A DNA stretch of 64,000 bases. Source: Microbispora hainanensis. Its GTDB lineage: Bacteria; Actinomycetota; Actinomycetes; Streptosporangiales; Streptosporangiaceae. Where the stretch lies: the NCBI RefSeq assembly GCF_036186745.1, contig NZ_CP108086.1, forward strand, positions 2,976,001 to 3,040,000, given 5' to 3'. This document shows positions 1 to 64,000 of the stretch, one piece after another. The position numbers and the translations under genes were made by a program. How positions within the stretch are numbered: position 1 is the stretch's first letter; each line of letters starts with the position of its first letter. The notes under the pieces are model-generated. The model was not told the origin of the DNA and ran no database searches. It saw only the letters and a list, made by a program, of their open reading frames with translations.

Positions 1-923
1 GCGGCCGGCACAGTGGCGGGCGCCTGAAGCGCGGGCTCATCCTCCTCGGGCCTGAGGCGCCGTACCGGCTGGGCCTTGGCCAGCACGACCCGCCGGCGCT
101 TGCGCTGGCCGAGGCCCGTGGTCACGCGGCGGACGCCCGCGATGGGGTTGGTGGCCCGGAGGAACGACACCACCACGGCGATGAGCACGCCGAGCGCCAG
201 CCCGATCGCCACGTTCTTCGGCAGCTTGCTCGGCGAGATGCGCAACGGGTTGGCCTGGTCGATGAAGCGCGTTCCGTCGTTGTAGGTGGCCAGGTCGATC
301 TGGGCGTCGCTCTCCTTCAGCCGGAGCTGGACGAGGACCTCCGTGAGGGAGGTCGCGAGGGCGCTTCCCGCGGGCGCGGACTTGAGACTGTCCCGGATCT
401 GGGTCTCGGTCGCCTTGATGCTCTTGAGCAGCTTGGCCTGATCCGCCTTGGCGGACTCGGCGGTGAGGGTCTGGTAGGCCGCGACCACCGAGTTGGCGAT
501 GTTCGCGGCGACCCGGTCCGTGCGCGCCGACGCCTGCACCTCGATGATGCCGCCGCTCGTGCCGGGAGACGCCTGGACGGATTCGCGCAGGGTCTCGAGA
601 TCGACCTTGAGCGCGTACTGGGCCGTGAGGATCTCCTGCGCCTTCTTGAAGACCTTCTCCGACTGGGCGAACGCCGCCCGCTGAGCGGTGTAGGCGATGT
701 AGCTGCTGTCGGAGGAGACGCCCTGCCGCAGGAACGAGGTGCTCCGCGGGTCGGTGACTGCGAAGCGGGCGGTGGCCGTGACGTTCGTCAGAACCAGCAG
801 GGTGGCCCCCGCCGCGATCACCCCGGACAGAAGGATGATGAGGAAAGAGGACCAGCGGTAGCGCCATACCGCCTCGAGGAGTCCGACATCGGCCAGGGTT
901 TCCTCCACGTCGTCGGTTGCCAC
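1..923 (-). CDS. Wzz-type polysaccharide chain-length determinant protein (3' end outside window)
   Basis: This is a membrane protein of the Wzz/CapA co-polymerase type that sets chain length in Wzy-dependent polysaccharide export. The GTG start at 923 follows a GGGGAGG-like ribosome site, and the frame stays open to the window edge (about 307 codons seen). A first membrane segment lies near residues 20-45 (SSFLIILLSGVIAAGATLLV). A long helical extracytoplasmic region follows, then a second membrane segment near residues 230-255 that starts with the family-like motif RISPSKLPKN. The visible tail is basic and Pro-rich (KRRRVVLAKAQPVRRLRPEE). No tyrosine-kinase domain is seen, but the C-terminus is cut off. 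It lies 37 bp downstream of a GT4 glycosyltransferase on the same strand and is probably cotranscribed with it. Confidence 0.8.
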   Translation of the reverse strand, partial: MATDDVEETLADVGLLEAVWRYRWSSFLIILLSGVIAAGATLLVLTNVTATARFAVTDPRSTSFLRQGVSSDSSYIAYTAQRAAFAQSEKVFKKAQEILTAQYALKVDLETLRESVQASPGTSGGIIEVQASARTDRVAANIANSVVAAYQTLTAESAKADQAKLLKSIKATETQIRDSLKSAPAGSALATSLTEVLVQLRLKESDAQIDLATYNDGTRFIDQANPLRISPSKLPKNVAIGLALGVLIAVVVSFLRATNPIAGVRRVTTGLGQRKRRRVVLAKAQPVRRLRPEEDEPALQAPATVPA

Positions 924-960
924 CGTCCCTTTTCCTCCCCGTTTCTGATCCTCATGCAGT

Positions 961-2070
961 TTATGCTGACGCTATCGGCGCTGAAAGGACGCGGACGATG
1001 TCGCTGTGATAACGCGCAATGGCGAAACGTTCACATGCGGCATTCCTGCCGCTTCTCGCCAGGTCCAGCGCGTGCGGCCAATCATCGAGCAGGGATTCGA
1101 CCGCCGCGGCGAGCGCCTGGGGATCGCCCGGCGGGATGAGGAGGCCGGTGCGGCCGGTCTGAATGATCTCGTCGAGGCCCTGCACGTCGCTGGCGACCAC
1201 GGGACGTTCGGCCAGCATCGCCTCGACCGCGACGTTGCCGAACGACTCCCCGTACGACGGCACCAGCACGATGTCGGCGTCGTCCACGAAGGGGGTGACG
1301 GGGTCCTGGAATCCGGCGAAGACCACCCCGTCGTCGGCCAGGTCGCGCAGTTGTTCCTCGAACCATTCGTAGCCGGGGAAGACCGAGCCGACGAGCGTGA
1401 GCGTCACGTCGCGCCCGCGCGCACGCAGCAGTGCGACGGCCCGGACGGCCACGTCGCAGCCCTTGCGCGGCGACAGCCTGCCGACCACCACCAGTCTTCC
1501 CTGAGGCGCCTCGCGAGGAGGCTTCACCTCGTCGTGGTCGGGCACGCCGTTGTAGACGACGCTCACGCGGTCACGGGACACCCCCGCGCCGACCAGGGTC
1601 CGGAGGCAGACGTCGCTGTTGGCGACCACGTGATGCGCGAGCCGTACGGGGGCCGTGAGGAGACGCCGCATCAACGACGGCAGGTACTGCTCGGCCTCGT
1701 GGGCATGGCAGACGACGCGAACGCGAGCCAGGCGCCCGGCGACGATCCACAGCGGAATCGTGATCGTGTTGACATAGAGAGCGGTCGGGCGTTGCCGCCT
1801 GAGCAGCGCGACCATCCGCGGCAGGACCGTGAGCGTCCGCCACGCGAGCGCGAGCAGGCCGGAGGGGGAGAGCAGGGACTTGCGGAGCACGGGCGTCGGC
1901 ATGATCATGATCTCGGCGCCCACCTCCTTCAGGCGATCCGCGAGCGGGCCGTCCGCTGGAAGGATAAATAGGACACGATGCGTATTCGCTACCGCTCGCA
2001 CAGACTCTAGGACCATCCGGTCAGACCCGTATAAATCAGGCGATGGATGGGCGATTACCACGCGTTTCAT
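961..2070 (-). CDS. GT4-family glycosyltransferase
   Basis: The 369-residue product has the GT-B layout of family GT4 enzymes, which transfer a sugar from a nucleotide-sugar to a lipid-linked acceptor. The N-terminus reads MKRVVIAHPSPDLYGSDRM, with the acceptor-side glycine loop. A second Rossmann half begins near residue 190 (GRLVVVGRLSPRKGCDVAVRA). The donor-binding E-x7-E motif is in GESFGNVAVEAMLAERPVV. I chose the ATG at 2070 because homologous sequence starts there; an in-frame ATG at 2115 would add 15 unlikely residues. It is divergent from the next glycosyltransferase, with 85 bp between starts, and is upstream of the Wzz-like gene. The sugar is unknown. Confidence 0.85.
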   Translation of the reverse strand: MKRVVIAHPSPDLYGSDRMVLESVRAVANTHRVLFILPADGPLADRLKEVGAEIMIMPTPVLRKSLLSPSGLLALAWRTLTVLPRMVALLRRQRPTALYVNTITIPLWIVAGRLARVRVVCHAHEAEQYLPSLMRRLLTAPVRLAHHVVANSDVCLRTLVGAGVSRDRVSVVYNGVPDHDEVKPPREAPQGRLVVVGRLSPRKGCDVAVRAVALLRARGRDVTLTLVGSVFPGYEWFEEQLRDLADDGVVFAGFQDPVTPFVDDADIVLVPSYGESFGNVAVEAMLAERPVVASDVQGLDEIIQTGRTGLLIPPGDPQALAAAVESLLDDWPHALDLARSGRNAACERFAIARYHSDIVRVLSAPIASA

Positions 2071-2155
2071 GTCGAAGTTTCCGCAGCCTAAGGTATCGTT
2101 CTCCTGATTTTTCATTCTGTCATCACTTCGACGCCAGATCTCCTTGGAGGGCCGG

Positions 2156-3268
2156 TTGCAGATCGCGATGATCGGCACGAGAGGGGTTCCCGCACGTTAC
2201 GGCGGATTCGAGACCGCCGTCGAGGAGATCGGCCGGCGCCTGGTGCAGGCAGGGCACGAGGTGCGCGTCTACTGCCGCTCCGGAGAAACCCGGATGCGGG
2301 AGTACCAGGGAATGCGACTCGTGCACCTGCCCGCGGTCCGTCACAAGGTGCTGGAGACGCTGAGCCACACCGCCCTTTCGGTCGGGCACCTGCTCGGCAG
2401 GCGCACCGACGTGGCGCTGGTCTTCAACGCCGCGAACGCGCCGCTGCTGCCCCTCGTGCGCGCGGCCCGCATCCCGGTGGCCACGCACGTCGACGGCCTG
2501 GAGTGGAAGCGCGCCAAGTGGAACGGCGCCGGTCGCAAGTACTACCTCCTCGCGGAACGGCTCTCGGTGCGCTGGTCCCAGGCGATCATCGCGGACGCCA
2601 GGGCGATCCAGGACTACTACTGGGAACGTTACAAAGCGCCGAGCGTGATGATCCCGTACGGCGCTCCGATCCAGGAGCGGAGCGACGAGGAGATCCTCAG
2701 GGAGGCGGGTTACGAACCCGGGCGATACCACCTCGTGGTGGCCCGGTTCGAACCGGAGAACCACGTGGACCTCATCGTCGAGGGCTACACCCGCAGCGCG
2801 GCGGAGCACCCGCTGATCGTCGTCGGTTCGGCCCCCTACGCCGCCGAGTACACGCGGAAGATCGAGAGCTTGGCGGAGAAGGATCCGCGCGTCCGCCTCG
2901 TGGGCGGGGTCTGGGACCAGAGGCTGCTCGACGCGCTCTACGCCGGCTGCTCCTCCTACCTGCACGGCCACTCGGTGGGAGGCACCAATCCCTCCCTGCT
3001 GCGTGCCATGGGCGCGGGCGCCCCGGTCATCGCCTATGACGTGGTCTTCAATCGTGAGGTGCTGGACGACACCGGAGCGTTCTTCGCCGACGCCGAAGCG
3101 CTGGCCAAGACGCTGGAGTCGGCGGAGAAACGGCGCGACCAGGAGGTCGCCCGCGGCGCGGCCGCCCGGGAACGGGCTCGCACCTTGTACACCTGGGACG
3201 ATGTCGCGGCCCGTTACGAACGGCTGTGCCTGGACCTGGTGGCGGGGCGAGTCATGGCCGAGGACTGA
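2156..3268 (+). CDS. Glycosyltransferase with DUF1972-type N-terminus (rhamnosyl/exopolysaccharide type)
   Basis: This is a cytoplasmic or membrane-associated GT4-like glycosyltransferase of about 370 residues. The N-terminal IAMIGTRGVPARYGGFETAV is the hallmark of DUF1972 proteins, which in many bacteria assemble capsule or rhamnan repeat units. The second half has FEPENHVDLIVEGY and the donor-site stretch GGTNPSLLRAMGAGAPVIAYD. The start is uncertain. TTG 2156 is preceded by GGAGG at 5-nt spacing; TTG 2144 and ATG 2168 are alternatives. The flippase gene begins 3 bp after the stop, so these genes form an operon. The donor sugar cannot be read from the sequence, though rmlC at 14964 makes a dTDP-deoxysugar plausible. 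Confidence 0.82.
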   Translation: MQIAMIGTRGVPARYGGFETAVEEIGRRLVQAGHEVRVYCRSGETRMREYQGMRLVHLPAVRHKVLETLSHTALSVGHLLGRRTDVALVFNAANAPLLPLVRAARIPVATHVDGLEWKRAKWNGAGRKYYLLAERLSVRWSQAIIADARAIQDYYWERYKAPSVMIPYGAPIQERSDEEILREAGYEPGRYHLVVARFEPENHVDLIVEGYTRSAAEHPLIVVGSAPYAAEYTRKIESLAEKDPRVRLVGGVWDQRLLDALYAGCSSYLHGHSVGGTNPSLLRAMGAGAPVIAYDVVFNREVLDDTGAFFADAEALAKTLESAEKRRDQEVARGAAARERARTLYTWDDVAARYERLCLDLVAGRVMAED

Positions 3269-3271
3269 CGG

Positions 3272-4555
3272 GTGCCGGGTCTCGCCGGACGGGTACGCAA
3301 GGTCGTCGCCTCCGCGGGTGGATCGGTCGTCGCTCAGTTCGTGACCGCGCTGAGCAGCCTGCTGCTCCAGCTCGTCGCGGCCAGGGAACTCGGCGCCACG
3401 GGGTTCGCCGCCTTCACGTTCCTGAGCACCACGCTCGTACTGATCACCACATTGCACACCTCCTGGGTGGGCGACTCGCTGACCGTTCTGGATCGCTTCG
3501 AGTCGCCTGTCCGGGCCGCCATCGCCGCCTCGCTGGTGACGTCACTGGCACTGGGCGCCGTCGCGAGCGTGATCCTGGCGATCGTGCTGCGCGCGGCGGC
3601 CGGGCCGGGCGCCCTGCTGTTCGGCGGGCTCGTCCTCCTCTGGCTGCTGGAGGACACCGTGCGCCGGCTGCTCTCCGCGCGCCTGGAGTTCGGCCGGTTG
3701 GCCACGAACACGGTGGTGGACTTCGTCGTCGCCTTCGCGACGCTGAGCGGCTTCTGGCTCGCGCACGCGCTGAGCTTGGAGACGATGCTGGTCGCGATGT
3801 GCGCCGGATCCCTGGCAGGAGTCGTGCACGCGGTCATCGGGCTGCCTCGGGACGAACTCCGCTGGCCGCGTCTGCGGGAAGCCGATCTGCAGCGGATCGT
3901 TCCGTTCGCCACCTGGAGGGTCGCGCAGGCGGCTTTGCGCCCGCTGACCCTGATGGTGACCCGGGTCGCCATCGTCGCCATGGTCTCCAGCGCGGCGCTC
4001 GCCGCCAACGAAGGCGCTCGCCTGCTGCTGTCGCCGGCACTCACGTTGGTCTACGGTGTGGGTGCGTTTCTCCTGCCGCGGATGGTGCGGCATCGGCAGG
4101 CCGGCCTGCCGCTGCGGCCTCGCCTTGCGCTGACCGCCTCGATCGCGCTCACCGCCGTCACCGCCGTCGCCGGTACGATCGCGACTCTGCTGACGAAGCC
4201 GCTGGAGCCGTTCGTGACCGGAGGCAACTTCCCGCTCGACCCGATCACGGTGGCGGCATGGGCGGCCTACTCGGTGAGCATCGCCGCGACGCTGCCGGTC
4301 AGCATGCTCGCCACCGCGTACCGGCACTCCCGGCTGGTGTTCGCGGTCCGGCTGGGCGAGTCCGTGATCGGCGTCGGCCTGCTCCTGGCGATGCTGGGCG
4401 CGCGGCCCGATCTGGTGAAGCTTGCTCCGTTTTGTATTGGCATAGGGGGCGTTGTGACATCTGTGATCCTTGTCATGCGACTGCGTGTAGTGCGGGATCA
4501 GGGGGCCGCTCTGCCCACGGAGAGGATGAGCCGTGTGGCGCAAGCTGATTCTTAG
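3272..4555 (+). CDS. Polysaccharide flippase (Wzx/MOP superfamily)
   Basis: The 427-residue protein is almost entirely hydrophobic with about 12 predicted membrane helices. The N-terminus (SAGGSVVAQFVTALSSLLLQ, then LGATGFAAFTF) matches the first two helices of Wzx-like lipid-linked oligosaccharide flippases. In such systems it would move undecaprenyl-linked repeat units across the membrane before Wzy polymerisation. The start is GTG 3272, 3 bp after the upstream glycosyltransferase stop, with GAGG a few bases before. The 3' end overlaps the next gene by 23 bp. Substrate specificity is unknown. Confidence 0.75.
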   Translation: MPGLAGRVRKVVASAGGSVVAQFVTALSSLLLQLVAARELGATGFAAFTFLSTTLVLITTLHTSWVGDSLTVLDRFESPVRAAIAASLVTSLALGAVASVILAIVLRAAAGPGALLFGGLVLLWLLEDTVRRLLSARLEFGRLATNTVVDFVVAFATLSGFWLAHALSLETMLVAMCAGSLAGVVHAVIGLPRDELRWPRLREADLQRIVPFATWRVAQAALRPLTLMVTRVAIVAMVSSAALAANEGARLLLSPALTLVYGVGAFLLPRMVRHRQAGLPLRPRLALTASIALTAVTAVAGTIATLLTKPLEPFVTGGNFPLDPITVAAWAAYSVSIAATLPVSMLATAYRHSRLVFAVRLGESVIGVGLLLAMLGARPDLVKLAPFCIGIGGVVTSVILVMRLRVVRDQGAALPTERMSRVAQADS

Positions 4556-5552
4556 CGCTCTTCTGCTGACCGGGATCGGGATCGCGATGCCGGTGGCCGC
4601 GAACGCGCGCGAGCCGCTGCCTCAGCCGTCCGCGCTGCCCACGTCGCTGTGGACGCGTGCCTTCGACCTGGCCGACGAGCGGATCGACCAGTCCAGCGGG
4701 CTTTTCGCGAGCCGGGTCAACCCCGGAGTGGTGTGGACGTTCAACGACAGGGAGGGCCCGCTCCGGCTGTTCGCCGTGGGGCCCGACGGCCGCACCAGAG
4801 CCGTGCTGACCGCGGGGAACGTCACGGCGATCGACCCCGAGGCGATGGGGGGCATGTCCGCCCCGGACGGTACGGCCTACCTGTACGTCGGAGACACCGG
4901 CGGCAACGCCACCCCTCGCTCCGAGGTCGTCGTCTACCGGCTGGTGGAGCCGACCAGGCTCGCGGACGCGTCGGTTAAGGCCACCGGCTACCGCCTGACC
5001 TATCCCGACGGCGCGCACGACGCGGAGACGCTGCTGGTCGACCCGCGTACGGCGGAGCTCTACGTGGTGACCAAGAGCCCGAAGGGCGGCGCCGTCTATC
5101 GAGCTCCCGCCGAGCTCTCCGAGACCGGCCCCAACCCCATGACGCTGGTGCGGACGCTGCCCTACGTGGTCAGCGACGGCGTGATGGCGGCGAGCGGCCA
5201 CATGATCTTGCGTAGCTACAACAAGGCGCGGGTCTGGGACGCGGTGAACGGCAACGAGACGATGCTGCTCAACCTCCCTCAGCAGAAGCAGGGCGAGGGA
5301 GTCGCGCTGACGCCCGACGGAAAGTCCCTGCTGATCTCCAGCGAGGGAGTCAAATCGCCGGTGTGGCGGATGAACCTGCCCACGGCCCTGGTGCCGCAGC
5401 AGCCCCGGCTGCGTGACGTCTCCGACTCGGCACCGGAAGCGGACGCGAGGTCCATGCCGTCCATGCCGGTGACGCTGGGACTCGGCATGGCGGTGGTCGT
5501 CCTGACGGCCGCGCTGATCTTCGTGGTGCGTGCGGAGAATCGGAGGGTGTGA
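4533..5552 (+). CDS. Secreted, C-terminally anchored beta-propeller-like protein
   Basis: The 339-residue protein has a signal peptide (RKLILSALLLTGIGIAMPVAANA), an extracytoplasmic region of about 270 residues, and a C-terminal membrane segment (LGLGMAVVVLTAALIFVV) with a short basic tail, so it is probably anchored outside the membrane. Repeated WTFNDREGPLRLF and LYVGDTGGNATPRSEVVVYRL blocks, with many beta strands and DPE/DP turns, suggest a propeller or SMP-30-like fold. No catalytic site is recognised. GTG 4533 follows GGAGAGGATG, and the gene overlaps the flippase by 23 bp, so it belongs to the exopolysaccharide operon. A role in polymer handling is only inferred. Confidence 0.6.
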   Translation: MWRKLILSALLLTGIGIAMPVAANAREPLPQPSALPTSLWTRAFDLADERIDQSSGLFASRVNPGVVWTFNDREGPLRLFAVGPDGRTRAVLTAGNVTAIDPEAMGGMSAPDGTAYLYVGDTGGNATPRSEVVVYRLVEPTRLADASVKATGYRLTYPDGAHDAETLLVDPRTAELYVVTKSPKGGAVYRAPAELSETGPNPMTLVRTLPYVVSDGVMAASGHMILRSYNKARVWDAVNGNETMLLNLPQQKQGEGVALTPDGKSLLISSEGVKSPVWRMNLPTALVPQQPRLRDVSDSAPEADARSMPSMPVTLGLGMAVVVLTAALIFVVRAENRRV

Positions 5553-5553
5553 C

Positions 5554-5622
5554 ATGGACGTCACGCGACAGCCTGTGCCGGGCGCCACGCCGCCGCCCGT
5601 GTCCCGGTGGACCGATGTCTGA
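5554..5622 (+). CDS. 22-codon micro-ORF coupled to the kinase-like gene
   Basis: A perfect GGAGG (5542-5546) lies 7 nt before an ATG at 5554. That ATG opens a 22-residue frame (MDVTRQPVPG...RWTDV) whose TGA overlaps the ATG at 5615 of the next gene. This geometry suggests a translated leader that couples translation, rather than a functional peptide. It could also be chance, with the downstream gene starting at GTG 5549. The function is unknown. Confidence 0.3.
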   Translation: MDVTRQPVPGATPPPVSRWTDV

Positions 5623-6508
5623 GCGTTATCTGGCCTACCCGCCGGGCCGGGGAAACGTCTGGATCCCGGCGCGCGGGAGCCGGTCGGCCGCCGCCGGTCT
5701 CTCGCTGCTGACGTTCTCGAAACCGTTGCCGCTCGCGCTGCAGTTCGCGCTCTTCGCCGCGGTCCGGGCGGCGGGTCCGCTGTTGTTGCCTGGCCGCCGC
5801 AGGCCATGGTCCCCACCCGTCGCCGAGGAGGCGTGGAAGGCGGTGGGCGAGCAGGCGGCGGACGTCGTCGGGCCCTGGGACAGCCTCGCCGGCTACGTGC
5901 GCCCGCAGGCGTCCCGGGCGGACGGCGCCGCGTTGCTGCTGCTCCGCGCCGGACGGCCGCTGGGGTTTCTCAAGATCCGGCAGTCACCGGCGGAGCTCGA
6001 ACGGGAGGCCGTCGCCCTGGCGGCGCTCGCGGCCGAGGATCAGGTGCTGTTCCGCGTGCCCCGGGTGCTCGGCAGCGGTGCCGCGCAGGGGCTGCACTGG
6101 CTGCTGTTGTCGCCCATGGAACCGGTGCCCGCGCGCCCGGCACGAAACGTCGACATCGCGCGACTGACCGAGCGGATCAGTTCCGGTCTCGAGGGCGAGC
6201 TGCCCCGGCCGTCCCACACGCCGGGGCACTGGCGGCCGATGCACGGCGACCTGACTCCTTGGAACCTGCGGCGCACCCGTACTCCCACGCCGTGGCTGAT
6301 CGACTGGGAGGACGCGGGATACGGCCCGCCGGAGGCCGACGAGGCCTACTTCCTGGCCACCCGTCAGGCCGTCTACGGGGGTCCGCCTCCCGGGCGAACC
6401 TACGGCGAGGCCGCTGTCTACTGGCACGACGTGGTGAGCCGCCGAACGACGGATGACCCCGATCTCGCTCAGCGGCTCCTGCGGATCCTGCGGGAGCTGG
6501 CCGGTTAG
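5615..6508 (+). CDS. APH/choline-kinase-like phosphotransferase
   Basis: The 297-residue protein has the C-lobe signature of the aminoglycoside/choline kinase fold: HGDLTPWNLRR (catalytic Asp in HGD) near residues 209-219 and LIDWEDAGYGPP (metal-binding Asp) near 229-240. The N-lobe contains the strand pair GAALLLLRAGRPLGFLKI with a probable ATP-contacting lysine. Such enzymes phosphorylate small hydroxylated molecules or sugars; the substrate is unknown. ATG 5615 is preferred over GTG 5549, whose ribosome-site spacing is only 2 nt. The position inside the polysaccharide locus suggests sugar or precursor phosphorylation. It converges on the sulfotransferase gene. Confidence 0.65.
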   Translation: MSERYLAYPPGRGNVWIPARGSRSAAAGLSLLTFSKPLPLALQFALFAAVRAAGPLLLPGRRRPWSPPVAEEAWKAVGEQAADVVGPWDSLAGYVRPQASRADGAALLLLRAGRPLGFLKIRQSPAELEREAVALAALAAEDQVLFRVPRVLGSGAAQGLHWLLLSPMEPVPARPARNVDIARLTERISSGLEGELPRPSHTPGHWRPMHGDLTPWNLRRTRTPTPWLIDWEDAGYGPPEADEAYFLATRQAVYGGPPPGRTYGEAAVYWHDVVSRRTTDDPDLAQRLLRILRELAG

Positions 6509-6509
6509 A

Positions 6510-6537
6510 GCTCCCCGTGGTTCACGGTTCAGGGAGC
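6510..6537. terminator. Bidirectional hairpin between converging genes
   Basis: GCTCCC (6510-6515) pairs with GGGAGC (6532-6537), and an inner CCGTG/CACGG stem (6515-6527) adds stability. It lies between the converging kinase-like and sulfotransferase genes, overlapping the latter's stop codon. No U-tract follows on the plus strand, which is common in actinobacteria. Confidence 0.45.
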
Positions 6538-7437
6538 CGCCCAGTCCGGGAACGAGCGGCCGACCAGTTTCTCCAGCGCGGCGTTGTGCGGGGCGAAATG
6601 CTCGATCAGGCGGCGCTTGGTCGACGCGGAGATTTCCGCTTTGGGGGCGGAGTTCCATACTTTCCCGGCCCGCGCCAGCGGGGCGGGCGGCAGGCCGAGA
6701 AACGCGGCCGCCTCGTCACAGACGCGCTGGGGGTCCCGGTAGAACTCTTCGCTGCTGGTCACGTGGAACCTGTCCGCGGGGAAGTGGTCGAACCATCGCC
6801 GCAGCGCCTTCTCGTATTCGCTCTGAGCCACGTAGGACTGCTGCTCGTGGGCGTAGCTCCGATAACCCGGATCCTTGAGGAGGCGCTCCTCCTCGCCCGC
6901 GGTCCGCTCCGCTTCCGCGTCCAGCGCCTCTTCGAACGACAAATGCTCGGCGCCGTTGCGCACTCGCTCCCGATAGTGCGAGAACGTGCGCTCGACCGGG
7001 TCACGCAGGATCAGAAGGATGCGGGCATCCGGCACGTCCCGGCCCGCGCGCTGGGCCGCCAGCGGGTGATAAAGGTAGTACGGCGAAGCCTCGCCCGTCA
7101 GCACCGGCATCCCGCTCCGCCGCGCGGCGCGCCCGCGGGCCGCCTGGCTGGGCAGGTGCGACCGGTACCACCGCATGCCGCGTTCGTAGTTGCTGTCGAA
7201 AAAGTGCACCCCTTTTGTATGGTTCGCCTTGGGGAGCAGGTCGGCGCTGGGAAAAAGGGGGATGATCCCCGGGTGCTCCAGGAGCGCGTAGTAGAGTGAC
7301 GTGGACCCTCCTCGCTTGGCGCCGATGAGAAGGAAGTCGGGGTCTTTCCTCGCCCGCGCCGTCGCCATTCCATACGCTCTGAACGCACTGCGTCCGATTC
7401 CGAGGACGGACTCCGGTAACAGGTCCCGCACGCTCAT
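6529..7437 (-). CDS. PAPS-dependent sulfotransferase
   Basis: The 302-residue enzyme would transfer sulfate from PAPS to a hydroxyl or amine of a glycan or lipid. The 5'-phosphosulfate loop is at residues 38-48 (IGAKRGGSTSL), a variant of the usual KxGTT. The 3'-phosphate-binding motif LRDPVERTFSHY is at 144-155. YFDS-like VHFFDSNYERGMRWYRSHLP and GEASPYYLYHP are typical of the heparan N-sulfotransferase-like bacterial branch (Sulfotransfer_1/3). It is on the strand opposite to the polysaccharide genes and diverges from the polymerase gene, with 97 bp between them. The context suggests that the exported polymer or a lipid carrier is sulfated. The acceptor is unknown. Confidence 0.85.
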   Translation of the reverse strand: MSVRDLLPESVLGIGRSAFRAYGMATARARKDPDFLLIGAKRGGSTSLYYALLEHPGIIPLFPSADLLPKANHTKGVHFFDSNYERGMRWYRSHLPSQAARGRAARRSGMPVLTGEASPYYLYHPLAAQRAGRDVPDARILLILRDPVERTFSHYRERVRNGAEHLSFEEALDAEAERTAGEEERLLKDPGYRSYAHEQQSYVAQSEYEKALRRWFDHFPADRFHVTSSEEFYRDPQRVCDEAAAFLGLPPAPLARAGKVWNSAPKAEISASTKRRLIEHFAPHNAALEKLVGRSFPDWAAP

Positions 7438-7451
7438 ACTTTCGGTTCTCC

Positions 7452-7480
7452 TTGATGTGTGGCGGCCGCCTGCCTAGAAT
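7452..7480 (+). promoter_or_regulatory. Candidate sigma-70-type promoter for the polymerase operon
   Basis: TTGATG (7452-7457) and TAGAAT (7475-7480) are separated by 17 bp, close to the housekeeping consensus. They lie 54 bp before the ATG of the O-antigen-ligase-like gene in the divergent gap with the sulfotransferase. Confidence 0.5.
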
Positions 7481-7534
7481 GTCGACCTATTCGGGTGCAT
7501 ACCTGGAGGTCGGCTCAGGGCGAGGAGAGTCTGC

Positions 7535-8839
7535 ATGATTAGGGCTCGTCATCGCCATAAATACCATCATTGGTGGCCCGTCCTCATACCTATCGCACTC
7601 ATCCTCGCAAGCGAGTACAAACTGCGCTCTCGCGCGGCCAGTGAGTCGATCGGCGGGGGTGTCGACGCGACGATCCTGCTGGAGGTCGGCGTCTACGGGG
7701 TGGTCGCCCTCTACCTCTACCGCCGGTTCGGCATCGGCGCCCCGCGACGGCGGCCCTCCTCCATCCGGCTGCTCACCTGGGGATGGACCGCCTACTCGGC
7801 GCTGAGCGTGCTCTGGACCCCGTTTCCCGCCTTCGCCGCGGTACGCGCCGTCCAGTTGCTCATCATCGCCGCGGTCTGCCAGGTCATGATCAGCTGGGCG
7901 GACCGAGAGGATCTGTGGCGGTTGGCCCACGCGTTCATCGTGCTCGTCGTGGTCTCCGTCGGTATCGGCGTCGCCATGCCCTTTCCGCGTACGCCGCTGA
8001 CCGCGGACCGTTTCAACTGGCTCTACGTCCATCCCGTCACCGCGGGCATCTTCCTCGGCATCGCCATCCTGCTCATCGCCGGGTTCGTGCTGCCCGGGGG
8101 GCCGCCGCGAAGCTGGCCCCTGTCCGCCTACCTGGTCGCGGCCGCGATCCTGGTCGCCGCTCTCATCGGCACCGGCACCAGAGGAGCGGCCGGCGGCTGC
8201 CTGGCCGGGCTGGCGGTGATGTGCTGGCTGGCCCGCGGCACCCGCGGCCGGGTGATGTTCCTGATGATCGCGGTCCCCGCGGCCATCGTGGCCGGACTGG
8301 CCTTCACCGATCGGCTGGTCGGGTTCGCCACCCGTGGGGAGACCGTCGAGCAGCTGGAGACCCTCAACGCTCGCACCGACCTGTGGACGTTCGCCCTGCG
8401 GGCCTTCGAGACGGAGCCCTTCTTCGGGAACGGCCTGTCGTCGACCCGGGGGCTCTTCCTCGACGAGATGGGACTGGGGGGCGGCCACAACGCGTTCGTC
8501 AACGTCCTGGTCGAGGGCGGGGTGGTCGGCCTGGTCCTCTTCTGCATGCTGGCCCTGGCGCTGATGGTTCGCCTCGTGACGCTGACCCGGCTGCGGCACA
8601 TCCGTACGGAGGCCGCCATGCTGCTCGGGCTGATGGTGTTCTTCGCCGTGGACGGCATCACCACGGAGACCGTGGCGGCCCCGGCCAACGTCGACTCGGT
8701 GTGGCTCTTCGTCGTCATCGCATGGACGATCATTCTGGCGCGTCAACCGGCGGCGGACGAGACGCGTTCCGTGGCCGGCGGCGCGACGAACGCTCCCGAA
8801 CCGCCGCCAGACGCGGCGTCGCCCGAGGTGGTCAGATGA
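7535..8839 (+). CDS. O-antigen ligase/polymerase-like membrane protein (Wzy/WaaL family)
   Basis: The 434-residue protein has about 10-12 membrane helices and the large loop typical of Wzy_C/O-antigen ligase proteins. The family signature GGGHNAFVNVLVEGGVVGLVLF lies near residues 314-335, where the invariant histidine contacts the lipid-linked glycan. An Arg-containing RTDLWTFALRAFETEPFFGNG precedes it. It would polymerise the repeat units exported by the flippase at 3272-4555. The ATG at 7535 is the only start that keeps the first helix (HHWWPVLIPIALILAS). It overlaps the next gene by ATGA. Confidence 0.82.
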   Translation: MIRARHRHKYHHWWPVLIPIALILASEYKLRSRAASESIGGGVDATILLEVGVYGVVALYLYRRFGIGAPRRRPSSIRLLTWGWTAYSALSVLWTPFPAFAAVRAVQLLIIAAVCQVMISWADREDLWRLAHAFIVLVVVSVGIGVAMPFPRTPLTADRFNWLYVHPVTAGIFLGIAILLIAGFVLPGGPPRSWPLSAYLVAAAILVAALIGTGTRGAAGGCLAGLAVMCWLARGTRGRVMFLMIAVPAAIVAGLAFTDRLVGFATRGETVEQLETLNARTDLWTFALRAFETEPFFGNGLSSTRGLFLDEMGLGGGHNAFVNVLVEGGVVGLVLFCMLALALMVRLVTLTRLRHIRTEAAMLLGLMVFFAVDGITTETVAAPANVDSVWLFVVIAWTIILARQPAADETRSVAGGATNAPEPPPDAASPEVVR

Positions 8840-10527
8840 GAACTCCGTACCTCAAGAGGAAGGCCGGTGCCGCCGGTCTGGCGATGCTGGCGTTCGTCGG
8901 CACCGCCGTCGTGGTCTGGAACCACAAGACGGCCGACGCGGCGGTCACCGACTGGCGTACGGCCGGGCCGCTCACCATCGGAACCACGAACTACACCGTG
9001 CCCCCGGGGGCGTACTTCGTGGCGCCGTGGGGCGACGACGCCGCCGCGGGGTCCGAGGCCACACCGTGGCGCACGGTGGGCAGGGCGGTGCGGATGGCCC
9101 CCGCCGGAGCGGTCATCGTGCTCCGCGGCGGCGTGTACCACGAGTCCGTCGAGGTGTACGGCAAGCGGCTGACGCTGCAGGCGTACCCGCACGAGGCGGT
9201 GTGGTTCGACGGCTCCGAGCCGGTGTACGGCTGGGTGCGCGACGGGTCCGTCTGGCGCAGGGACGGCTGGACCGTCCGTTTCGACAACACCGATCCGACG
9301 GCGGGGGGCGGCCCGGCCTGGCACATGGTCGGTCCGGAGAACCCGGTGGCCAACTGGCCCGACCAGGTGTTCGTCGACGGTCAGCAGCAGAGGCAGGTGG
9401 CCGACCGGGACAAGGTCACCCCCGGCACCTTCGCCGTCGACTACGACACCGGCAGGCTCTATCTCGGGTCCGATCCGACCGGGCACGAGGTGCGCGCCAG
9501 CACTCTCGCGGAGGCGCTCTACCTCAACCTGGCCCACGGCTCCTCCGTTCTCGGCATCGGGTTCCGCCGCTACGCCACGCCGCTGAAGCGGATGGGCGCG
9601 GTGAAGGGATACGGGAACGACATGACGTTCGAGAACGACGTCTTCGCCGACACCGCGGTCGCCGGGCTCAGCATCCTGGGCGACCGGATCGTCGTGCGGC
9701 ACAACGCGATGCTGCGCAACGGGCAGCTCGGGCTGCACGCGCACCGCACGAACGGGGCCGTCGTGACCGGCAACCTGATGGAGGGCAACAACTGGGAGCG
9801 CTTCGAGCAGGCTCCCGTCTCCGGCGGCATGAAGATGACCAAGTCGACGGGGCTCCAGCTCACGGGCAACCGCGCCCAGCGCAACCACGGGCCGGGCCTG
9901 TGGCTCGACGAGTCCGTGTCCGATGCCGTGATCGCCCGCAACCTCGCCTGGTTGAACGCCGGGCACGGCATCGACTTCGAGATCTCGGCGCGTGCGCTCA
10001 TCGTGGGAAACCTCGTGGCCGACAACGGCAAGAACGGGCTGTACGTCAACGAGTCGAGCGACGTCCGGCTGTGGAACAACACGGCGCTGCGCAACGGCGA
10101 GTCGCAGATCAACATCGTCGACGGCGCGCGGGAGCAGGCCGACCCGAAGATGCCGTGGAACGTCTCCGGGGTCGAGGTGCGCAACAACCTGCTCCAGGGA
10201 GGCGGCAGCGGGCCGCAGATCTCGGTGCAGGACCTCACCGGCAGGCGTACGGCCGAGCAGATGGCCACGCTGGACTACAACGCCTATATCCGCAGAAGCG
10301 ACGACCACGGGGCGCTCGTCAAGTGGGCGGATCGCTCACGGGGCGGCGGGACTTACATGAAGCTGAACGGAATTCAGGAACAGGCGCAAATAGAACGTCA
10401 CGGTCGTGAGGTTCCGGCGGAAAACGCCCAATCCGGTCTTCCTGCCGGCGCCCCGCTCCCGTCTGATGTCGCAGGCTGGCTGGGCGCCCAGTCGGGCGCG
10501 CGCGACGTTCCCGGAGCCCCGTCCTAG
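8836..10527 (+). CDS. Secreted right-handed parallel beta-helix protein
   Basis: The 563-residue protein starts at ATG 8836, overlapping the polymerase stop (ATGA). An N-terminal hydrophobic stretch (AGLAMLAFVGTAVVVW) is a signal peptide or anchor. The N-terminal domain has the PWRTVGRAVRMAPAGAVIVLRGGVYHESV motif that opens many pectate-lyase-like and DUF1565/NosD-like beta-helices. Residues 220-470 show regular coils such as NRAQRNHGPGLWLDESVSDAVIARNLAWLN. Family members bind or cleave polysaccharides, so editing of the local exopolysaccharide is a reasonable inference. No catalytic residues are assigned. It is cotranscribed with the polymerase. Confidence 0.75.
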   Translation: MRTPYLKRKAGAAGLAMLAFVGTAVVVWNHKTADAAVTDWRTAGPLTIGTTNYTVPPGAYFVAPWGDDAAAGSEATPWRTVGRAVRMAPAGAVIVLRGGVYHESVEVYGKRLTLQAYPHEAVWFDGSEPVYGWVRDGSVWRRDGWTVRFDNTDPTAGGGPAWHMVGPENPVANWPDQVFVDGQQQRQVADRDKVTPGTFAVDYDTGRLYLGSDPTGHEVRASTLAEALYLNLAHGSSVLGIGFRRYATPLKRMGAVKGYGNDMTFENDVFADTAVAGLSILGDRIVVRHNAMLRNGQLGLHAHRTNGAVVTGNLMEGNNWERFEQAPVSGGMKMTKSTGLQLTGNRAQRNHGPGLWLDESVSDAVIARNLAWLNAGHGIDFEISARALIVGNLVADNGKNGLYVNESSDVRLWNNTALRNGESQINIVDGAREQADPKMPWNVSGVEVRNNLLQGGGSGPQISVQDLTGRRTAEQMATLDYNAYIRRSDDHGALVKWADRSRGGGTYMKLNGIQEQAQIERHGREVPAENAQSGLPAGAPLPSDVAGWLGAQSGARDVPGAPS

Positions 10528-10533
10528 GGCTCC
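10513..10533 (+). terminator. Hairpin at the end of the beta-helix gene
   Basis: GGAGCCC (10513-10519) and GGGCTCC (10527-10533) form a 7-bp stem with a 7-nt loop overlapping the stop codon region. No T-run follows. Confidence 0.35.
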
Positions 10534-10612
10534 TCGCGCGGTACTAGACCCAATCGTGATCGCATTGGAACCAATAAGGTAATGATCTGGCGGGTGTAAT
10601 TAGACCGTTCCA

Positions 10613-10630
10613 TTACGATCTATTTCGTAA
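10613..10630 (+). promoter_or_regulatory. Palindromes upstream of the LamG/PKD gene
   Basis: The 141-bp gap before 10669 is AT-richer than its surroundings and holds TTACGA-N6-TCGTAA (10613-10630) and ATTGG-AA-CCAAT (10564-10575). Either could be an operator. No clear -35/-10 pair is certain. Confidence 0.3.
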
Positions 10631-10668
10631 CGCAGCCCATAAGGGCGCACGGGACGAAGTAGGTATAA

Positions 10669-13600
10669 GTGCGCACCAAATTACCCCTGTTAAAGCGCTC
10701 TGCGCTCGCACTCCTCATCGTCGCCGGATTCGGCCTCGCCCAGAGCGGGGTCGCCGCGGCCGATATCGACCCCGAACCCGGCGTACCCGAGACCGTGACG
10801 GCCGACGCGCTGCCCACGTGGCAGATCAACGGCGTCGTGTGGAAGCAGGCCACGGTCGGCAACACGGTCTACGCCGTAGGCAGCTTCTCGAAGGCCCGGC
10901 CGCCCGGCACGAGTCCCGGCGACCCGCAAGAGGTCAACCGCGCCAACATCCTCGCCTACGACATCACGACCGGGAACCTGCTGCCGTTCACCCACACCCT
11001 GAACGCGCAGGCCCGCTCGATCGCGGCCTCCCCGGACGGCTCGCGCATCTACGTCGGCGGCGACTTCACCACGGTGGACGGGGCGACCCGCAACCACATC
11101 GTCGCCTTCAACACCGCCACGGGAGCGGTCGACACGGCCTTCAACGCGTCGGTCTCCAACACCGTGTGGGCGATCACGGTCTCGAACAGCACCGTCTACG
11201 CCGGCGGCAACTTCTTCAACGTCAACGGCTACTCGCGCAACCGCGCCGCGGCGCTGGCGCGGAGCAACGGCGCCCTGCAGTCGTGGGAGATCGATCCGGA
11301 CGACGAGATCCGCGCCCTGCTGATGGCCCCGGACCAGAGCCGGGTGATCGTGGGCGGCAAGTTCCAGAACTTCAACGGGGAGGCGCGGGTCGGCATCACC
11401 GCCGTCGACCCGGTCACCGGCGCCTCGCTGCCGTGGAGCAGCCGGCCCACCCCCACACGCCTCGACAGCAACAGGTTCTCCTACGTCGACGACCTCGTGA
11501 CGGACGGCACGCTGGTGTACGGCGCCAACGACGGCGAGGGCGGCCATTGGTTCGACGGACGCTGGGCGGCCGACCCCTACACTGGTGACCTCGTCTGGCT
11601 CGACAACTGCTACGGGGCCACCTACGGGGTCTTCGTGACCGGCCAGGTGCTCTACAGCGTCGGCCACGCGCACGACTGCAGCTCCCTCGGCGCGTTCCCC
11701 GAGACCAGCCCGACGACGTGGCACCGGGCGCTGGCCGAGACGACCTACCCCGTCGGCACCGACCACGCCCCACCGGGCTCGAACAGCAACTACAGCGGCC
11801 AGCCCGTGCCGGGCCTGCTCCACTGGTTCCCCTCGCTCAACGCCGGCAGCTACACGGGCATGTACCAGGGCGGCTGGTCGGTCACCGGCAACTCCCAGTA
11901 CGTGGCCATCGGCGGCGAGTTCACCAACGTCAACGGCAACCCCCAGCAGGGCCTCACCCGGTTCGCGGTCAAGTCGATCGCGCCGAAGAAGGCCGCGCCG
12001 ATCCCCGGCCCCGACCTCACCCCGACCGCGATCTCCTTCCAGTCGGGCACGGCCAGGGTGAGCTGGAAGGCGACCTGGGACCAGGACAACGAGAAGCTGA
12101 CCTACGAAGTCCTGCGGGACGGGAACAGCACGCCGGTCGGCACCGTCACCGCCAAGTCGAACTTCTGGACGCTGCCCGCGCTCGGCTTCAAGGACACCGG
12201 CCTCGCCCCGGGCTCCACGCACACCTACCGCGTGCGGGTGAAGGACCCGCAGGGCAACTCGGTCGGCAGCGCCACCTCCGACCCCGTCACCATCGCGAGC
12301 ACGGGATCGTCCAGCGACTACTCCGAGGCCGTGCTCGCGGACAGCCCGGCGAGCTTCTGGCGGCTCGGTGAGACCAGCGGCACCACCGCGTACGACTACG
12401 CGGCGTTCAACGACGTCACCGAGAACAGCGGTGTGACGCACGGCGCGACCGGTGGCGTCGGCGACTCCGACGCGGCCTCCCACTTCGACGGCACCTCGAG
12501 CGGGTTCGCCGTCACCCAGTCGCAGATCCCCGCGACTGCGAGCTTCACCGCCGAGGCGTGGGTGAAGACGACCACGAACAGGGGCGGCAAGATCGTCGGT
12601 TATGGCAGCGCGGCCACCGGCAACAGCGGCAGCTACGACCGGCACGTCTACATGGACAACGCGGGCCGGATCTTTTTCGGCGTCTACCCCGGCGCCGTCC
12701 GCACCGTGAACTCGGCCCCGGGCTTCAACGACGGCAAGTGGCACCACATCGCGGCCAGCCTCAGCGAGACCGCCGGCATGACCCTGTACGTCGACGGCCG
12801 CAGGGTCGCCCAGTCCGCCGCCACCACCAGCGCGCAGCAGTACAACGGATACTGGCGCATCGGCGGGGACAACCTCAGCGGATGGCCGAACCAGCCGACG
12901 AGCTCCTACCTCAACGGCGACATCGACGAGGTCGCGATCTACCCGTCGGCCCTGTCGCAGGACGAGGTCATCGACCACTACGTGGCCAGCGGCAGGACCA
13001 GCCCCATCCCGCCCGCCCCCTCGGACGCGTACGGCAAGGCCGTCTACGGTGACGGGCCCACGCTCTACTGGCGGCTGAACGAGGCGAGCGGCACGGTGGC
13101 CGCCGACTCGGGCAAGGGCGGCATCGCGGGCAACTACACCGCGAGCGGCGTCACCTACGGCCAGGCCGGCGCGATCATCGACACGTCGGACAAGGCGGTG
13201 GCGTTCGCCAACGGCGGGGTCGCCTCGGCGACGACCTTCGCCAACCCGACGAACTACTCCGAGGAACTGTGGTTCAAGACGACCACGACCAGCGGCGGCA
13301 AGCTGATCGGACTGGGCAGCTCCGCCACCGGGACCAGCTCCAACTACGACCGCCACGTCTACATGACGAACGACGGCAAGCTCGTCTTCGGCACCTACAC
13401 CGGCACCCTCAATGTGATCACCACGACCTCCTCCTACAACGACGGCCAGTGGCACCACATGGTGGCGACCCAGGGCTCGGGCGGCATGAAGCTGTACGTC
13501 GACGGCGCCCTCGTCGGCACCAACCCGCAGACGGGCGCCGAGAGCTTCACCGGCTACTGGAGGGTCGGCGGCGACAGCCTCAACTCCTGGCCGACCCGGC

Positions 13601-14868
13601 CGACCAGCAACAACTTCAACGGCCGGATCGACGAGGTGGCCGTCTACGACGGCGTGCTCACCGACGCGCAGGTCGCCACGCACTGGCAGAAGGGCTCGGG
13701 CAACGGGCCGGCGAACCAGCCCCCGACCGCGTCGTTCACCGCGACCTGCACCGAGTTGGAGTGCTCCTTCGACGCCGGTGCGTCCAGCGACGCCGACGGT
13801 TCCGTCGCCTCGTACGCCTGGGTCTTCGGCGACGGCGCCACGGGCAGCGGGAAGACGGCGACCCACACCTACCCGGCGGCAGGCGACTACCCGGTCAAGC
13901 TGACCGTCACCGACGACGCGAACGCGACGGGGACGCACACCGACGTGGTCACGGCGCAGCCGCCGGCGAACCCGCCCGCGGGGCTGGCCGCGGACGCCTT
14001 CGGCCGTACGGTCTCCGGCGGGCTGGGCTCGGCCGACTCCGGCGGGGCGTACTCGCTCTCCGGGGCGGCCTCCTCCTTCGCGGTGGACGGCAGCGCGGCG
14101 AAGATCACGCTGCCCTCGACCAGCGCGAACCGGCGGGCGTACCTGAACGGCGTGTCCAGCACGACCTCGGACACCACGTTCTCCGTCACCACCGACAAGC
14201 CCGGGACGGGCAACGGCATCTACCTCTGGAGCATCGGCCGGAGCGTCAGCGGCCAGGGTGAGTACCTGACCCGGGTGCGGCTGCTCCCGCCGAGCACGGT
14301 CGCGCTGGCGCTCGGCCGCACCGACGCGGCCAACACCTCCACCCTGCTGACGTCCGAGCAGACCGTCTCCGGTCTCAGTTACAGCGCAGGAACCGTGCTC
14401 AAGATCCGGATGCAGGTGGTCGGTACGTCGCCCACGACCCTCCGGGCGAAGGTCTGGGCCGCCTCCGGCGACGAGCCGGCGGAGTGGCAGATGAGCGCGA
14501 CGGACTCGACGGCGGGCCTTCAGGCGGCCGGCGGGGTCGGGTTCGGCTCGTTCCTCTCGGGGACCGCGACGAACGCACCGGTCCTGGTCACGGTGGACGA
14601 CCTGGTCGCGACCAGCACGGCCGCCGCGCCGACCGCCGCGTTCACGCCCAGCTGCACCGGGCTGACCTGCGCGGTGGACGCCTCGGCGTCCACCGCAGGC
14701 TCGGCGCCCATCGCCACCTACACCTGGAGCTACGGCGACGGTGTGGTGGAGACCGGCCAGACCGCCTCGCACACCTACGCCCAGCCGGGCACCTACCGGA
14801 TCACGCTGACCGTGACCGGAGCCGACAACCGCACGAACGTCACCACCCAGACGGTGACCGTCTCCTGA
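10669..14868 (+). CDS. Giant secreted multidomain protein (delta-60 propeller, FN3, two LamG, two PKD)
   Basis: The 1399-residue protein begins at GTG 10669 with a signal peptide (SALALLIVAGFGLAQSGVAAA). Residues about 40-430 contain repeats such as IYVGGDFTTVDGATRNHIVAF and VYAGGNFFNVNGYSRNR, typical of delta-60/DUF5122 propellers. A fibronectin type III domain follows at about 448-544. Two LamG/concanavalin-like domains lie at about 550-778 and 786-1013. A PKD domain is at about 1017-1099 (SYAWVFGDG), a further beta-sandwich at 1105-1315, and a second PKD at 1320-1399 (TYTWSYGDG). All are carbohydrate- or surface-binding modules, and no catalytic site is recognised. The position after the polysaccharide export genes suggests a surface protein that holds or organises the polymer. 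Confidence 0.85.
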   Translation: MRTKLPLLKRSALALLIVAGFGLAQSGVAAADIDPEPGVPETVTADALPTWQINGVVWKQATVGNTVYAVGSFSKARPPGTSPGDPQEVNRANILAYDITTGNLLPFTHTLNAQARSIAASPDGSRIYVGGDFTTVDGATRNHIVAFNTATGAVDTAFNASVSNTVWAITVSNSTVYAGGNFFNVNGYSRNRAAALARSNGALQSWEIDPDDEIRALLMAPDQSRVIVGGKFQNFNGEARVGITAVDPVTGASLPWSSRPTPTRLDSNRFSYVDDLVTDGTLVYGANDGEGGHWFDGRWAADPYTGDLVWLDNCYGATYGVFVTGQVLYSVGHAHDCSSLGAFPETSPTTWHRALAETTYPVGTDHAPPGSNSNYSGQPVPGLLHWFPSLNAGSYTGMYQGGWSVTGNSQYVAIGGEFTNVNGNPQQGLTRFAVKSIAPKKAAPIPGPDLTPTAISFQSGTARVSWKATWDQDNEKLTYEVLRDGNSTPVGTVTAKSNFWTLPALGFKDTGLAPGSTHTYRVRVKDPQGNSVGSATSDPVTIASTGSSSDYSEAVLADSPASFWRLGETSGTTAYDYAAFNDVTENSGVTHGATGGVGDSDAASHFDGTSSGFAVTQSQIPATASFTAEAWVKTTTNRGGKIVGYGSAATGNSGSYDRHVYMDNAGRIFFGVYPGAVRTVNSAPGFNDGKWHHIAASLSETAGMTLYVDGRRVAQSAATTSAQQYNGYWRIGGDNLSGWPNQPTSSYLNGDIDEVAIYPSALSQDEVIDHYVASGRTSPIPPAPSDAYGKAVYGDGPTLYWRLNEASGTVAADSGKGGIAGNYTASGVTYGQAGAIIDTSDKAVAFANGGVASATTFANPTNYSEELWFKTTTTSGGKLIGLGSSATGTSSNYDRHVYMTNDGKLVFGTYTGTLNVITTTSSYNDGQWHHMVATQGSGGMKLYVDGALVGTNPQTGAESFTGYWRVGGDSLNSWPTRPTSNNFNGRIDEVAVYDGVLTDAQVATHWQKGSGNGPANQPPTASFTATCTELECSFDAGASSDADGSVASYAWVFGDGATGSGKTATHTYPAAGDYPVKLTVTDDANATGTHTDVVTAQPPANPPAGLAADAFGRTVSGGLGSADSGGAYSLSGAASSFAVDGSAAKITLPSTSANRRAYLNGVSSTTSDTTFSVTTDKPGTGNGIYLWSIGRSVSGQGEYLTRVRLLPPSTVALALGRTDAANTSTLLTSEQTVSGLSYSAGTVLKIRMQVVGTSPTTLRAKVWAASGDEPAEWQMSATDSTAGLQAAGGVGFGSFLSGTATNAPVLVTVDDLVATSTAAAPTAAFTPSCTGLTCAVDASASTAGSAPIATYTWSYGDGVVETGQTASHTYAQPGTYRITLTVTGADNRTNVTTQTVTVS

Positions 14869-14881
14869 GATGAACCAAGGG

Positions 14882-14909
14882 AAGGCCCCGCCGGCGACGG
14901 CGGGGCCTT
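14882..14909 (+). terminator. Strong terminator after the LamG/PKD gene
   Basis: A perfect 12-bp stem (AAGGCCCCGCCG / CGGCGGGGCCTT) with a GCGA loop lies 13 bp after the stop codon. Confidence 0.75.
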
Positions 14910-14963
14910 CCGCCTCCCTCCGCTTCCCTTCCGCCCGATCGACATCCAGCGAGGTGCCGCACG

Positions 14964-15560
14964 ATGGAACCGATGCAGATCCCGGACGCCTACGTCTTCA
15001 CTCCCACCGTCCACCAGGACGACCGCGGGGTGTTCCTGGAGTGGTTCCGGGCGGAGGACCTGGCCGGGGTGCTCGGCCATCGGTTCCACCTCGCGCAGGC
15101 CAACCTCTCGGTCTCCCACCGGGGGGTGCTGCGCGGCGTCCACTTCGCGGAGGTCCCGGTGGGTCAGGCCAAGTACGTCACCTGCATGGCCGGGGCCGTC
15201 CTCGACGTCGTCGTCGATCTGAGGGTCGGCTCGCCCGCCTTCGGGCGATGGGAGAACGTGCTGCTCGACGACGTGAGCCGCCGGGGGGTCTACCTCTCCG
15301 AAGGGCTGGGGCACGCCTTCATGGCGGTCAGCGAGCAGGCCACGGTCGCCTACATGTGCTCCCAGCCGTACGCTCCCGGGCGGGAGCACGGGGTGCACCC
15401 GCTCGACCCCGAGCTCGGCATCGCGTGGCCGGAGGGGCTTGAGCCTGTCCTGTCGCCGAAGGACGAGGCCGCGCCCACGCTCGCAGAGGCGCGGTCGCGG
15501 GGCCTGCTTCCCGGTTACGCCGACTGCCTCGCCTACTACGAGAAGCTCCGCACGGCGTAG
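14964..15560 (+). CDS. rmlC: dTDP-4-dehydrorhamnose 3,5-epimerase
   Basis: The 198-residue cupin-fold enzyme converts dTDP-4-keto-6-deoxyglucose to dTDP-4-keto-rhamnose or a related 3,5-epimer. Family motifs are DDRGVFLEWFR, SHRGVLRGVHF (catalytic His), the strand VLDVVVDLRVGSPAFGRW and SEGLGHAFMAVSE. The ATG at 14964 follows GAGGTG. It is a lone gene between two strong hairpins; rmlA, rmlB and rmlD are not in the window. It probably supplies a deoxysugar precursor to the neighbouring polysaccharide genes, although a 3- or 5-epimerase of a secondary-metabolite sugar cannot be excluded. Confidence 0.85.
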   Translation: MEPMQIPDAYVFTPTVHQDDRGVFLEWFRAEDLAGVLGHRFHLAQANLSVSHRGVLRGVHFAEVPVGQAKYVTCMAGAVLDVVVDLRVGSPAFGRWENVLLDDVSRRGVYLSEGLGHAFMAVSEQATVAYMCSQPYAPGREHGVHPLDPELGIAWPEGLEPVLSPKDEAAPTLAEARSRGLLPGYADCLAYYEKLRTA

Positions 15561-15573
15561 TCCCGCCTATACG

Positions 15574-15611
15574 CCGTCGCCCCACGCTCCCGGTGGAGCG
15601 TGGGGCGACGG
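15574..15611. terminator. Bidirectional terminator between rmlC and korB
   Basis: A perfect 17-bp inverted repeat (CCGTCGCCCCACGCTCC and its complement) with a CGGT loop lies between the two converging genes, so it can stop transcription from both sides. Confidence 0.75.
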
Positions 15612-15623
15612 TCGCGGCCGGGT

Positions 15624-16682
15624 TCAGCCGATGGTCCAGGTGTCCCCGCCGTGGAGCAGGTCGGCGAGGCTGCCCGCGCCCTTGGCGGCCGTGGCCGTCT
15701 GGACCTGCTCGTTGAGGAGCTGGTCGTACGACGGCCGGTCGATGGAGCGGAAGACGCCGATCGGCACGTGCTCGAACGCCGGCTCGTCCAGCCGCGACAG
15801 CGCGAACGCCAGCGACGGGTCGGGGTTGTGCGCGTCGTGCACGAGGATCTCGCCGTCGGAGACCTCGGCGCGGCGCACGACCTCGACGCCGCCCGTGGGC
15901 GACAGCCGTACGGCGCGCTCGTTGTCGCCGGTGCCGAAGACGATGGGCTGCCCGTGTTCGAGCCGGATGGTGATCTCGTCGCGGGTGCCCGGGTCCTTCA
16001 GCGTGTCGAAGGCGCCGTCATTGAAGATGTTGCAGTTCTGGTAGATCTCCACCAGCGAGGCGCCGCGGTGCTCGGCGGCCTGGCGCAGCACGCCCTGCAG
16101 GTGCTTGCGGTCGCTGTCGATGGTCCGGGCGACGAACCCGGCCTCCGCGCCGAGCGCCAGCGAGATCGGGTTGAACGGCTTGTCCAGCGAGCCCATCGGC
16201 GTCGACTTGGTGATCTTGCCGATCTCGCTCGTGGGGGAGTACTGCCCCTTGGTCAGGCCGTAGATCCTGTTGTTGAACAGCAGGATGTTCAGGTTGACGT
16301 TGCGGCGCAGCGCGTGGATCAGGTGGTTGCCGCCGATCGACAGCGCGTCGCCGTCACCGGTGATGACCCACACCGACAGGTCCGGCCGGGAGGCGGCGAG
16401 GCCGGTCGCGATGGCCGGCGCCCGCCCGTGGATCGAGTGGAAGCCGTAGGTGTTGAGGTAGTACGGGAACCGCGAGGAGCAGCCGATGCCGGAGACGAAC
16501 ACGATGTTCTCGCGCTTGAGCCCCAGCTCGGGCAGGAAGCTCTGCACCGCCGCCAGGATCGCGTAGTCACCGCAGCCCGGGCACCAGCGCACCTCCTGGT
16601 CGGACTTGAAGTCCTTCAGCGTCTGCTTGGCGTCCGTACGCGGGATCAGGGCCAGGCCCTTGCCGTTGAGTGTCTCAGTCAC
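15624..16682 (-). CDS. korB: 2-oxoglutarate:ferredoxin oxidoreductase, beta subunit
   Basis: The 352-residue TPP- and Fe-S-binding subunit acts with KorA to convert 2-oxoglutarate and CoA to succinyl-CoA, reducing ferredoxin. Cys ligands are in VRWCPGCGDYAIL and GIGCSSRFPYY. The TPP/Mg motif is GDGDALSIGGNHLIHALRRN, ending in NNRIYGLTKGQ. The full length matches actinobacterial KorB. It overlaps korA by 8 bp and is translated after it in a korA-korB operon. A 2-oxoacid partner other than 2-oxoglutarate is possible, but the actinobacterial KorAB type is the best match. Confidence 0.92.
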   Translation of the reverse strand: MTETLNGKGLALIPRTDAKQTLKDFKSDQEVRWCPGCGDYAILAAVQSFLPELGLKRENIVFVSGIGCSSRFPYYLNTYGFHSIHGRAPAIATGLAASRPDLSVWVITGDGDALSIGGNHLIHALRRNVNLNILLFNNRIYGLTKGQYSPTSEIGKITKSTPMGSLDKPFNPISLALGAEAGFVARTIDSDRKHLQGVLRQAAEHRGASLVEIYQNCNIFNDGAFDTLKDPGTRDEITIRLEHGQPIVFGTGDNERAVRLSPTGGVEVVRRAEVSDGEILVHDAHNPDPSLAFALSRLDEPAFEHVPIGVFRSIDRPSYDQLLNEQVQTATAAKGAGSLADLLHGGDTWTIG

Positions 16683-18519
16683 TTTCGATCACGTCCTGGA
16701 TGACGGCGGCGAGTTCGGCGGCCTTGAACGGAAGCCCGCGCACCCGGTTGTAGCTGATCACGTCGACCAGATAACGGGCCCGCAGCAGCATGGCGAGCTG
16801 ACCGAGGTTGATCTCCGGCAGCAGCACCTTGTCGTAGGAGCGCAGCACCTCGCCGGTGTTGGCGGGCAGCGGGTTGAGGTGCCGCAGGTGCGCCTGGGCC
16901 ACCTTGTGCCCCGCCGCGCGCACCCGGCGGGCCGCCGCCGCGATCGGCCCGTACGTCGAGCCCCAGCCGAGCACGAGCACCCGGGCGTCGCCGTCGGGGT
17001 CGTCGACCGTCAGGTCGGGCACGTCGATGCCGTCGATCTTGGCCTGACGCAGCCGCACCATCTTGTCGTGGTTGTCCGGATCGTAGGAGATGTTGCCGGT
17101 GCCGTCGGCCTTCTCGATGCCGCCGATCCGGTGCTCCAGGCCCGCCGTGCCCGGCACCGCCCACGGCCGGGCCAGCGTCTCCGGGTCACGCTTGAACGGC
17201 AGGTACGTGCCGTCCTCGCCGTTGGGCTCGGTGGTGAACAGCACCGAGATGTCCGGCAGCTCGTCGATGTCCGGGATGCGCCACGGTTCCGAGCCGTTGG
17301 CCAGGTAGCCGTCCGACAGCAGCATGACCGGCGTGCGGTACTTCAGCGCGATCCGCGCCGCCTCGATCGCCATCGTGAAGCAGTCCGACGGCGTGGCCGC
17401 CGCCAGCACCGGCACCGGCGACTCGCCGTTGCGGCCGTACATCGCCATCAGCAGGTCGGTCTGCTCGGTCTTGGTCGGCATGCCCGTCGAGGGCCCGGCC
17501 CGCTGCACGTCCACGATGATCAGCGGCAGCTCCGTGGTCACCGCGAGGCCTACGGTCTCGGCCTTGAGCGCGATGCCCGGACCGGAGGTCGTGGTCACGC
17601 CGAGCGACCCGCCGAAGGCCGCGCCGAGGGCGGCGCCCACGCCGGCGATCTCGTCCTCGGCCTGGAACGTCCGGATCCCGAACCGCTTGTGCTTGGACAG
17701 CTCGTGCAGGATGTCGGAGGCCGGAGTGATCGGGTAGGACCCGAGGAACAGCGGCAGCTTCGACTGCACCGACGCCGCGATCAGCCCGTACGCCAGGGCC
17801 TGGTTGCCGGAGATGTTCCGGTAGGTGCCCGGGCGGAGCGTGGCCGGCTTGATCTCGTACGACACCGAGAAGGACTCGGTGGTCTCGCCGTAGTTCCAGC
17901 CCGCCTGGAAGGCCGCGATGTTCGCCTTGGCGATCTCCGGCTTCTTGGCGAACTTGGCCTCCAGGAACTGGATCGTCCCCTCGGTCGGCCGGTGGTACAG
18001 CCACGACAGCAGCCCGAGCGCGAACATGTTCTTGGCCCGCTCGGCGTCCTTCTTGGAGATGTCGAAGCCTTCGAGCGCCTTGACCGTCAGCGAGGTCAGC
18101 GGCACCGCGTGCAGGCGCCACTCGGCCAGCGAGTCGTCTTCGAGCGGGTTGCCGTCGTAGCCCACCTTGGACAGGTTGCGCTTGGTGAACTCGTCGGTGT
18201 TCGCGATGATGTCGGCGCCCTTGGGGAGATCCCCGAGGTTCGCCTTCAACGCGGCGGGGTTCATGGCGACGAGCACGTTGGGCGCGTCGCCGGGGGTCAG
18301 GATGTCGTGGTCGGCGAAGTGCAACTGGAAGCTCGACACCCCGGGGAGGGTGCCGGCGGGAGCGCGGATCTCCGCCGGGAAGTTGGGGAGCGTCGACAGG
18401 TCGTTGCCGAACTGGGCCGTCTCCGCCGTGAACCGATCACCGGTGAGCTGCATTCCGTCGCCGGAGTCACCCGCGAACCGGATGATCACGCGGTCGAGTT
18501 GCTGAACCTGCTTGGTCAC
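16675..18519 (-). CDS. korA: 2-oxoglutarate:ferredoxin oxidoreductase, fused gamma-alpha subunit
   Basis: The 614-residue protein joins the gamma domain (residues about 1-190; FAGDSGDGMQLTGDRF) to the alpha pyrimidine-binding domain (about 200-600; NQALAYGLIAASVQSKLPLF, then YPITPASDILHELSKHK). In mycobacteria KorAB supports an oxygen-tolerant oxidative or reductive TCA step that uses ferredoxin instead of NAD. The ATG at 18519 follows GGAGGACTGAGGAGCTG-like purines. It is divergent from nuoA across 365 bp, and this pairing suggests that ferredoxin reduced here feeds the neighbouring complex I-like enzyme. Confidence 0.92.
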   Translation of the reverse strand: MTKQVQQLDRVIIRFAGDSGDGMQLTGDRFTAETAQFGNDLSTLPNFPAEIRAPAGTLPGVSSFQLHFADHDILTPGDAPNVLVAMNPAALKANLGDLPKGADIIANTDEFTKRNLSKVGYDGNPLEDDSLAEWRLHAVPLTSLTVKALEGFDISKKDAERAKNMFALGLLSWLYHRPTEGTIQFLEAKFAKKPEIAKANIAAFQAGWNYGETTESFSVSYEIKPATLRPGTYRNISGNQALAYGLIAASVQSKLPLFLGSYPITPASDILHELSKHKRFGIRTFQAEDEIAGVGAALGAAFGGSLGVTTTSGPGIALKAETVGLAVTTELPLIIVDVQRAGPSTGMPTKTEQTDLLMAMYGRNGESPVPVLAAATPSDCFTMAIEAARIALKYRTPVMLLSDGYLANGSEPWRIPDIDELPDISVLFTTEPNGEDGTYLPFKRDPETLARPWAVPGTAGLEHRIGGIEKADGTGNISYDPDNHDKMVRLRQAKIDGIDVPDLTVDDPDGDARVLVLGWGSTYGPIAAAARRVRAAGHKVAQAHLRHLNPLPANTGEVLRSYDKVLLPEINLGQLAMLLRARYLVDVISYNRVRGLPFKAAELAAVIQDVIESD

Positions 18520-18884
18520 AGCTCCTCAGTCCTCCTTGACGCGCCCAGGGCTGCCTGCTGGTGGCACGTTGTCATGTCCATGCTAGATCCATCGGGGTCA
18601 CGCTGGTTTTTCGCAGATGCGCACTCTTGGTGCGTCTGCCGGGACTTTCCGCACCTGTGGCGCGTTCCCGTGGTGCCTCGGCCGCCGGGGGCGGCGCACC
18701 GTCAGCTTCGCGAACCATCCGGACGACACAGGCCCGACGCGAGCCGGCACAGGTCCAGGTGCAGACGGGCGACGAGCTTGATTCGGGTCACGATCCTCAA
18801 CTATATGCGGGGCACTCGGATGTGACCGTCAGGTGTTCAGCCCTTGAGACCGTGCCGGGGTTATCCTCGAGACCGGGAGGCGGT
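18520..18884. promoter_or_regulatory. Divergent korA/nuoA intergenic region with candidate nuo promoter
   Basis: These 365 bp hold no credible gene. An open frame from 18561 only extends NuoA at its N-terminus and lacks family-like sequence. On the plus strand TTGATT (18778-18783) and TATATG (18802-18807) are spaced by 18 bp and could drive nuoA, whose GGAGG is at 18876-18880. I see no riboswitch or clear operator. Confidence 0.4.
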
Positions 18885-19256
18885 ATGAGTGGATACTTCG
18901 GCTCCTATGTCGTGGTCGTCGTCCTCTTCCTCGTCGGCGTAGCGATCTTCGCGGGCGGTTTGTTCGTGAACCGCATGTTACGTCCCAGCCGGCCGACCCC
19001 CGAGAAGCTCACGACGTACGAGTGCGGGGTCGATCCCGTGGGCGAGGGCTGGGCGCAGTCGCAGATCCGCTACTACGTCTTCACGTACCTCTACGTGGTC
19101 TTCGCCGTCGACGCCGTGTTCCTCTTCCCCTGGGCGACCGTCTTCGCCGCCCCCGGATACGGCATGACGACCCTGGTGGAGATGTTCGTCTTCCTCGCGT
19201 TCATCGCGCTCGGCATCCTGTACGCCTGGCGCAAGAGGGTGCTGGGCTGGACGTGA
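18885..19256 (+). CDS. nuoA: NADH-quinone oxidoreductase subunit A (second copy type)
   Basis: The 123-residue protein has three membrane helices and is part of the membrane arm near the quinone channel. Conserved family features are [20 protein letters not shown] (the E-C-G loop) and [22 protein letters not shown]. The ATG at 18885 is supported by GGAGG 4 nt upstream. It opens a rightward cluster nuoA-B-C-H and later nuoI-N. No nuoE, F or G is nearby, so this belongs to the partial second complex I cluster type rather than the main 14-gene operon. Confidence 0.9.
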
Positions 19257-19279
19257 CCCGACCGGCCCGGGGGAGGACA

Positions 19280-19312
19280 ATGGACGGCATGGCGGTGACC
19301 GCATGCCCGTGA
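19280..19312 (+). CDS. 10-codon micro-ORF overlapping the nuoB start
   Basis: GGGAGG (19271-19276) is followed by ATG 19280, which opens [10 protein letters not shown] and stops inside the nuoB start region in another frame. It may couple nuoB translation to ribosomes leaving nuoA, or it may be chance, with the purine run serving nuoB at a distance. Confidence 0.22.
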
Positions 19313-19821
19313 ACGATCTCCCGATGCCCACGGTGGGGCCGGCGTCCAGGCTGGCGCCCAAACCGATGAAGTTCGTGCTGAACTGGGGCCGGCGCTACTC
19401 GTTGTGGGTCTTCAACTTCGGGCTGGCCTGCTGCGCCATCGAGTTCATCGCCACGTCGATGAGCAGGCACGACTTCATCCGCTTCGGGGTGATCCCGTTC
19501 GCCAACGGCCCCCGGCAGGCCGACCTCATGATCGTGTCGGGCACGGTGACGGACAAGATGGCCCCTGCCGTACGCCGGCTGTACGAGCAGATGCCCGACC
19601 CCAAGTACGTCATCTCGTTCGGTGCCTGCTCCAACTCGGGCGGGCCCTACTGGGACTCGTACTGCGTCACCAAGGGCGTGGACCAGATCATCCCCGTGGA
19701 CGTGTACGTCCCCGGGTGCCCGCCCCGCCCCGAGGCGCTGCTCCACGGGATCATGAAGCTCCAGGAGAAGATCGCGGGCGAGACGCTCGAAGACCGCTAC
19801 CCGCCGGAGGCGGACGCATGA
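19303..19821 (+). CDS. nuoB: NADH-quinone oxidoreductase subunit B
   Basis: The 172-residue protein carries the N2 [4Fe-4S] cluster, the last electron carrier before quinone. All four expected cysteines are visible: the adjacent pair in [10 protein letters not shown], one in [11 protein letters not shown] and one in [13 protein letters not shown]. The conserved [22 protein letters not shown] is present. It overlaps nuoC by ATGA. An intact N2 site implies that this assembly is meant to transfer electrons, even though the quinone-site partner NuoD is not encoded here. Confidence 0.92.
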
Positions 19822-20348
19822 GCGCCGGCGCCGTTCGCGAGCGGTACGGCTCGCGCGTCACCGACTCCTTCGGCCAGGACGTGCTCGACGTGGACCCCGG
19901 CGAGTGGACCGACGCGCTGGCGTTCGCGCGCTCGGCCGGGTTCGAGTTCTTCGACTGGCTGACCGCCGTGGACGAGCCGCCCGAGGCGTTCGCCGTCGTG
20001 GCCCACGTGTTCGACCCGGTCGCGTTCGCCCACCTGCTCGTACGCACCCGGGTGCCGCGCGCGGACCCCCGCCTGCCGACCGCCACCGGCGTCTTCCGCG
20101 GGGCGAACTGGCACGAACGCGAGACGTACGAGATGTTCGGCGTCGTCTTCGACGGCCACCCGGACCTGCGTCCGCTGCTGCTGCCGGACGGCTTCGAGGG
20201 CCACCCGCTGCGCAAGGACTTCGTGCTGGCCGCCCGGGTCGCCAAGGCCTGGCCCGGGGCCAAGGAGCCGGGGGAGTCCGACCACGGCTCGCCGAGCCGC
20301 CGCAGGATGCTGCCGCCGGGGGTGCCACCCGACTGGGCCTCCGGGTGA
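19818..20348 (+). CDS. nuoC: NADH-quinone oxidoreductase subunit C (30 kDa type)
   Basis: The 176-residue hydrophilic subunit starts at ATG 19818, overlapping nuoB. The 30-kDa signature is complete: [20 protein letters not shown] and [16 protein letters not shown]. The C-terminus ([17 protein letters not shown]) is a short unstructured tail. The length rules out a NuoCD fusion, so NuoD, which normally follows, is absent; only 10 bp separate this stop from nuoH. Confidence 0.9.
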
Positions 20349-20358
20349 GAGGGGCGTC

Positions 20359-21312
20359 ATGGCCGAGGTGCTCGACATAGCGGTCCGGCTGGTCGTCGTG
20401 GTTGCGGCGTTCCTGCTGCTGCCGCTGATCGTCGGGCAGATGGAGCACAAGGCCATGGCCCACATGCAGTCCCGCCTCGGGCCGATGTACGCCGGTGGTT
20501 TCCACGGGTGGGCGCAGCTCCTCGCGGACGGCGTGAAGTTCGCCCAGAAGGAGGACGTCATCCCGGCCGCCGCCGACCGGCGGGTCTTCGCGATCGCCCC
20601 CGCGGTGGCGCTCGTGCCGTACCTCGTCGTGATGGTCGTGATCCCGGTCGGCCCCGGGCTCGCGGCCGTGGACCTCGACGCCGGGCTGTTCTTCGTGCTG
20701 GCGGTCATGGGCGTCGGCGTGCTCGGTGCGATCATGGCCGGGTGGGCCTCGGCCAACAAATACAGCGTGCTCGGCGGCATCCGGGCCGCCGCCCAGCTCA
20801 TGTCGTACGAGCTGCCGCTGGTGCTCGCCGCCTCCAGCGTGGCGATGGCCGCGGGCACCCTGTCTCTCCAGGGCATCGCCGAGCAGTGGCGCTGGTGGTG
20901 GCTGCCCTGGCAGGCGATCGGGGCCTTCGTGTTCTTCGTCGCCGGCCTGGCCGAGCTGCGCCGGCCGCCGTTCGACATGCCGATCGCGGAATCCGAGATC
21001 ATCATGGGCCCGATGACCGAATATGCCGGGTTCCGCTTCGCCCTGTTCATGCTGGCCGAGTACGCCGGGATCGTGGTGCTCTCCGCGCTGACGACCGTGC
21101 TGTTCCTCGGCGGCTGGCAGGGCCCTCTCCTGCCCGGCCCGGTGTGGACGTTGGTGAAGGTCTTCGCCCTGGCCTTCGTCGTCATCTGGGTGCGTGTCAG
21201 CTATCCCCGGATGCGCGAGGACCAGCTGCAGAAGTTCGCCTGGACCGTCCTGGTGCCCCTCGCTCTCCTCCAGCTCGCCCTCACCGGAGTCGTACGGGTC
21301 CTCACCGCCTGA
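20359..21312 (+). CDS. nuoH: NADH-quinone oxidoreductase subunit H
   Basis: The 317-residue membrane subunit (about 8 helices) forms the quinone channel floor. Diagnostic motifs are GWAQLLADGVKFAQKED and ELRRPPFDMPIAESEIIMGPMTEYAGFRFALFMLAEYA, with the acidic loop partly kept. The ATG at 20359 follows GAGAGGGG. The next nuo gene (nuoI) begins about 4 kb away because a leftward block of four to five unrelated genes intervenes, so nuoI-N probably need their own promoter at 25199-25351. Confidence 0.92.
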   Translation: MAEVLDIAVRLVVVVAAFLLLPLIVGQMEHKAMAHMQSRLGPMYAGGFHGWAQLLADGVKFAQKEDVIPAAADRRVFAIAPAVALVPYLVVMVVIPVGPGLAAVDLDAGLFFVLAVMGVGVLGAIMAGWASANKYSVLGGIRAAAQLMSYELPLVLAASSVAMAAGTLSLQGIAEQWRWWWLPWQAIGAFVFFVAGLAELRRPPFDMPIAESEIIMGPMTEYAGFRFALFMLAEYAGIVVLSALTTVLFLGGWQGPLLPGPVWTLVKVFALAFVVIWVRVSYPRMREDQLQKFAWTVLVPLALLQLALTGVVRVLTA

Positions 21313-21321
21313 GCTGCGTGC

Positions 21322-21654
21322 TCACAACGGACACCTCCACCCCGGCCACCCCGCCGTCGCCTCGTCCTCCCACGCCTGCAACGTCTTGCCCGCATAAATG
21401 GTGTCTCCGTGATCGCTCCGCCATGTCACGAGTTCGGCGCCGGGCCGCACCTTCTTGTCCCTCAGCCACGGCTGGTGTGAGAGGTGTGCGGGCGGGACTT
21501 CGCCGTGATCGACAAGACATTGCACCACCGCCACGAGCGCCGCGTCGCGTCTCGTCACTTCGTCATCAGCGGGAGGAGACCGTCTTTCTTCGGTGCATCC
21601 GGCGAGCAGGACGAGGAGGCACATCGTGATCACCGCAAGATTCTTCGCTTTCAC
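21322..21654 (-). CDS. Small lipoprotein sharing a C-terminal domain with its upstream neighbour
   Basis: The 110-residue protein starts at GTG 21654 with a signal peptide ending in a lipobox (LLVLLAGC, Cys about residue 20). It should be a membrane-anchored lipoprotein. Its C-terminal 60 residues align with the end of the upstream large protein: VVQ-LVD-G-V-P, LV-W, H-DT-YAG-L and W--EA positions are shared. The start overlaps the upstream stop (GTGA), so the two are translationally coupled. This could be a duplicated domain, an immunity or receptor partner, or a competitor for the same ligand. No function is known to me. Confidence 0.65.
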   Translation of the reverse strand: MKAKNLAVITMCLLVLLAGCTEERRSPPADDEVTRRDAALVAVVQCLVDHGEVPPAHLSHQPWLRDKKVRPGAELVTWRSDHGDTIYAGKTLQAWEDEATAGWPGWRCPL

Positions 21655-23489
21655 TGCTGCATCCTCATGGCGGTCTGCGCCTCCGTTATCCAGTCTGTGA
21701 GCGACCTTCCCGCGTACCGAGTGTCGGCGTGCAGACTGATCCAGTCGACCAGGGCTGCATTGGGGATGACTCGCCCGTTGCTGACCCAGCTCGCATTCGG
21801 CCGCGGATGCACTGCCCCTGCGTCGACAAGTCCCTGCACTACGGGTACCTCCACCTGGAAGACCTGATGGCGGGATGCATCCATATTGGCTTTGAGGGCT
21901 TTCAGCGCATGTCCTGTGTCGAATGCTTCGTTGAGTGCAGGCGTACCAAGAGCGGTGAAGATCTGCGCCATCGTTCCTGGGCCGAAAGGGTTGGAGAAGC
22001 TGAGGGCACCGAATCCTCCGCTTGCGGTCGCGAGTAGCATCTGGTTCTTGGCGGCCTCCTCATCCACGCGTAGCTCGCCCTCGAAGTGATGAGTGTTCTC
22101 CACCCGCTGGATCAACCCGAAGAGGCCGCCCATTTCCCTGAGGTAGTTCCGGTCGGAAGGGTCGTGGATGGTAGCCGCGACGGCGACGCTCACGCGAGAG
22201 GCCATCAAACCCTTGAACGCGCCGAACTCCTCGGGCTTCTGCAGCGCCTGCGTGAAGAACCCCTCAAGCTCGTCGAGCTTGTTGATGGGCACCCAGGGGT
22301 TGGTGCTCTTGTTGCCCTGCTGCAGCGCGCCGGAGGCGAAATTGTGATTCACCGACTGCGCGAAGTCGGGAAGATAGCGGCCTGCAACGTATAGCAGGGA
22401 ACCGCGGATCTCCTCGGGCAGATGGGTTCCCGGGTGGAGTTTGGAGAATTCGGCGGTGGCTTGGACGATGTGGACGACGGACCAGGCGGATTCCTTGGCG
22501 TCGGCGGAGGTGCCGCGTTCCGCGGAGACGGCCGCCTTGAGGAAGGCCGCAGTGGGCGCGGAGAGGTCCACCTGGCCGATGGGCGGAAGCACGCCGCCCG
22601 GGTGCACGTATGAGCTCAGGAAGGGCCCCGGGTCGTAGCCGGGGGTGTGCCAGGAATCGCTGACGAGCATGCGGGCGTACTTCAGGCCGGTGGTCTGATC
22701 GCCCAGCACGTGGCGGGCGGCCATGCCGTTCTCCGCGGCCCGCTGGAGGACGGCCCCCACGGCGTCGTACTCCGCCATGAGCCGCTGGTGGCGTGACGCG
22801 TCGGCGTCGGTCTCCAGCGGGCCTCGGGCGGGCGGCCAGATCGTCTTGCCGGCGGCGCGGGCGTCGAGCATGGCGCGGGTCAGGTCGGCCAGGAAGCGGG
22901 AGTCCCATGACCTGCCCTCGGGGCCGTACTTCACCAGCATGCCGACCGACCAGGGGTCGGAGTTCGCGGTGAGGGCGGCGCGGGTCGCGTCGGGCAGCAA
23001 CGGGCGGCGGTCCTTGCCCGTGCCGACGCGCATCTGGCCGGCGGCGGCCAGGGACGCCCCGAGGGCCCGCAGCACGCTCACGCTCTCCGCGCTGAACAGC
23101 GCACTTCCCGTTCGTTCGTACAGCGCGCGGGCGGCGCGCAGTGCGAGCGGCCCGGCCCCGGCCCAGAAGGCCGCCTGGTAGTCCTCGTCGGCGAGGTGCC
23201 GCTGCAGGCTCTCCGGCAGTCCCAGGAGGGCGGTGCGGGCCTCCTCGGGGTTCTTGGCCGCGAGGGCGGCGGCCAGCGTCTCCGCGTCGCGTTTGCCCTG
23301 GTTTCCGCTCTGTCCCGTGGCCTCCCAGTCGAGCCGTACGCTGGGCGGCCGGTCCAAGGTGAGGCCGGGGACGCCGGGCGCGCGGCTCAGCGCGCTCCAG
23401 CCCTGCTCCCTCGCCAGCTCGTACGCCCTGGTCGTGCGGGCGTCCATGTCGCGTACGTCGTCGAGCGCGGCGGCGATGAGGCCGGGCAA
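21651..23489 (-). CDS. Large ESX-associated-type protein of unknown function (DUF6571-like), main part
   Basis: The 612-residue protein is alpha-rich with no signal peptide or membrane segment. The architecture (short helical N-terminus, long Ala-rich middle, conserved LGDQTTGLKYARMLVSDSW, WSVVHIVQATAEF and LLATASGGFGALSF blocks) resembles large actinobacterial proteins encoded beside WXG100 genes, tentatively DUF6571. The only start is TTG 23489. The same frame continues upstream through one TAG codon (23514-23516) into a 39-residue ORF preceded by a WXG100 gene, so the natural N-terminus is probably at GTG 23633 and the gene is interrupted. Its C-terminal 60 residues recur in the coupled lipoprotein. 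A secreted effector or surface role is inferred from the WXG100 neighbour only. Confidence 0.6.
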   Translation of the reverse strand: MPGLIAAALDDVRDMDARTTRAYELAREQGWSALSRAPGVPGLTLDRPPSVRLDWEATGQSGNQGKRDAETLAAALAAKNPEEARTALLGLPESLQRHLADEDYQAAFWAGAGPLALRAARALYERTGSALFSAESVSVLRALGASLAAAGQMRVGTGKDRRPLLPDATRAALTANSDPWSVGMLVKYGPEGRSWDSRFLADLTRAMLDARAAGKTIWPPARGPLETDADASRHQRLMAEYDAVGAVLQRAAENGMAARHVLGDQTTGLKYARMLVSDSWHTPGYDPGPFLSSYVHPGGVLPPIGQVDLSAPTAAFLKAAVSAERGTSADAKESAWSVVHIVQATAEFSKLHPGTHLPEEIRGSLLYVAGRYLPDFAQSVNHNFASGALQQGNKSTNPWVPINKLDELEGFFTQALQKPEEFGAFKGLMASRVSVAVAATIHDPSDRNYLREMGGLFGLIQRVENTHHFEGELRVDEEAAKNQMLLATASGGFGALSFSNPFGPGTMAQIFTALGTPALNEAFDTGHALKALKANMDASRHQVFQVEVPVVQGLVDAGAVHPRPNASWVSNGRVIPNAALVDWISLHADTRYAGRSLTDWITEAQTAMRMQQ

Positions 23490-23513
23490 TGAGGTGACCG
23501 CGACTTCGCTTCC

Positions 23514-23633
23514 CTATTTCTGCATTTTCTGCTGTATGAGGGGGCTATGCCGGGCCAGCAGTTCGTGTAGCCGTTCGAGCCTTTTCGTGAGTTCCTTGAG
23601 ATTATCGGGATCGACTCCGACGAAGTCCCCCAC
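23514..23633 (-). pseudogene. N-terminal piece of the large ESX-associated-type protein, ending at an in-frame TAG
   Basis: GTG 23633, preceded by GGAAGGATC, opens 39 codons (GDFVGVDPDNLKELTKRLER ... QQKMQK) that stop at TAG and continue in the same frame as the 612-residue ORF. The piece is a helix typical of the start of WXG100-partner proteins. One substitution, for example TGG to TAG, would explain the split. It lies 24 bp after the WXG100 stop. Confidence 0.55.
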
Positions 23634-23657
23634 GGCGATCCTTCCCGGTGCGGCGGC

Positions 23658-23918
23658 CTACGAGGCGGCTTTGCGGCGCTCCGCCTCCTCCACACGGGCG
23701 ATCAGGCGCGGCTGCTCGGCGAGCACGGCGTCGAAGAGCCTGGTGAGCTGGGTCTTCCGGGCGTTCCAGCCGGCGGCCCAGCGGTCGGCCGCAGGGCCCT
23801 GCCAGGTGTGGTCGCCGAACATGGCCGGGACGGCGGTGAGCGCCTGGAGGATCTCCCGTACGGCGGTCGCGGTCGCGGCCATGTCCGCCCTGCATTCGAC
23901 GATCTCGGATGACGTCAC
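23658..23918 (-). CDS. WXG100 (ESAT-6-like) family protein
   Basis: The 86-residue protein is a helical hairpin with the W-x-G turn (HTWQGPAADRWAAGWNARK) at about residue 40 and the expected helix lengths on each side. WXG100 proteins are exported by type VII (ESX) systems as homo- or heterodimers. GTG 23918 is preceded by GGGAGGG. There is no ESX ATPase or EccB-E gene in the window. The next gene downstream is the large split protein, a common WXG100-effector arrangement. Confidence 0.75.
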   Translation of the reverse strand: MTSSEIVECRADMAATATAVREILQALTAVPAMFGDHTWQGPAADRWAAGWNARKTQLTRLFDAVLAEQPRLIARVEEAERRKAAS

Positions 23919-24016
23919 CGGCCCTCCCGTTTCTCACGCTGACGCACCGTAAGCCTAAGGAAACACCGATCGCTCAGCCAGGGATATGCGCGACGACAAT
24001 CGGGATTGCCGAATAA

Positions 24017-25198
24017 CTATGGGAGGAAAATGCCATATTCGGCCACATCGGAGGTGAGGTGCGGGGGCAGGGAGGCGGCGGCCGAGACGTCCTCGGCCGA
24101 GACGAAGCCGCCGACCTCGTCGCGTACGCGCACGATCTGCTCGGCGAGCGCGGGCGTCAGGCCGGGCAGGTTCGCGATCACCACAGCGGGGGCGTGGTTG
24201 ACGTCGATCAGGCCGCCGTCGTCGTATTGGCGGGGCAGGTCGGGCCGCCCGATCCGCAGCTCGCGCGCCATGACCGGATCGCGTTCCGCCAGCTCCCTGG
24301 CCTGCTGTCGTAGGGAGCGGCGGTGCTGCGCGACCGCGATCGCCTGCTCGTTCGCGGTCCCGTACGGCCGGACGTCGTCGAAGACCTGCCGCCTGACCGC
24401 GAGCGAGTGCACGGTGCCGACCAGCCAGGGACAGAGCATGCAGACGACCATGAAGAGGGACACCAGAGCCGGCTCCTGCGTGTCCGCGTACAGCTCGACC
24501 AGGTAGATCCAGGCACCGCTGGCAGTGGCGTATCCGGCGGCGGCGGCCCCGTACCACATGCTGCGCTTGCGGATGGCGGCGTACAGCATGCTGAAGGGCG
24601 TGCCGAAGCCGCAGGTGTAGAGCGGGGTGAGCGCCCACAGGTAGCTGGGGACGCTGGACGGCCGCTGCACGGGCGGCGGTGTCGGCGGGGGCGGCGGCGT
24701 CGGCGGGGGCGGCGGCGTCGGCGGCGGCATCGGTGGTGGAGGAGGCGGCGGCACGGGCGAGTGCGCGTGCGGCTGTGCGGGTGGCGGCACGTGGGGATGC
24801 GCGTGCGGCTGTGCGGGTGGCGGCACGTGGGGATGCGCGTGCGGCTGTGCGGGTGGCGGCACGTGGGGATGTGCGGGCGGTGGCATGTGCGGCTGTGCGG
24901 GCGGCGCCGGATGGGCGCCGTGCGGGCCCGGCCACTGCTGCCCGTACGGTCCCGGCCCCCGATGCCGGTACGGGTTCTGCGGCCCCTGCCCGTGCGGTCC
25001 CTGCGGCCCCTGCCCGTGTGGCCCGTGAGGACCCTGCCCGTGAGGACCCTGCCCGTGCGGTCCTTGCCCCTGTGGGCCCTGCCCCTGCGGCCCCTGTGGT
25101 CGGTACGGCGGTTCTTGTGGCCCCCGTGGTCCGTGTTGCGGCCCGTGTGGTCCTTGCGGTCCGGGTGGGTAACCTCCCGGCCCCCCATAGCCGTTCAT
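24017..25198 (-). CDS. Proline-rich membrane protein with C-terminal helix-hairpin-helix (ComEA-like) domain
   Basis: The 393-residue protein starts with about 190 residues of Gly/Pro/Gln/His low complexity, including GPQGQ-type repeats, three copies of [12 protein letters not shown] and a poly-Pro run. Membrane helices follow (residues about 205-290, e.g. [16 protein letters not shown] and [20 protein letters not shown]). The C-terminal domain, [36 protein letters not shown], is an HhH motif like that of ComEA. HhH domains bind DNA or mediate protein contacts. A cytoplasmic DNA-contact or scaffold role is possible but unproven. ATG 25198 has no clear ribosome site. It is divergent from nuoI. 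Confidence 0.7.
24761..24868. repeat. Three 36-bp tandem repeats in the proline-rich gene
   Basis: Three near-identical 36-bp units containing GTGCGGGTGGCGGCACGTGG encode [16 protein letters not shown] dodecapeptides. The length is a multiple of 3, so copy number can vary without changing frame. Confidence 0.7.
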
Positions 25199-25351
25199 GG
25201 TCCAGACGATACGTATTTGTCGGGGTCCGCGCTGCCCCCTTCTCCCCACATCCTGTGGACAACCCTGGGGATGACGGTGTGGACGATGTGGAAAACAGCC
25301 CGGACGGAGTCACGCGTTCACGCGCCGCCGATAGTGCGCGATGATGAGCAG
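25199..25351. promoter_or_regulatory. Divergent region between the HhH gene and nuoI
   Basis: These 153 bp separate oppositely transcribed genes and must hold both promoters. I see no confident -35/-10 pair. nuoI would otherwise have no promoter because the block before it is on the other strand. Confidence 0.35.
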
Positions 25352-26104
25352 GTGGCGCACATTCCAGGAGAAGGGCTGGCCAAGGGTTTGGCCGTGACCA
25401 TGCGGCACATGCTGCGGAAGTCCGACACGCAGCAGTACCCGGAGGTCCACCCCGACCTGCCCGCCCGCAGCCGGGGCGTGATCGCCCTGGTCGAGGAGAA
25501 CTGCACCGTCTGCATGCTCTGCGCCCGCGAGTGCCCCGACTGGTGCATCTACATCGACTCCCACAAGGAGACCCTGCCGGCGCCCGAGGGTGGCCGCCCG
25601 CGCGCCCGCAACGTGCTCGACCGCTTCGCGATCGACTTCTCGCTGTGCATGTACTGCGGCATCTGCATCGAGGTGTGCCCCTTCGACGCACTGTTCTGGT
25701 CGCCCGAGTTCGAGTACGCCGAGTACGACATCCGCGATCTTCTCCACGAGAAGGACAGGCTGGGCGAGTGGGCGGCCACCGTGCCGCCGCCACCGGCTCA
25801 CGAGGTCGGCGCCGAGCCGCCGAAGGAACTGTCGGCCGCGTCCCGCCCGGCACCGGCCCGCCGTACGGCACCGCCCGCGCCGGCGAGGGGGCCCGCCGAG
25901 GGCACGTCAGCGGCCCAGGAGACCGCCCAGGAGACCGTGCGGGAACCGGCGGCGGAGCCCGCGAAGAGTGCGGAGAATCGCCCGCGTCGTGAGCCGCCCA
26001 GAGCCATGCGCGACATCCGCTCCATCCGGCCGCCGGGCTCGCTGCCCAAGAAGAACGGCCCGTCGTCACAGGAGAAGAAGGACGGGCCCGAGGGGGAGCG
26101 ATGA
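25352..26104 (+). CDS. nuoI: NADH-quinone oxidoreductase subunit I with disordered C-terminal extension
   Basis: The 250-residue ferredoxin-like subunit carries clusters N6a and N6b. Both 4Fe-4S motifs are intact: [16 protein letters not shown] and [19 protein letters not shown]. Residues about 155-250 are an Ala/Glu/Pro-rich tail that exceeds the usual length. GTG 25352 gives the family-like N-terminus [19 protein letters not shown] 25334 is an alternative. In NuoEFG-less enzymes NuoI is the expected docking point for reduced ferredoxin, which fits with korAB nearby. It overlaps nuoJ by ATGA. Confidence 0.9.
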
Positions 26105-26640
26105 CCTCCCAGGCGCCGGGGTTGTGGCCGCCCTCGGGGCCTGAGATCGTCTTCCTGCTGCTCGGCGCCGTCGCCGTCGGCTCCGCCCTGCTGGTCGTCA
26201 CGACCAGGCAGCTCGTTCACGCGGCGCTGTGGCTGGTCGTCTGCTTCGGCGCGCTCGCGGGCGGCTATCTGGTGCTGACCGCCGAGTTCGTCGCCTGGGT
26301 GCAGGTGCTGATCTACGTGGGCGCGGTCGTGGTGCTGCTGCTGTTCGGGATCATGCTGACCCGCGCGCCCATCGGGCCCTCGGCCGGCCTCGACTCCGGC
26401 AACCGGTGGGCCGCCGCGCTGGTCGCCGTCGCGACCGCCGCCGTGCTCGTCACCGTGGTGATCACCGGCTTCCGCTCGGCGTACGCACCGCTCCAGCCCG
26501 GGCAGGGGGCGGCCGAACCCCTGGGAGCGAGCGTCTTCCGCACCTGGGTGCTGCCGTTCGAGGCGCTGTCGGTGCTCCTGCTCGCCGCGCTGATCGGCGC
26601 GATCGTCCTGTCCCGTACGGACATCAGGGGGCGGGAATGA
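26101..26640 (+). CDS. nuoJ: NADH-quinone oxidoreductase subunit J
   Basis: The 179-residue protein has five membrane helices. Family-typical segments are [40 protein letters not shown] (with the pi-bulge helix) and [19 protein letters not shown]. It contributes to the proton path next to NuoK. ATG 26101 overlaps nuoI. A 53-bp gap before nuoK contains only a 16-codon frame that I do not consider a gene. Confidence 0.9.
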
Positions 26641-26693
26641 CCCGGTTATCGGCCTTATCGAGCAGCCTGACGGCCCGGAGGCGGTGAGCGAGG

Positions 26694-27047
26694 ATGCACG
26701 TCGTCTACCCGGTGGTGATCTCCGCCCTGTTGTTCTCCATCGGTGTGTACGGCGTGCTGGCCCGGCGCAACGCGATCCTCGTGCTGATGTCGGTCGAGCT
26801 GATGCTCAACGCGGTCAACCTCAACCTGGTGGCCTTCGATGTCTGGCTCAGGGACCGCCTGCACGGCGGACAGGTGCTGACGCTGTTCGTCATCGTGATC
26901 GCCGCGGCCGAGGTGGGCCTGGGGCTGGCGATCGTGCTGGCCGTCTTCCGTACCCGCCGGACCGTCGACGTCGACCGGTTGCGGGCGCTCGCCGAAGTCG
27001 TACGCGCGCCCGGCCCGGGGCGTCCGGATGAGGAGGACGCCTCGTGA
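26694..27047 (+). CDS. nuoK: NADH-quinone oxidoreductase subunit K
   Basis: The 117-residue protein has three membrane helices with the conserved glutamate in [16 protein letters not shown] and the second acidic position in [18 protein letters not shown], both needed for proton translocation. The C-terminal 25 residues are a hydrophilic extension. GTG of nuoL overlaps its stop codon (GTGA). Confidence 0.9.
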
Positions 27048-28969
27048 TCGTCGTCGTGGCTCTCATCGTCCTGCTGCCGTTCGCCGCCGCCGCGGCGGGG
27101 CTGCTGGCGACCCGCCTCGGCACCCGGAACCTGGGCGCCCGCGCGGAACGGGTGGCATACCGGCGGGCGGCCTGGTTCGCGATCGCCCCGGGCGCGGTGT
27201 CGGCGGCGCTGACGGTGTGGCTCGCCGCCGCCCTCGCGGGGAGAACGGGCGCGTCGGAAGGGCGCTTCTGGTCGGAACTGCTGCCCGGCCGGGTCGAGGG
27301 CACGCTGACGGTGGTCGAGACGGGGTCGGTGCCGATCTCCCTGACTCTGCGGGCCGACGGATTGTCAGTGCTCGCGGGCATCCTGGTCGTCGTGGTCGCG
27401 CTGGCGGTGCAGGTCTACTCGGTCGGGTACATGCGGGACGAACCCCGCTACCCGTCCTACAGCGCGTTCGTCAGCCTGTTCACCAGCGCCATGCTGCTGG
27501 TCGTCTACGCGGGGGACCTGATCGTCCTCTACGTCGGCTGGGAGGTCATGGGCCTGTGCTCCTACCTGCTCATCGGGCACTGGTGGGAAGACCGGGCCAA
27601 CTCCCGGGCGGCGGTGAAGGCGTTCCTGGTCACCCGGCTCGGCGACGTCGGCTTCCTGTTCGGGATCTTCGTCCTCGGCACGGCGGCGGGCGGCTTCCGG
27701 ATCGACGACGTGCTGCGCGCCGACATTCCCCAGGGCACGCTCATCGCCGCGACGCTGCTGCTGCTCGCCGGGGTCGCGGGCAAGAGCGCGCAGGCGCCGC
27801 TGCATACCTGGCTGCCCGACGCGATGGCCGGTCCCACCCCGATCAGCGCGCTCATCCACGCGGCCACGATGGTGGCGGCCGGGATCTTCGTCGTCGCCCG
27901 GCTCTATCCCGCCTTCCTCGCGGCGCCGCCCACGCTCGACGTGCTGGGCGTGGTCGCCGCCGTCGGCATGCTGGGCGCCGCCCTCGCCGCGCTCGCGCAG
28001 GACGACCTCAAGCGCGTGCTGGCCTACTCGACGATCAGCCAGCTCGCCTACATGGCCGCGGCGCTGGCCGCCGGGTCCGACCGGGCGGCGATGTTCCACC
28101 TGGTGTCGCACGGCGCGTTCAAAGCCCTGCTGTTCCTCTGCGCGGGCCTGGTGATCCACCACGTCGGGTCGAACCTGATCAGCCACATGGGCGGGCTGCG
28201 CCGCGCTCTTCCCGTGACGTTCTGGACGATGACCATCGGTTTCGCCGCGCTCGCCGGGCTGCCGCCCGCGAGCGGGTTCTTCAGCAAGGACGCGGTGCTC
28301 TCGGCCGTCGAGCACGGGACGGGACCGGCCCAGCCGTTCGCGTACGCGTCGGCGCTGCTGACCGTGGGGGTGACCGGGGCGTACGCCGCCCGGGCCTGGC
28401 TGCGCACGTTCTTCGGGCCCGCCCGGGTCGAGCCGCTCGCGGAGCCGTCGCCCGGTGTCGCCCACGTCTTCGACGGCCGGGAGGCGCCCCGGTCGATGCT
28501 GTGGCCGGCCGGTGTGCTGGCCGTGCCCGCCCTGCTGCTCGGCCTCGCCGGATCGGTGGCCGGGTCGGCGACCGGGTCGGCGACCGGAGTGGAGGTCGAG
28601 TGGGGGCCGGCGGCCGTCAGCCTCGCCGTCGCGCTGCTCGGCGCCGGGATCGTGTACGCCCTGTGGCGGGCCGCGCCCGAACAGGATCCGGCCCGGCTGC
28701 TCGGGCCGTTCCGGGTGCCGTGCGAGCGGGCCTTCTACGTGGACGCCGCGTACGCGGCACTGGTCGCCCGGCCCGTCCTGCGCCTGGCCAGGGTGGTGGT
28801 CCGTACGGACACACGGGTGGTGGACGGCGCGGTCCGCGGCTCCGGCCGGGCGACGCTCGGCCTGTCCGGCCTGGTGCGGCTCGCCCAGAACGGCAACGCA
28901 CAGCTCTACGTCACCGGCCTGTTCGCCGGGCTCGTACTGATCGCGGTCGCGGCGGTGGTGCTGACATGA
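27044..28969 (+). CDS. nuoL: NADH-quinone oxidoreductase subunit L
   Basis: The 641-residue Mrp-type antiporter-like subunit has about 16 helices and the long lateral helix region. Typical motifs are [21 protein letters not shown], the Lys of [33 protein letters not shown], and [14 protein letters not shown]. Residues about 500-520 hold a short [13 protein letters not shown] repeat in a loop. GTG 27044 is coupled to nuoK. The next ORF overlaps its stop by ATGA. Confidence 0.92.
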
Positions 28970-29214
28970 CGCGGCGGATTCGAAACGGTGGCGCGCAGCT
29001 TCTTCGCGGTCACGCGCCGGCTCGGACACGCGGCGCGTGGCTTCTCCACGGCGGTGCGTGGCTTCTCCAGGGCGGTGCGTGGCTTCCCCACGGCGGTGCG
29101 TGGCTTCTCCAGGGTGGCGCGCGGCTTGGGAACGGCGACGCAGGGCTTCCTGGCGGTGGCGCGTGGCTTCCCCGTGGTGGTGACACCGTGGTGGCGTTGG
29201 CGGTGACGACGTGA
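28966..29214 (+). CDS. 82-residue repeat ORF coupled between nuoL and nuoM
   Basis: ATG 28966 overlaps the nuoL stop (ATGA), and the TGA at 29212 overlaps the GTG of nuoM (GTGA), so the frame fits exactly between two genes. The product repeats GGAWLLH/GGAWLLQ/GGAWLPH units of 8 residues (24 bp). The +1 frame also reads through (AVRGFS repeats), so it may be repetitive filler rather than a protein. I do not recognise it. Confidence 0.35.
   Translation: MTRRIRNGGAQLLRGHAPARTRGAWLLHGGAWLLQGGAWLPHGGAWLLQGGARLGNGDAGLPGGGAWLPRGGDTVVALAVTT
29033..29130 (+). repeat. 24-bp imperfect tandem repeats between nuoL and nuoM
   Basis: Four or so units of the type GGCGGTGCGTGGCTTCTCCA alternate TCTCCA/CCCCAC at their ends. 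The unit length is a multiple of three, leaving all frames open. Confidence 0.7.
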
Positions 29215-30878
29215 GCTGGTTGCCGATCGCACTCGTGGCCGTCCCCCTGCTGGGCGCCCTCGCCGCCTTCGTGCGGGCCGTACGGGACAGTGCGGTGGCC
29301 TGGGGGATCGCCGTCTCGGCGGCGGTGCTGGTCCTCGCCGCAGCGCTCGCCGCGGTCTTCGACTACGCCCGCCCCGCCGAGATGCAACTGCAGACCGATC
29401 AGCCCTGGATCCCCGGCCTCGGCCTGCGGTTCCACCTGGGCGTGGACGGCGTCTCGCTGCCGCTCGTCGTGCTGACCGCGCTGCTCACGTTCCTGTGCTT
29501 CGTCCACCTCACGGGGCATCCGCCGGAGGGCGGCCGGACGGGTGGGCTGGTCGTCACGCTGCTCGTGCTCGAAGTCGGCATGCTCGGCACGTTCCTCGCC
29601 CTCGACCTGCTGCTGTTCTTCGTGTTCTTCGAGGTCGTGCTGGTCCCGATGTATTTCGTGATCGCCCTGTGGGGCGGCGCGGGCAGGCGGGTGGCGGCCG
29701 TGAAGTTCATCCTCTACACGCTGCTCGGCAGCGCGGTCCTTCTCATCGGCCTGCTCGTCGTCTGGACCCAGGCCGGCACGCTCGACATGGTCGCGCTGGC
29801 CGACCGCCACGGCTCGGGCATCGCCCGGTCGGCCCAGATTCTCGCGTTCCTCGCCATCGGTCTCGGCCTGGCGGTGAAGACGCCCATGTGGCCGCTGCAC
29901 ACCTGGCTGCCCGACGCGCACACCGAGGCGCCGACCGTCGGCTCGGTGCTGCTCGCGGGCGTGCTGCTCAAGATGGGTTCGTACGGCTTCGCCAGGATCG
30001 CGATCCCGGTGCTTCCCGAGGGCGCGGCGGCCCTGGCACCCTGGCTAGGCGCGTTCGCCGTGGCCGGCATCGCGTACGGATCGCTCGCCTGCCTCGCCCA
30101 GCGCGATCTCAAACGAATGATCGCCTACTCGTCCGTCGGCCACATGGGCTTCGTGCTGCTCGGATTCGCCTCGCTCACGCCGGTGGGCATGAACGGCGCA
30201 CTGTTCGCCAACGTCGCCCACGGGCTGATCACCGGCCTGCTGTTCTTCCTCGCAGGAGCGGTCAAGGAGCGGTACGGCACGGCCGACATGGTCCGGCTCG
30301 GCGGCGGGATGCTGCGCCGCCTGCCGTACGTCGGGTCGCTGCTGACCTTCGCCTGCGTCGCCTCGCTGGGCCTGCCCGGCCTCGCCGGGTTCTGGGGGGA
30401 GATGCTCGCGCTGCTCGGCGCGTTCCGCCCGGCCGCAGGGCTCTCCCGGCCACCGTTCCTCGTGTTCATGGCCGTCGGAGGGCTCGGCACGGTGCTCACC
30501 GCGGCCTACTTCCTGGTCATGCTCTCGCGGGTGACGCACGGCCGGGCGGTCGAAACCGTCTCGCCCGCCGCGCCTCTCCAACCCGCGCCTCTCGAACCCG
30601 CGCCTCTCGAACCCGCGCCTCTCGAACCTGCCGGGCCACTCGAATCGGCGCGGCCGGGTGCGACGGGTGCCGCAGGGGCGGCGGTCGGGGTGGACACTCG
30701 CGACGGGGCCGAGCCGGGCCAGGGGCGGCGGCGCTTCCGGGACGCCACGACCCACGAACTGGCCGCATGGCTTCCGCTGGTTGCGCTGATCATGCTGTTC
30801 GGCCTGTGGCCGAAGGCGCTGCTCGCCGTCACCACGCCCGCCGTGCAGTCGCTCCTCGGATCGGGGGCGGCTCCATGA
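29211..30878 (+). CDS. nuoM: NADH-quinone oxidoreductase subunit M with repeat insertion near the C-terminus
   Basis: The 555-residue antiporter-like subunit has about 14 helices. Core motifs are LFFVFFEVVLVPMYFVIALWG (conserved Glu), [22 protein letters not shown] and LKRMIAYSSVGHMGFVLLG. Between the penultimate and last helices (residues about 450-510) lies a Pro/Ala/Leu/Glu repeat (four PAPLE units) and a Gly/Ala-rich loop that are not typical of the family. GTG 29211 is coupled to the repeat ORF. ATG of nuoN overlaps the stop. Confidence 0.9.
   Translation: MSWLPIALVAVPLLGALAAFVRAVRDSAVAWGIAVSAAVLVLAAALAAVFDYARPAEMQLQTDQPWIPGLGLRFHLGVDGVSLPLVVLTALLTFLCFVHLTGHPPEGGRTGGLVVTLLVLEVGMLGTFLALDLLLFFVFFEVVLVPMYFVIALWGGAGRRVAAVKFILYTLLGSAVLLIGLLVVWTQAGTLDMVALADRHGSGIARSAQILAFLAIGLGLAVKTPMWPLHTWLPDAHTEAPTVGSVLLAGVLLKMGSYGFARIAIPVLPEGAAALAPWLGAFAVAGIAYGSLACLAQRDLKRMIAYSSVGHMGFVLLGFASLTPVGMNGALFANVAHGLITGLLFFLAGAVKERYGTADMVRLGGGMLRRLPYVGSLLTFACVASLGLPGLAGFWGEMLALLGAFRPAAGLSRPPFLVFMAVGGLGTVLTAAYFLVMLSRVTHGRAVETVSPAAPLQPAPLEPAPLEPAPLEPAGPLESARPGATGAAGAAVGVDTRDGAEPGQGRRRFRDATTHELAAWLPLVALIMLFGLWPKALLAVTTPAVQSLLGSGAAP
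30570..30629 (+). repeat. Four 15-bp tandem repeats inside nuoM
   Basis: The unit GCGCCTCTCGAACCC is repeated four times with one variant base and encodes APLEP. It is in frame and lies in a predicted hydrophilic loop. Confidence 0.8.
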
Positions 30879-32722
30879 CGGGCGGCTCCATGACGGGCGG
30901 TGGCGTGTTGGGCGGCGTGTTCGGCGGTGGTGTGATGGACGGCGGCGTGATCCAGTCCATCGACTACGCCGCCGTTGCGGCGCCGCTGATCCTCGCGCTG
31001 GTGGCCGGGCTCGTGCTGCTGCTCGACGCGTTCCTGCCGGCCCGCCCCGGCGGGGCGCGGGTGCTCGGTCTCGTCACACTCGGCGGCATGGTCGCCGCCC
31101 TGGCGGTCGTGGCCGTTCAGGCCGCGAGCGGCGGCGCCCGGCGCACGTTCTGCGTCCCCGCCTCGCTCGGCGGGGCGTCCGCCCTGGGCCAGCCCGCGAC
31201 GGGCCAGCCCGTGGCAGGCATGGCCGCAACGGGCCGGATCGCAGCGGGTCAGGCCGCCACGGACCAGATCGCAATGGGTCAATCCGCGCTGGGTCAATCC
31301 GCGCTGGGTCAGTCCGCGGCAGGTCAGGCCGCCATGGGCCGGGGCGTTGCGGCGTCGTGCTCGCTCGTTGCGGACCGCTTCTCCCTGCTCATCGCGGCGG
31401 TCGTGCTGGCGGCCGGGGTGGTCGTCGTGCTGCTGTCGATGACGGAGATCGCCACGGCACGCGACGCCGGGTCCGATAAGCGTGTCCCGGCGGGGGAGTG
31501 GCACTTCCTGCTCCTGGCCACGCTGACCGGGGCGGTGCTGCTGCCGGCCTCTCGCGATCTCATCATGCTGGTCGTGTCGCTGGAGCTGGTCTCGCTGCCG
31601 GTCTTCGCGCTGACCGCACTCAGACGCCACGACGGACGCGCCGCAGAGGCGGCCCTCAAGCTCTTCCTGGTCTCGGTGGTCTCCACCGCGATCACGCTTT
31701 TCGGCGTCTCGCTCCTCTACGGGGTGACCGGCTCGGTCCACCTCGACCGGATCGACGCCGCGCTGCGGACGGCGGGCGGCATGACCGGAGGCGCGGCCGG
31801 GGGAGTGACCGGGGACTCTATTGGGGACTCGATTGGGGACACAGCGGGAGACCTGGCCGGGGCCGCCGCCGGAGGAACCGCCGGGGACATGGCCCGGGTC
31901 GCGGTGGTGGCGATCGTGCTGGTGGCGGCGGGCTTCGCCTTCAAGATCGCCGCGGTGCCGTTCCACTTCTGGGCAGGAGACGTCTATCAGGGCGCCCCGG
32001 TCCCGGTCGCGGCGCTGCTGTCGGTGGTGTCCAAGGCGTCGGGCTTCGCCGGGCTGATCCTGCTGCTGACGTACGCGCTGCCGGGAAGGGCGGCGGTGTG
32101 GGCGCCGGGAGTGGCGGTCGTCGCCGCGCTGACGATGACGGCGGGCAACGTCCTCGCGATGCGGCAGCGTGCCGCCGTCCGGCTGCTGGCCTGGTCGTCG
32201 GTGGCGCAGTCGGGCTACATCCTCGCGCCGCTGGCCGTCTACGCCGTCGCCCCTCGCGCGGCGGTCGGCGCGTCGGTCGCCTATCTCGTCTTCTACGCCG
32301 CGATGAACCTGATCGCCTTCGCGGTGGTCCTGCTGGTGGCGCGGCTGCCCGGAGGCCAGGACCTGGAGGCATATCGGGGGCTGGCGCTGCGGAGCCCGGC
32401 GGCCGGGCTGTCCCTCGCCTTCGCCCTCGTCTGCCTGGCCGGGCTGCCGCCCGGGCTCGCCGGTCTGTTCGCGAAGATCGTCGTCTTCCGGGCGGTGGTG
32501 GACGGCGGGCTCGGCTGGCTGGCCCTCGTCATGGCGGCCAACACGGTGGTCGGGCTCTACTACTACATCGCCTGGACCGCCCGGCTGTTCGCGCCGCCCG
32601 CGGCGGGCGAGAGCCGTACGGTCTCGGCGAGGGCGGCGGCGGGTGCCGCGGTCGCCGTCACGGTCGCCGTCACCGTGGTCTTCTCCGTAGCCCCGCAGGT
32701 GGTGCTGTCCGTCACAGGGTGA
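30875..32722 (+). CDS. nuoN: NADH-quinone oxidoreductase subunit N with three low-complexity insertions
   Basis: The 615-residue antiporter-like subunit is about 100 residues longer than usual. Core motifs are present: DLIMLVVSLELVSLPVFAL (Glu), FAFKIAAVPFHFWAGDVYQGAPVPV (Lys) and LAGLPPGLAGLFAKIVVF. The extra length comes from an N-terminal MTGG/GGV repeat (residues 1-22), a GQSAL/GQAA-type repeat (about 105-155) and a GDSIGDSIGDTAGD stretch (about 300-340), all in loops. ATG 30875 overlaps nuoM. It ends the nuo cluster. Confidence 0.9.
   Translation: MTGGSMTGGGVLGGVFGGGVMDGGVIQSIDYAAVAAPLILALVAGLVLLLDAFLPARPGGARVLGLVTLGGMVAALAVVAVQAASGGARRTFCVPASLGGASALGQPATGQPVAGMAATGRIAAGQAATDQIAMGQSALGQSALGQSAAGQAAMGRGVAASCSLVADRFSLLIAAVVLAAGVVVVLLSMTEIATARDAGSDKRVPAGEWHFLLLATLTGAVLLPASRDLIMLVVSLELVSLPVFALTALRRHDGRAAEAALKLFLVSVVSTAITLFGVSLLYGVTGSVHLDRIDAALRTAGGMTGGAAGGVTGDSIGDSIGDTAGDLAGAAAGGTAGDMARVAVVAIVLVAAGFAFKIAAVPFHFWAGDVYQGAPVPVAALLSVVSKASGFAGLILLLTYALPGRAAVWAPGVAVVAALTMTAGNVLAMRQRAAVRLLAWSSVAQSGYILAPLAVYAVAPRAAVGASVAYLVFYAAMNLIAFAVVLLVARLPGGQDLEAYRGLALRSPAAGLSLAFALVCLAGLPPGLAGLFAKIVVFRAVVDGGLGWLALVMAANTVVGLYYYIAWTARLFAPPAAGESRTVSARAAAGAAVAVTVAVTVVFSVAPQVVLSVTG
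31187..31338 (+). repeat. 15-bp tandem repeats inside nuoN
   Basis: About ten degenerate units around GGTCAATCCGCGCTG, two of them identical and adjacent, encode GQSAL-like pentapeptides between the second and third predicted helices. Confidence 0.75.
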
Positions 32723-32807
32723 GGCGCGTCACGGGGAACGTTCGTCCTGGCCGTGCGCGTTGGTAGGGCTGGACGCCCGAGCCGGACGTTCCGGCCCGAC
32801 CCCGCGC

Positions 32808-32872
32808 TGGACACACCGAGCTGGACACACCGAGCCGGACGCCCGAGCCGGACGCCCGAGCCGGCCACACCG
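32808..32872 (+). repeat. 13- to 14-bp tandem repeats between nuoN and htpX
   Basis: Two CTGGACACACCGAG units are followed by two CCGGACGCCCGAG units and a CCGGCCACACCGA variant in the 167-bp gap before htpX. No other feature is seen in this gap. Confidence 0.7.
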
Positions 32873-32889
32873 AACCGGGAGGAGGAGGC

Positions 32890-33738
32890 GTGCACCACAA
32901 CCGCCTGCGCACCGCGGTCCTGCTGGGGACGCTGTCCGCGTCGCTCCTGGTCATCGGGGCCTGGCTGGGAGGCGGCATGGGCGTCCGGATCGCGTTCGTG
33001 GCCGCCCTCGTGGTCTGCGGCGTCGCCTACTTCTGCGCCGACAGGATCGCGCTGTCGGCCATGCGGGCCCGGCCCGTGGCGGAGGTGGAACAGCCGGCTC
33101 TCTATCGCGTCGTCCGCGAGCTGTGCACCGAGGCCCGCGCGCCGATGCCCCGCCTGTACGTGTCCCCGACGATGCAGCCCAACGCGTTCGCGACCGGGCG
33201 CAACCCGCGTGACGGCGTGGTGTGCGTGACACACGGCCTGCTCGGGCTGCTGGACGAGCGCGAGCTCAAGGGCGTGCTCGGCCACGAGCTGTCGCACATC
33301 CACAACCGCGACATCCTGATCTCCTCGGTCGCGGGTGCGCTCGCGACGATGATCACCTACTTCGGGTACGCCGGCCTGTTCTTCGGCTCGGACGACGACG
33401 AGGGCCCGGGGTTCCTCGGCGCCATCCTCGTGGTGATCCTCGGCCCGGTCGCGGCCACGATGATCCAGATGGCGATCGCGCGTTCCCGGGAGTTCGCGGC
33501 CGACGACGCGGGCGCACGGCTGACCGGCGACCCGCTGGCCCTCGCCTCCGCGCTCCGCAAGATCGAGATGGAGGTCCGCAGGCTGCCGCTCCCGGAGAAC
33601 GGCAGGCTCGCCTCCGCCGGTCACATGATGATCGTCAATCCGTTCCGGGGCACCCGGATCGGCCGGCTGTTCGCCACCCACCCGCCGGTCGCCGAGCGGA
33701 TCGCACGTCTGGAGCGGATGGCCGGCTACCGCCGCTGA
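32890..33738 (+). CDS. htpX: HtpX-type membrane zinc metalloprotease
   Basis: The 282-residue M48 protease has two N-terminal membrane helices, the zinc motif HELSH in LGHELSHIHNRD (about residues 135-146) and the third ligand region SREFAADDAGA. Two further membrane segments lie between. HtpX degrades misfolded membrane proteins. GTG 32890 follows GGGAGGAGGAGG. htpX after a partial nuo cluster is an arrangement I recall from Streptomyces, which supports co-inheritance and perhaps a quality-control role for the membrane arm. Confidence 0.92.
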   Translation: MHHNRLRTAVLLGTLSASLLVIGAWLGGGMGVRIAFVAALVVCGVAYFCADRIALSAMRARPVAEVEQPALYRVVRELCTEARAPMPRLYVSPTMQPNAFATGRNPRDGVVCVTHGLLGLLDERELKGVLGHELSHIHNRDILISSVAGALATMITYFGYAGLFFGSDDDEGPGFLGAILVVILGPVAATMIQMAIARSREFAADDAGARLTGDPLALASALRKIEMEVRRLPLPENGRLASAGHMMIVNPFRGTRIGRLFATHPPVAERIARLERMAGYRR

Positions 33739-33991
33739 CACGAGCGAGCCATCCGTAACGCCGGGCGGCACCGCGGGGGGCTCGGCAGCGCGGAGCGGAC
33801 GGTGGCGGGACGACGCCGTGGTAGTGAAGGTGCGCCGTGCGACGAGGAAGTTCCGCCACGACGAGGCCACGGCAAGATCTCTACACATTTGGTCGGGAAA
33901 AGGATGGAAGATCCGGCATTCCGTGGTGTTTACTGCTCCTATCCATTTGGGGCTAACTGGTAGACAAGCCAGGTCATAGGGAAGGCGCGCC

Positions 33992-35644
33992 ATGGCAGAA
34001 ACGGACGAGCGCGGCGTCCATACCCGCCGGGGATTCCTCAGGACGACGGTCACCGGCATGACCATGCTCACGGCCGCGGCGTTGCTGGAGGCCTGCGGCG
34101 CGGCGCCGTCTCCGTCGGCCGGCTCGAAGGCGTCGAGCGGAAGCGCCGCCGCCGGCACGGACACCGGCAAGGAGATCGAGGTGCTCCGGGTGTCGCTTCC
34201 CGGCTCGCTGTCGAACCTGTATCCCGGGCAGGAGTCGGGCATTCTCAACTACTACGTGGCCGGGATCTGCATGGAGGGGCTCGTCGGCGTCGACACCACG
34301 GGGAAAATCGTTCCCGCCCTGGCATCGGGCTTCGAGCGGACGTCGCCCACCACCTACGTCTACCGGCTCCGTCCGGACGCCCGGTTCCACGACGGCACCC
34401 CGGTGACCGCCGATGACGTGCTGCACTCGATCGCGATGGCGAGGGACGCCAAGGTCTCGCCCGCCACGGCCGCCTACTGGGCCAACCTGAAGAAGGCCGA
34501 GAAGACCGGTGACGCCGAGATCACCCTGACCGTCAAGGCCGCCGACGAGGCGTTCGCCTGGCTGCCGTCCAACGCCGACGCCCTGTGGATCGCCCCCAAG
34601 GCTGCGTGGGAGCGCGCGAAGAGCGGGTTCGGCACCCCGCAGGCGCTCCCCGTCGGGTCCGGGCCGTACACGGTGACCGGGTTCGTCCCCGACTCCTACG
34701 TCGAGTTCTCCCGGGCGGACACCTGGCACGGAACCCGGCCGAAGATCGCGAAGATCCGGTTCGAGTTCGTGCCGGACGACAACACCCGCCTGCTGGCGTG
34801 GCAGGCCGGCAAAGCCGACATGGCGCTCAACGTGCCGCTGGCCCAGTCGCGTCAATGGGAGGGCGCCTCTGCCACCCGGGTGGTCTACGCGCCCGATCGC
34901 TCCTACGCCGGGCTGACCTTCAACACGAAGACCGCGCCGTTCGACGACGTGCACGTCCGCAGGGCGGTCGCTCACGCGGTGAACCGCCAGGCGATCGTCG
35001 ACAAGATCCTGCGCGGGCATGGTCAGGTCGCCACGGCGCTGTCCACGCCCGAGCAGTTCGGCGGGCTCTGGACGCCGCAGGAGGCGGCGCAGCGGCTCGC
35101 CGCCATCCCCCAGTACGCGTACGACCTGGAGAAGGCGAAGCAGGAGCTGGCGCAGTCGAAGGTGCCGAACGGGTTCAGTGCGAGCCTGTCCTACCCGAAC
35201 ACCGGCCCGCACCTGGGGACGGCCGCGCAGGCGTTCGCCGCCGACCTGGCCAAGATCGGCATCACGCTGGAGGTGAAGGAACTGCCGATCGAGCAGTGGC
35301 TGGCGGAGCTCAACGAGTTCCCGCCGCTGAGCTACATGTGGTACTTCAACACCACCGGCGACCCCGGTGAGCTCGCGACCTGGTTCCTCGGCGAGGCCAA
35401 CCCCGCCAAGTACGCCAACGACGCGATCGCCGCCACGATGGCGAAGGCCGCCGCCGAGGCCGACCCGGCGAAGCGGGCCGGACTGCTGATCGAGGCGCAG
35501 ACCACGCAGGCCGCCGACCTCGCGTACCTGCCGCTGTGGTGGGGCCAGGCGGCGACCGCGTTCGGCAGTGCGATCGGCGTCAGGGACTACACCTCCTACA
35601 CCCTGCTGGCGGACTGGCCGCAGCAGGTCTACGCGGCGAAGTGA
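33992..35644 (+). CDS. Peptide ABC transporter substrate-binding lipoprotein (SBP family 5)
   Basis: The 550-residue protein has a twin-arginine-like signal (HTRRGFLRTTVTGMTMLTAAALLEAC), with Cys about residue 35 as probable lipid anchor. A Ser/Gly/Ala linker follows and then the SBP_bac_5 fold. Typical sequence includes PALASGFERTSPTTYVYRLR, ARFHDGTPVTADDV and DRSYAGLTFNTKTAPFDDVHVRRAV. Family members bind oligopeptides, nickel-chelates or sugars. It starts an operon with two permeases, a double ATPase and a C39-like peptidase, linked by 4-bp overlaps. The 253 bp upstream hold no gene and presumably the promoter. Confidence 0.88.
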   Translation: MAETDERGVHTRRGFLRTTVTGMTMLTAAALLEACGAAPSPSAGSKASSGSAAAGTDTGKEIEVLRVSLPGSLSNLYPGQESGILNYYVAGICMEGLVGVDTTGKIVPALASGFERTSPTTYVYRLRPDARFHDGTPVTADDVLHSIAMARDAKVSPATAAYWANLKKAEKTGDAEITLTVKAADEAFAWLPSNADALWIAPKAAWERAKSGFGTPQALPVGSGPYTVTGFVPDSYVEFSRADTWHGTRPKIAKIRFEFVPDDNTRLLAWQAGKADMALNVPLAQSRQWEGASATRVVYAPDRSYAGLTFNTKTAPFDDVHVRRAVAHAVNRQAIVDKILRGHGQVATALSTPEQFGGLWTPQEAAQRLAAIPQYAYDLEKAKQELAQSKVPNGFSASLSYPNTGPHLGTAAQAFAADLAKIGITLEVKELPIEQWLAELNEFPPLSYMWYFNTTGDPGELATWFLGEANPAKYANDAIAATMAKAAAEADPAKRAGLLIEAQTTQAADLAYLPLWWGQAATAFGSAIGVRDYTSYTLLADWPQQVYAAK

Positions 35645-36600
35645 ACCGCGCCGCCCTCGCCTTCGCGCTGCGCCGGGCCGCCGCCACGTTCGCGCTGCTG
35701 CTCGCGCTGTCGCTGCTGGTCTTCGCGCTGCTGTATCTCGCCCCCGGCGACGTCGCCCGCAACCTGCTGGGCACCCGCAACGTCACGCCGGAGGCCCTGG
35801 CCGGGATCCGCGCGCTGCACCACCTGGACGAGCCGTTCCTCGCGCAGTACTGGTGGTGGCTGTCCCACGCGATGACCGGCGACTTCGGCACGTCCATCCG
35901 TACGGGAGGGCAGGTCGGGCCGCTGCTGCTCGACCGGACCGGCATCACGGCGGCCACGGCCGGGCTGGCGTTCCTGCTGTCGGTCCTGGCCGGCGTCCCG
36001 GCCGGGATCGCCACCGCCGTACGCCGCGGGCGGCCGCTCGACCGGATGCTCGTGGCGGCTTCGGTCGTCGGCGTCAGCGCGCCCGGCTTCGCGGTCGGCC
36101 TGATCCTGCTGTACGTCTTCGCCCTGGGACTGGGCTGGTTTCCCGTCTACGGCACCGGCGAGGGGTTCCTCGACTCCCTCTGGCATCTCGTCCTCCCGGC
36201 GGTGGCGCTGGCGTTCGGGCTCGGCGCCTTCGTCGTGAAGCTGACCAGGGCGGCGGTCATCCGGGAGCTGGACCAGGACTACGTGACGTTCGCCCGGGCA
36301 CGCGGCCTGTCCGAGCGACGGGTGCTGCGCCTCGTGCTGCGCAACGCGGCGATCCCCATCGTGACCAGCCTCGGCCTCATGGTGGCCTACCTGTTCGGCG
36401 GGACCGTGCTGATCGAGGTCACCTTCGCGCTGCCCGGCCTCGGCTCGCTGATGGAGGAGTCGGTGCTGTTCAAGGACATCCCGGTGGTGCAGGCGCTGAC
36501 GCTCGTCGTCGCGCTGGTCGTGTCGGCGACCGCGCTCGCCGTGGACCTGTCCTACCTCGCGATCGACCCGCGCGTACGGGCCAGGGCGGTGCGGCGATGA
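35641..36600 (+). CDS. Peptide ABC transporter permease (DppB type)
   Basis: The 319-residue protein has six membrane helices, the family N-terminus (LVFALLYLAPGDVARNLLG, then LHHLDEPFLAQYWWWLSHAMTGDFGTS) and the EAA loop (YVTFARARGLSERRVLRLVLRNA) that contacts the ATPase. GTG 35641 overlaps the upstream stop. It forms the translocation pore with the next gene product. Confidence 0.9.
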   Translation: MNRAALAFALRRAAATFALLLALSLLVFALLYLAPGDVARNLLGTRNVTPEALAGIRALHHLDEPFLAQYWWWLSHAMTGDFGTSIRTGGQVGPLLLDRTGITAATAGLAFLLSVLAGVPAGIATAVRRGRPLDRMLVAASVVGVSAPGFAVGLILLYVFALGLGWFPVYGTGEGFLDSLWHLVLPAVALAFGLGAFVVKLTRAAVIRELDQDYVTFARARGLSERRVLRLVLRNAAIPIVTSLGLMVAYLFGGTVLIEVTFALPGLGSLMEESVLFKDIPVVQALTLVVALVVSATALAVDLSYLAIDPRVRARAVRR

Positions 36601-37436
36601 GACCGATGAAGGCAAGGACGAAGAGCCGGCCGCCGGTGGTGGCGATCCTGTCCGCCGTCGTGCTCGCGGCCGTCGCGGTGTGCGCGGTGGGCCGGGAACT
36701 GCTCGCGCCGCACGCTCTCGACCAGGACGTTTACCTGGGCGTGGTCGGCGCGGGCGTCGAGGGCCACCTGTTCGGCACCGACCAGCTCGGCCGAGACATC
36801 CTGCAGCTGTCGCTCGCGGGCGCCCGCTCGGCTCTGGCCGGTCCGATCGTGGTCGCCGTGGGCTCGATGGTGATCGGGGTCCTGCTCGGGACCTTCGCGG
36901 GCTACCGGGGCGGGGTCGTGGACATGCTGGCCGGGCGCTACGCCGACCTGCTGCTGGCGCTGCCGTCCGTGCTGCTGGCCATCGTGGTCGCCGGACTCGT
37001 GGGGCGCGGCTACTGGATCACGGTCGCCGTGCTGATCGTGCTGTTCTCGCCGTCCGACGTGCGGCTCGTACGGGGCGCGGTGATGGAGCAGACACCCCGG
37101 CCGTACATCGAGTCGGCCAGGATCCTCGGCATCCGGCCGATGCGGATCATGTTCCGGCACATCGCGCCCAACATCGTGCCGATCGTGGTGGCCAACCTCC
37201 TGCTCAACGTGGCGTTCGCGCTGGTCGCGCTGTCATCGCTGTCGTATCTCGGGCTCGGCGTGCCGCCTGGGGCACCGGACTGGGGACGCCAGCTCGCCGA
37301 CGGGCGCGCGTTGCTGGGCGACAATCCGCTGGCGGCGGTCGTGCCCGGTGTGCTGATCATCCTCACCGCCACGGCGGTGAACCTGCTCGGCGACTGGCTG
37401 TCCGAGCTGCTCGACCGCAGGGTGGTGGCCCGATGA
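36597..37436 (+). CDS. Peptide ABC transporter permease (DppC type)
   Basis: The 279-residue permease has the DppC N-terminal helix and motif HLFGTDQLGRDILQLSLAGAR. The EAA loop is YIESARILGIRPMRIMFRHIAPN, and LSYLGLGVPPGAPDWGRQLADGR precedes the last helix. ATG 36597 and the downstream ATG 37433 both overlap neighbours by 4 bp. Confidence 0.9.
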   Translation: MRPMKARTKSRPPVVAILSAVVLAAVAVCAVGRELLAPHALDQDVYLGVVGAGVEGHLFGTDQLGRDILQLSLAGARSALAGPIVVAVGSMVIGVLLGTFAGYRGGVVDMLAGRYADLLLALPSVLLAIVVAGLVGRGYWITVAVLIVLFSPSDVRLVRGAVMEQTPRPYIESARILGIRPMRIMFRHIAPNIVPIVVANLLLNVAFALVALSSLSYLGLGVPPGAPDWGRQLADGRALLGDNPLAAVVPGVLIILTATAVNLLGDWLSELLDRRVVAR

Positions 37437-39211
37437 CACACGACCAGGTGACTCCGCTGCTCGACGCCCGCGACGTACGGGTGACCTCGGCGGCCGGCGT
37501 CCTCGTCGCGGGAGTCGACCTGACGGTGGCGCCGGGGGAGACGGTGGCGATCGTCGGCGAGTCCGGCTCGGGCAAGTCGATGACCGCCAGAGCGCTGACC
37601 GGCCTGCTGCCCGAGGGCGTGCACGCCACCGGACGGCTGGAGCTGTCCGGGCAGGCGTACGACCTGGCCGGGCGCACGCCCTGGCAGCGCATCAGGGGCT
37701 CGGAAATCGCGCTGCTGCTCCAGGACCCGTTCACCTCGCTCTCGCCGGTGCACCGCTGCGGCGAGCAGATCGGCTGGGCGCTGCCGCGCGCCGGCCGCGC
37801 CGCCGGAGTCGCCCGCCTGCTGGCCGAGGTGGGGCTGCCCGCCGAGACCGCCGGACGCTATCCCTTCCAGCTCTCCGGCGGGATGCGCCAGCGGGTGGCG
37901 ATCGCCGCCGCGCTGGCCGCCGGTCCCGGCCTGCTGATCGCGGACGAGCCGACCACCGCCCTCGACGTGACGACCCAGCACGAGGTCCTGGAACTCGTCG
38001 CCGGGCTGCAGCGGGCGCGCCGGATGGGCCTCATCCTGATCACCCACGACCTGCGGCTCGCCCGGGCCAGGGCCGACCGGATCATGGTGATGTACGCCGG
38101 GCGGCTCGCCGAGGAGGGCCCGGCGGCCGACGTGATGGACCGGCCCGCGCACCCCTACACGGCCCGGCTGGCGGCCTGCGATCCGCCCGTCACCCACCGC
38201 CTGCCGGCGCTGCCGACGATCCCCGGCTCGGTGCCCCGGCCGTACGCGGTGAGCGGCGCCTGCGCGTTCGCGGACCGGTGTGATCTGGCGGCCGAGGCGT
38301 GCCGTACGGCCGAGCCGGCCCTGGCGGAGGTCGCCCATGGGCCGGGAAACAGCCGGCACCGGGTGGCGTGCGTGCGGCCCTCGGACGTGCGCCCGGTCGC
38401 CGTGTCCCTTCCCGCCGTGCCCCTGCCCGCCGTGCCCCTTCGTGAGGCTCCTCTCGCCGCGGCCGTTTCTCCGGAGGCGGGCCCGTCGTCCGCGCTGCTG
38501 ACCGTACGCGGGCTGACCAAACGGTTCCCCGGTTCGGCGGCGCCGGCGCTCGACGGGGTCGACCTGGAGGTCGCGGCGGGGGAAGCGGTCGCGGTCGTCG
38601 GCGAGTCCGGCTCCGGGAAGACCACCCTCGCGCGGTGCGTGGTCGGCCTCGAACGGCCCGACGGAGGAAGCGTCGCGTTCGCCGGCCAGGCCACCGGCCC
38701 GAGGCGGGTGCAGTACGTGTTCCAGGACCCGTACTCGGCGCTGAACCCCGGCCTCACCGTCGGCGCCTCGTTGGCCGAGGCGCTCAGGGCGGCGGGCCGT
38801 CCTCGGTCGGAGGTGTCCGGCCTGCTCGATCTTGTCGGCCTGCCCGCGGCGTACGCCCGGCGCAGGCCCCGAGCGCTGTCCGGTGGTGAGCGTCAGCGCG
38901 TGGCGATCGCACGGGCACTCGCACCCGGAGCCGAGGTGCTGGTCTGCGACGAGCCCGTCTCCGCGCTCGACGTCTCGGTCCAGGCCCAGGTGCTCAACCT
39001 GCTGTCGGACCTGCGCCGCGACCTGGGCCTGACCCTGCTGTTCATCACCCACGACCTGGCCGTCGCGCGGCAGGTCGCCGACCGCGTGTACGTCATGCAC
39101 CGCGGCCGGGTCGTCGAGGCCGGGCCGGTCGGCGACGTGCTCGGCGCCCCGGCCCACGAGTACACCCAACGGCTGCTGGCGTCCGTGCCGGCGGCGACCC
39201 GAGCGGAGTGA
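37433..39211 (+). CDS. Fused double ATPase of a peptide ABC transporter (DppD-DppF)
   Basis: The 592-residue protein has two complete nucleotide-binding domains. In the first, Walker A is GESGSGKSM (about residues 39-47), the signature FQLSGGMRQRVAIA and Walker B LLIADEPTTALD. In the second, Walker A is GESGSGKTT (about 390), the signature RALSGGERQRVAIA and Walker B VLVCDEPVSALD. A Cys-rich oligopeptide-ATPase tail (CAFADRCDLAAEAC) marks the end of the first half. A linker with PAVPL repeats joins the halves. It energises the two permeases upstream. Confidence 0.92.
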   Translation: MTHDQVTPLLDARDVRVTSAAGVLVAGVDLTVAPGETVAIVGESGSGKSMTARALTGLLPEGVHATGRLELSGQAYDLAGRTPWQRIRGSEIALLLQDPFTSLSPVHRCGEQIGWALPRAGRAAGVARLLAEVGLPAETAGRYPFQLSGGMRQRVAIAAALAAGPGLLIADEPTTALDVTTQHEVLELVAGLQRARRMGLILITHDLRLARARADRIMVMYAGRLAEEGPAADVMDRPAHPYTARLAACDPPVTHRLPALPTIPGSVPRPYAVSGACAFADRCDLAAEACRTAEPALAEVAHGPGNSRHRVACVRPSDVRPVAVSLPAVPLPAVPLREAPLAAAVSPEAGPSSALLTVRGLTKRFPGSAAPALDGVDLEVAAGEAVAVVGESGSGKTTLARCVVGLERPDGGSVAFAGQATGPRRVQYVFQDPYSALNPGLTVGASLAEALRAAGRPRSEVSGLLDLVGLPAAYARRRPRALSGGERQRVAIARALAPGAEVLVCDEPVSALDVSVQAQVLNLLSDLRRDLGLTLLFITHDLAVARQVADRVYVMHRGRVVEAGPVGDVLGAPAHEYTQRLLASVPAATRAE

Positions 39212-40281
39212 AGATCCTGATGACCGACCTACGCGTCGACGTGCTGCCCGTGACAGGGGACGTGGCCTCCGTCGCCGACGGACTCGACGCCGTGCCCGCC
39301 GGCCTGCTGAGCCGCTGGCGGCTCGCCGGCGGCGTGCAGGTGCGCACGCTCGTCACGGCCCGTACGCAGGACGGGACGCTGACCGGGGCCGCGTTCGAGG
39401 TGCACAGGCCGCTCACCGCGTACCGGAAGATCGTGGACGTGTGGGCGGACGATGACGCGGTCGCCGACGCGCTCGTCCGCGTGATCGAGGAGCGCGCCTG
39501 GCGAGAGGGCGCGGTGGCGGTCAAGCGCTGGTTCGCGGCGCGGGATGCCGCATGGGAACGCTCGCTGGGCCGGGGTTACCGGGAGGTACCGGTGCCCACC
39601 TGGGCGGGCCCGGTCGTCGGCCGCGCGGAAACGGGTCATGGTCAGGTGCGCTGGCGCGAGCGGCCGCCCGCGCGGGCGGTGCCGTACATGCGCCAGACCA
39701 CCGACTTCACCTGCGGGCCGGTGGCGCTGCAGATGGCCCTGGCCGGGCTGGGGCTGGGGGGCGAGCCCTCCCGGGAAGAGGAGCTGCGGCTGTGGCGCGA
39801 GGCGACCACGGTGGCCGGCTGCGACCCCCTGGGCCTCGCGCTCGCTGCCGCGGGCCGGGGCGTCACCCCGGAGGTGCTGCTGTCCACCGAGGCCCCGACC
39901 CTGCTGGAGCTGTGCGATACGGACGAGGAGCGCGAGCTGCGGCGCTTCATCCAGACGGGATTCCGCGCCGAGCTGTCCCGCCGGGGCATCGGCGTGGAGA
40001 CCGTCGCCTTCGACCTCGACCGGCTCCGCGCGGTGGTCGGGGGCGGCGGGATGGCGCTCGTGCTGATCGAGCAGCTTGGCATGCACGAAGAAAGCTGCCC
40101 GCACTGGATCGCCGTCCACGGTGTGGACGGAGACGTCTTCCACGTCAACGATCCCTGGACGGACGCCCACCTGGGTGAGACCTACCTCGACGCGCTCGAC
40201 CTGCCGCTGCCCGCCGCGACGCTGGACCGGCTCGCCTGGTATGGCCGGCCGAGCTACCGGAGCATGATCGCGCTCAGGTGA
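39208..40281 (+). CDS. C39-like cysteine peptidase family protein with extra N-terminal domain
   Basis: The 357-residue protein has a C-terminal papain-like domain: catalytic Cys in TTDFTCGPVALQMAL (about residue 168), His in CPHWIAVHGVDGD (about 296) and Asp/Asn in VNDPW. This is the Peptidase_C39-like/DUF3335 type. The N-terminal 140 residues (with YRKIVDVWADDDAVADALVRV and AWERSLGRGYREVPVP) resemble a GNAT-like fold. GTG 39208 overlaps the ATPase stop, so it is the last gene of the peptide-transport operon and may process the imported peptide. There is no signal peptide, so it acts in the cytoplasm. Confidence 0.75.
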   Translation: MKILMTDLRVDVLPVTGDVASVADGLDAVPAGLLSRWRLAGGVQVRTLVTARTQDGTLTGAAFEVHRPLTAYRKIVDVWADDDAVADALVRVIEERAWREGAVAVKRWFAARDAAWERSLGRGYREVPVPTWAGPVVGRAETGHGQVRWRERPPARAVPYMRQTTDFTCGPVALQMALAGLGLGGEPSREEELRLWREATTVAGCDPLGLALAAAGRGVTPEVLLSTEAPTLLELCDTDEERELRRFIQTGFRAELSRRGIGVETVAFDLDRLRAVVGGGGMALVLIEQLGMHEESCPHWIAVHGVDGDVFHVNDPWTDAHLGETYLDALDLPLPAATLDRLAWYGRPSYRSMIALR

Positions 40282-40285
40282 GCCG

Positions 40286-40855
40286 TCAGTCGAAGGGCAT
40301 GGAGACGAGCGTCAGCAGCCGGGCCGGCTCCGCACCTGTCCGGTAGCCGTGCTCGGCCTCGGCCGAGAACCGCACGGCGTCCCCTGCCTCAAGACTGACT
40401 TCGTACGTGGCGACCTCCAGGGTCACGGACCCGGACAGGACGTAGGCGAACTCCTCCGACCCCCGCCCGTGCGGCGCGCTCTCGTGGGCGTGCTCTGGTG
40501 GCAGCGGCGTTTCGTACAGCTCGAAGTGCCGCCGATCGAGGGAGCTGAGCAGGGTGCGCGCCGCGCCGTCGCCGGCGCGGCGCAGCACCTGCGGTTCGTA
40601 CAGTGGCGTCCTGGTGATGTCGGAGAAGGACAGGTCGAGCGCCTCGGCTAACCCCGCCAGCACCTCGACCGTGGGGTTGGCCAGGCCGCGCTCGATCTGC
40701 GACAGCAGCGCCTTGCTGAAGCCGGAGCGGTCCGCCAGGTCACGGATGCTGAGCCCACGCGTGTGCCGCGCGTGCCGCACGTTGCTCGCGATCGCCGCCC
40801 GCACCTGCTCCGAGAGCGCGCCCACCCGCCCATCACCCCCCTCGAAGTACGCCAT
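40286..40855 (-). CDS. XRE-family regulator with C-terminal cupin domain
   Basis: The 189-residue protein has an N-terminal helix-turn-helix (LSIRDLADRSGFSKALLSQIERGLANPTVEVLAGLA, residues about 35-70) and a C-terminal cupin (ESAPHGRGSEEFAYVLSGSVTLEV). Such regulators sense small molecules such as amino acids or polyamines. It lies 27 bp downstream of the amino-acid ABC ATPase on the same strand, so it is probably cotranscribed and may control that transporter. It ends 4 bp from the converging C39-like gene. Confidence 0.88.
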   Translation of the reverse strand: MAYFEGGDGRVGALSEQVRAAIASNVRHARHTRGLSIRDLADRSGFSKALLSQIERGLANPTVEVLAGLAEALDLSFSDITRTPLYEPQVLRRAGDGAARTLLSSLDRRHFELYETPLPPEHAHESAPHGRGSEEFAYVLSGSVTLEVATYEVSLEAGDAVRFSAEAEHGYRTGAEPARLLTLVSMPFD

Positions 40856-40882
40856 TGTTCCACGAAGGGGGTGCTCCGGACG

Positions 40883-41626
40883 TCAGACGCCGCCGGGGTG
40901 CAGCACGCGGCTGAGGAACTCGCGGGTCCGCTCGTGCCGCGGGTCGGCGATGACCTGCTCGGGCGGCCCGTCCTCGACGATCACGCCGCCGTCCATGAAC
41001 ACCACACGGTCGGCGACCTCGCGGGCGAACCCCATCTCGTGGGTGACGACGAGCATGGTCATGCCGTCCTCCGCGAGCTGCCGCATGACCGACAGCACGT
41101 CGCCGACCAGCTCGGGGTCGAGGGCGGAGGTCGGCTCGTCGAACAGCATCAGCGAGGGGTTCATGGCGAGCGCGCGGGCGATCGCCACCCGCTGCTGCTG
41201 ACCACCGGACAACTGGGGCGGGTAGGCGTCGATCTTCTCGATCAGGCCGACCTTCTCCAGGTTCTCCCGGGCGACGCGGTCGCACTCGTCCTTGCGCCGC
41301 TTGAGCACCCGCTCCTGGGCGATCGTGACGTTGCGCCGCACGGTCAGGTGGGGGAACAGGTTGAACTGCTGGAACACCATGCCGATGTGCCGCCGGGCGG
41401 CGTCGATGTCGACGTCGGGGTCGGTCAGGTCGACGCCGTCCACGACCACGGTGCCGGAGGTCGGCTGCTCCAGCAGGTTCACGCAGCGCAGCAGCGTGGA
41501 CTTGCCCGAGCCGGACGGCCCGATAACGCAGACGACCTGGCCGCTCTCGACCGTGAAGTCGATGCCGCGCAGCACTTCGAGGCTGCCGAACGACTTGTGC
41601 AGGTTCCTGATCTCGACGGTGCTCAT
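40883..41626 (-). CDS. Polar amino acid ABC transporter ATPase (GlnQ type)
   Basis: The 247-residue ATPase has Walker [11 protein letters not shown]-loop [12 protein letters not shown], signature [15 protein letters not shown] and Walker [29 protein letters not shown] and [25 protein letters not shown] are typical of glutamine/glutamate importers. ATG 41626 overlaps the permease stop. It belongs to a leftward SBP-permease-ATPase-regulator operon. Confidence 0.92.
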
Positions 41627-42462
41627 CGGTGCGCTCCCTGACGCGCTTCCAGCCGCCTCGCGACGTACCCGAGGGGGATCGTGATCAGCAGGTACGTCAG
41701 ACCGGTCACGAGGATCGGCGTGGGGTTGGCGTAGGTGGAGGACTGGTCGTTGCCGAACTTGGCCAGCTCCACCTGGGCGGCCGTGACGCCCAGGATGAGC
41801 ACCAGCGAGGAGTCCTTCAGCAGCATGACGAGCTGGTTGGTGAGCGGCGGCAGCACGATCCGGATCGCCTGCGGGATGATGATCGTGATCATCGCCCGCA
41901 TGTGCGGCATGCCGAGCGACCGCGCCGCCTCCATCTGTCCCTTCGGCACCGCCTGGATGCCCGCCCGGAAGTTCTCCGCCATGTACGCCGCCGAGACGAC
42001 GCCGAGCCCCAGGGCGGCACTGCCGTACACGCCGCCGGGCAGTTCGAAGCCGGGGAACGCCAGCGGGAGGCTCCCGATCATCAGGAAGATGAGCAGGATC
42101 GGCAGGCCGCGGAAGATCTCGATGTAGATCACCGACAGCCACCGGTAGGGCGCGACCGAGGACAGCCGCATCAGGGCCAGCACCAGACCCGCGACGAAGC
42201 CGAGGGCGAAGCCCGTCAGCGTGTAGATCACGGTGTTGCGCAACGCCACCGTGAACAGGTCGGGCAGGCCCTTGCCGGCGACCTCGAGGTTGAGGAACGA
42301 CTCGCCGATCGACTTCCAGTCGGCCAGCGCGACCAGGACGACGAAGACCACGATCAGCAGGGCGTACTGGATGACCCGGCTGATGCGCTGCCTCTTGCGC
42401 GGGCTGAGCCCCTTGCGGGGCTCAGCCGGGGATGGCGCCTGCTGCTCGGTCACAACACTCAT
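41623..42462 (-). CDS. Polar amino acid ABC transporter permease
   Basis: The 279-residue HisM-type permease has the EAA-loop sequence [31 protein letters not shown] and the helix-rich core ([39 protein letters not shown]). ATG 42462 overlaps the binding-protein stop; an upstream in-frame extension to 42543 is not supported. Only one permease is present, so it probably works as a homodimer. Confidence 0.9.
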
Positions 42463-43352
42463 GATCCCGCGGCGGGCGACTCGGTTCCGGTCTCGGCGCC
42501 CGAACCACCGCCGGACGCGCCGCCGGGCTCGGTGCCGAACCACTTCTTGTAGATCTCGTTGTAGGTGCCGTCGGACTTGGCGGTGGCGAGGACCTCGTCG
42601 ACGACCTTCTTGAGCGCCGTGTTGTCCTTCTTCATGCCGATGCCGTACTGCTCACCGGTGTCGAGGCTGGCGACCTGCTCGAACTTGGCGCCGATCTCGG
42701 GCTTCTTCAGCCAGGTCAGCACGACCGGGAGGTCCTGCACGATCACGTCCGCCTGGCCGGTCTGCAGGCCGAGCAGCTCCTTGGGAGAGTCGGCGAACTC
42801 GATCGGCTCGAAGCCCTTCCCCTTGACGTAGTCGAGGCCGGTCGTGGACGCCTGCGCGCCCAGCTTGAGGTTCTTGGCCTTGACGTCGTCGAGCGAGGTG
42901 ACCCCGCTGCCCTTCTTCGCCATCAGCGCCTGGGTGGCGTCGAAGTACGGCTCGGAGAACAACAGGTTCTGCTGACGCTCCGGCGTGATCGTCATGCCGG
43001 CGGCGGCGACGTCGCACTTGCGGGCGTTCAGCGCGGCGCCACTCTTGATCGCCGCGAAGTCGATGTCCACGATGTCCTGGGTCACGCCCAGCTTCTTCGC
43101 GACCAGGTCGACGATGTCCACGTCGAACCCGACGACCTTGTCGCCCTGGTTGAACTGGAACGGCTCGTACGGAATGTTCGTGCAGGTGGTGAGCTTTCCG
43201 GCGTTGACGAGGGCGACACCGCCGGGGGCGGCCGAGGCCGTCGTCGTGCCCGAGTCGGCGGAGTCGCTCCCGCAGGCGGTGACGGTCAGCGTCGCCGCCA
43301 GAGCCACCGCCCCGATGCTCGCCGCTTTCCGATAAATGGACCAGGGAGCCAC
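42459..43352 (-). CDS. Polar amino acid ABC transporter substrate-binding lipoprotein (SBP family 3)
   Basis: The 297-residue lipoprotein has a signal peptide with lipobox TLTVTAC (Cys about residue 27), then the SBP_bac_3 fold: CTNIPYEPFQFNQGDKVVGFDVDIVDLVAKKLG and AAGMTITPERQQNLLFSEPYFDA. The C-terminus is a Gly/Ser-rich tail. GTG 43352 follows AAGGAGG. The substrate is an amino acid such as Gln, Glu or Arg; the residue set alone does not decide. Confidence 0.9.
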   Translation of the reverse strand: MAPWSIYRKAASIGAVALAATLTVTACGSDSADSGTTTASAAPGGVALVNAGKLTTCTNIPYEPFQFNQGDKVVGFDVDIVDLVAKKLGVTQDIVDIDFAAIKSGAALNARKCDVAAAGMTITPERQQNLLFSEPYFDATQALMAKKGSGVTSLDDVKAKNLKLGAQASTTGLDYVKGKGFEPIEFADSPKELLGLQTGQADVIVQDLPVVLTWLKKPEIGAKFEQVASLDTGEQYGIGMKKDNTALKKVVDEVLATAKSDGTYNEIYKKWFGTEPGGASGGGSGAETGTESPAAGS

Positions 43353-43462
43353 ACCGGCCTCCTTGCTGTGGTGCGAAAACGTCTGAGGCGCAGTTTAAGC
43401 GTCCCTTATGACGGATTGGCCACCACATGGGTTGTAGCCCGTAACGTACGTGAAACGTGAGG

Positions 43463-43945
43463 TCAGGGATAGAGGTCTTCCGTGAGTATGTTGAACCGTT
43501 CGAGCATCCCTGCGAGCAGCCGTACGTCCTCTTCCGGCCAGGCGGCCAGCAGCGTGCGGAGCCGGCCCTCGCGGGCGGACCGCGCGGCGCCGAGCCGCCT
43601 GCTGCCCTCGGCGGTGAGGGCCAGCAAATGGGCCCGGCCGTCCTCGGGGTCGGGGCTGCGGCTGATCAGCCCCAGCTCCTCCAGCCCCTTGAGCTGGCGG
43701 CTGATCGTCGCCCGGCCGACCCGAAGGTAGGCGGCCAGGTCGCTGGACCGCATCGGCGAGCTCTGCTCGATGCGGACCAGCAGGCCGTACGCGCCGGGGT
43801 CCAGCTCGGGATGCACCTTGCGCCCCATCCCGGCGGAGAACGCGTTGGCGCGCCGCAACAGGATGGCGAGCTGCCGCTCGATCGCGCAGTACGCCTCGTG
43901 TTCGCCGGCCGTGGGCGGTCGGGGAGCGATCTCCGCCTCCGTCAT
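43463..43945 (-). CDS. MarR-family transcriptional regulator
   Basis: The 160-residue winged-helix protein has the MarR core: MRSSDLAAYLRVGRATISRQLKGLEELGLISRSPDPEDGRAHLLALT (residues about 70-117), including the D-x-R wing. ATG 43945 lies 35 bp after the YceI-like gene on the same strand, so it probably ends the MFS-YceI-MarR operon and regulates it through the palindromes at 47440-47485. Confidence 0.9.
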   Translation of the reverse strand: MTEAEIAPRPPTAGEHEAYCAIERQLAILLRRANAFSAGMGRKVHPELDPGAYGLLVRIEQSSPMRSSDLAAYLRVGRATISRQLKGLEELGLISRSPDPEDGRAHLLALTAEGSRRLGAARSAREGRLRTLLAAWPEEDVRLLAGMLERFNILTEDLYP

Positions 43946-43980
43946 GGCCTGCCTCCTCCTGACTATGTGTGGCAGGGGAT

Positions 43981-44802
43981 TTACCCGCGCACCGCCTGGA
44001 TTTCCAGCTCTACTTTCAGTGTCGCCCCGATCAGCGAGATCCCCGCCTGGACGACCTGGTTGTAGGTCATCGCGAACTCCTCGCGGCGCAGCTCGGTGAC
44101 CGCGTGGAACGCCGCCCGCAGCCCGCCCCACAGGTCCGGGCCCGTGCCCAGATAGCTCAGGTCGAGATCGACCGGGCGGCTGACGCCGCTCAGCGTCAGC
44201 ACGCCGTGCACCGTCCACCGGTCCGGGCCCGCCGGCGACAGCCCGGTGCTCCGGTAGGTGATCACCGGGTGCACCGGGACGTCGAGGAAGTCCGCGGAAC
44301 GCAGGTGATCATCGCGCATCCGGCTGCCCGTGTCGATGGAGCCGGCGACGATCTCGGCGACCACCGACGACTCCTCCGGCGTGGCGCCCATCTCGATCCG
44401 GCCGGAGAACTCGGTGAACCGCCCCTGCACGCTGCTCAGCCCGAGGTGCCGCGCCGTGGCCGAGATCTTCGAGTGCTCGGGGTCGATCGTCCACACACCG
44501 GGCGGCGGGAGCGCGGTGCCGCCCTGCCGGGCCAGCACCAGCGTGCCGGCCTCGGCGGCGCCCGAGGCGGTCGCGATCGCGGTGGACGCGGCGGGCGCAT
44601 ACCCGATCGCGGTCGCGACCACCGTGTAGACCCCCGGCGGCAGCGGGGCGGTGACGACGTGCCCGTCGGCGTCCGCCTCCGCCCGCGCCACCTGCCGACC
44701 GGTCGTGTCCGTCACCGTGACGACCGCGTGCTGCACGGCCCAGCCGTCCTTGCTCCTGACCAGGGCGTGCAGTCCCCTGGGCGCCGTCTCGGAGACGCTC
44801 AT
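43981..44802 (-). CDS. YceI-family protein with N-terminal carboxypeptidase-regulatory-like domain
   Basis: The 273-residue protein combines a beta-sandwich domain (about residues 8-85; HALVRSKDGWAVQHAVVTVTDTTGR, then LPPGVYTVVATAIGYAPA) with a YceI lipocalin-like domain (about 100-270; WTIDPEHSKISATARHLGLSSVQGRF, LRSADFLDVPVHPVITYRST). YceI proteins bind isoprenoid chains. There is no signal peptide. The same beta-sandwich occurs three times in the upstream MFS protein, with which it overlaps by ATGA, suggesting joint function. The ligand is unknown. Confidence 0.82.
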   Translation of the reverse strand: MSVSETAPRGLHALVRSKDGWAVQHAVVTVTDTTGRQVARAEADADGHVVTAPLPPGVYTVVATAIGYAPAASTAIATASGAAEAGTLVLARQGGTALPPPGVWTIDPEHSKISATARHLGLSSVQGRFTEFSGRIEMGATPEESSVVAEIVAGSIDTGSRMRDDHLRSADFLDVPVHPVITYRSTGLSPAGPDRWTVHGVLTLSGVSRPVDLDLSYLGTGPDLWGGLRAAFHAVTELRREEFAMTYNQVVQAGISLIGATLKVELEIQAVRG

Positions 44803-47414
44803 CGCTCGTGCCCCAGCCACACGTCGTACGGCTCGTCGCCCTCGCCGCCGAGGTTAAGCGTGCTCGCAACGGGCGGGTAGCCGCTCGCGACGAGCGTGTA
44901 CTGCCCGCCGGTCAGGTCGGTGAAGGCGTACTCGCCGTCCTCGCCGGTGGTCGCCACGCCCACCACGTTGCCGGCGGCGTCGAGCAGCGTGACCCTGGCG
45001 TCGGCCAGCGGCACGCCGTCCTTGACGCGGACCGTGCCCCGCACCCGCGCGCCGGGCAGCAGCACGACGTCGTGCCGGGTCTGGCCGGTGCCCAGCACCT
45101 CGATCGGCACGGCGGAGGGACGGTAGGCCGCGCCGCTGACCGTGAGCGTGTAGGTGCCGGCCACGATGCCGGAGAAGGAGAAGCCGCCCTGGGCGTCGGT
45201 CGCGCTGCTGGCCACGACCTCGCCGCGTACGTCGGTCACGACGACCACCGCGTCGGCGACCGGCGTCCCGTCCGCGCCGCGTACGGTGCCGACGAGCCGG
45301 CCCGAGGCCGCGAGCACCATGTCATAGTCGACCGGCTGGTCGCCCACGACCAGCGTCGCGACCTGCGGCTCCCGGTCGCCCGCCGATGCGATCAGCACGT
45401 ACGTCCCGCTGCCGGGCGCCTGGAGCACGTAGCCCCCGTCGTCCTGGGTGACCGTACGGCCGAGCTGGTGGCCGCGTACGTCGATCAGCGTGAGCGTGGC
45501 GCGGCCCACGGGCACGCCGTCCCGGCCCTTGACGAACCCGCGGATGTCCACGCCGGGCCCGTGCGCGTCCATCGCCAGAGCGGCGTACGGCTGGGCCTGG
45601 GTGGCGGTGAGGACCTGCGCGTTCGGGGCCTGCGTGGTCAGAGACTGTGCGTTCAGGGCCTGCGTGGTCAGAGGCTGTGCGTTCAGGGGCTCGATGGCGG
45701 TGGCGTGGCCGTTCGGCGACGCCGGCTCGGCCCCGGCCGCCGTGACCGGCCGCTGCCTGTCGTGCTGCTGCCTGTCCCGCTGGGCGTGGCGTCCGGTCAC
45801 GGCGCCGTTCCGCTGGGGCGCGGTCTCGGGTCCGGGCGTCTCGCCGGCCTCCGCCGCGTCGGCGCGTACGGTGATCGCGCTGGTCCGCAGCGGGACCTCC
45901 TTGATGAACAGCACGGCGATCAGCGCGAGGAGGGAGAGCGGCGCCGCGTAGAGGAACAGGTCGCCGATGCCGTGGCCGTACGCGCCCTCCACAGCCGTGC
46001 GGATCGGGGCGGGCAGCGCGGACAGCTTCGGGATCGCGCCGGCCTCCTGGCCGGTGCCGCCCTGCACGCCCAGCGCGGCCAGGGCGTCCTCCAGGTAGTG
46101 CTTGACGCGGTCGCCCATCAGGGCGCCGAGGGCCGAGACGCCGATCGCGCCGCCGAGGGAGCGGAAGAACGAGACGACCGAGCTGCCCGCGCCCAGGTCC
46201 TCCGCGCGCACCTGGTTCTGCACCGCGAGGACGAGGTTCTGCTGGCTCATGCCGATGCCGACGCCGACGCAGAACATGAAGATCGCGACGAGCCAGTAGT
46301 CGGTGTCGTACCGCAGCGTGCCCATGAGGGCGAACCCGGCGGTGAGGAAGAAGGTGCCGGAGACCAGGAAGACCTTCCAGCGGCCGGTGCGGGTGATGAT
46401 CTGCCCGGAGACCGTGGAGGAGATCGCCAGGCCGAGGATCATCGGCAACGTCATCAGGCCGGCCACCGTGGGCGTCTCGCCCCGGGCGAGCTGGAAATAC
46501 TGGCTGAGGAAGGTCGTGCCGCCGAACATCGCGACGCCGACCAGCACGCTGGCGATCACGCTGAGGCTGACCGTACGGGTCCGGAACAGGCGCAGCGGGA
46601 CGATGGGCTCGCTCACCTTCGACTCGACCACGAGGAAGAGCAGCGCGAGCACCACCGCGCCGCCGACCATGGCGCCGGTCTGCCACGACAGCCAGTCGTA
46701 CTTGGTGCCGGCGAAGGAGACCCAGATCAGCAGCAGCGAGACCGCGGCGGTGATCAGCGTCGCGCCGCCCCAGTCGATGCGTACGTCCCGCTTGAGGACC
46801 GGCAGGTTCAGGGTCTTCTGCAGCACGATCAGCGAGAGGACCGCGAACGGCACGCCGACGTAGAAGCACCAGCGCCAGCCGAGCCACGAGGTGTCGACGA
46901 TGAGGCCGCCGACGAGCGGGCCGCCGATCGTGGCGACGGCGAAGACCGCGCCCAGGTAGCCGGAGTAGCGGCCGCGCTCCCGCGGCGAGATCATCGCCGC
47001 CATGATGACCTGGGTGAGCGCGGTGAGGCCGCCGGCGCCGAGGCCCTGGATCACTCGTGCCACGATCAGCATGCCGGAGTTCTGCGACAGACCGGCGATC
47101 GCCGAGCCGATGACGTAGACGGTGAGGCCGAGCTGGATGAGGATCTTCTTGCTCATCAGGTCGGCGAGCTTGCCCCAGATAGGGGTGGACACCGTCGTGG
47201 CGAGCAGGGTCGCCGTGATCACCCACGTGTAGGTGGTCTCGTTCGCGTGCAGTTCCGCCGTGATCGTGGGGAGCGCGTTCGACACGACGGTCGACGACAG
47301 GATCGCGACGAACAACCCCAGCATCAGCCCCGAGAGCGCCTCCAGGATCTCCCGGTGCGTCATCGCGGGGGCCGCCGTGTCCGGCGGCGTCTCCCTCGTC
47401 CTCGCTGTCGCCAT
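44799..47414 (-). CDS. DHA2-type MFS exporter fused to three carboxypeptidase-regulatory-like domains
   Basis: The 871-residue protein has a 14-helix drug:H+ antiporter (residues about 25-525; motif GKLADLMSKKILIQLGL and motif C-like GPLVGGLIVDTSWLGWRWCFYVGVP). A linker with LNAQ-LTTQA repeats follows (about 575-620). Three tandem beta-sandwich domains lie at about 630-710, 715-790 and 795-868, each with GTVRGADGTPVADAVVVVTD and GGFSFSGIVAGTYTLTVSG-like sequence. The domains are cytoplasmic if the C-terminus is inside. ATG 47414 follows GGAAGGAC. It is probably MarR-controlled. The substrate is unknown. Confidence 0.88.
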   Translation of the reverse strand: MATARTRETPPDTAAPAMTHREILEALSGLMLGLFVAILSSTVVSNALPTITAELHANETTYTWVITATLLATTVSTPIWGKLADLMSKKILIQLGLTVYVIGSAIAGLSQNSGMLIVARVIQGLGAGGLTALTQVIMAAMISPRERGRYSGYLGAVFAVATIGGPLVGGLIVDTSWLGWRWCFYVGVPFAVLSLIVLQKTLNLPVLKRDVRIDWGGATLITAAVSLLLIWVSFAGTKYDWLSWQTGAMVGGAVVLALLFLVVESKVSEPIVPLRLFRTRTVSLSVIASVLVGVAMFGGTTFLSQYFQLARGETPTVAGLMTLPMILGLAISSTVSGQIITRTGRWKVFLVSGTFFLTAGFALMGTLRYDTDYWLVAIFMFCVGVGIGMSQQNLVLAVQNQVRAEDLGAGSSVVSFFRSLGGAIGVSALGALMGDRVKHYLEDALAALGVQGGTGQEAGAIPKLSALPAPIRTAVEGAYGHGIGDLFLYAAPLSLLALIAVLFIKEVPLRTSAITVRADAAEAGETPGPETAPQRNGAVTGRHAQRDRQQHDRQRPVTAAGAEPASPNGHATAIEPLNAQPLTTQALNAQSLTTQAPNAQVLTATQAQPYAALAMDAHGPGVDIRGFVKGRDGVPVGRATLTLIDVRGHQLGRTVTQDDGGYVLQAPGSGTYVLIASAGDREPQVATLVVGDQPVDYDMVLAASGRLVGTVRGADGTPVADAVVVVTDVRGEVVASSATDAQGGFSFSGIVAGTYTLTVSGAAYRPSAVPIEVLGTGQTRHDVVLLPGARVRGTVRVKDGVPLADARVTLLDAAGNVVGVATTGEDGEYAFTDLTGGQYTLVASGYPPVASTLNLGGEGDEPYDVWLGHER
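45615..45690. repeat. 30-bp tandem repeat in the MFS linker
   Basis: Units of about 30 bp containing GTTCAGGGCCTGCGTGGTCA are repeated two to three times and encode the LNAQ-LTTQA linker segments. Confidence 0.65.
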
Positions 47415-47439
47415 CGAAGTCCTTCCCGATGTGATCAAA

Positions 47440-47485
47440 CTTAGTTTCCCTAAGCAATCATATGTTGATCGTTGCTCCGGGCAAC
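47440..47485 (-). promoter_or_regulatory. Two palindromes, candidate MarR operators upstream of the MFS gene
   Basis: CTTAG-N5-CTAAG (47440-47454) and GTTGC-N5-GCAAC (47471-47485) lie 26-71 bp before the MFS start. Size and spacing fit MarR-type operators. The regulator is encoded at the end of the same operon, which would allow autoregulation. Confidence 0.45.
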
Positions 47486-47521
47486 CAAATGGTCATGGCC
47501 GGGTGGCGTGCGGAAACGACG

Positions 47522-47550
47522 AAGGCCCTGAACCCGCAGGTCAGGGCCTT
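47522..47550 (-). terminator. Terminator downstream of the YajQ-family gene
   Basis: AAGGCCCTGA (47522-47531) and TCAGGGCCTT (47541-47550) form a perfect 10-bp stem with a 9-nt loop, 28 bp after the yajQ stop. Confidence 0.7.
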
Positions 47551-47577
47551 TCCGTCAGTGTCGCGCTGTGATGCGTC

Positions 47578-48069
47578 TCACCGGTAGTTGACGAACTGAA
47601 GGGCGATGTCGAGGTCCTTGCCCTTGAGCAGCGAGATGACCTGCTGGAGGTCGTCCTTCTTCTTGGAGCTGACCCGGAGCTCCTCGCCCTGGATCTGCGC
47701 CTTCACGCCCTTCGGGCCCTCGTCCCGGATGAGCTTGGAGATCTTCTTGGCGTTCTCCTGGTCGATGCCCTCCTTGAGGGACACCATCAGGCGATACTCC
47801 TTGCCGGACAGCTTCGGCTCGCCCGCGTCCAGGATCTTGAGGGACAGGTTGCGCTTGACGATCTTCTCCTTGAAGACGTCGAGAACCGCGTTCGCCCGCT
47901 CCTCGCTGTTCGCCTTGATCTCGATGTCCTTCTGCCCCGACCAGGAGATGCTCGCGCCGGTGCCCTTGAAGTCGAAGCGGTGCCCGACCTCCTTGACCGT
48001 CTGGTTCAGGGCGTTGTCGACCTCCTGCCGGTCGATCTTGCTCACCACGTCGAAACTGCTGTCGGCCAT
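47578..48069 (-). CDS. yajQ: YajQ-family nucleotide-binding protein
   Basis: The 163-residue two-domain protein matches the YajQ/DUF520 family end to end: [70 protein letters not shown] and the C-terminal LQFVNYR. Family members bind cyclic di-GMP in some species, or nucleotides and nucleic acids in others. It is a single gene with its own terminator. Confidence 0.93.
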
Positions 48070-48123
48070 CGGTGTCCGTGTCCTCTCTCCGTTGCCCTTC
48101 GAGATTAGTGGCCCACGATGTGA

Positions 48124-48603
48124 TCAGAGGTCTTTCCTCATGACGACGCGAGGCGCCACCTCTATGCCCAGGGCCCGCTCGTGCTCGACCAGCGCCGTGA
48201 GCTCCGGCCCCCACTCGTCAGGTCGTACGACCCGGAAGCCGCGCCGGGCGTACCAGGGGGCGTTCCACGGCACGTCCCGGAAGGTCGTCAGCGTCACCGC
48301 GGCGCTGCCGGCCCTGGTGGCCGCCGCGCACACGGCATCGAGGAGCCGCGTTCCGATGCCCTGGTCGCCATGATCGGGACGTACGGCGATCTGGTCGAGA
48401 TGGGTCAGGCCGTCGACCACCCCGAGCAGGGCGAACCCCATCGGCGGCCGGCCCGCCACGATGACCCGCCCGGGATCATCGCACTCCTCGATGACCGTGG
48501 TGCCCGGCGGGAAGACGATGCCGAGCGGTACGAACATCCCGTCCGCCGCTTTCTCGATCTCCGCCAGGACCGCGAGGTCCGCCGGCTCGGCCTGTCTGAT
48601 CAC
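48124..48603 (-). CDS. GNAT-family N-acetyltransferase
   Basis: The 159-residue protein has the acetyl-CoA-binding motif A QIAVRPDHGDQGIGTRLLDAV (Q/R-x-x-G-x-G/A) and the motif B region APWYARRGFRVV. GTG 48603 gives the usual N-terminal strand (VIRQAEPADLAVLAEIE); a longer ATG-initiated frame to 48702 adds Arg-rich sequence that does not fit the family. The substrate is unknown. Confidence 0.85.
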   Translation of the reverse strand: MIRQAEPADLAVLAEIEKAADGMFVPLGIVFPPGTTVIEECDDPGRVIVAGRPPMGFALLGVVDGLTHLDQIAVRPDHGDQGIGTRLLDAVCAAATRAGSAAVTLTTFRDVPWNAPWYARRGFRVVRPDEWGPELTALVEHERALGIEVAPRVVMRKDL

Positions 48604-48752
48604 CGTTCCACTATGACCGGTGCACCGCCGCGCCCGCTTCCGGCTTTCCGGCACCCGCCGCCGGCCACGTGAGGGGCGCGGCGAAACCCATGTCACGTGC
48701 ACCCGGGAAGTCCGCTATTCTTCTACCTGTCGCCGCGGCGAGCGGAAGACAA

Positions 48753-48834
48753 GGCAGGTTGCCCGAGTGGCCAAAGGGAGCGGTCTGTAAAACCGTCGGC
48801 TCAGCCTACCCAGGTTCGAACCCTGGACCTGCCA
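48753..48834 (+). tRNA. tRNA-Tyr (GTA)
   Basis: The acceptor stem GGCAGGT/ACCTGCC, anticodon stem GCGGT/ACCGT with loop CTGTAAA (anticodon GTA), a long class II variable arm and T-arm CCAGG/CCTGG with TTCGAAC are all present. CCA is not encoded. It is 82 nt long. A TATTCT box at 48716-48721 may be its -10 element. Its 3' half is the left copy of a duplicated segment and probably the original attachment site of the island to the right. Confidence 0.95.
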
Positions 48835-48887
48835 CTAGCAGAACAGCAGCTCAGAGGCCCTCCGGGGCCTCTTCTGCTTTTCCGGCC
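48785..48887 (+). repeat. Left direct repeat (attachment-site-like) within tRNA-Tyr and its terminator
   Basis: From the anticodon loop onward, 51 bp (48785-48835) are identical to 54723-54773. After one mismatch another 40 bp match (48837-48876 with 54775-54814), and similarity continues to about 48915. This is the expected footprint of integration at a tRNA 3' end. Confidence 0.75.
48853..48872 (+). terminator. Terminator of tRNA-Tyr
   Basis: AGAGGCCC and GGGCCTCT form an 8-bp stem with a TCCG loop, followed by TCTGCTTTT. A copy occurs in the right repeat at 54791-54810. Confidence 0.7.
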
Positions 48888-48932
48888 TGTGCAGCCAGAC
48901 GCCACCCTGAGCGGCCGTCTGTCGCGGGTCGC

Positions 48933-48956
48933 GCAATATACGTGCAATGATCTTGA
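48933..48956 (+). repeat. Left inner repeat, possible integrase arm-type site
   Basis: The 24-bp sequence beginning GCAATATACGTGCAATGATC recurs with one mismatch at 54631-54654, just inside the right tRNA copy. It contains two GTGCAAT/GCAATAT half-sites. Such inner repeats are expected of tyrosine-recombinase arm sites. Confidence 0.5.
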
Positions 48957-49095
48957 GGCTGTTTCCGCAGGTCGTGCGGGCTGTCTCGCCGTGGGTATGC
49001 GCCAGGCTTACGGATGAGTCGGCGGGGACGCAACCAGCGTCTACCCGGACAGCATGAGCGGTCGAGATGGCGCCTGCATCGGTAGCGTCGTGACC

Positions 49096-49572
49096 ATGGT
49101 GCGACGGATCGACTTCTACGACGCCCCTGCTCCGAACAGCCTGGTGCCGTCCGTCAACGTCGTCGTCACCAATGAGGCCGGCGACATCCTCATGATCCGC
49201 CGGAGTGACAACGGCAACTGGGCCGTCCCCGGCGGTGCGATCGACCTCGGTGAGTCCCTCCCGCAGGCCGCGATGAGGGAGACCCGCGAGGAGACCGGCG
49301 TGCTGTGCGAGATCACCGGCCTGGTCGGCATCTACACCGATCCTCGGCACGTGATTCTCTACACCAGCAACGGCGAGGCCCAACAGGAGTTCTCCATCGT
49401 GCTCACCGCCCGCGCCGTAGCCGGCAAGCCCACCCCGAGCAGCGAGTCGAAAGAGGTTCGCTGGGTGCCCCGAGACCAGGTCGAGGCTCTGCCCATGGAC
49501 CGCTCGGAGGATGTCCCGACGTTCGTGGAACTTGATCGGCGGTCCCGCGGTCAGGCGACGTTCTCGTTGTAG
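49096..49572 (+). CDS. Nudix hydrolase
   Basis: The 158-residue protein has a complete Nudix box (GAIDLGESLPQAAMRETREETGV; G-x5-E-x7-R-E-x2-E-E-x-G) at about residues 52-74 on a typical fold (SVNVVVTNEAGDILMIRRSD, then VPGG). Nudix enzymes cleave nucleoside diphosphates linked to another group; the substrate is unknown. I chose ATG 49096; GTG 49090 and ATG 49054 are in-frame alternatives. Its last 22 bp overlap the end of the converging transposase remnant. Confidence 0.85.
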   Translation: MVRRIDFYDAPAPNSLVPSVNVVVTNEAGDILMIRRSDNGNWAVPGGAIDLGESLPQAAMRETREETGVLCEITGLVGIYTDPRHVILYTSNGEAQQEFSIVLTARAVAGKPTPSSESKEVRWVPRDQVEALPMDRSEDVPTFVELDRRSRGQATFSL

Positions 49573-50456
49573 CAGTTTGAGGTCGGGTTCTGGGCTGCGA
49601 CGTGCCGGTCAAGCGCGCTGCGGAGTGTGGGCAGGTGCAGGAAGCCGTTGACGCGGCGGAACTGCTTGGTGGCTTCGGTCATGCCGGCCGCGCACCAGCG
49701 CAGCGCCATCTGCCCGTCCTTCCAGTTCTTGACGTTGGCGGCGTGGTCGCGGCAGATGGAGATCATCGATTCGATGGGGTTGGTCGAGCGCAGCGAGCGC
49801 GCGAGTGTCGGTGGCACGTCCAGCCGCAGGATGGTCAGCGTCTCGTCCATTCCCTCTCGCAGCGAGGCCGCGGCTCCGGGATACTTCTTGTCCAGTTCAG
49901 CGGCCAGCGTGGTCAGCTTGGCTTCGGCGGCGAGCGGGGTATCGGCGTGGTAGGCGTCGCGCATCCGCTTGTCGGCCACAGCGCGTAGCTTCTCAGGGAG
50001 CTTGTCCCGGACATTCCTGATCTTGTGGAGCTGACAGCGCTGAATCACCGGGTGGTCGAACACATCCAGTACCGCCCGGCGCAGCGCTTTGGAGCCGTCG
50101 AGCACGACCAGGATCGGGCGGGTGACGTTCAGGCCGCGCTCACGCAGGCCGACGATCAACTCGCGGGCCAGGGTGGCGTTCTCGGTGGAGCCCTCCACCA
50201 ACGCAAGAGGGTGCTTGGTGCCGTCGATGCCGATCCCCAGCGCCACGATGCAGGTGTGCTCGCCGAAGTGCACCCCGTCCAGCATGAGGGCGGCCAGATC
50301 CAGCCCGGACAGGTCGGCCGACATCAACTCCGCCAGGGCGCGCTCGGTGGCGACGACGAAGCGTCGCGAGATCGCCGACTTGGACGTGCCGGTGGAGGAG
50401 CGCTCGACGGCGCCGCCGACCGGCTCAAGGGCGGCGCTGCGCGCCGCCTCGCGGCC
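49551..50456 (-). pseudogene. 5'-truncated IS256-family transposase remnant
   Basis: The frame encodes the C-terminal two thirds of an IS256-type (Mutator) transposase: EPVGGAVERSSTGTSKSAIS, ALMLDGVHFGEH (first catalytic Asp), ILVVLDGSKALRRAV (second Asp), QRCQLHKIRNV and STNPIESMISICR (catalytic Glu). It opens only after a TAG at 50457-50459, and the N-terminal 100 or so residues are missing; the longest start-to-stop frame begins at TTG 50327. It differs strongly from the intact transposase at 52496. No inverted repeats were found. Confidence 0.75.
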
Positions 50457-50582
50457 CTACGCCCGCTCGGCGGCCGGGCGTGCGGCCTGGGGGCCGGTCC
50501 CGGCCGCCGGCAGCTCGGGCCGCACCTCCCCTCCGCCGCACGCCCATGAGCCGTGAGACCCGGTCGTGCTAAAGCCGCGGAG

Positions 50583-50888
50583 TCAGCGCCTTCGCTGCCA
50601 CCAGGGCCATTCAGGCGATGCATGCGGATCCAGCGACGTCCGGGCGAGAAACCGCCTATACAGCGGGAGAACCAAGGAGTACAGGTAGGGCCTGGCCCAC
50701 GGCGGCAAGGCCGTGAGCGCCTGATCAAGCCGCCAGCGTGGGGCTGCTCCGCAGCACTCAGGGCACATGCATGTCGGTGCGATCCGGTCGACGGTTCCGG
50801 GGATCACTGCCTGTGCCCACGCGAGCAACGCCTCCGCTACCTCACCCGGCCGCATTCTGGTGTGCTCAAGCCTGATCACCGCGGCCAT
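50583..50888 (-). CDS. Hypothetical protein with CxxC pair and C-terminal WWQRR
   Basis: The 101-residue protein starts at ATG 50888. It has a CMCPECC metal-ligand-like cluster in the middle, then LDQALTALPPWARPYLYSLVLPLYRRFLARTSLDPHASPEWPWWQRR. I recall similar small actinobacterial proteins ending in WW-x-RR, but no function is known. A longer frame to 50987 adds Arg-rich sequence. It sits in the tRNA-linked island. Confidence 0.5.
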   Translation of the reverse strand: MAAVIRLEHTRMRPGEVAEALLAWAQAVIPGTVDRIAPTCMCPECCGAAPRWRLDQALTALPPWARPYLYSLVLPLYRRFLARTSLDPHASPEWPWWQRRR

Positions 50889-51299
50889 AGGACGACGGCC
50901 GAGACCAGGGACTTGATGGATCGATGCTCTGTGAGTTCCGCACACCGAACCACGTGCGGGAACCCGAGAGGGGCGCCTACGCGGCATAGCCCTTTCTGAT
51001 CGACGTCATAGACAGATGATCGCACTCCCGTATCCGTTCCTCCACATGCCTCAGCGCGAAACAATCAGCGCAACCGGCGGGGGCGCTCCGGCTCCGGGGT
51101 GATCGCCAAGACCCGCCCATCGTCTCTGGCCGTAGGTGGCTGAGGTAGGGGCCTGATCACCCCGCCCGCCATCGACCCGGGACAAGCCGAGCAGACCAAG
51201 GCCGCCGGGTCCAGGTCGTTCGTCCAGTAGGGCGCTCCACCTGGACCCGGCGGCCTTGGCCCGCTTCCCCTTCGGGCGGGTCGACGGCAGACGGGGTGA
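50889..51299. other. Gene-free stretch dominated by a long palindrome
   Basis: These 411 bp contain no supported gene. Bases 50889-51150 show nothing recognisable. The remainder is a 153-bp palindromic sequence described separately. Confidence 0.5.
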
Positions 51300-51304
51300 T
51301 CAGG
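51152..51304. repeat. 153-bp palindrome with 65-bp arms
   Basis: The arms 51152-51216 and 51239-51304 are inverted repeats. The outer 13 bp (CCTGATCACCCCG) and the inner 21 bp (51196-51216 with 51239-51259) are perfect, with a partly matching middle (GCC-TCGACCCG). The 22-nt loop would cap a very stable hairpin. It could be a MITE-like element, a structured RNA or a strong terminator for the neighbouring leftward gene, whose stop lies in the right arm. Confidence 0.7.
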
Positions 51305-51635
51305 AAGGCGGCGGCGTGCGCGGGCGCGGGCGCGGGGGAGATTCGCCCGCAGCTACCTGCGTAGCCCACAAGCGCAGTTCACCGATGACGGTGGCCAAGC
51401 GATCATCATCAGCCACCCCGGCCGGCGCCCAGGGCTGCGTCCGCAACTCACACTCCCCATCGAGATCGGACCACAGCCACTGAAACGAGTCTCTGATCTC
51501 AAGCACACGAGGGTCCGATGCTGCAAACAGTCCCCAGAGATCTTCAAGCAGCTTGGGCAGCCGTGTCCGGCCCGAGGCATACAGGTCGAGGTGCTCGACC
51601 ATGCGGCCGATCAACGCTCGCTGGTAGTCCTCCAC
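51300..51635 (-). CDS. Hypothetical protein (111 residues)
   Basis: GTG 51635 opens a soluble, acidic, helix-rich frame (LIGRMVEHLDLYASGRTRLPKLLEDLWGLF, then FQWLWSDLDGECELR and LATVIGELRLWATQV). The last 15 residues are Arg/Pro-rich and coded by the edge of the palindrome, so the natural C-terminus may have been altered. I do not recognise the family. It resembles small immunity-type or helper proteins in size and composition only. Confidence 0.5.
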   Translation of the reverse strand: MEDYQRALIGRMVEHLDLYASGRTRLPKLLEDLWGLFAASDPRVLEIRDSFQWLWSDLDGECELRTQPWAPAGVADDDRLATVIGELRLWATQVAAGESPPRPRPRTPPPS

Positions 51636-51786
51636 GAGGTCACATTCTTGATCGCCGTGCAGTCAGCCAGGGGAACGAGGAGGCAACCACGGTCCTCATG
51701 ACCGGCCCCACGCCCAGATCAGCGCCCGTACGGGCCGTGATCCATGCAATTCCCAAGCTGACAGTCTGCCTTTTACTCTCGTCCTC

Positions 51787-52098
51787 ATGACACCGCCGCG
51801 CGAAGTTCCCCCGAACGTCGAGCATGTTCGTGACATGCGAGACTTCGCCGCCTACCTGAAGTTCATGGCAGACGACTTCGATGCCGATCGCGCAGAGTGC
51901 GAACGGCAAGTATCCGAGGGGGAGCGGCTCGGCGAGGCCCGCTGGAGCAGCACGTACGTTGGCGAGTTCCTTAGATCTTGGGCAGCGTGGCTCCAGGACG
52001 GCTGTATCCGTGAAGGAGCCCCGTTCAAGGACGACGTCGACCCGCCGACATGGCAATCGCTCGCTCTCCAGATCCACGCCGCCCACCTCTACGAGTAG
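51787..52098 (+). CDS. Small hypothetical protein (DUF7660-like)
   Basis: The 103-residue protein has VRDMRDFAAYLKFMADDFDAD at the N-terminus and WSSTYVGEFLRSWAAWLQDG in the middle, a layout I associate with DUF7660 proteins often found near defence or contact-dependent loci. ATG 51787 is divergent from the 111-residue gene, with 151 bp between. No catalytic residues are apparent. Confidence 0.55.
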   Translation: MTPPREVPPNVEHVRDMRDFAAYLKFMADDFDADRAECERQVSEGERLGEARWSSTYVGEFLRSWAAWLQDGCIREGAPFKDDVDPPTWQSLALQIHAAHLYE

Positions 52099-52454
52099 GT
52101 CGTTCTGGAAGCCACCTTGAGAGCCACCCGGACGGACGATCACGAACTGGGGCGAACGAATCTGAACGACGGGTCGGTCATCGAGCAGCACGGCGAACGA
52201 TCCTGAACAGCTCTGAAGATCTTTTAAGGGCCTGACGGTTCCAGCCCAGTCATGATCAATATGTGCCAGAATGGCGTTTGTGAAACGGGACAACGCTACG
52301 AGGCTTGTCGAACTCGTCCTAACTAACCAGGTCGCGGGGCAGGACACATGGCCGCTAGAGGTCATTGACAAGATCTATGTCTTCGGCTCGTACGCGCGTG
52401 GTGCTTTGAAGCCTCATGACGTCGATCTCTTTATCGAGAAGATACCGGGTGACG

Positions 52455-53848
52455 GGGTCCGTCCAGTCAACGGTGTAACTCGCGGCTGATTTCTTCTATC
52501 GCGAGGCCGGGGACAGCCGGCCTTCGAAGGTGATGGCGAAGGCGTTGAGGGCGGCCTTCCAGCGGGTGACCCAGCGTTTGCGGCCCTTGCCCGTGGGGTC
52601 GAGACTCATGATCGCCATGTAGACGCACTTGAGCGCGGCCTGCTCGTTGGGGAAGTGGCCGCGGGCCTTGACCGCCCGGCGGATGCGGGCGTTGACCGAC
52701 TCGATCGCGTTCGTCGAGCAGATCACCCGGCGGATCTCGGCATCGAAGTTGAGGAAGGGCACGAACTCGGCCCAGGCGTCCTCCCACAGCTTCACGATCG
52801 CCGGATACCGGCTGCCCCAGGCCTCGGCGAACTCCATGAACCGCTCCAGCGCCGCCGCCTCGGTCGGGGCTGTGTAAACAGGCCGCAGCGCTTTGGCGAT
52901 CGCGTCCCAGTGCTGGCGGGCGGCGTACCGGAAGCTGGCGCGCAGCAGGTGCACCACACAGGTCTGCACCACCGCCTGGGGCCAGACCTGCTCGATCGCC
53001 TGCGGCAGGCCCTTGAGCCCGTCGCAGACCACCATCAGCGCATCACCCGCACCGCGGTTCTTGATCTCGGTCAGCACGTGCAGCCAGAACTTGGCGCCCT
53101 CACCGCCGTCACCGGCCCACAGGCCGAGGATGTCGCGTTCGCCGTCGACCGTCACAGCCAGGGCGACGTAGATGGGCCGATTGGCGACCTGACCATCGCG
53201 GATCTTCACGTGGATCGCGTCGATGAACACCACCGGGTAGACGGGGTCGAGCGGCCGGTTCTGCCACTCGGTCATGCCCTCGATCACCTTGTCGGTGATG
53301 GTGGAGATGGTCTGCTTGGATACCTGCGCGCCGTACACCTCGGCCAGGTGCGCGGAGATCTCGCCCGTGGTCAGGCCCTTGGCAGCGAGCGAGATGACCA
53401 TCTCATCGACGCCGGACAGGCGCCGCTGCCGCTTGGCCACGATCTTCGGCTCGAAGCTGGCGTCCCGGTCCCGCGGCACATCGATCTCGACGGGCCCGAC
53501 GTCGGTGATCACCGTCTTGGTACGGGTGCCGTTCCGGGCGTTGCCCGTCTGGCTCGCGCCGCGTTCGTGCTTGTCGTAGCCGAGATGGTCGGTGAGTTCG
53601 CCTTCCAAGGCGGACTCCAGCACCAGCTTGGTCAGCCGGCCCAGCAGCCCGTTGTCGCCGACCAGCTCCAGGCCATCAGCGCGGGCCTGCTCGACCAGCT
53701 TGGCCACCAGTTCCTGCTCTGAGGCCTGCGGCTTCTTACGCGCCACCGCGGCGTCCTCCAGGTCATTCGTCGCTTCCGATGCCTGGATCACAGTAGTCAT
53801 CGATGCGTTCTCCTTGATCAGGAGTTACACCGAAGACCGTACAGTCCC
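52455..53848. mobile_element. Intact IS256-family insertion sequence with 8-bp target duplication
   Basis: The element is 1394 bp. Its ends are 27-bp imperfect inverted repeats (about 21 of 27 match; inner part CGGTGTAACTC identical) at 52455-52481 and 53822-53848. The flanks 52447-52454 and 53849-53856 are both GGGTGACG, the 8-bp duplication expected of IS256-type transposition. The perfect duplication indicates recent insertion. Confidence 0.92.
52496..53800 (-). CDS. IS256-family transposase
   Basis: The 434-residue transposase is full length. It has the zinc-knuckle-free N-terminus ending in GNARNGTRTKTV, the catalytic Asp regions VVFIDAIHVKIRDG and LMVVCDGLKGLPQAIEQVW, QTCVVHLLRASFRYAA, and the Glu in CSTNAIESVNARIRRAVKARGHFP. 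It is the only gene of the element and appears functional. Confidence 0.95.
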   Translation of the reverse strand: MTTVIQASEATNDLEDAAVARKKPQASEQELVAKLVEQARADGLELVGDNGLLGRLTKLVLESALEGELTDHLGYDKHERGASQTGNARNGTRTKTVITDVGPVEIDVPRDRDASFEPKIVAKRQRRLSGVDEMVISLAAKGLTTGEISAHLAEVYGAQVSKQTISTITDKVIEGMTEWQNRPLDPVYPVVFIDAIHVKIRDGQVANRPIYVALAVTVDGERDILGLWAGDGGEGAKFWLHVLTEIKNRGAGDALMVVCDGLKGLPQAIEQVWPQAVVQTCVVHLLRASFRYAARQHWDAIAKALRPVYTAPTEAAALERFMEFAEAWGSRYPAIVKLWEDAWAEFVPFLNFDAEIRRVICSTNAIESVNARIRRAVKARGHFPNEQAALKCVYMAIMSLDPTGKGRKRWVTRWKAALNAFAITFEGRLSPASR

Positions 53849-54630
53849 GGGTGACGAGCGTTGGGCACACCACTTCGTCAACTCGATGTCGCGCGGGGGC
53901 GGCCCTTACTCGATCATCCGTCAAGGTTTGCTTGGAAGAAGGCGCGGCTGTCAGCTGGTCTTCGAATACGACATCCATTCGGACAACGATGCGATCCTTT
54001 TATGGCAGCGAGGTGAACCGCTTGAGACGGCGTTGGGACGGCTGCGAGCAATCGAAGTAGACCCCGAGGCAGGGCGCGCTCCACGGGAAGCCATGCTGCA
54101 TGAGTTCGAGGGTCTCGACAGATACATTCCGCTCTACCATCGCGAGCAACTCGTCGCCGCCGTAACCGCCGGGGCGATCTCTATCGAGCGCCTCACGCTC
54201 GACGGCGCAGGGCCCGACCCCGATCGGGATGTCGACCTCCATATACGTCTCCGGTGGAATGAGACCAGCCCGCTTGGACGAGCCGCCAGGGCAGTCTTGG
54301 CGTATTGGAGAAGCCGCGGTATCGATCCAAAAACTGGTCATCTACATGGGAAAGACATCGAATCCAAGGACACTCCCTACTTCGCGGGCTTCCAACTCAG
54401 ATACCTTCAGAGTCTGCCTCACTGCTTCACGCACTTCGGGGGGATCGAGTGGATCGAAATCCCTCACCCGACAACGACCAAGCCACTTGAGGCACTCCGC
54501 ATCGTGCCTGGGGACAACCTACGACTCTTGGAACGCGGATGGCCGGTGGAGCCCTAGCCTTCGGCGGGGGTTGCGATTCGGGTTGCGATGATCCTGGTGG
54601 ACCCTTCCAACGGGTGACCGAATCTGCTGT

Positions 54631-54654
54631 GCAATATGCGTGCAATGATCTTGA
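54631..54654 (+). repeat. Right inner repeat, possible integrase arm-type site
   Basis: This is the partner of 48933-48956 (23 of 24 bases equal, direct orientation), located 69 bp before the right tRNA copy. Confidence 0.5.
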
Positions 54655-54722
54655 CGGAGGAGCCGGTACGGCAGAGCCTCGCCGCAGCTCAGTGGCTGCC
54701 GGAAATGGGGAAAGGTCACGCG

Positions 54723-54825
54723 CTGTAAAACCGTCGGCTCAGCCTACCCAGGTTCGAACCCTGGACCTGCCACCAGCAGAACAGCAGCTCAGAGGCCCTC
54801 CGGGGCCTCTTCTGTTTTTCCGGCC
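54723..54825 (+). repeat. Right direct repeat: 3' half of tRNA-Tyr plus terminator
   Basis: The sequence from the anticodon loop to the acceptor end of tRNA-Tyr and the following hairpin is duplicated here without the 5' half, so no tRNA can be made. It marks the right border of a segment of about 5.94 kb that begins at 48785. Confidence 0.75.
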
Positions 54826-54938
54826 CATGCAGCCAGAGGCAGCCCTGAGTGGCCCGATGCCAGTGGGTCGACAAATGCGGCATGCGCCTCACCGTCGTCT
54901 TCGGCGCCATCACGCCACCGTCGGCATGGCTCTGCTTG

Positions 54939-55874
54939 CACTGAGCCAATTTCATCCTCGGGAGGCGTGTGCTACCCGATGGTTCTGAAGGACCGCGATG
55001 GCTTTGACCAGGTGGCCGGTCTTGCTCGGGCTACATCGCAGCTTGCGCAGGATGCGCCAACTCTTGAGCTGGGCGTTCGCGCGCTCACCAGGCCCGCGGA
55101 GCTTGGCGTGTGACCGGTTGGCCTGCTTTTGAGACTCGGGCTTGTTCCTGCCCTTGTACGGCGTGATCAGCACCTCGGCCCCGGCGCCCTGATAGGCCTT
55201 GTCGGCCAGGGTGATGATCCCGGCTTGGTCGAGCGCGCGCAGGATGCCCCAGATCCGGGCGGCGGTCAGGTCGTGGGTCTTGCCTGGCAGCGCACCGGAG
55301 GTCCACACGATGGTCCCGTCCGGTCCCGCGATGACCTGCACGTTCATCCCATGCACGCGATGCTTGCCCGAGTAGTAGGGCCGGTCGGCCTTCACTCGGT
55401 CGGTGCGGATGAGCGTGCCGTCCAAGACCAGGTAGTGCAGGCCGTCCTTCGTGGCCTTCCGCAGCGCCGTCGCCAGTTTCGGTGATCGAGCCGACAGCAG
55501 GGCGACGGTTTCCTCCACATACCGCCACGCGGTGGCCGCCGACACTCCGAAACCCGCTCCGACCTCGGCGAATGTCTCGCCCTTGCGCAGATAGACCAGC
55601 ACCAGGAGCGCCTGCTGCCCGGGGTTGAGCCGCCGCCACGTCGATCCGATGGCCTTGCGCCGCCTGCGGATCAGTCCGGCCACGTAGTTCAGCGTTGAAC
55701 GCGACAAATCGACGGCAGCACGATAGAACAGCACCCGAAGCTCCTGGCGATGACGGTGATGGTTGTGGTGATCAACCCGTCTACCAGGAGCTTCGCCACA
55801 TCATGAGGAAAACCCGAGCATCGCGATCATGCTGTGACCGGCTTAGCCGCCCGGCGGATGAAAAACGTTCACTG
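54939..55874. mobile_element. IS5-type (DDE_Tnp_4) insertion sequence, ends approximate
   Basis: The single transposase gene is flanked by related ends. The left begins CACTGAGCCAATTTCATCC at 54939, and the complement of the right end reads CAGTGAACGTTTTTCATCC from 55874. About 14 of 19 outer bases match. I could not find a convincing target duplication. The right end abuts a truncated MFS gene. Confidence 0.65.
54952..55734 (-). CDS. IS5-family transposase with DDE_Tnp_4 domain
   Basis: The 260-residue protein has an N-terminal helix-turn-helix (LVLVYLRKGETFAEVGAGFGVSAATAWRYVEE) and a DDE nuclease domain: first Asp in YLVLDGTLIRTDRV, then the VQVIAGPDGTIVW strand, second Asp in ITLADKAYQGAG and the Glu near GPGERANAQLKSWRILRKLRC. 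GTG 55734 is the start. It appears full length. Confidence 0.9.
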   Translation of the reverse strand: MLFYRAAVDLSRSTLNYVAGLIRRRRKAIGSTWRRLNPGQQALLVLVYLRKGETFAEVGAGFGVSAATAWRYVEETVALLSARSPKLATALRKATKDGLHYLVLDGTLIRTDRVKADRPYYSGKHRVHGMNVQVIAGPDGTIVWTSGALPGKTHDLTAARIWGILRALDQAGIITLADKAYQGAGAEVLITPYKGRNKPESQKQANRSHAKLRGPGERANAQLKSWRILRKLRCSPSKTGHLVKAIAVLQNHRVAHASRG

Positions 55875-56024
55875 TCCGGACCCCAGGGCAGCTACCTCGT
55901 CAACATCCTCGGCCCGTCCGTCGTCATCGGCGTCGGTATGGCCCTGATCTTCCTGCCCCTGTCCCTGGCGGCCGGCACCGGCGTGCCCGCCGACTGCCAG
56001 GGCATCGCCTCCGGCTCCATCAAC
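55875..56024 (+). pseudogene. MFS transporter fragment
   Basis: Fifty codons encode YLVNILGPSVVIGVGMALIF and LPLSLAAGTGVPADCQGIASGSIN, a helix pair typical of DHA2 exporters (the segment before the last helices). It is cut on the left by the IS5-type element and on the right by the end of a leftward LLM-oxidoreductase fragment. Confidence 0.65.
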
Positions 56025-56271
56025 GGACCTCCTTGGCCAGCAGGGCGCCAGGCCACGTCGGGGCCAGCAGGACCGCGCTGAGCAGCCCGATCGTGGTGGT
56101 GGCCCCCGCCGCGGCGGCGAGCGCGACGGTGTCGCTCACCCCCGGGTACGCGTACCGCCCGGTCGTGGCGAGCGTGGAGAACCCGGCCTCCTCCGCCAGG
56201 GCCGCCCAGCGCGGAATGGTCGCGGCGGTGACGTCGCGCACCTGGTTCGGAAGTCCGATGCCGATCTTCAC
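56020..56271 (-). pseudogene. LLM-class (luciferase-like) oxidoreductase, N-terminal fragment
   Basis: GTG 56271, preceded by GAGGAG, opens VKIGIGLPNQVRDVTAATIPRWAALAEEAGF and the strand TTTIGLLSAVLLAPTWPGALLAKEV, the first quarter of an F420- or FMN-dependent luciferase-like enzyme. The frame then stops. About 200 residues are missing, lost in the same event that truncated the MFS gene. It follows the SRPBCC frame by 18 bp and once ended that operon. Confidence 0.7.
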
Positions 56272-56288
56272 CAAACTCCTCTCCGATG

Positions 56289-57634
56289 TCATGGCCTGCC
56301 AGGAAGGCGGCCGTTCTCGACCAGCGCTTTGAGCCGCGGCAGGGTCTTCTCGATGGCCTCGGCATCCCGCCGGCCCCAGGCGGATCCCGCGACGCGCTCT
56401 CCCTGCGGCGAGGTGGTGAAGTCGCAGGTCTCGGTGACCAAGGTGCCGCCCTCGGCCTCCTCCAGCTCGTAGCGCCAGCGGTGCCGGCCCGGGTGCGCCC
56501 AGGCGATGCGGCGGTTCTCCTCGTACTCGACCACGGTGTTCGTCACCTCGTACGGCACGTCGAACAGCACCATCGAGACGCTGAACTCCGCGCCCAGGGT
56601 GAGGCGGGCGGGACCGGTGATCGTGCCCGCGACCGTGCCGGACCCGTCGAAGTGGTGTGCCGGTGGGGGTCGGCGATCACGTCGAACACGGCGGCGGCGG
56701 GAGCGGCGATCAGGATGCTCCGCGAGATCTTCATCTCCGGTACGCGCGTGTCGCCCTTCGCGACGATCCGCGCCTCGACCGCGCCGAGCTGCTCGACCTC
56801 GACCCGGACGGTGTCGCCGGGCGTCAGGTAGTCGCGCCGCCCGGCCAGCTCCAGGATGCAGCCGGTGCCGACGGGACCGCTGGCGATGATGTCGCCGGCC
56901 CGCAGCGTGGTGTCCCGCGACGCGTGCGCCAGCAGCTCGCCGAACGACCAGTGGATCTCGTCCCAGCCGCCGCCTCCGTACAGCTCGCCGTTGACGTAGC
57001 CGTTCATCGCGAGCTTGTAGCCCTTGCCCGACCGGTGGGGCTCCAGTTCGTCGGGCGTGACCAGGTACGGGCCGAGGCTGGTGGCGGCGTCCTTGCTCTT
57101 GGAGGGGCCGAAGACGAAGCCCATCTCCCGGGCGGAGAGGTCGCGGGCGCTCCAGTCGCAGTAGACGACGTACCCGGCGATGTGGTCCTCGGCGGTGGCC
57201 GGGTCCAGGTCGGAGCAGTCGTCGGCGATGACGGCGGCGACCTCGACCTCGTAGTCCCACGCCGTGGTCGCGGCCGGGACGGGGACGTCGTCGCGCGGGC
57301 CCCGGATCGCGGCCGGGTTCGAGAAGTGGAAGATCGGCTCGTCGTACCAGACCTGGCTGATCGTGCCGCCGGCGGCGCCGGCGACGTGCCGTTCGAAGGC
57401 GGCGAAGTCGCGGACCGAGGGCGGCACCGGGATCGGCGCGAGGAGGTCCGCCCAGGCCAGGTCCACGATCTCGGCCGGGTTCGACGTCACAGGGGCGGCG
57501 GCCGCCTCCAGGCCCTCACCGGAGCGCAGCACGTCCAGCAAGGTCATTCCCGGGGTGTGGCCGAGGATCTTGTTTCCCTGCACCAGCCCGCAGCGCTCCG
57601 ACCCGTCGGACGAGCGGTACGTGACCCACCTCAT
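56289..57634 (-). pseudogene. Fumarylacetoacetate hydrolase-family protein fused to SRPBCC domain, frameshifted
   Basis: The first 285 or so codons encode an FAH-fold hydrolase (GMTLLDVLRSG; PVPPSVRDFAAFERHV; WDYEVEVAAVIADDCSDLDPATAEDHIAGYVVYCDWSARD; acidic metal ligands). After RVPE it continues directly into an SRPBCC (START-like) domain, MKISRSILIAAPAAAVFDVIADPHRH. Near 56652-56654 one base appears missing: the correct frame (FDGSGTVAGTITGPARLTLG to the stop at 56289) resumes in another phase, while the original frame runs to 56543. FAH enzymes cleave C-C bonds of acylpyruvates. ATG 57634 overlaps the epoxide hydrolase stop. Confidence 0.75.
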
Positions 57635-58788
57635 GCGGACTCCCCGATCGCCCGCGCGAACGCGCGTACCTCCTCGACGAACAGGCCGGGCTGCTCGAAC
57701 GCCGCGAAGTGGCCGCCGGCGGGGATGTCGTCGTTGAAGTAGCGCAGGTCGTGGAAGGCGCGTTCGGCCCAGATCCGCGGGGTGCGGGTCAGCTCGTTCG
57801 GGAAGACGCTCACGCCCACCGGCAGGTCCAGCTCGGTCAGCCCGAGCGGCTCCTGGGCGTACTCCCAGTAGAGGCGGGCGGATGAGGTGGCCGTCCCGGT
57901 CAGCCAGTACAGGGAGATATGGTCGAGCATCTCGTCCAGGGTGAAGGCGCCGGGGGCGGCCCAGTCGAGGAACTTCTCGTAGATCCAGGCGGCCTGACCG
58001 GCCGGGGAGTCGGTCAGGGCGTAGCCGATGGTCTGCGGCCGGGTGCGCTGCAGCAGGTGGTAGCCGGAGTGGACGCGGGCGAACGCCTCGCCCTGGGCCA
58101 GGGCCGCGGCCTCTTCCCTGGTCGGCTCGTCGCCGACCGGCGGCAGGGCGAGGAACTCGGGGAAGTTGAGGTGGACGGCGCGCAGGCCGTCAGGGCGCTG
58201 CTTCCCCATGCGGGTGGCCACCACGCCGCCCCAGTCGCCGCCCTGCGCCAGGTAGGAGTCGTAGCCGAGGCGCCGCATCAGCACCGCGTACGCGGCGGCG
58301 ATCCGGTCCGGGGTCCAGCCGCCGGTGCTGGGGATGTCCGAGAACCCGTAGCCGGGCATGGACGGGACGACGACGTGGAAGGCGTCCCGCGCGTCCCCGC
58401 CGTGCGCGACCGGATCGGTCAGCGGGCCGATCACCTTCAGGAACTCCAGGAACGATCCGGGCCAGCCGTGCAGCAGCAACAAGGGTGTCGCGTTCTGGTG
58501 CGGTGAGCGGACGTGCGTGAAGTGGATGCCCTGGCCGTCGATCGTGGTGCGGAACTGGCCGAGGTCGTTGAGGTGCCGCTCGATCGTGCGCCAGTCGTAT
58601 TTGGTGGCCCAGTGGTGCAGGAGCTCCCGGAGCCGGCCGAGCTGCACGCCCTGGGCGGCGTCCGGCACGGTCTCCTGGTCGGGCAGGCGTACCCGGGCCA
58701 GCCGCTCTCTCAGGTCGGCCAGCGCGCTGTCCGGGATGTGGATATGGAACGGCTGGACGCCGTCGTGGCGAGCCGTGTCTGCTTGCAT
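57631..58788 (-). CDS. Epoxide hydrolase family protein (alpha/beta hydrolase)
   Basis: The 385-residue protein has the epoxide-hydrolase N-terminal domain (FHIHIPDSALADLRERLARVRLPD) and the fold core: oxyanion motif LLLLHGWPGSFLEF, nucleophile Asp in LAQGGDWGGVVATRMG (about residue 175), lid tyrosines and the C-terminal His in PAGGHFAAFEQP. It would open epoxides to diols. ATG 58788 is the family-like start. It leads a leftward operon and diverges from a LysR gene. Confidence 0.9.
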   Translation of the reverse strand: MQADTARHDGVQPFHIHIPDSALADLRERLARVRLPDQETVPDAAQGVQLGRLRELLHHWATKYDWRTIERHLNDLGQFRTTIDGQGIHFTHVRSPHQNATPLLLLHGWPGSFLEFLKVIGPLTDPVAHGGDARDAFHVVVPSMPGYGFSDIPSTGGWTPDRIAAAYAVLMRRLGYDSYLAQGGDWGGVVATRMGKQRPDGLRAVHLNFPEFLALPPVGDEPTREEAAALAQGEAFARVHSGYHLLQRTRPQTIGYALTDSPAGQAAWIYEKFLDWAAPGAFTLDEMLDHISLYWLTGTATSSARLYWEYAQEPLGLTELDLPVGVSVFPNELTRTPRIWAERAFHDLRYFNDDIPAGGHFAAFEQPGLFVEEVRAFARAIGESA

Positions 58789-58889
58789 GGTCTTTCGGTT
58801 TCTCCGTGAACGGTGGTCATCGCCCGGCCTGAGGAGCCGGGCTCGGCAGATCGACCATGCGTTCGCGGTCACCGGCGCGTCCAATGAAA

Positions 58890-58919
58890 GTTGCGCAACA
58901 GGTAATACGATCCCCGTAT
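58890..58919. promoter_or_regulatory. Two palindromes between the epoxide hydrolase and LysR genes
   Basis: GTTGCGCAAC (58890-58899) and ATACG-N5-CGTAT (58905-58919; LysR-style T-N11-A pattern) lie in the 157-bp divergent gap. They are candidate binding sites for the LysR protein. Confidence 0.45.
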
Positions 58920-58945
58920 CACCGCAGGTGGGCTAGCCTGCTGGT

Positions 58946-59890
58946 GTGCTCCCCGCCCCCGTCGACCTCGACCTGAGACTGGTGCGGTGCTTCGTCGTCG
59001 TCGCCGAGCATCGCCACTTCGGCCGCGCGGCGGAGGCCCTGCACACCACCCAGCCGTCGCTGAGCCGTCAGATCCGGCGGCTCGAGCAGCAGCTCGGCGT
59101 GCGGTTGCTCGACCGTACGACGCGCGGCACCCACCTGTCCGAGGCGGGCGAGGTCTTCCTGCCCCTGGCGACCGGGCTGCTGCGCGCGGCCGGCCAGGCC
59201 ATGGCGCAGACCCGGGCCGCCGCCCGGCCGCGCGAGATCACCATCGGCTACACCCGCGGCCTGTTCATCACCCCCGCCGTACGCGCGCTGCGCAAGGCCG
59301 AGCCGGAAGCCGAGGTGAAGACCCGCCTGCTGGCCTGGAACGACTCACGAGCGGCGCTCCTCGACCATCGCGTCGACGCGGTCGTCACGCGGCTGCCGTT
59401 CGCCACCGACCAGCTGCACGTCACGGTCCTCTACGACGAGCCCCGCGTCCTGGTCGTCCCGCTCGACCACCCTCTCGTCGGCCGCGAATGGGTCACCCTC
59501 GACGACATCGCCGGCGAGCCGATCCCCCACGTCCGCCAGTCCGATCCGCTGCTCAACGCCTACTGGCGCGTGGACCCGCGCCCCGACGGGAGCCCGGCCC
59601 CGGACGGCCCGCTCGTCGAGGACCTCGAGGACAAGCACGAGCTCATCGCCGCCGGCGCCGCCGTGGCCATCGGCCCGCCCCTCGACTACGCCACCGGCCT
59701 GCACCCCGGGCTGACCACCATCCCGCTGCGCGACGTCGAGCCGAGCCAGGTCGTCCTCGCCACCCGGGCCGGCGACCGCAATCGCCTGGTCACCGCCTTC
59801 CGCAAGCACGCCGAGGCCCGGCTGCGCACGCACCAGAGCCACCCCGCACGGACGTCGGGGGTCAGACGGTCGTCAGCGGATGGTCGGTGA
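58946..59890 (+). CDS. LysR-family transcriptional regulator
   Basis: The 314-residue protein has the LysR helix-turn-helix at the N-terminus (LRLVRCFVVVAEHRHFGRAAEALHTTQPSLSRQIRRLEQQLGVRLLDR) and an effector domain starting EITIGYTRGLFITPAVRAL. GTG 58946 is the start. Divergent placement suggests that it controls the epoxide hydrolase/FAH operon in response to a substrate or intermediate. Confidence 0.92.
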   Translation: MLPAPVDLDLRLVRCFVVVAEHRHFGRAAEALHTTQPSLSRQIRRLEQQLGVRLLDRTTRGTHLSEAGEVFLPLATGLLRAAGQAMAQTRAAARPREITIGYTRGLFITPAVRALRKAEPEAEVKTRLLAWNDSRAALLDHRVDAVVTRLPFATDQLHVTVLYDEPRVLVVPLDHPLVGREWVTLDDIAGEPIPHVRQSDPLLNAYWRVDPRPDGSPAPDGPLVEDLEDKHELIAAGAAVAIGPPLDYATGLHPGLTTIPLRDVEPSQVVLATRAGDRNRLVTAFRKHAEARLRTHQSHPARTSGVRRSSADGR

Positions 59891-59920
59891 GTCGTCAGCG
59901 GGGTTTCCGAAGGTAGAGCC

Positions 59921-61108
59921 ATGACGAACAAGCACACCTCGGTCCTCATCTCCGGCGCCAGCATCGCGGGCCCCGCCCTCGCCTACTGGCTGGCCCGCTC
60001 CGGCGCCCAGGTCACCGTTGTGGAGAAGGCCCCAGCCCTCCGCACCGGCGGCCAGGCCATCGACTTCAAGGGCGAGACCCACATGGAGCTCCTCCGCCGC
60101 ATGGGCATCCTGGAGGAGATCCAGCGCCGCCAGACCGGGGGCACCGACCAGACGGTCATCGACTCGTACGGCAAGCGGATCACGGTCATGCCGGGCTGGT
60201 TCACCGGTGGCGACCTGGAGATTCTCCGCGGCGACCTGGCGGAGATCCTCTACGAGCGCACTCGTGACACCTGCCAGTACATCTTCGGCGACTCGATCAC
60301 CTCGCTCACCGAGACCGCCTCGGGCGTCCAGGTGACGTTCGAAAAGGGCGCGCCCCGGACCTTCGACGTGGTCGTCGGCGCGGACGGCATCCACTCCAAC
60401 GTGCGCCGCCTGGCGTTCGGCCCGGAGTCGAACTACGTGAAGCACATGGGTCACTACTACGCGCTGGTGGACATGGAGCGTGTCGTGGACGAGCCGGTGA
60501 TGTACAACGAGCCGGGCAGGCTCGTCTCCATCGGCGGCCCCAAGGCGCCCGTCTTCTTCTGCTTCGCCTCGCCTCAGCTGACCTACGACCGCTACTCGGC
60601 GGCCGAGCAGAAGCAGATCCTGATCGACGCCTACCGCGATGGGGGCTGGCGGGTGCCCGAGATCCTGGCCAAGCTGGCCCGTTCGAAGGACGTGTACGTC
60701 GACGCCATCGCCCAGGTCGCGATCGAGCGCTTCTCGAAGGGCAGGATCGTGCTGCTCGGCGACGCCGCCGCGGCCAACACTCTCGGTGGCGTCGGCACCG
60801 GCCTGGCCCTGGTCGGCGCCTACGTGCTGGCGGGCGAGCTGAGCCAGGCCGACCACCGTACGGCCTTCGAGCGCTACGAGAAGACCATGCGCCCGTTCAT
60901 CAAGGCCGCCGACGGCAACAACGCCGGGCCCTTCCTGGCACCGCGCACCCGCAAGGGTCTGTGGCTGCGCAACCAGTTGTTCAAGCGGAGCTTCCTGCTC
61001 AGGTCGATGGCCAAGATGGGGGAGAAGATGGCGGGCGGCCACTTCGAGCTGCCCGACTACGCCTCCCTGAGCCGGTCGGCGTCCACCGACGCGAGCCGCT
61101 CTAGGTGA
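59921..61108 (+). CDS. FAD-dependent monooxygenase (class A, TetX-like)
   Basis: The 395-residue flavoprotein has the dinucleotide fold VLISGASIAGPALAYWLARSGAQVTVVEKAP, the middle DG motif FDVVVGADGIHSNVRRLAFG and the GD motif GRIVLLGDAAAANTLGGVGTGLALVGAYVLAGEL. Family members hydroxylate aromatic or tetracycline-type substrates with NADPH and O2. ATG 59921 lies 30 bp after the LysR stop, so the two may be cotranscribed. The substrate is unknown. Confidence 0.9.
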   Translation: MTNKHTSVLISGASIAGPALAYWLARSGAQVTVVEKAPALRTGGQAIDFKGETHMELLRRMGILEEIQRRQTGGTDQTVIDSYGKRITVMPGWFTGGDLEILRGDLAEILYERTRDTCQYIFGDSITSLTETASGVQVTFEKGAPRTFDVVVGADGIHSNVRRLAFGPESNYVKHMGHYYALVDMERVVDEPVMYNEPGRLVSIGGPKAPVFFCFASPQLTYDRYSAAEQKQILIDAYRDGGWRVPEILAKLARSKDVYVDAIAQVAIERFSKGRIVLLGDAAAANTLGGVGTGLALVGAYVLAGELSQADHRTAFERYEKTMRPFIKAADGNNAGPFLAPRTRKGLWLRNQLFKRSFLLRSMAKMGEKMAGGHFELPDYASLSRSASTDASRSR

Positions 61109-61454
61109 GCCGGCAGAGTGTCCCGCACAGCGGACAGAAGGCGAGCTTGGCCGTGGACGTCGCCTCCAGGCCGCAGTCGGGGCAGCTGCCTTGCTCGAGA
61201 TTCGCCGCATTCGGCCCGAAGTCACCGTCGTAGTAGTCCCGGTCCGGCCAGGCGACTGCCTCGATGAAGGGCTGAGCCGATGACGAGTCTCCGCCTGGTG
61301 GCCGGGAGACTTCGGCAAGGACCAGCGTAGAGGGCATGGTGGTGCCGTGTTCCGCGTGAGCGGGCAGCACACGACGGAGTACGTCCACCAGTTCAGGAAG
61401 GCTCAGACGAAGCAGCTCCCGCGCCAGAGCGTCACGCTCATCATCGGTGGTCAC
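61101..61454 (-). CDS. Small zinc-ribbon protein of unknown function
   Basis: The protein of about 117 residues has a helical N-terminus (DDERDALARELLRLSLPELVDVLRRVLP) and a C-terminal treble-cysteine ribbon (GSCPDCGLEATS, then FCPLCGTLC). The start is unclear. GTG 61454 gives a compact N-terminus; GTG 61463 and TTG 61493 are alternatives. Its end overlaps the converging monooxygenase end by 8 bp. Confidence 0.65.
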   Translation of the reverse strand: MTTDDERDALARELLRLSLPELVDVLRRVLPAHAEHGTTMPSTLVLAEVSRPPGGDSSSAQPFIEAVAWPDRDYYDGDFGPNAANLEQGSCPDCGLEATSTAKLAFCPLCGTLCRLT

Positions 61455-61489
61455 AGGTGCCACGTTAGTCAAAGCCGGGCGGACTTCGG

Positions 61490-63341
61490 TCAAGCGGGGA
61501 GCCGGAGGGTGAAGGTGGAACCTACGCCGACGACGCTGGTGGCGCTGAGCGACCCGCCATGGGCCTCGGCGAGCTTGCGGGCGATGGGCAGGCCGAGCCC
61601 GCTGCCACCGCTCCGCCTGCTGCGCGACTTCTCCACCCGCCAGAACCTCTCGAAGACCAGCGGGAGGTCGCCGGGCGCGATCCCGCTGCCGGTGTCGGCG
61701 ACGTCGATCACCACGTCGCCGCCGTCATGGCGGGCGAGCAGGCTCACGGTGCCGCCGGGCGGGGTGTGCCGTACGGCGTTGGAGACGAGGTTGCCCACCA
61801 TCTGGCGCAGTCGTACGGGATCGGCGACCAGATGGAGGCGGCCGTCGGCCTTCGTCAGCAGGGTGACGCCGGCGGCCTCCGCGCCGCCCCGGTGGGCGGT
61901 CGCGACCTGGGTGAGCAGGTCGGCCACGTCGACCGGCTCGGTGTGCATTCTCAGCTCGCCCGCGTCGGCCACCGCCAGGTCCTGGAGGTCGTCGATGACG
62001 CGCTGGAGCAGGAGGGCCTCCTCCAGCAGCGACGCCACGAGCTCCGGATCGGGGTCGGCGAGCCCGTCCTGGGCGGCCTCCAGCCAGCCGCGGATGTTGC
62101 TCAGCGGCGTCCGCAGCTCGTGGGCGACGTCGCCGACCATCGCCTTGCGCAGCTCCTCCAGTCGTTCGCGCCGCTCGGCCATGGCGTTGAAGGCCGCGGC
62201 GAGCCTGCCGATCTCGTCCTTCCCCTTGACCTCCACGCGGGCGGCGCGCCCTTCCTCCATCTGCCGTACGGCGTCGGTGAGCGCCCGCAGGGGGCGGCTC
62301 AGCCGGGTGCCGGCCATGACGCTGGCGGTGACGGTGATCAGCAGCACGAGGGCGGCGACGCCGGCGATGCGGGCCTGGTTCTCCGGCGACAGGTCGAAGA
62401 CGGTGGACGTGTCGCCGCCTCGGCTGCTGAGGAAGAGCAGCGCGGGCGGGGCGACGTACGGCGTGAGCTGCTCGCGGCGGCTGCCGGCGACGCATTCCGG
62501 GACGACGCCGCCGCGGGGGCCGTCGTCCGCCGCCTGGGCGGGCACGGCTCCGGGCACCCGCGTCCAGCTGAAGTCGAGGTTGAGCCGCACGTTCGACTCG
62601 TGCCGCCGCTCCAGGCAACTGTCGACGAGCTTCTGCAGCGCCGCGAGGGCCCTTGGCCTCGGTGGCGGTCGGCCGGTCGAGGACGGTGCTCGGGCACCGG
62701 GTATCGGAGTACGGCCGCGCGCCCCGGGTGTCGAGCACCGGTCGTCCGCTCGGGCTGTAGGCGATCGTGGCGACGGTGCCGAAGGCGTCGCGCAGGCAGG
62801 CGGCACGCCGTTCGGCGGCGACGCGCAGGGCGTCGCGTTCCTTGCGCGGCAGTAGGAAGGGGCCAACGGCGCGCGGGTCGATGTGGTCGGTCACGGCCGC
62901 CATGGCCTCGCCCTGCGATGCGTCCGAGTACCCGGTGGTCAGGGACGAACCGGACGCGGCCGCGAGGGCCGTGTCCATGTGCAGCGGGTCGATCGACGTG
63001 GTCGGCCGCGCGGGCAGGGTCGCGGGCGGCCCGGTGTCGGAGTCCACGAGCGGCACGCGCTGCTCGGTGGTGATCGTGACGCGGCGGCCGGTCTCGCGCG
63101 CCAACTGTTGCACGATCTTCCCCGCGCCGTCCCAGCCGGGGTGGGCGGCCGCGTAGCCGAGCAGGGTGTCGTACGTGCGGGCGTCGTCGGTGAGCGCCTG
63201 TCCCTGTTCCTGCCTGATCGCCACGGTGGTGCTCCGCGCGGTCAGCCAGGCCGTGGCCGCGATCGAGCAGACCGACACCAGCACGGAGACCGCGAGCACC
63301 CGCACCAGCAGGCTGCGGTGCAGCGGCACGTCAGTCCGCAT
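61490..63341 (-). pseudogene. Sensor histidine kinase with internal frameshift
   Basis: ATG 63341 opens a membrane helix (SLLVRVLAVSVLVSVCSIAATAWL) and extracytoplasmic sensor region. Near 62653 the coding phase changes inside an AAGGGCCC run (one extra base). The second phase continues with the rest of the sensor, a second membrane helix (AGVAALVLLITVTASVMAG), HAMP, H-box VGDVAHELRTPLSNIRG, N-box NLVSNAVRHTPPGG, and G boxes DVADTGSGIAPGDLPLVFERFWR and GSGLGLPIARKLAEAHGG. Restored length is about 617 residues. It follows the response regulator with an 11-bp overlap. It could be a true mutation or a sequencing error. Confidence 0.8.
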
Positions 63342-64000
63342 CGCGCGCGTCCCGCCGGTCGTCGGCGAGCTTGTAGCCCACCCCATAGACGGTGAGGAGC
63401 CGTACGGGACGGCGCGGCGTGGGCTCGATCTTCCGGCGGAGGTTCATGATGTGGACGTCCACGGTGCGCGAGGTGATGTAGCGGTCGAACCCGTGCAGCC
63501 GGGTGAGGATCTGCTCGCGGGTGAACACCCGTCCCGGCTCGCTGACGAGCAGCTCCAGCACCGCGAACTCGCCGGGGGTGCACTCGACGGGCACGCCGTC
63601 CACGCTGACCTCGTGGCGGTCGGGGTCGACGACCAGGGCCCCGGCCCTCAGCACCGGCGCGGGCGGCCGGGCCGGGACGGCGACGGCACGGGCGCGCCTG
63701 AGCAGCGTGCGGACGCGCGCCATCAGCTCGCGCGGACTGTACGGCTTGGTCATGTAGTCGTCCGCGCCGAGGTCCAGGCCGAGCAGCAGGTCGTCCTCGG
63801 TGGAACGGGCGGTCAGCATCAGCACCGGGAGGTCCGACTCGGCGCGCAGGATGCGGCAGACGTCCAGTCCGTCGACCTTGGGCATCATCACGTCGAGCAC
63901 CAGCAGGTCGGGGGCCCGCCGGCGTACCGCATCCAGGGCCGCGCGGCCGTCATGGACGGCGTCGACCTCGTGGCCCTCCCGCTCCAGATAGCGGCGGATG
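63331..64000 (-). CDS. OmpR/PhoB-family response regulator (5' end outside window)
   Basis: About 222 residues are visible. The receiver domain includes the phosphorylated Asp in LLVLDVMMPKVDGLDVCR, the Thr in VLMLTARS and the Lys in DYMTKPYSPREL. The winged-helix output domain has VDGVPVECTPGEFAVLELLVSEPGRVFTREQIL and SRTVDVHIMNLRRKI. The N-terminal 20 or so residues lie beyond the window. It is upstream of and overlaps the histidine kinase gene. Confidence 0.93.
   Translation of the reverse strand, partial: IRRYLEREGHEVDAVHDGRAALDAVRRRAPDLLVLDVMMPKVDGLDVCRILRAESDLPVLMLTARSTEDDLLLGLDLGADDYMTKPYSPRELMARVRTLLRRARAVAVPARPPAPVLRAGALVVDPDRHEVSVDGVPVECTPGEFAVLELLVSEPGRVFTREQILTRLHGFDRYITSRTVDVHIMNLRRKIEPTPRRPVRLLTVYGVGYKLADDRRDARDAD

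Follow-up and report, generated by a model that had tools for sequence, protein, structure and literature searches.

A complex I-like gene cluster in the window (the whole stretch of 64,000 nucleotides of Microbispora hainanensis DNA analysed here) lies beside korAB, with no nuoD between its nuoC and nuoH and no genes for an NADH module. This raises the question of which NuoD such an enzyme would use, what would feed it with electrons, and which part of it is kept by selection.

Gene content and layout of the Nuo2 cluster

Pfam searches of the cluster gave matches to NuoA, B, C, H, J, K, L, M, and N, together with a two-cluster ferredoxin-type NuoI. NCBIfam names were obtained for A, B, C, H, I, L, and M, of which B, H, L, and M passed the curated cut-off and A, C, and I matched below theirs. 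All four N2 ligands of NuoB2 (C43, C44, C109, and C139) and all eight N6a/N6b cysteines of NuoI2 are in place. No NADH-module family was found among the cluster ORFs scanned, and a genome-wide search with PF01512 (NuoF family) gave only two matches, one in the main operon and one at C1:3819457, neither in the cluster. nuoC2 ends at position 20348, 10 bp short of the nuoH2 start at 20359, and nuoA2 lies 365 bp from the korB-korA pair, which runs leftward. These profile matches, coordinates, and ligand residues agree with the initial annotation, which had described nuoABCHIJKLMN without EFG, the 10-bp nuoC-nuoH gap, the N2, N6a, and N6b cysteines, and divergent korAB; its reading of the genes as an EFG-less complex I next to korAB is likewise supported. 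Absent from it were the leftward genes, approximately 4 kb in all, that interrupt the cluster between nuoH2 and nuoI2.

Table 1. Features of the Nuo2 region (window positions)
Feature	Position	Strand	Basis and remarks
korB, 2-oxoacid:ferredoxin oxidoreductase beta	15624..16682	-	PF02775; best NCBIfam PRK11866 and TIGR02177, both below cut-off
korA, 2-oxoacid:ferredoxin oxidoreductase alpha (gamma-alpha fusion)	16675..18519	-	PF01558 and PF01855; TIGR03710 above cut-off
nuoA2	18885..19256	+	PF00507; 32% to main NuoA; missing at same-genus G016 locus
nuoB2 (N2 cluster subunit)	19303..19821	+	PF01058; NF005012/TIGR01957 above cut-off; 50% to main NuoB; four N2 Cys
nuoC2	19818..20348	+	PF00329; 34% to main NuoC
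10-bp gap, the place of nuoD2 in operons of other classes	20349..20358	.	Spacing measured; operons of other classes compared
nuoH2	20359..21312	+	PF00146; NF004741 above cut-off; missing at G016 locus
Leftward genes splitting the cluster	21322..25249	-	110-aa lipoprotein-like (by eye), 612-aa without Pfam match, 86-aa, and proline-rich HHH_3 protein
nuoI2 (two 4Fe-4S clusters)	25352..26104	+	Fer4 families; NuoI models below cut-off; eight ligand Cys
nuoJ2	26101..26640	+	PF00499; no tblastn match in main operon at E 1e-3
nuoK2	26694..27047	+	PF00420
nuoL2	27044..28969	+	PF00361/PF00662; TIGR01974 above cut-off
nuoM2	29211..30878	+	PF00361; TIGR01972 above cut-off
nuoN2 (start uncertain)	30875..32722	+	PF00361 in longer frame; 34% to main NuoN
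Flanking gene, outside the enzyme	32890..33738	+	Directly 3' of nuoI2 in G016, marking the end of the nuoJ2-N2 gap

At every one of the 33 full-cluster loci measured, from 32 genomes, nuoC2 and nuoH2 are separated by -17 to +45 bp. The D-less arrangement is therefore common to relatives and no peculiarity of the window genome, and an assembly error concealing nuoD was rejected because the short spacing recurs at every locus.

A dedicated NuoD2 is encoded outside the cluster

Besides the main nuoD, approximately 120 kb upstream of the cluster, a genome search recovered a second nuoD paralogue, a finding that, as far as the presence of such a gene goes, the initial annotation had named as contrary to its own reading. 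NuoD2 (404 aa) is encoded at G000:C1:1815030-1816244 (G000 being the window genome), 1.18 Mb from the cluster. Its 33% identity to the main NuoD is similar to that of most other Nuo2 subunits to the main set (32 to 37% for NuoA2, C2, H2, I2, M2, and N2; 39% for L2, 48% for K2, and 50% for B2). In other classes of the phylum, 16 of 20 loci chosen by hand (L241-L244 and L246-L257) show a colinear nuo2 operon in which D2 is flanked by C2 and H2; 15 of these operons span A2 to N2, and that of L243 ends in M2 at a contig end. Since those classes still have nuoD2 inside the operon, the gene would have left it in an ancestor. Recognised through these operons, the unlinked D completes an EFG-less set of 11 subunits (NuoA, B, C, D, and H to N), and ten of the eleven genes for a predicted NADH-module-free complex I (Nuo2) are thus in the window, with nuoD2 as the eleventh.

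The large subunit of group 4 [NiFe] hydrogenases carries two CxxC metal-ligand motifs; the NuoD2 sequence has two single cysteines and no CxxC and is thus not of that kind.

The distribution of these genes was surveyed in 148 genomes of the window organism's class. Second-kind NuoD matches of 265 bits or more were counted as NuoD2, giving 67 genomes; this leaves out the main NuoD of G054, which scored 260 bits. NuoH2 stands for matches above 260 bits (41 genomes) and MidA, discussed below, for every profile match, including one at 20 bits (68 genomes). NuoD2 is present in 39 of the 41 NuoH2 genomes; the other two both have MidA, and their completeness is 72% and 80%. In G128, whose completeness is rated at 100%, NuoD, NuoH, NuoB, and NuoI were each matched once, in every case by a protein of the second kind and never by one of the main type. 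Among the 28 class genomes with NuoD2 and without NuoH2, 26 keep nuoB2-C2-I2 and nuoD2, that is, a soluble Q-module without a membrane arm.

NuoD2 is paired with MidA and has altered residues near N2

A gene of the MidA/NDUFAF7 methyltransferase family lies near nuoD2 (C1:1810533-1811573). Its product scored 78 bits with PF02636 (cut-off, 23.3) and matched the DUF185/COG1565 structures 1zkd and 4f3n (E values of 2e-8 and 3e-9). MidA is reportedly the subject of a 2018 study by Shahul Hameed et al. Across the 148 class genomes, MidA and NuoD2 occurred together in 61, NuoD2 only in 6, MidA only in 7, and neither in 74. The two genes are on the same contig in 54 of the 61 and at most 5 kb apart in 50. 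G069 and G078, both nearly complete, have a MidA match and no NuoD2.

The equivalent of Arg85 is arginine in NuoD2 of all full-set (38/38) and membrane-arm-less (24/24) genomes, in the other NuoD2s of the class (3/3), and in all 20 other-class loci and 80 named records; it is threonine in 21 of 21 main NuoDs aligned. These counts omit G021 (partial NuoD2) and G097 (partial, internal stop). The equivalent of Tyr108 is tryptophan in the same NuoD2s, save three of the 20 other-class ones, and tyrosine in the 21 main NuoDs. The His59 equivalent is kept, so that the canonical pair of quinone ligands, which we take to be His59 and Tyr108 (bovine numbering), is incomplete in NuoD2. NuoH2 is also changed at conserved positions. 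Taken together, these substitutions argue against an ordinary quinone site, and the replacement of the ligand tyrosine by tryptophan makes a canonical menaquinone step uncertain; since an EFG-less complex I is defined by its subunits, the assignment of Nuo2 rests on composition despite this change.

Human NDUFS2 Arg85 is reported to be methylated by NDUFAF7 (PMC3829151). The E. coli arginine at the corresponding position is reported as unmodified, so the presence of an arginine does not by itself prove methylation (PMC3750175). As in the system of those reports, an enzyme of the PF02636 family is found together with an arginine in the HRG motif of NuoD; here, the gene accompanies one of two complex I isoforms. 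A MidA-family profile search of 32 genomes chosen by hand gave no match in 10 of the 11 genomes of other classes or in G015, G083, G097, G116, G127, and G137, and Arg85 is kept in every aligned NuoD2 from genomes without a match. We propose this arginine, Arg81 of NuoD2, as a putative target of MidA.

Loss of the membrane arm and retention of a soluble core

In G016, which belongs to the same genus as the window organism, all seven membrane genes (nuoA2, nuoH2, and nuoJ2-N2) are removed by three gaps. Relatives have lost the membrane arm at least three times. With other-class NuoD2 as outgroup, the arm-less NuoD2s form one derived clade within the full-set NuoD2s (24 rows; SH-aLRT, 95); an ancestral arm-less state, hinted at by a tree rooted on main NuoD (with long-branch warnings), was rejected on that basis. 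Each tree comes from a quick search without bootstrap, and seven long rows are flagged in the one with the other-class outgroup. That NuoD2 acts alone in genomes without NuoH2 was also considered, as no further nuo gene was found in the 11.5 to 20 kb around each of 20 such nuoD2 genes, and was rejected when a NuoB2 search turned up B2-C2-I2 trios at other places, in many cases the kor locus.

All 12 Fe-S cysteines of B2 and I2 are intact in the 27 trios aligned (24 of the 26 arm-less genomes plus G004, G023, and G042; G016 and G030 were treated apart). The best reading of this pattern is that the soluble B2-C2-D2-I2 core is the putative unit under selection in a KorAB-linked, EFG-less complex I. 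More tentatively, and with a little less than even confidence, NuoB2-C2-D2-I2 might be a stand-alone soluble KorAB-linked oxidoreductase, made repeatedly in Actinobacteria, in which the membrane arm is optional and a rebuilt N2 site (Trp108, MidA-modified Arg85, and His59) would serve an acceptor other than membrane quinone.

Alternatively, the four subunits of arm-less genomes could dock onto the membrane arm of the main complex I and yield a ferredoxin-fed version of it. Main complex I genes are indeed present in most arm-less genomes, and the membrane-facing NuoD2 residues examined in G016 and G030 are intact. However, such elements are degraded in the larger arm-less clade, where 11 of the 17 NuoD positions that were lost lie in segments 44-68 and 152-168 (Fisher P, 2.6e-5; segments picked post hoc). 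The NuoB2 spacer measures 52 to 67 aa in 24 of the 27 trios (the other three gave no pattern match), versus 59 in 22 of 22 full sets. The called NuoI2 N-terminus has 13 to 32 residues in 20 of the 27, versus at least 49 in 29 of 29 full-set rows, although these lengths depend on called starts and an upstream stop forces fewer than 49 residues in only 8 of the 27; lengths were used since a helix-motif pattern was too strict, matching 1 of the 29. We consider docking unlikely.

Slightly less likely is that no separate Nuo2 enzyme exists and that the main complex I takes up L2/M2 and other subunits in exchange, an idea put forward for Streptomyces. In its favor are reported antisense RNAs that cover nuoL2/M2 and are conserved among three streptomycetes, and an analogy with the isoforms of cyanobacteria (PMC3765725, PMC8388888). 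Against subunit exchange are the complete second set including B2, C2, D2, and I2, the presence of Nuo2 in G128 in the absence of main-type matches for NuoB, D, H, and I, and the arm-losing lineages, which retain B2/C2/D2/I2 and not L2/M2. Decay into a functionless cluster, which the splitting of the locus by leftward genes and the arm losses might suggest, is very improbable given the open frames, the intact cofactor cysteines, NuoH2 in 41 of 148 genomes, and losses that spare the same four soluble subunits. The least credible reading is that of the initial annotation, in which Nuo2 borrows NuoD from the main operon: a main nuoD does exist upstream, but NuoD2 is orthologous to the D encoded inside the operon in other classes, tracks NuoH2, and was the sole NuoD recovered from G128.

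Proposed electron path from KorAB

In 26 of the 41 genomes with NuoH2, korA is no more than 12 kb away from nuoH2, and in 16 of the 26 arm-less genomes it is no more than 2.5 kb away from nuoB2; because KorA matches occur in 120 of the 148 class genomes, with or without nuo2 (a few of them weak or partial), this link is positional only. Ferredoxin input at NuoI2 is a plausible donor route. KorAB would oxidise a 2-oxoacid, probably 2-oxoglutarate, and electrons would pass, via ferredoxin or directly, to NuoI2 (N6a, N6b), then to NuoB2 (N2), and from there to an acceptor at the NuoB2/NuoD2 site. At that site the quinone-binding Tyr is replaced by Trp, and the Arg proposed as MidA substrate would lie beside N2. 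Where present, the membrane arm (A2, H2, and J2-N2) would couple electron flow to ion pumping. Judged from gene content, the displaced NuoD2 and its MidA pairing in the class, the residue pattern, and the repeated arm loss with B2/C2/D2/I2 kept, this account of an EFG-less Nuo2 near KorAB is probably correct as a whole; we infer its donor, acceptor, pumping, and methylation.

Relation to known complex I variants

The Streptomyces nuo2 cluster reportedly has the same kind of gene set, without an N-module and with a separate, unlinked nuoD2 (PMC3765725, PMC8388888); loss of nuoD from the cluster, held by the initial annotation to be its unusual part, has thus been described before. Those accounts, in the portions available, do not mention midA, Arg85/Trp108, an in-operon nuoD2 elsewhere, or arm-less forms (PMC3765725, PMC8388888). 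The EFG-less complex I of a strict anaerobe is reported to lack NuoEFG likewise, with pyruvate:ferredoxin oxidoreductase and ferredoxin as proposed donors; in contrast to it, the window's system has its nuoD apart from the cluster and close to a MidA gene, with Trp replacing the quinone Tyr. Chloroplast and cyanobacterial NDH-1 has Ndh-specific subunits such as NdhS. NuoB, C, D, and I are known as the hydrophilic (connecting) fragment of complex I, a biochemical fragment for which we know of no stand-alone natural gene set; the same four subunits are those encoded in arm-less genomes.

We found no account of the MidA-NuoD2 pairing or of a natural B/C/D/I set in the library of open PMC papers searched. 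The pairing with its Arg/Thr and Trp/Tyr residue split, the arm-less nuoB2-C2-I2 plus nuoD2 genomes, and the loss of all seven membrane genes through three gaps in a same-genus species all appear to be new. Nuo2 may account for how aerobic actinobacteria discharge KorAB electrons. The redox arm of complex I is understood as existing to drive the membrane arm, and a lineage that shed the pump at least three times and kept the redox core is a natural test of what the core can do on its own. Similarly, two isoforms in the same cell, one with the NDUFAF7-target arginine and one with threonine, offer a direct probe of the purpose of the modification.

The nuo2 cluster and its displaced nuoD

Pfam and NCBIfam families bore out the content and layout that the initial annotation had assigned to the second complex I set (nuo2, without NuoEFG), including the 10-bp spacing between nuoC2 and nuoH2 and the intact Fe-S cysteines of NuoB2 and NuoI2. 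The cluster is split by leftward genes, one of them encoding a 612-aa protein without a Pfam match and another, lipoprotein-like, having its ortholog after nuoC2 in G016. The genome (G000) is a single 8.8-Mb contig (C1), in which the main nuo operon, containing a NuoD and a NuoF, starts near C1:2873000, ~120 kb upstream of nuo2. Identity to the main counterparts was 32 to 37% for NuoA2, C2, H2, I2, M2, and N2, 39% for L2, 48% for K2, and 50% for B2, and J2 had no main-operon match in the same comparison. NuoN2 (30875-32722) carries low-complexity stretches, GQSALGQSALGQS and GDSIGDSIGD, separating its recognisable parts. NuoC2 spans 393 to 488 aa in ten rows from full-set genomes (those with nuo2 membrane genes), and that of G133 (L158 8320-9675) ends in a long repetitive tail. 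The window also encodes a 1,399-aa protein (10669-14868) that has Laminin_G_3 and PKD_4 stretches, two of each.

Features of the nuo2 locus, the two NuoDs of the genome, and the gaps in the G016 alignment (window coordinates unless prefixed C1)
Feature	Position	Direction	Remark
korB + korA	15624-18519	leftward	
nuoA2, B2, C2, H2	18885-21312	rightward	
Four genes between nuoH2 and nuoI2	21322-25249	leftward	~4 kb
nuoI2 to nuoN2	25352-32722	rightward	
NuoD1			in main nuo operon; PF00346
NuoD2	C1:1815030-1816244		404 aa; PF00346
G016 gap	18917-19244		nuoA2
G016 gap	20342-21322		nuoH2
G016 gap	21549-23239		inside leftward genes
G016 gap	26119-32860		nuoJ2-N2

It had been proposed that nuoD was missing here and borrowed from the main operon. 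A PF00346 search of the genome returned three matched stretches, representing two NuoDs with 33% identity, and no other nuo genes were recognised in the 20 kb around nuoD2. Among 148 class genomes, NuoH2 was detected in 41 and accompanied by NuoD2 in 39, the other two being 72% and 80% complete; all genomes were sampled from the class or the phylum and include incomplete ones, and absences rest on search thresholds. NuoD, NuoH, NuoB, and NuoI each gave one match in G128 (rated 100% complete), all of the second kind, and thus no other NuoD was found there. From a phylum-wide draw of 198 genomes, 20 NuoD2-like loci of other classes were hand-picked. In 16 of them nuoD2 lies between nuoC2 and nuoH2 of a colinear nuo2 operon, which extends from A2 to N2 in 15, the contig of L243 ending inside M2. 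The D gene also lies between C and H in L258 and L259, where H, D, or I is closer to the main type (I of L258 had no match), and the operon is rearranged in L260. In L245 (G193, another class), nuoD2 lies outside the operon, possibly through an independent move, with a match to MidA, a PF02636-family methyltransferase gene, 6.6 kb away. The intra-operon position in other classes, the co-occurrence of NuoD2 with NuoH2, and G128 argue that NuoD2 is the displaced D subunit of the window's nuo2 operon, and speak against a borrowed one. Excerpts of published work already describe Streptomyces nuo2 with a separate nuoD2 (PMC3765725, PMC8388888). The G128 cluster (L156), from a genome where the searches found NuoB, D, H, and I of the second kind only, marks a good organism for biochemistry.

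Genomes without the membrane arm

NuoB, C, D, and I form the soluble Q-module of complex I. With NuoH2 counted as present above 260 bits, 28 class genomes have NuoD2 without NuoH2. In 26 (membrane-arm-less), nuoB2-nuoC2-nuoI2 (the trio) has no nuo2 membrane genes between or beside it, remnants in G030 excepted, and several of these genomes have nuo genes of the main type at a distance of some kb; the remaining two are G070 (contig end inside nuoC2) and G097 (77% complete). In G004, G023, and G042 (93, 80, and 85% complete), the trio is present and NuoD2 gave no match. Of the 26 genomes, 16 have a divergent korA no more than 2.5 kb from nuoB2, and the stretch fetched for the other 10 contains no korA. 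The four N2 cysteines and eight NuoI ligand cysteines are all retained in the 27 aligned trios (24 of the 26 genomes plus G004, G023, and G042).

Of 17 positions lost from NuoD2, 11 fall in segments 44-68 and 152-168, picked post hoc, which account for only 19 of the 84 positions that full-set and main NuoDs conserve (Fisher P 2.6e-5). The NuoB2 inter-cysteine spacer is 59 aa in all 22 full sets read and 52 to 67 aa in 24 trios, its pattern being unmatched in 3 of 27. Before its first cysteine, NuoI2 has 49 to 71 residues in 29/29 full sets and, by called starts, 13 to 32 in 20/27 trios, forced by an upstream stop in only 8. Degradation hits what should face the membrane or the quinone tunnel, as we take these elements of NuoD2, NuoB2, and NuoI2 to do. 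The nuo2 membrane arm thus appears to be expendable.

G016, of the same genus as the window, aligns to it at 72 to 90% DNA identity with gaps, its locus being split over two contigs (L127 and L159) that abut at ~window 23535. It retains B2, C2, I2, D2, and MidA; no NuoH2-type match occurs across the whole genome, and NuoA2 and NuoJ2-N2 were not found in the two loci. Membrane-facing NuoD2 residues degraded in other membrane-arm-less rows are still intact in G016, as would be expected if the loss was recent. G030 keeps B2, C2, and I2, with NuoH2 only as fragments and an atypical NuoA2 match, and its gene after nuoI2 is the one following nuoN2 in the window. In a quick-search tree rooted on other-class NuoD2, 24 membrane-arm-less NuoD2s form one clade inside the class (SH-aLRT 95). 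The two others fall among full-set rows, G016 with those of its own genus (99) and G030 with those of G048 and G128 (94; 95 in a second quick-search tree, rooted on main NuoD). One clade, with G016 and G030 placed apart, indicates at least three losses of the membrane arm as judged from sequence, the same four subunits being left each time.

NuoD2-MidA neighbourhood (METHYLTRANSFERASE)

In many class genomes nuoD2 sits between panC/DUF2520 genes and a DUF3180 gene, with a PF02636 gene (family of MidA/NDUFAF7) beside or near it, whose protein matches DUF185 and COG1565 structures 1zkd and 4f3n. Across the 148 class genomes, 61 have both MidA and NuoD2, 6 NuoD2 only, 7 MidA only, and 74 neither; the pair shares a contig in 54 of the 61 (≤1.5 kb apart in 20, ≤5 kb in 50). 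Of 80 named-record loci, which come mainly from Streptomyces and include Kitasatospora, Streptantibioticus, Longispora albida, and a few MAGs, 78 carry MidA, in 69 cases within 500 bp. In other classes, it follows nuoN2 in L253, L254, and L256, and additional genomes, e.g., G275, G304, G314, and G324, have it close to nuoD2. None of the 13 class genomes without NuoD2 that were searched contained PF02636. It was likewise not found in G015, G083, G097, G116, G127, and G137, nor in 10 of 11 other-class genomes tested, and G069 (94% complete) and G078 (100% complete) have a MidA match without NuoD2; these genomes count against a strict MidA-NuoD2 link.

Residues at the N2 and quinone site

Human NDUFAF7 methylates NDUFS2 Arg85, according to excerpts of PMC3829151, and the Yarrowia equivalent, R121, lies 3.7 Å from N2, a position at which Thermus has Thr (PMC8042128, in excerpt). 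The equivalent in NuoD2 is Arg81, a putative methylation site. Within the class, all 38 full-set NuoD2s, all 24 membrane-arm-less ones, and the 3 remaining ones carry this Arg, as do 20/20 other-class NuoD2-like proteins and 80/80 named records; the position is Thr in 21/21 main NuoDs. The position of the quinone ligand Tyr108 holds Tyr in all 21 main NuoDs and Trp in every NuoD2 of the class and of named records, as well as in 17 of the 20 other-class proteins (Tyr in L258-L260). His59 is retained in NuoD2s except in one membrane-arm-less row. NuoH2 departs in 33/33 loci (32 genomes) from the usual residues at conserved sites, with EHK for ERR, GPM for GPN, and Val, Ile, Leu, or Thr for the first Glu of PEGE/PEAE.

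The most economical reading is a complex I relative linked to KorAB (2-oxoacid:ferredoxin oxidoreductase), with B2/C2/D2/I2 as its selected core. Judging from position, chemistry, and analogy with EFG-less enzymes described in part of PMC11238625, KorAB electrons would enter at NuoI2. Mycobacterial extracts given 2-oxoglutarate reduced methyl viologen and did not measurably reduce NAD or menadione in the experiments excerpted from PMC2773412, which fits the need for a partner. With Trp at the Tyr108 position and tunnel elements lost, an ordinary quinone reaction seems unlikely in the soluble form and may occur in the full form.

Elsewhere in the genome, a second KorA (C1:6879318-6881150) is 73% identical, and a second NuoF-like flavoprotein (PF01512, 518-aa frame; C1:3819457-3819924) lies away from both nuo loci.
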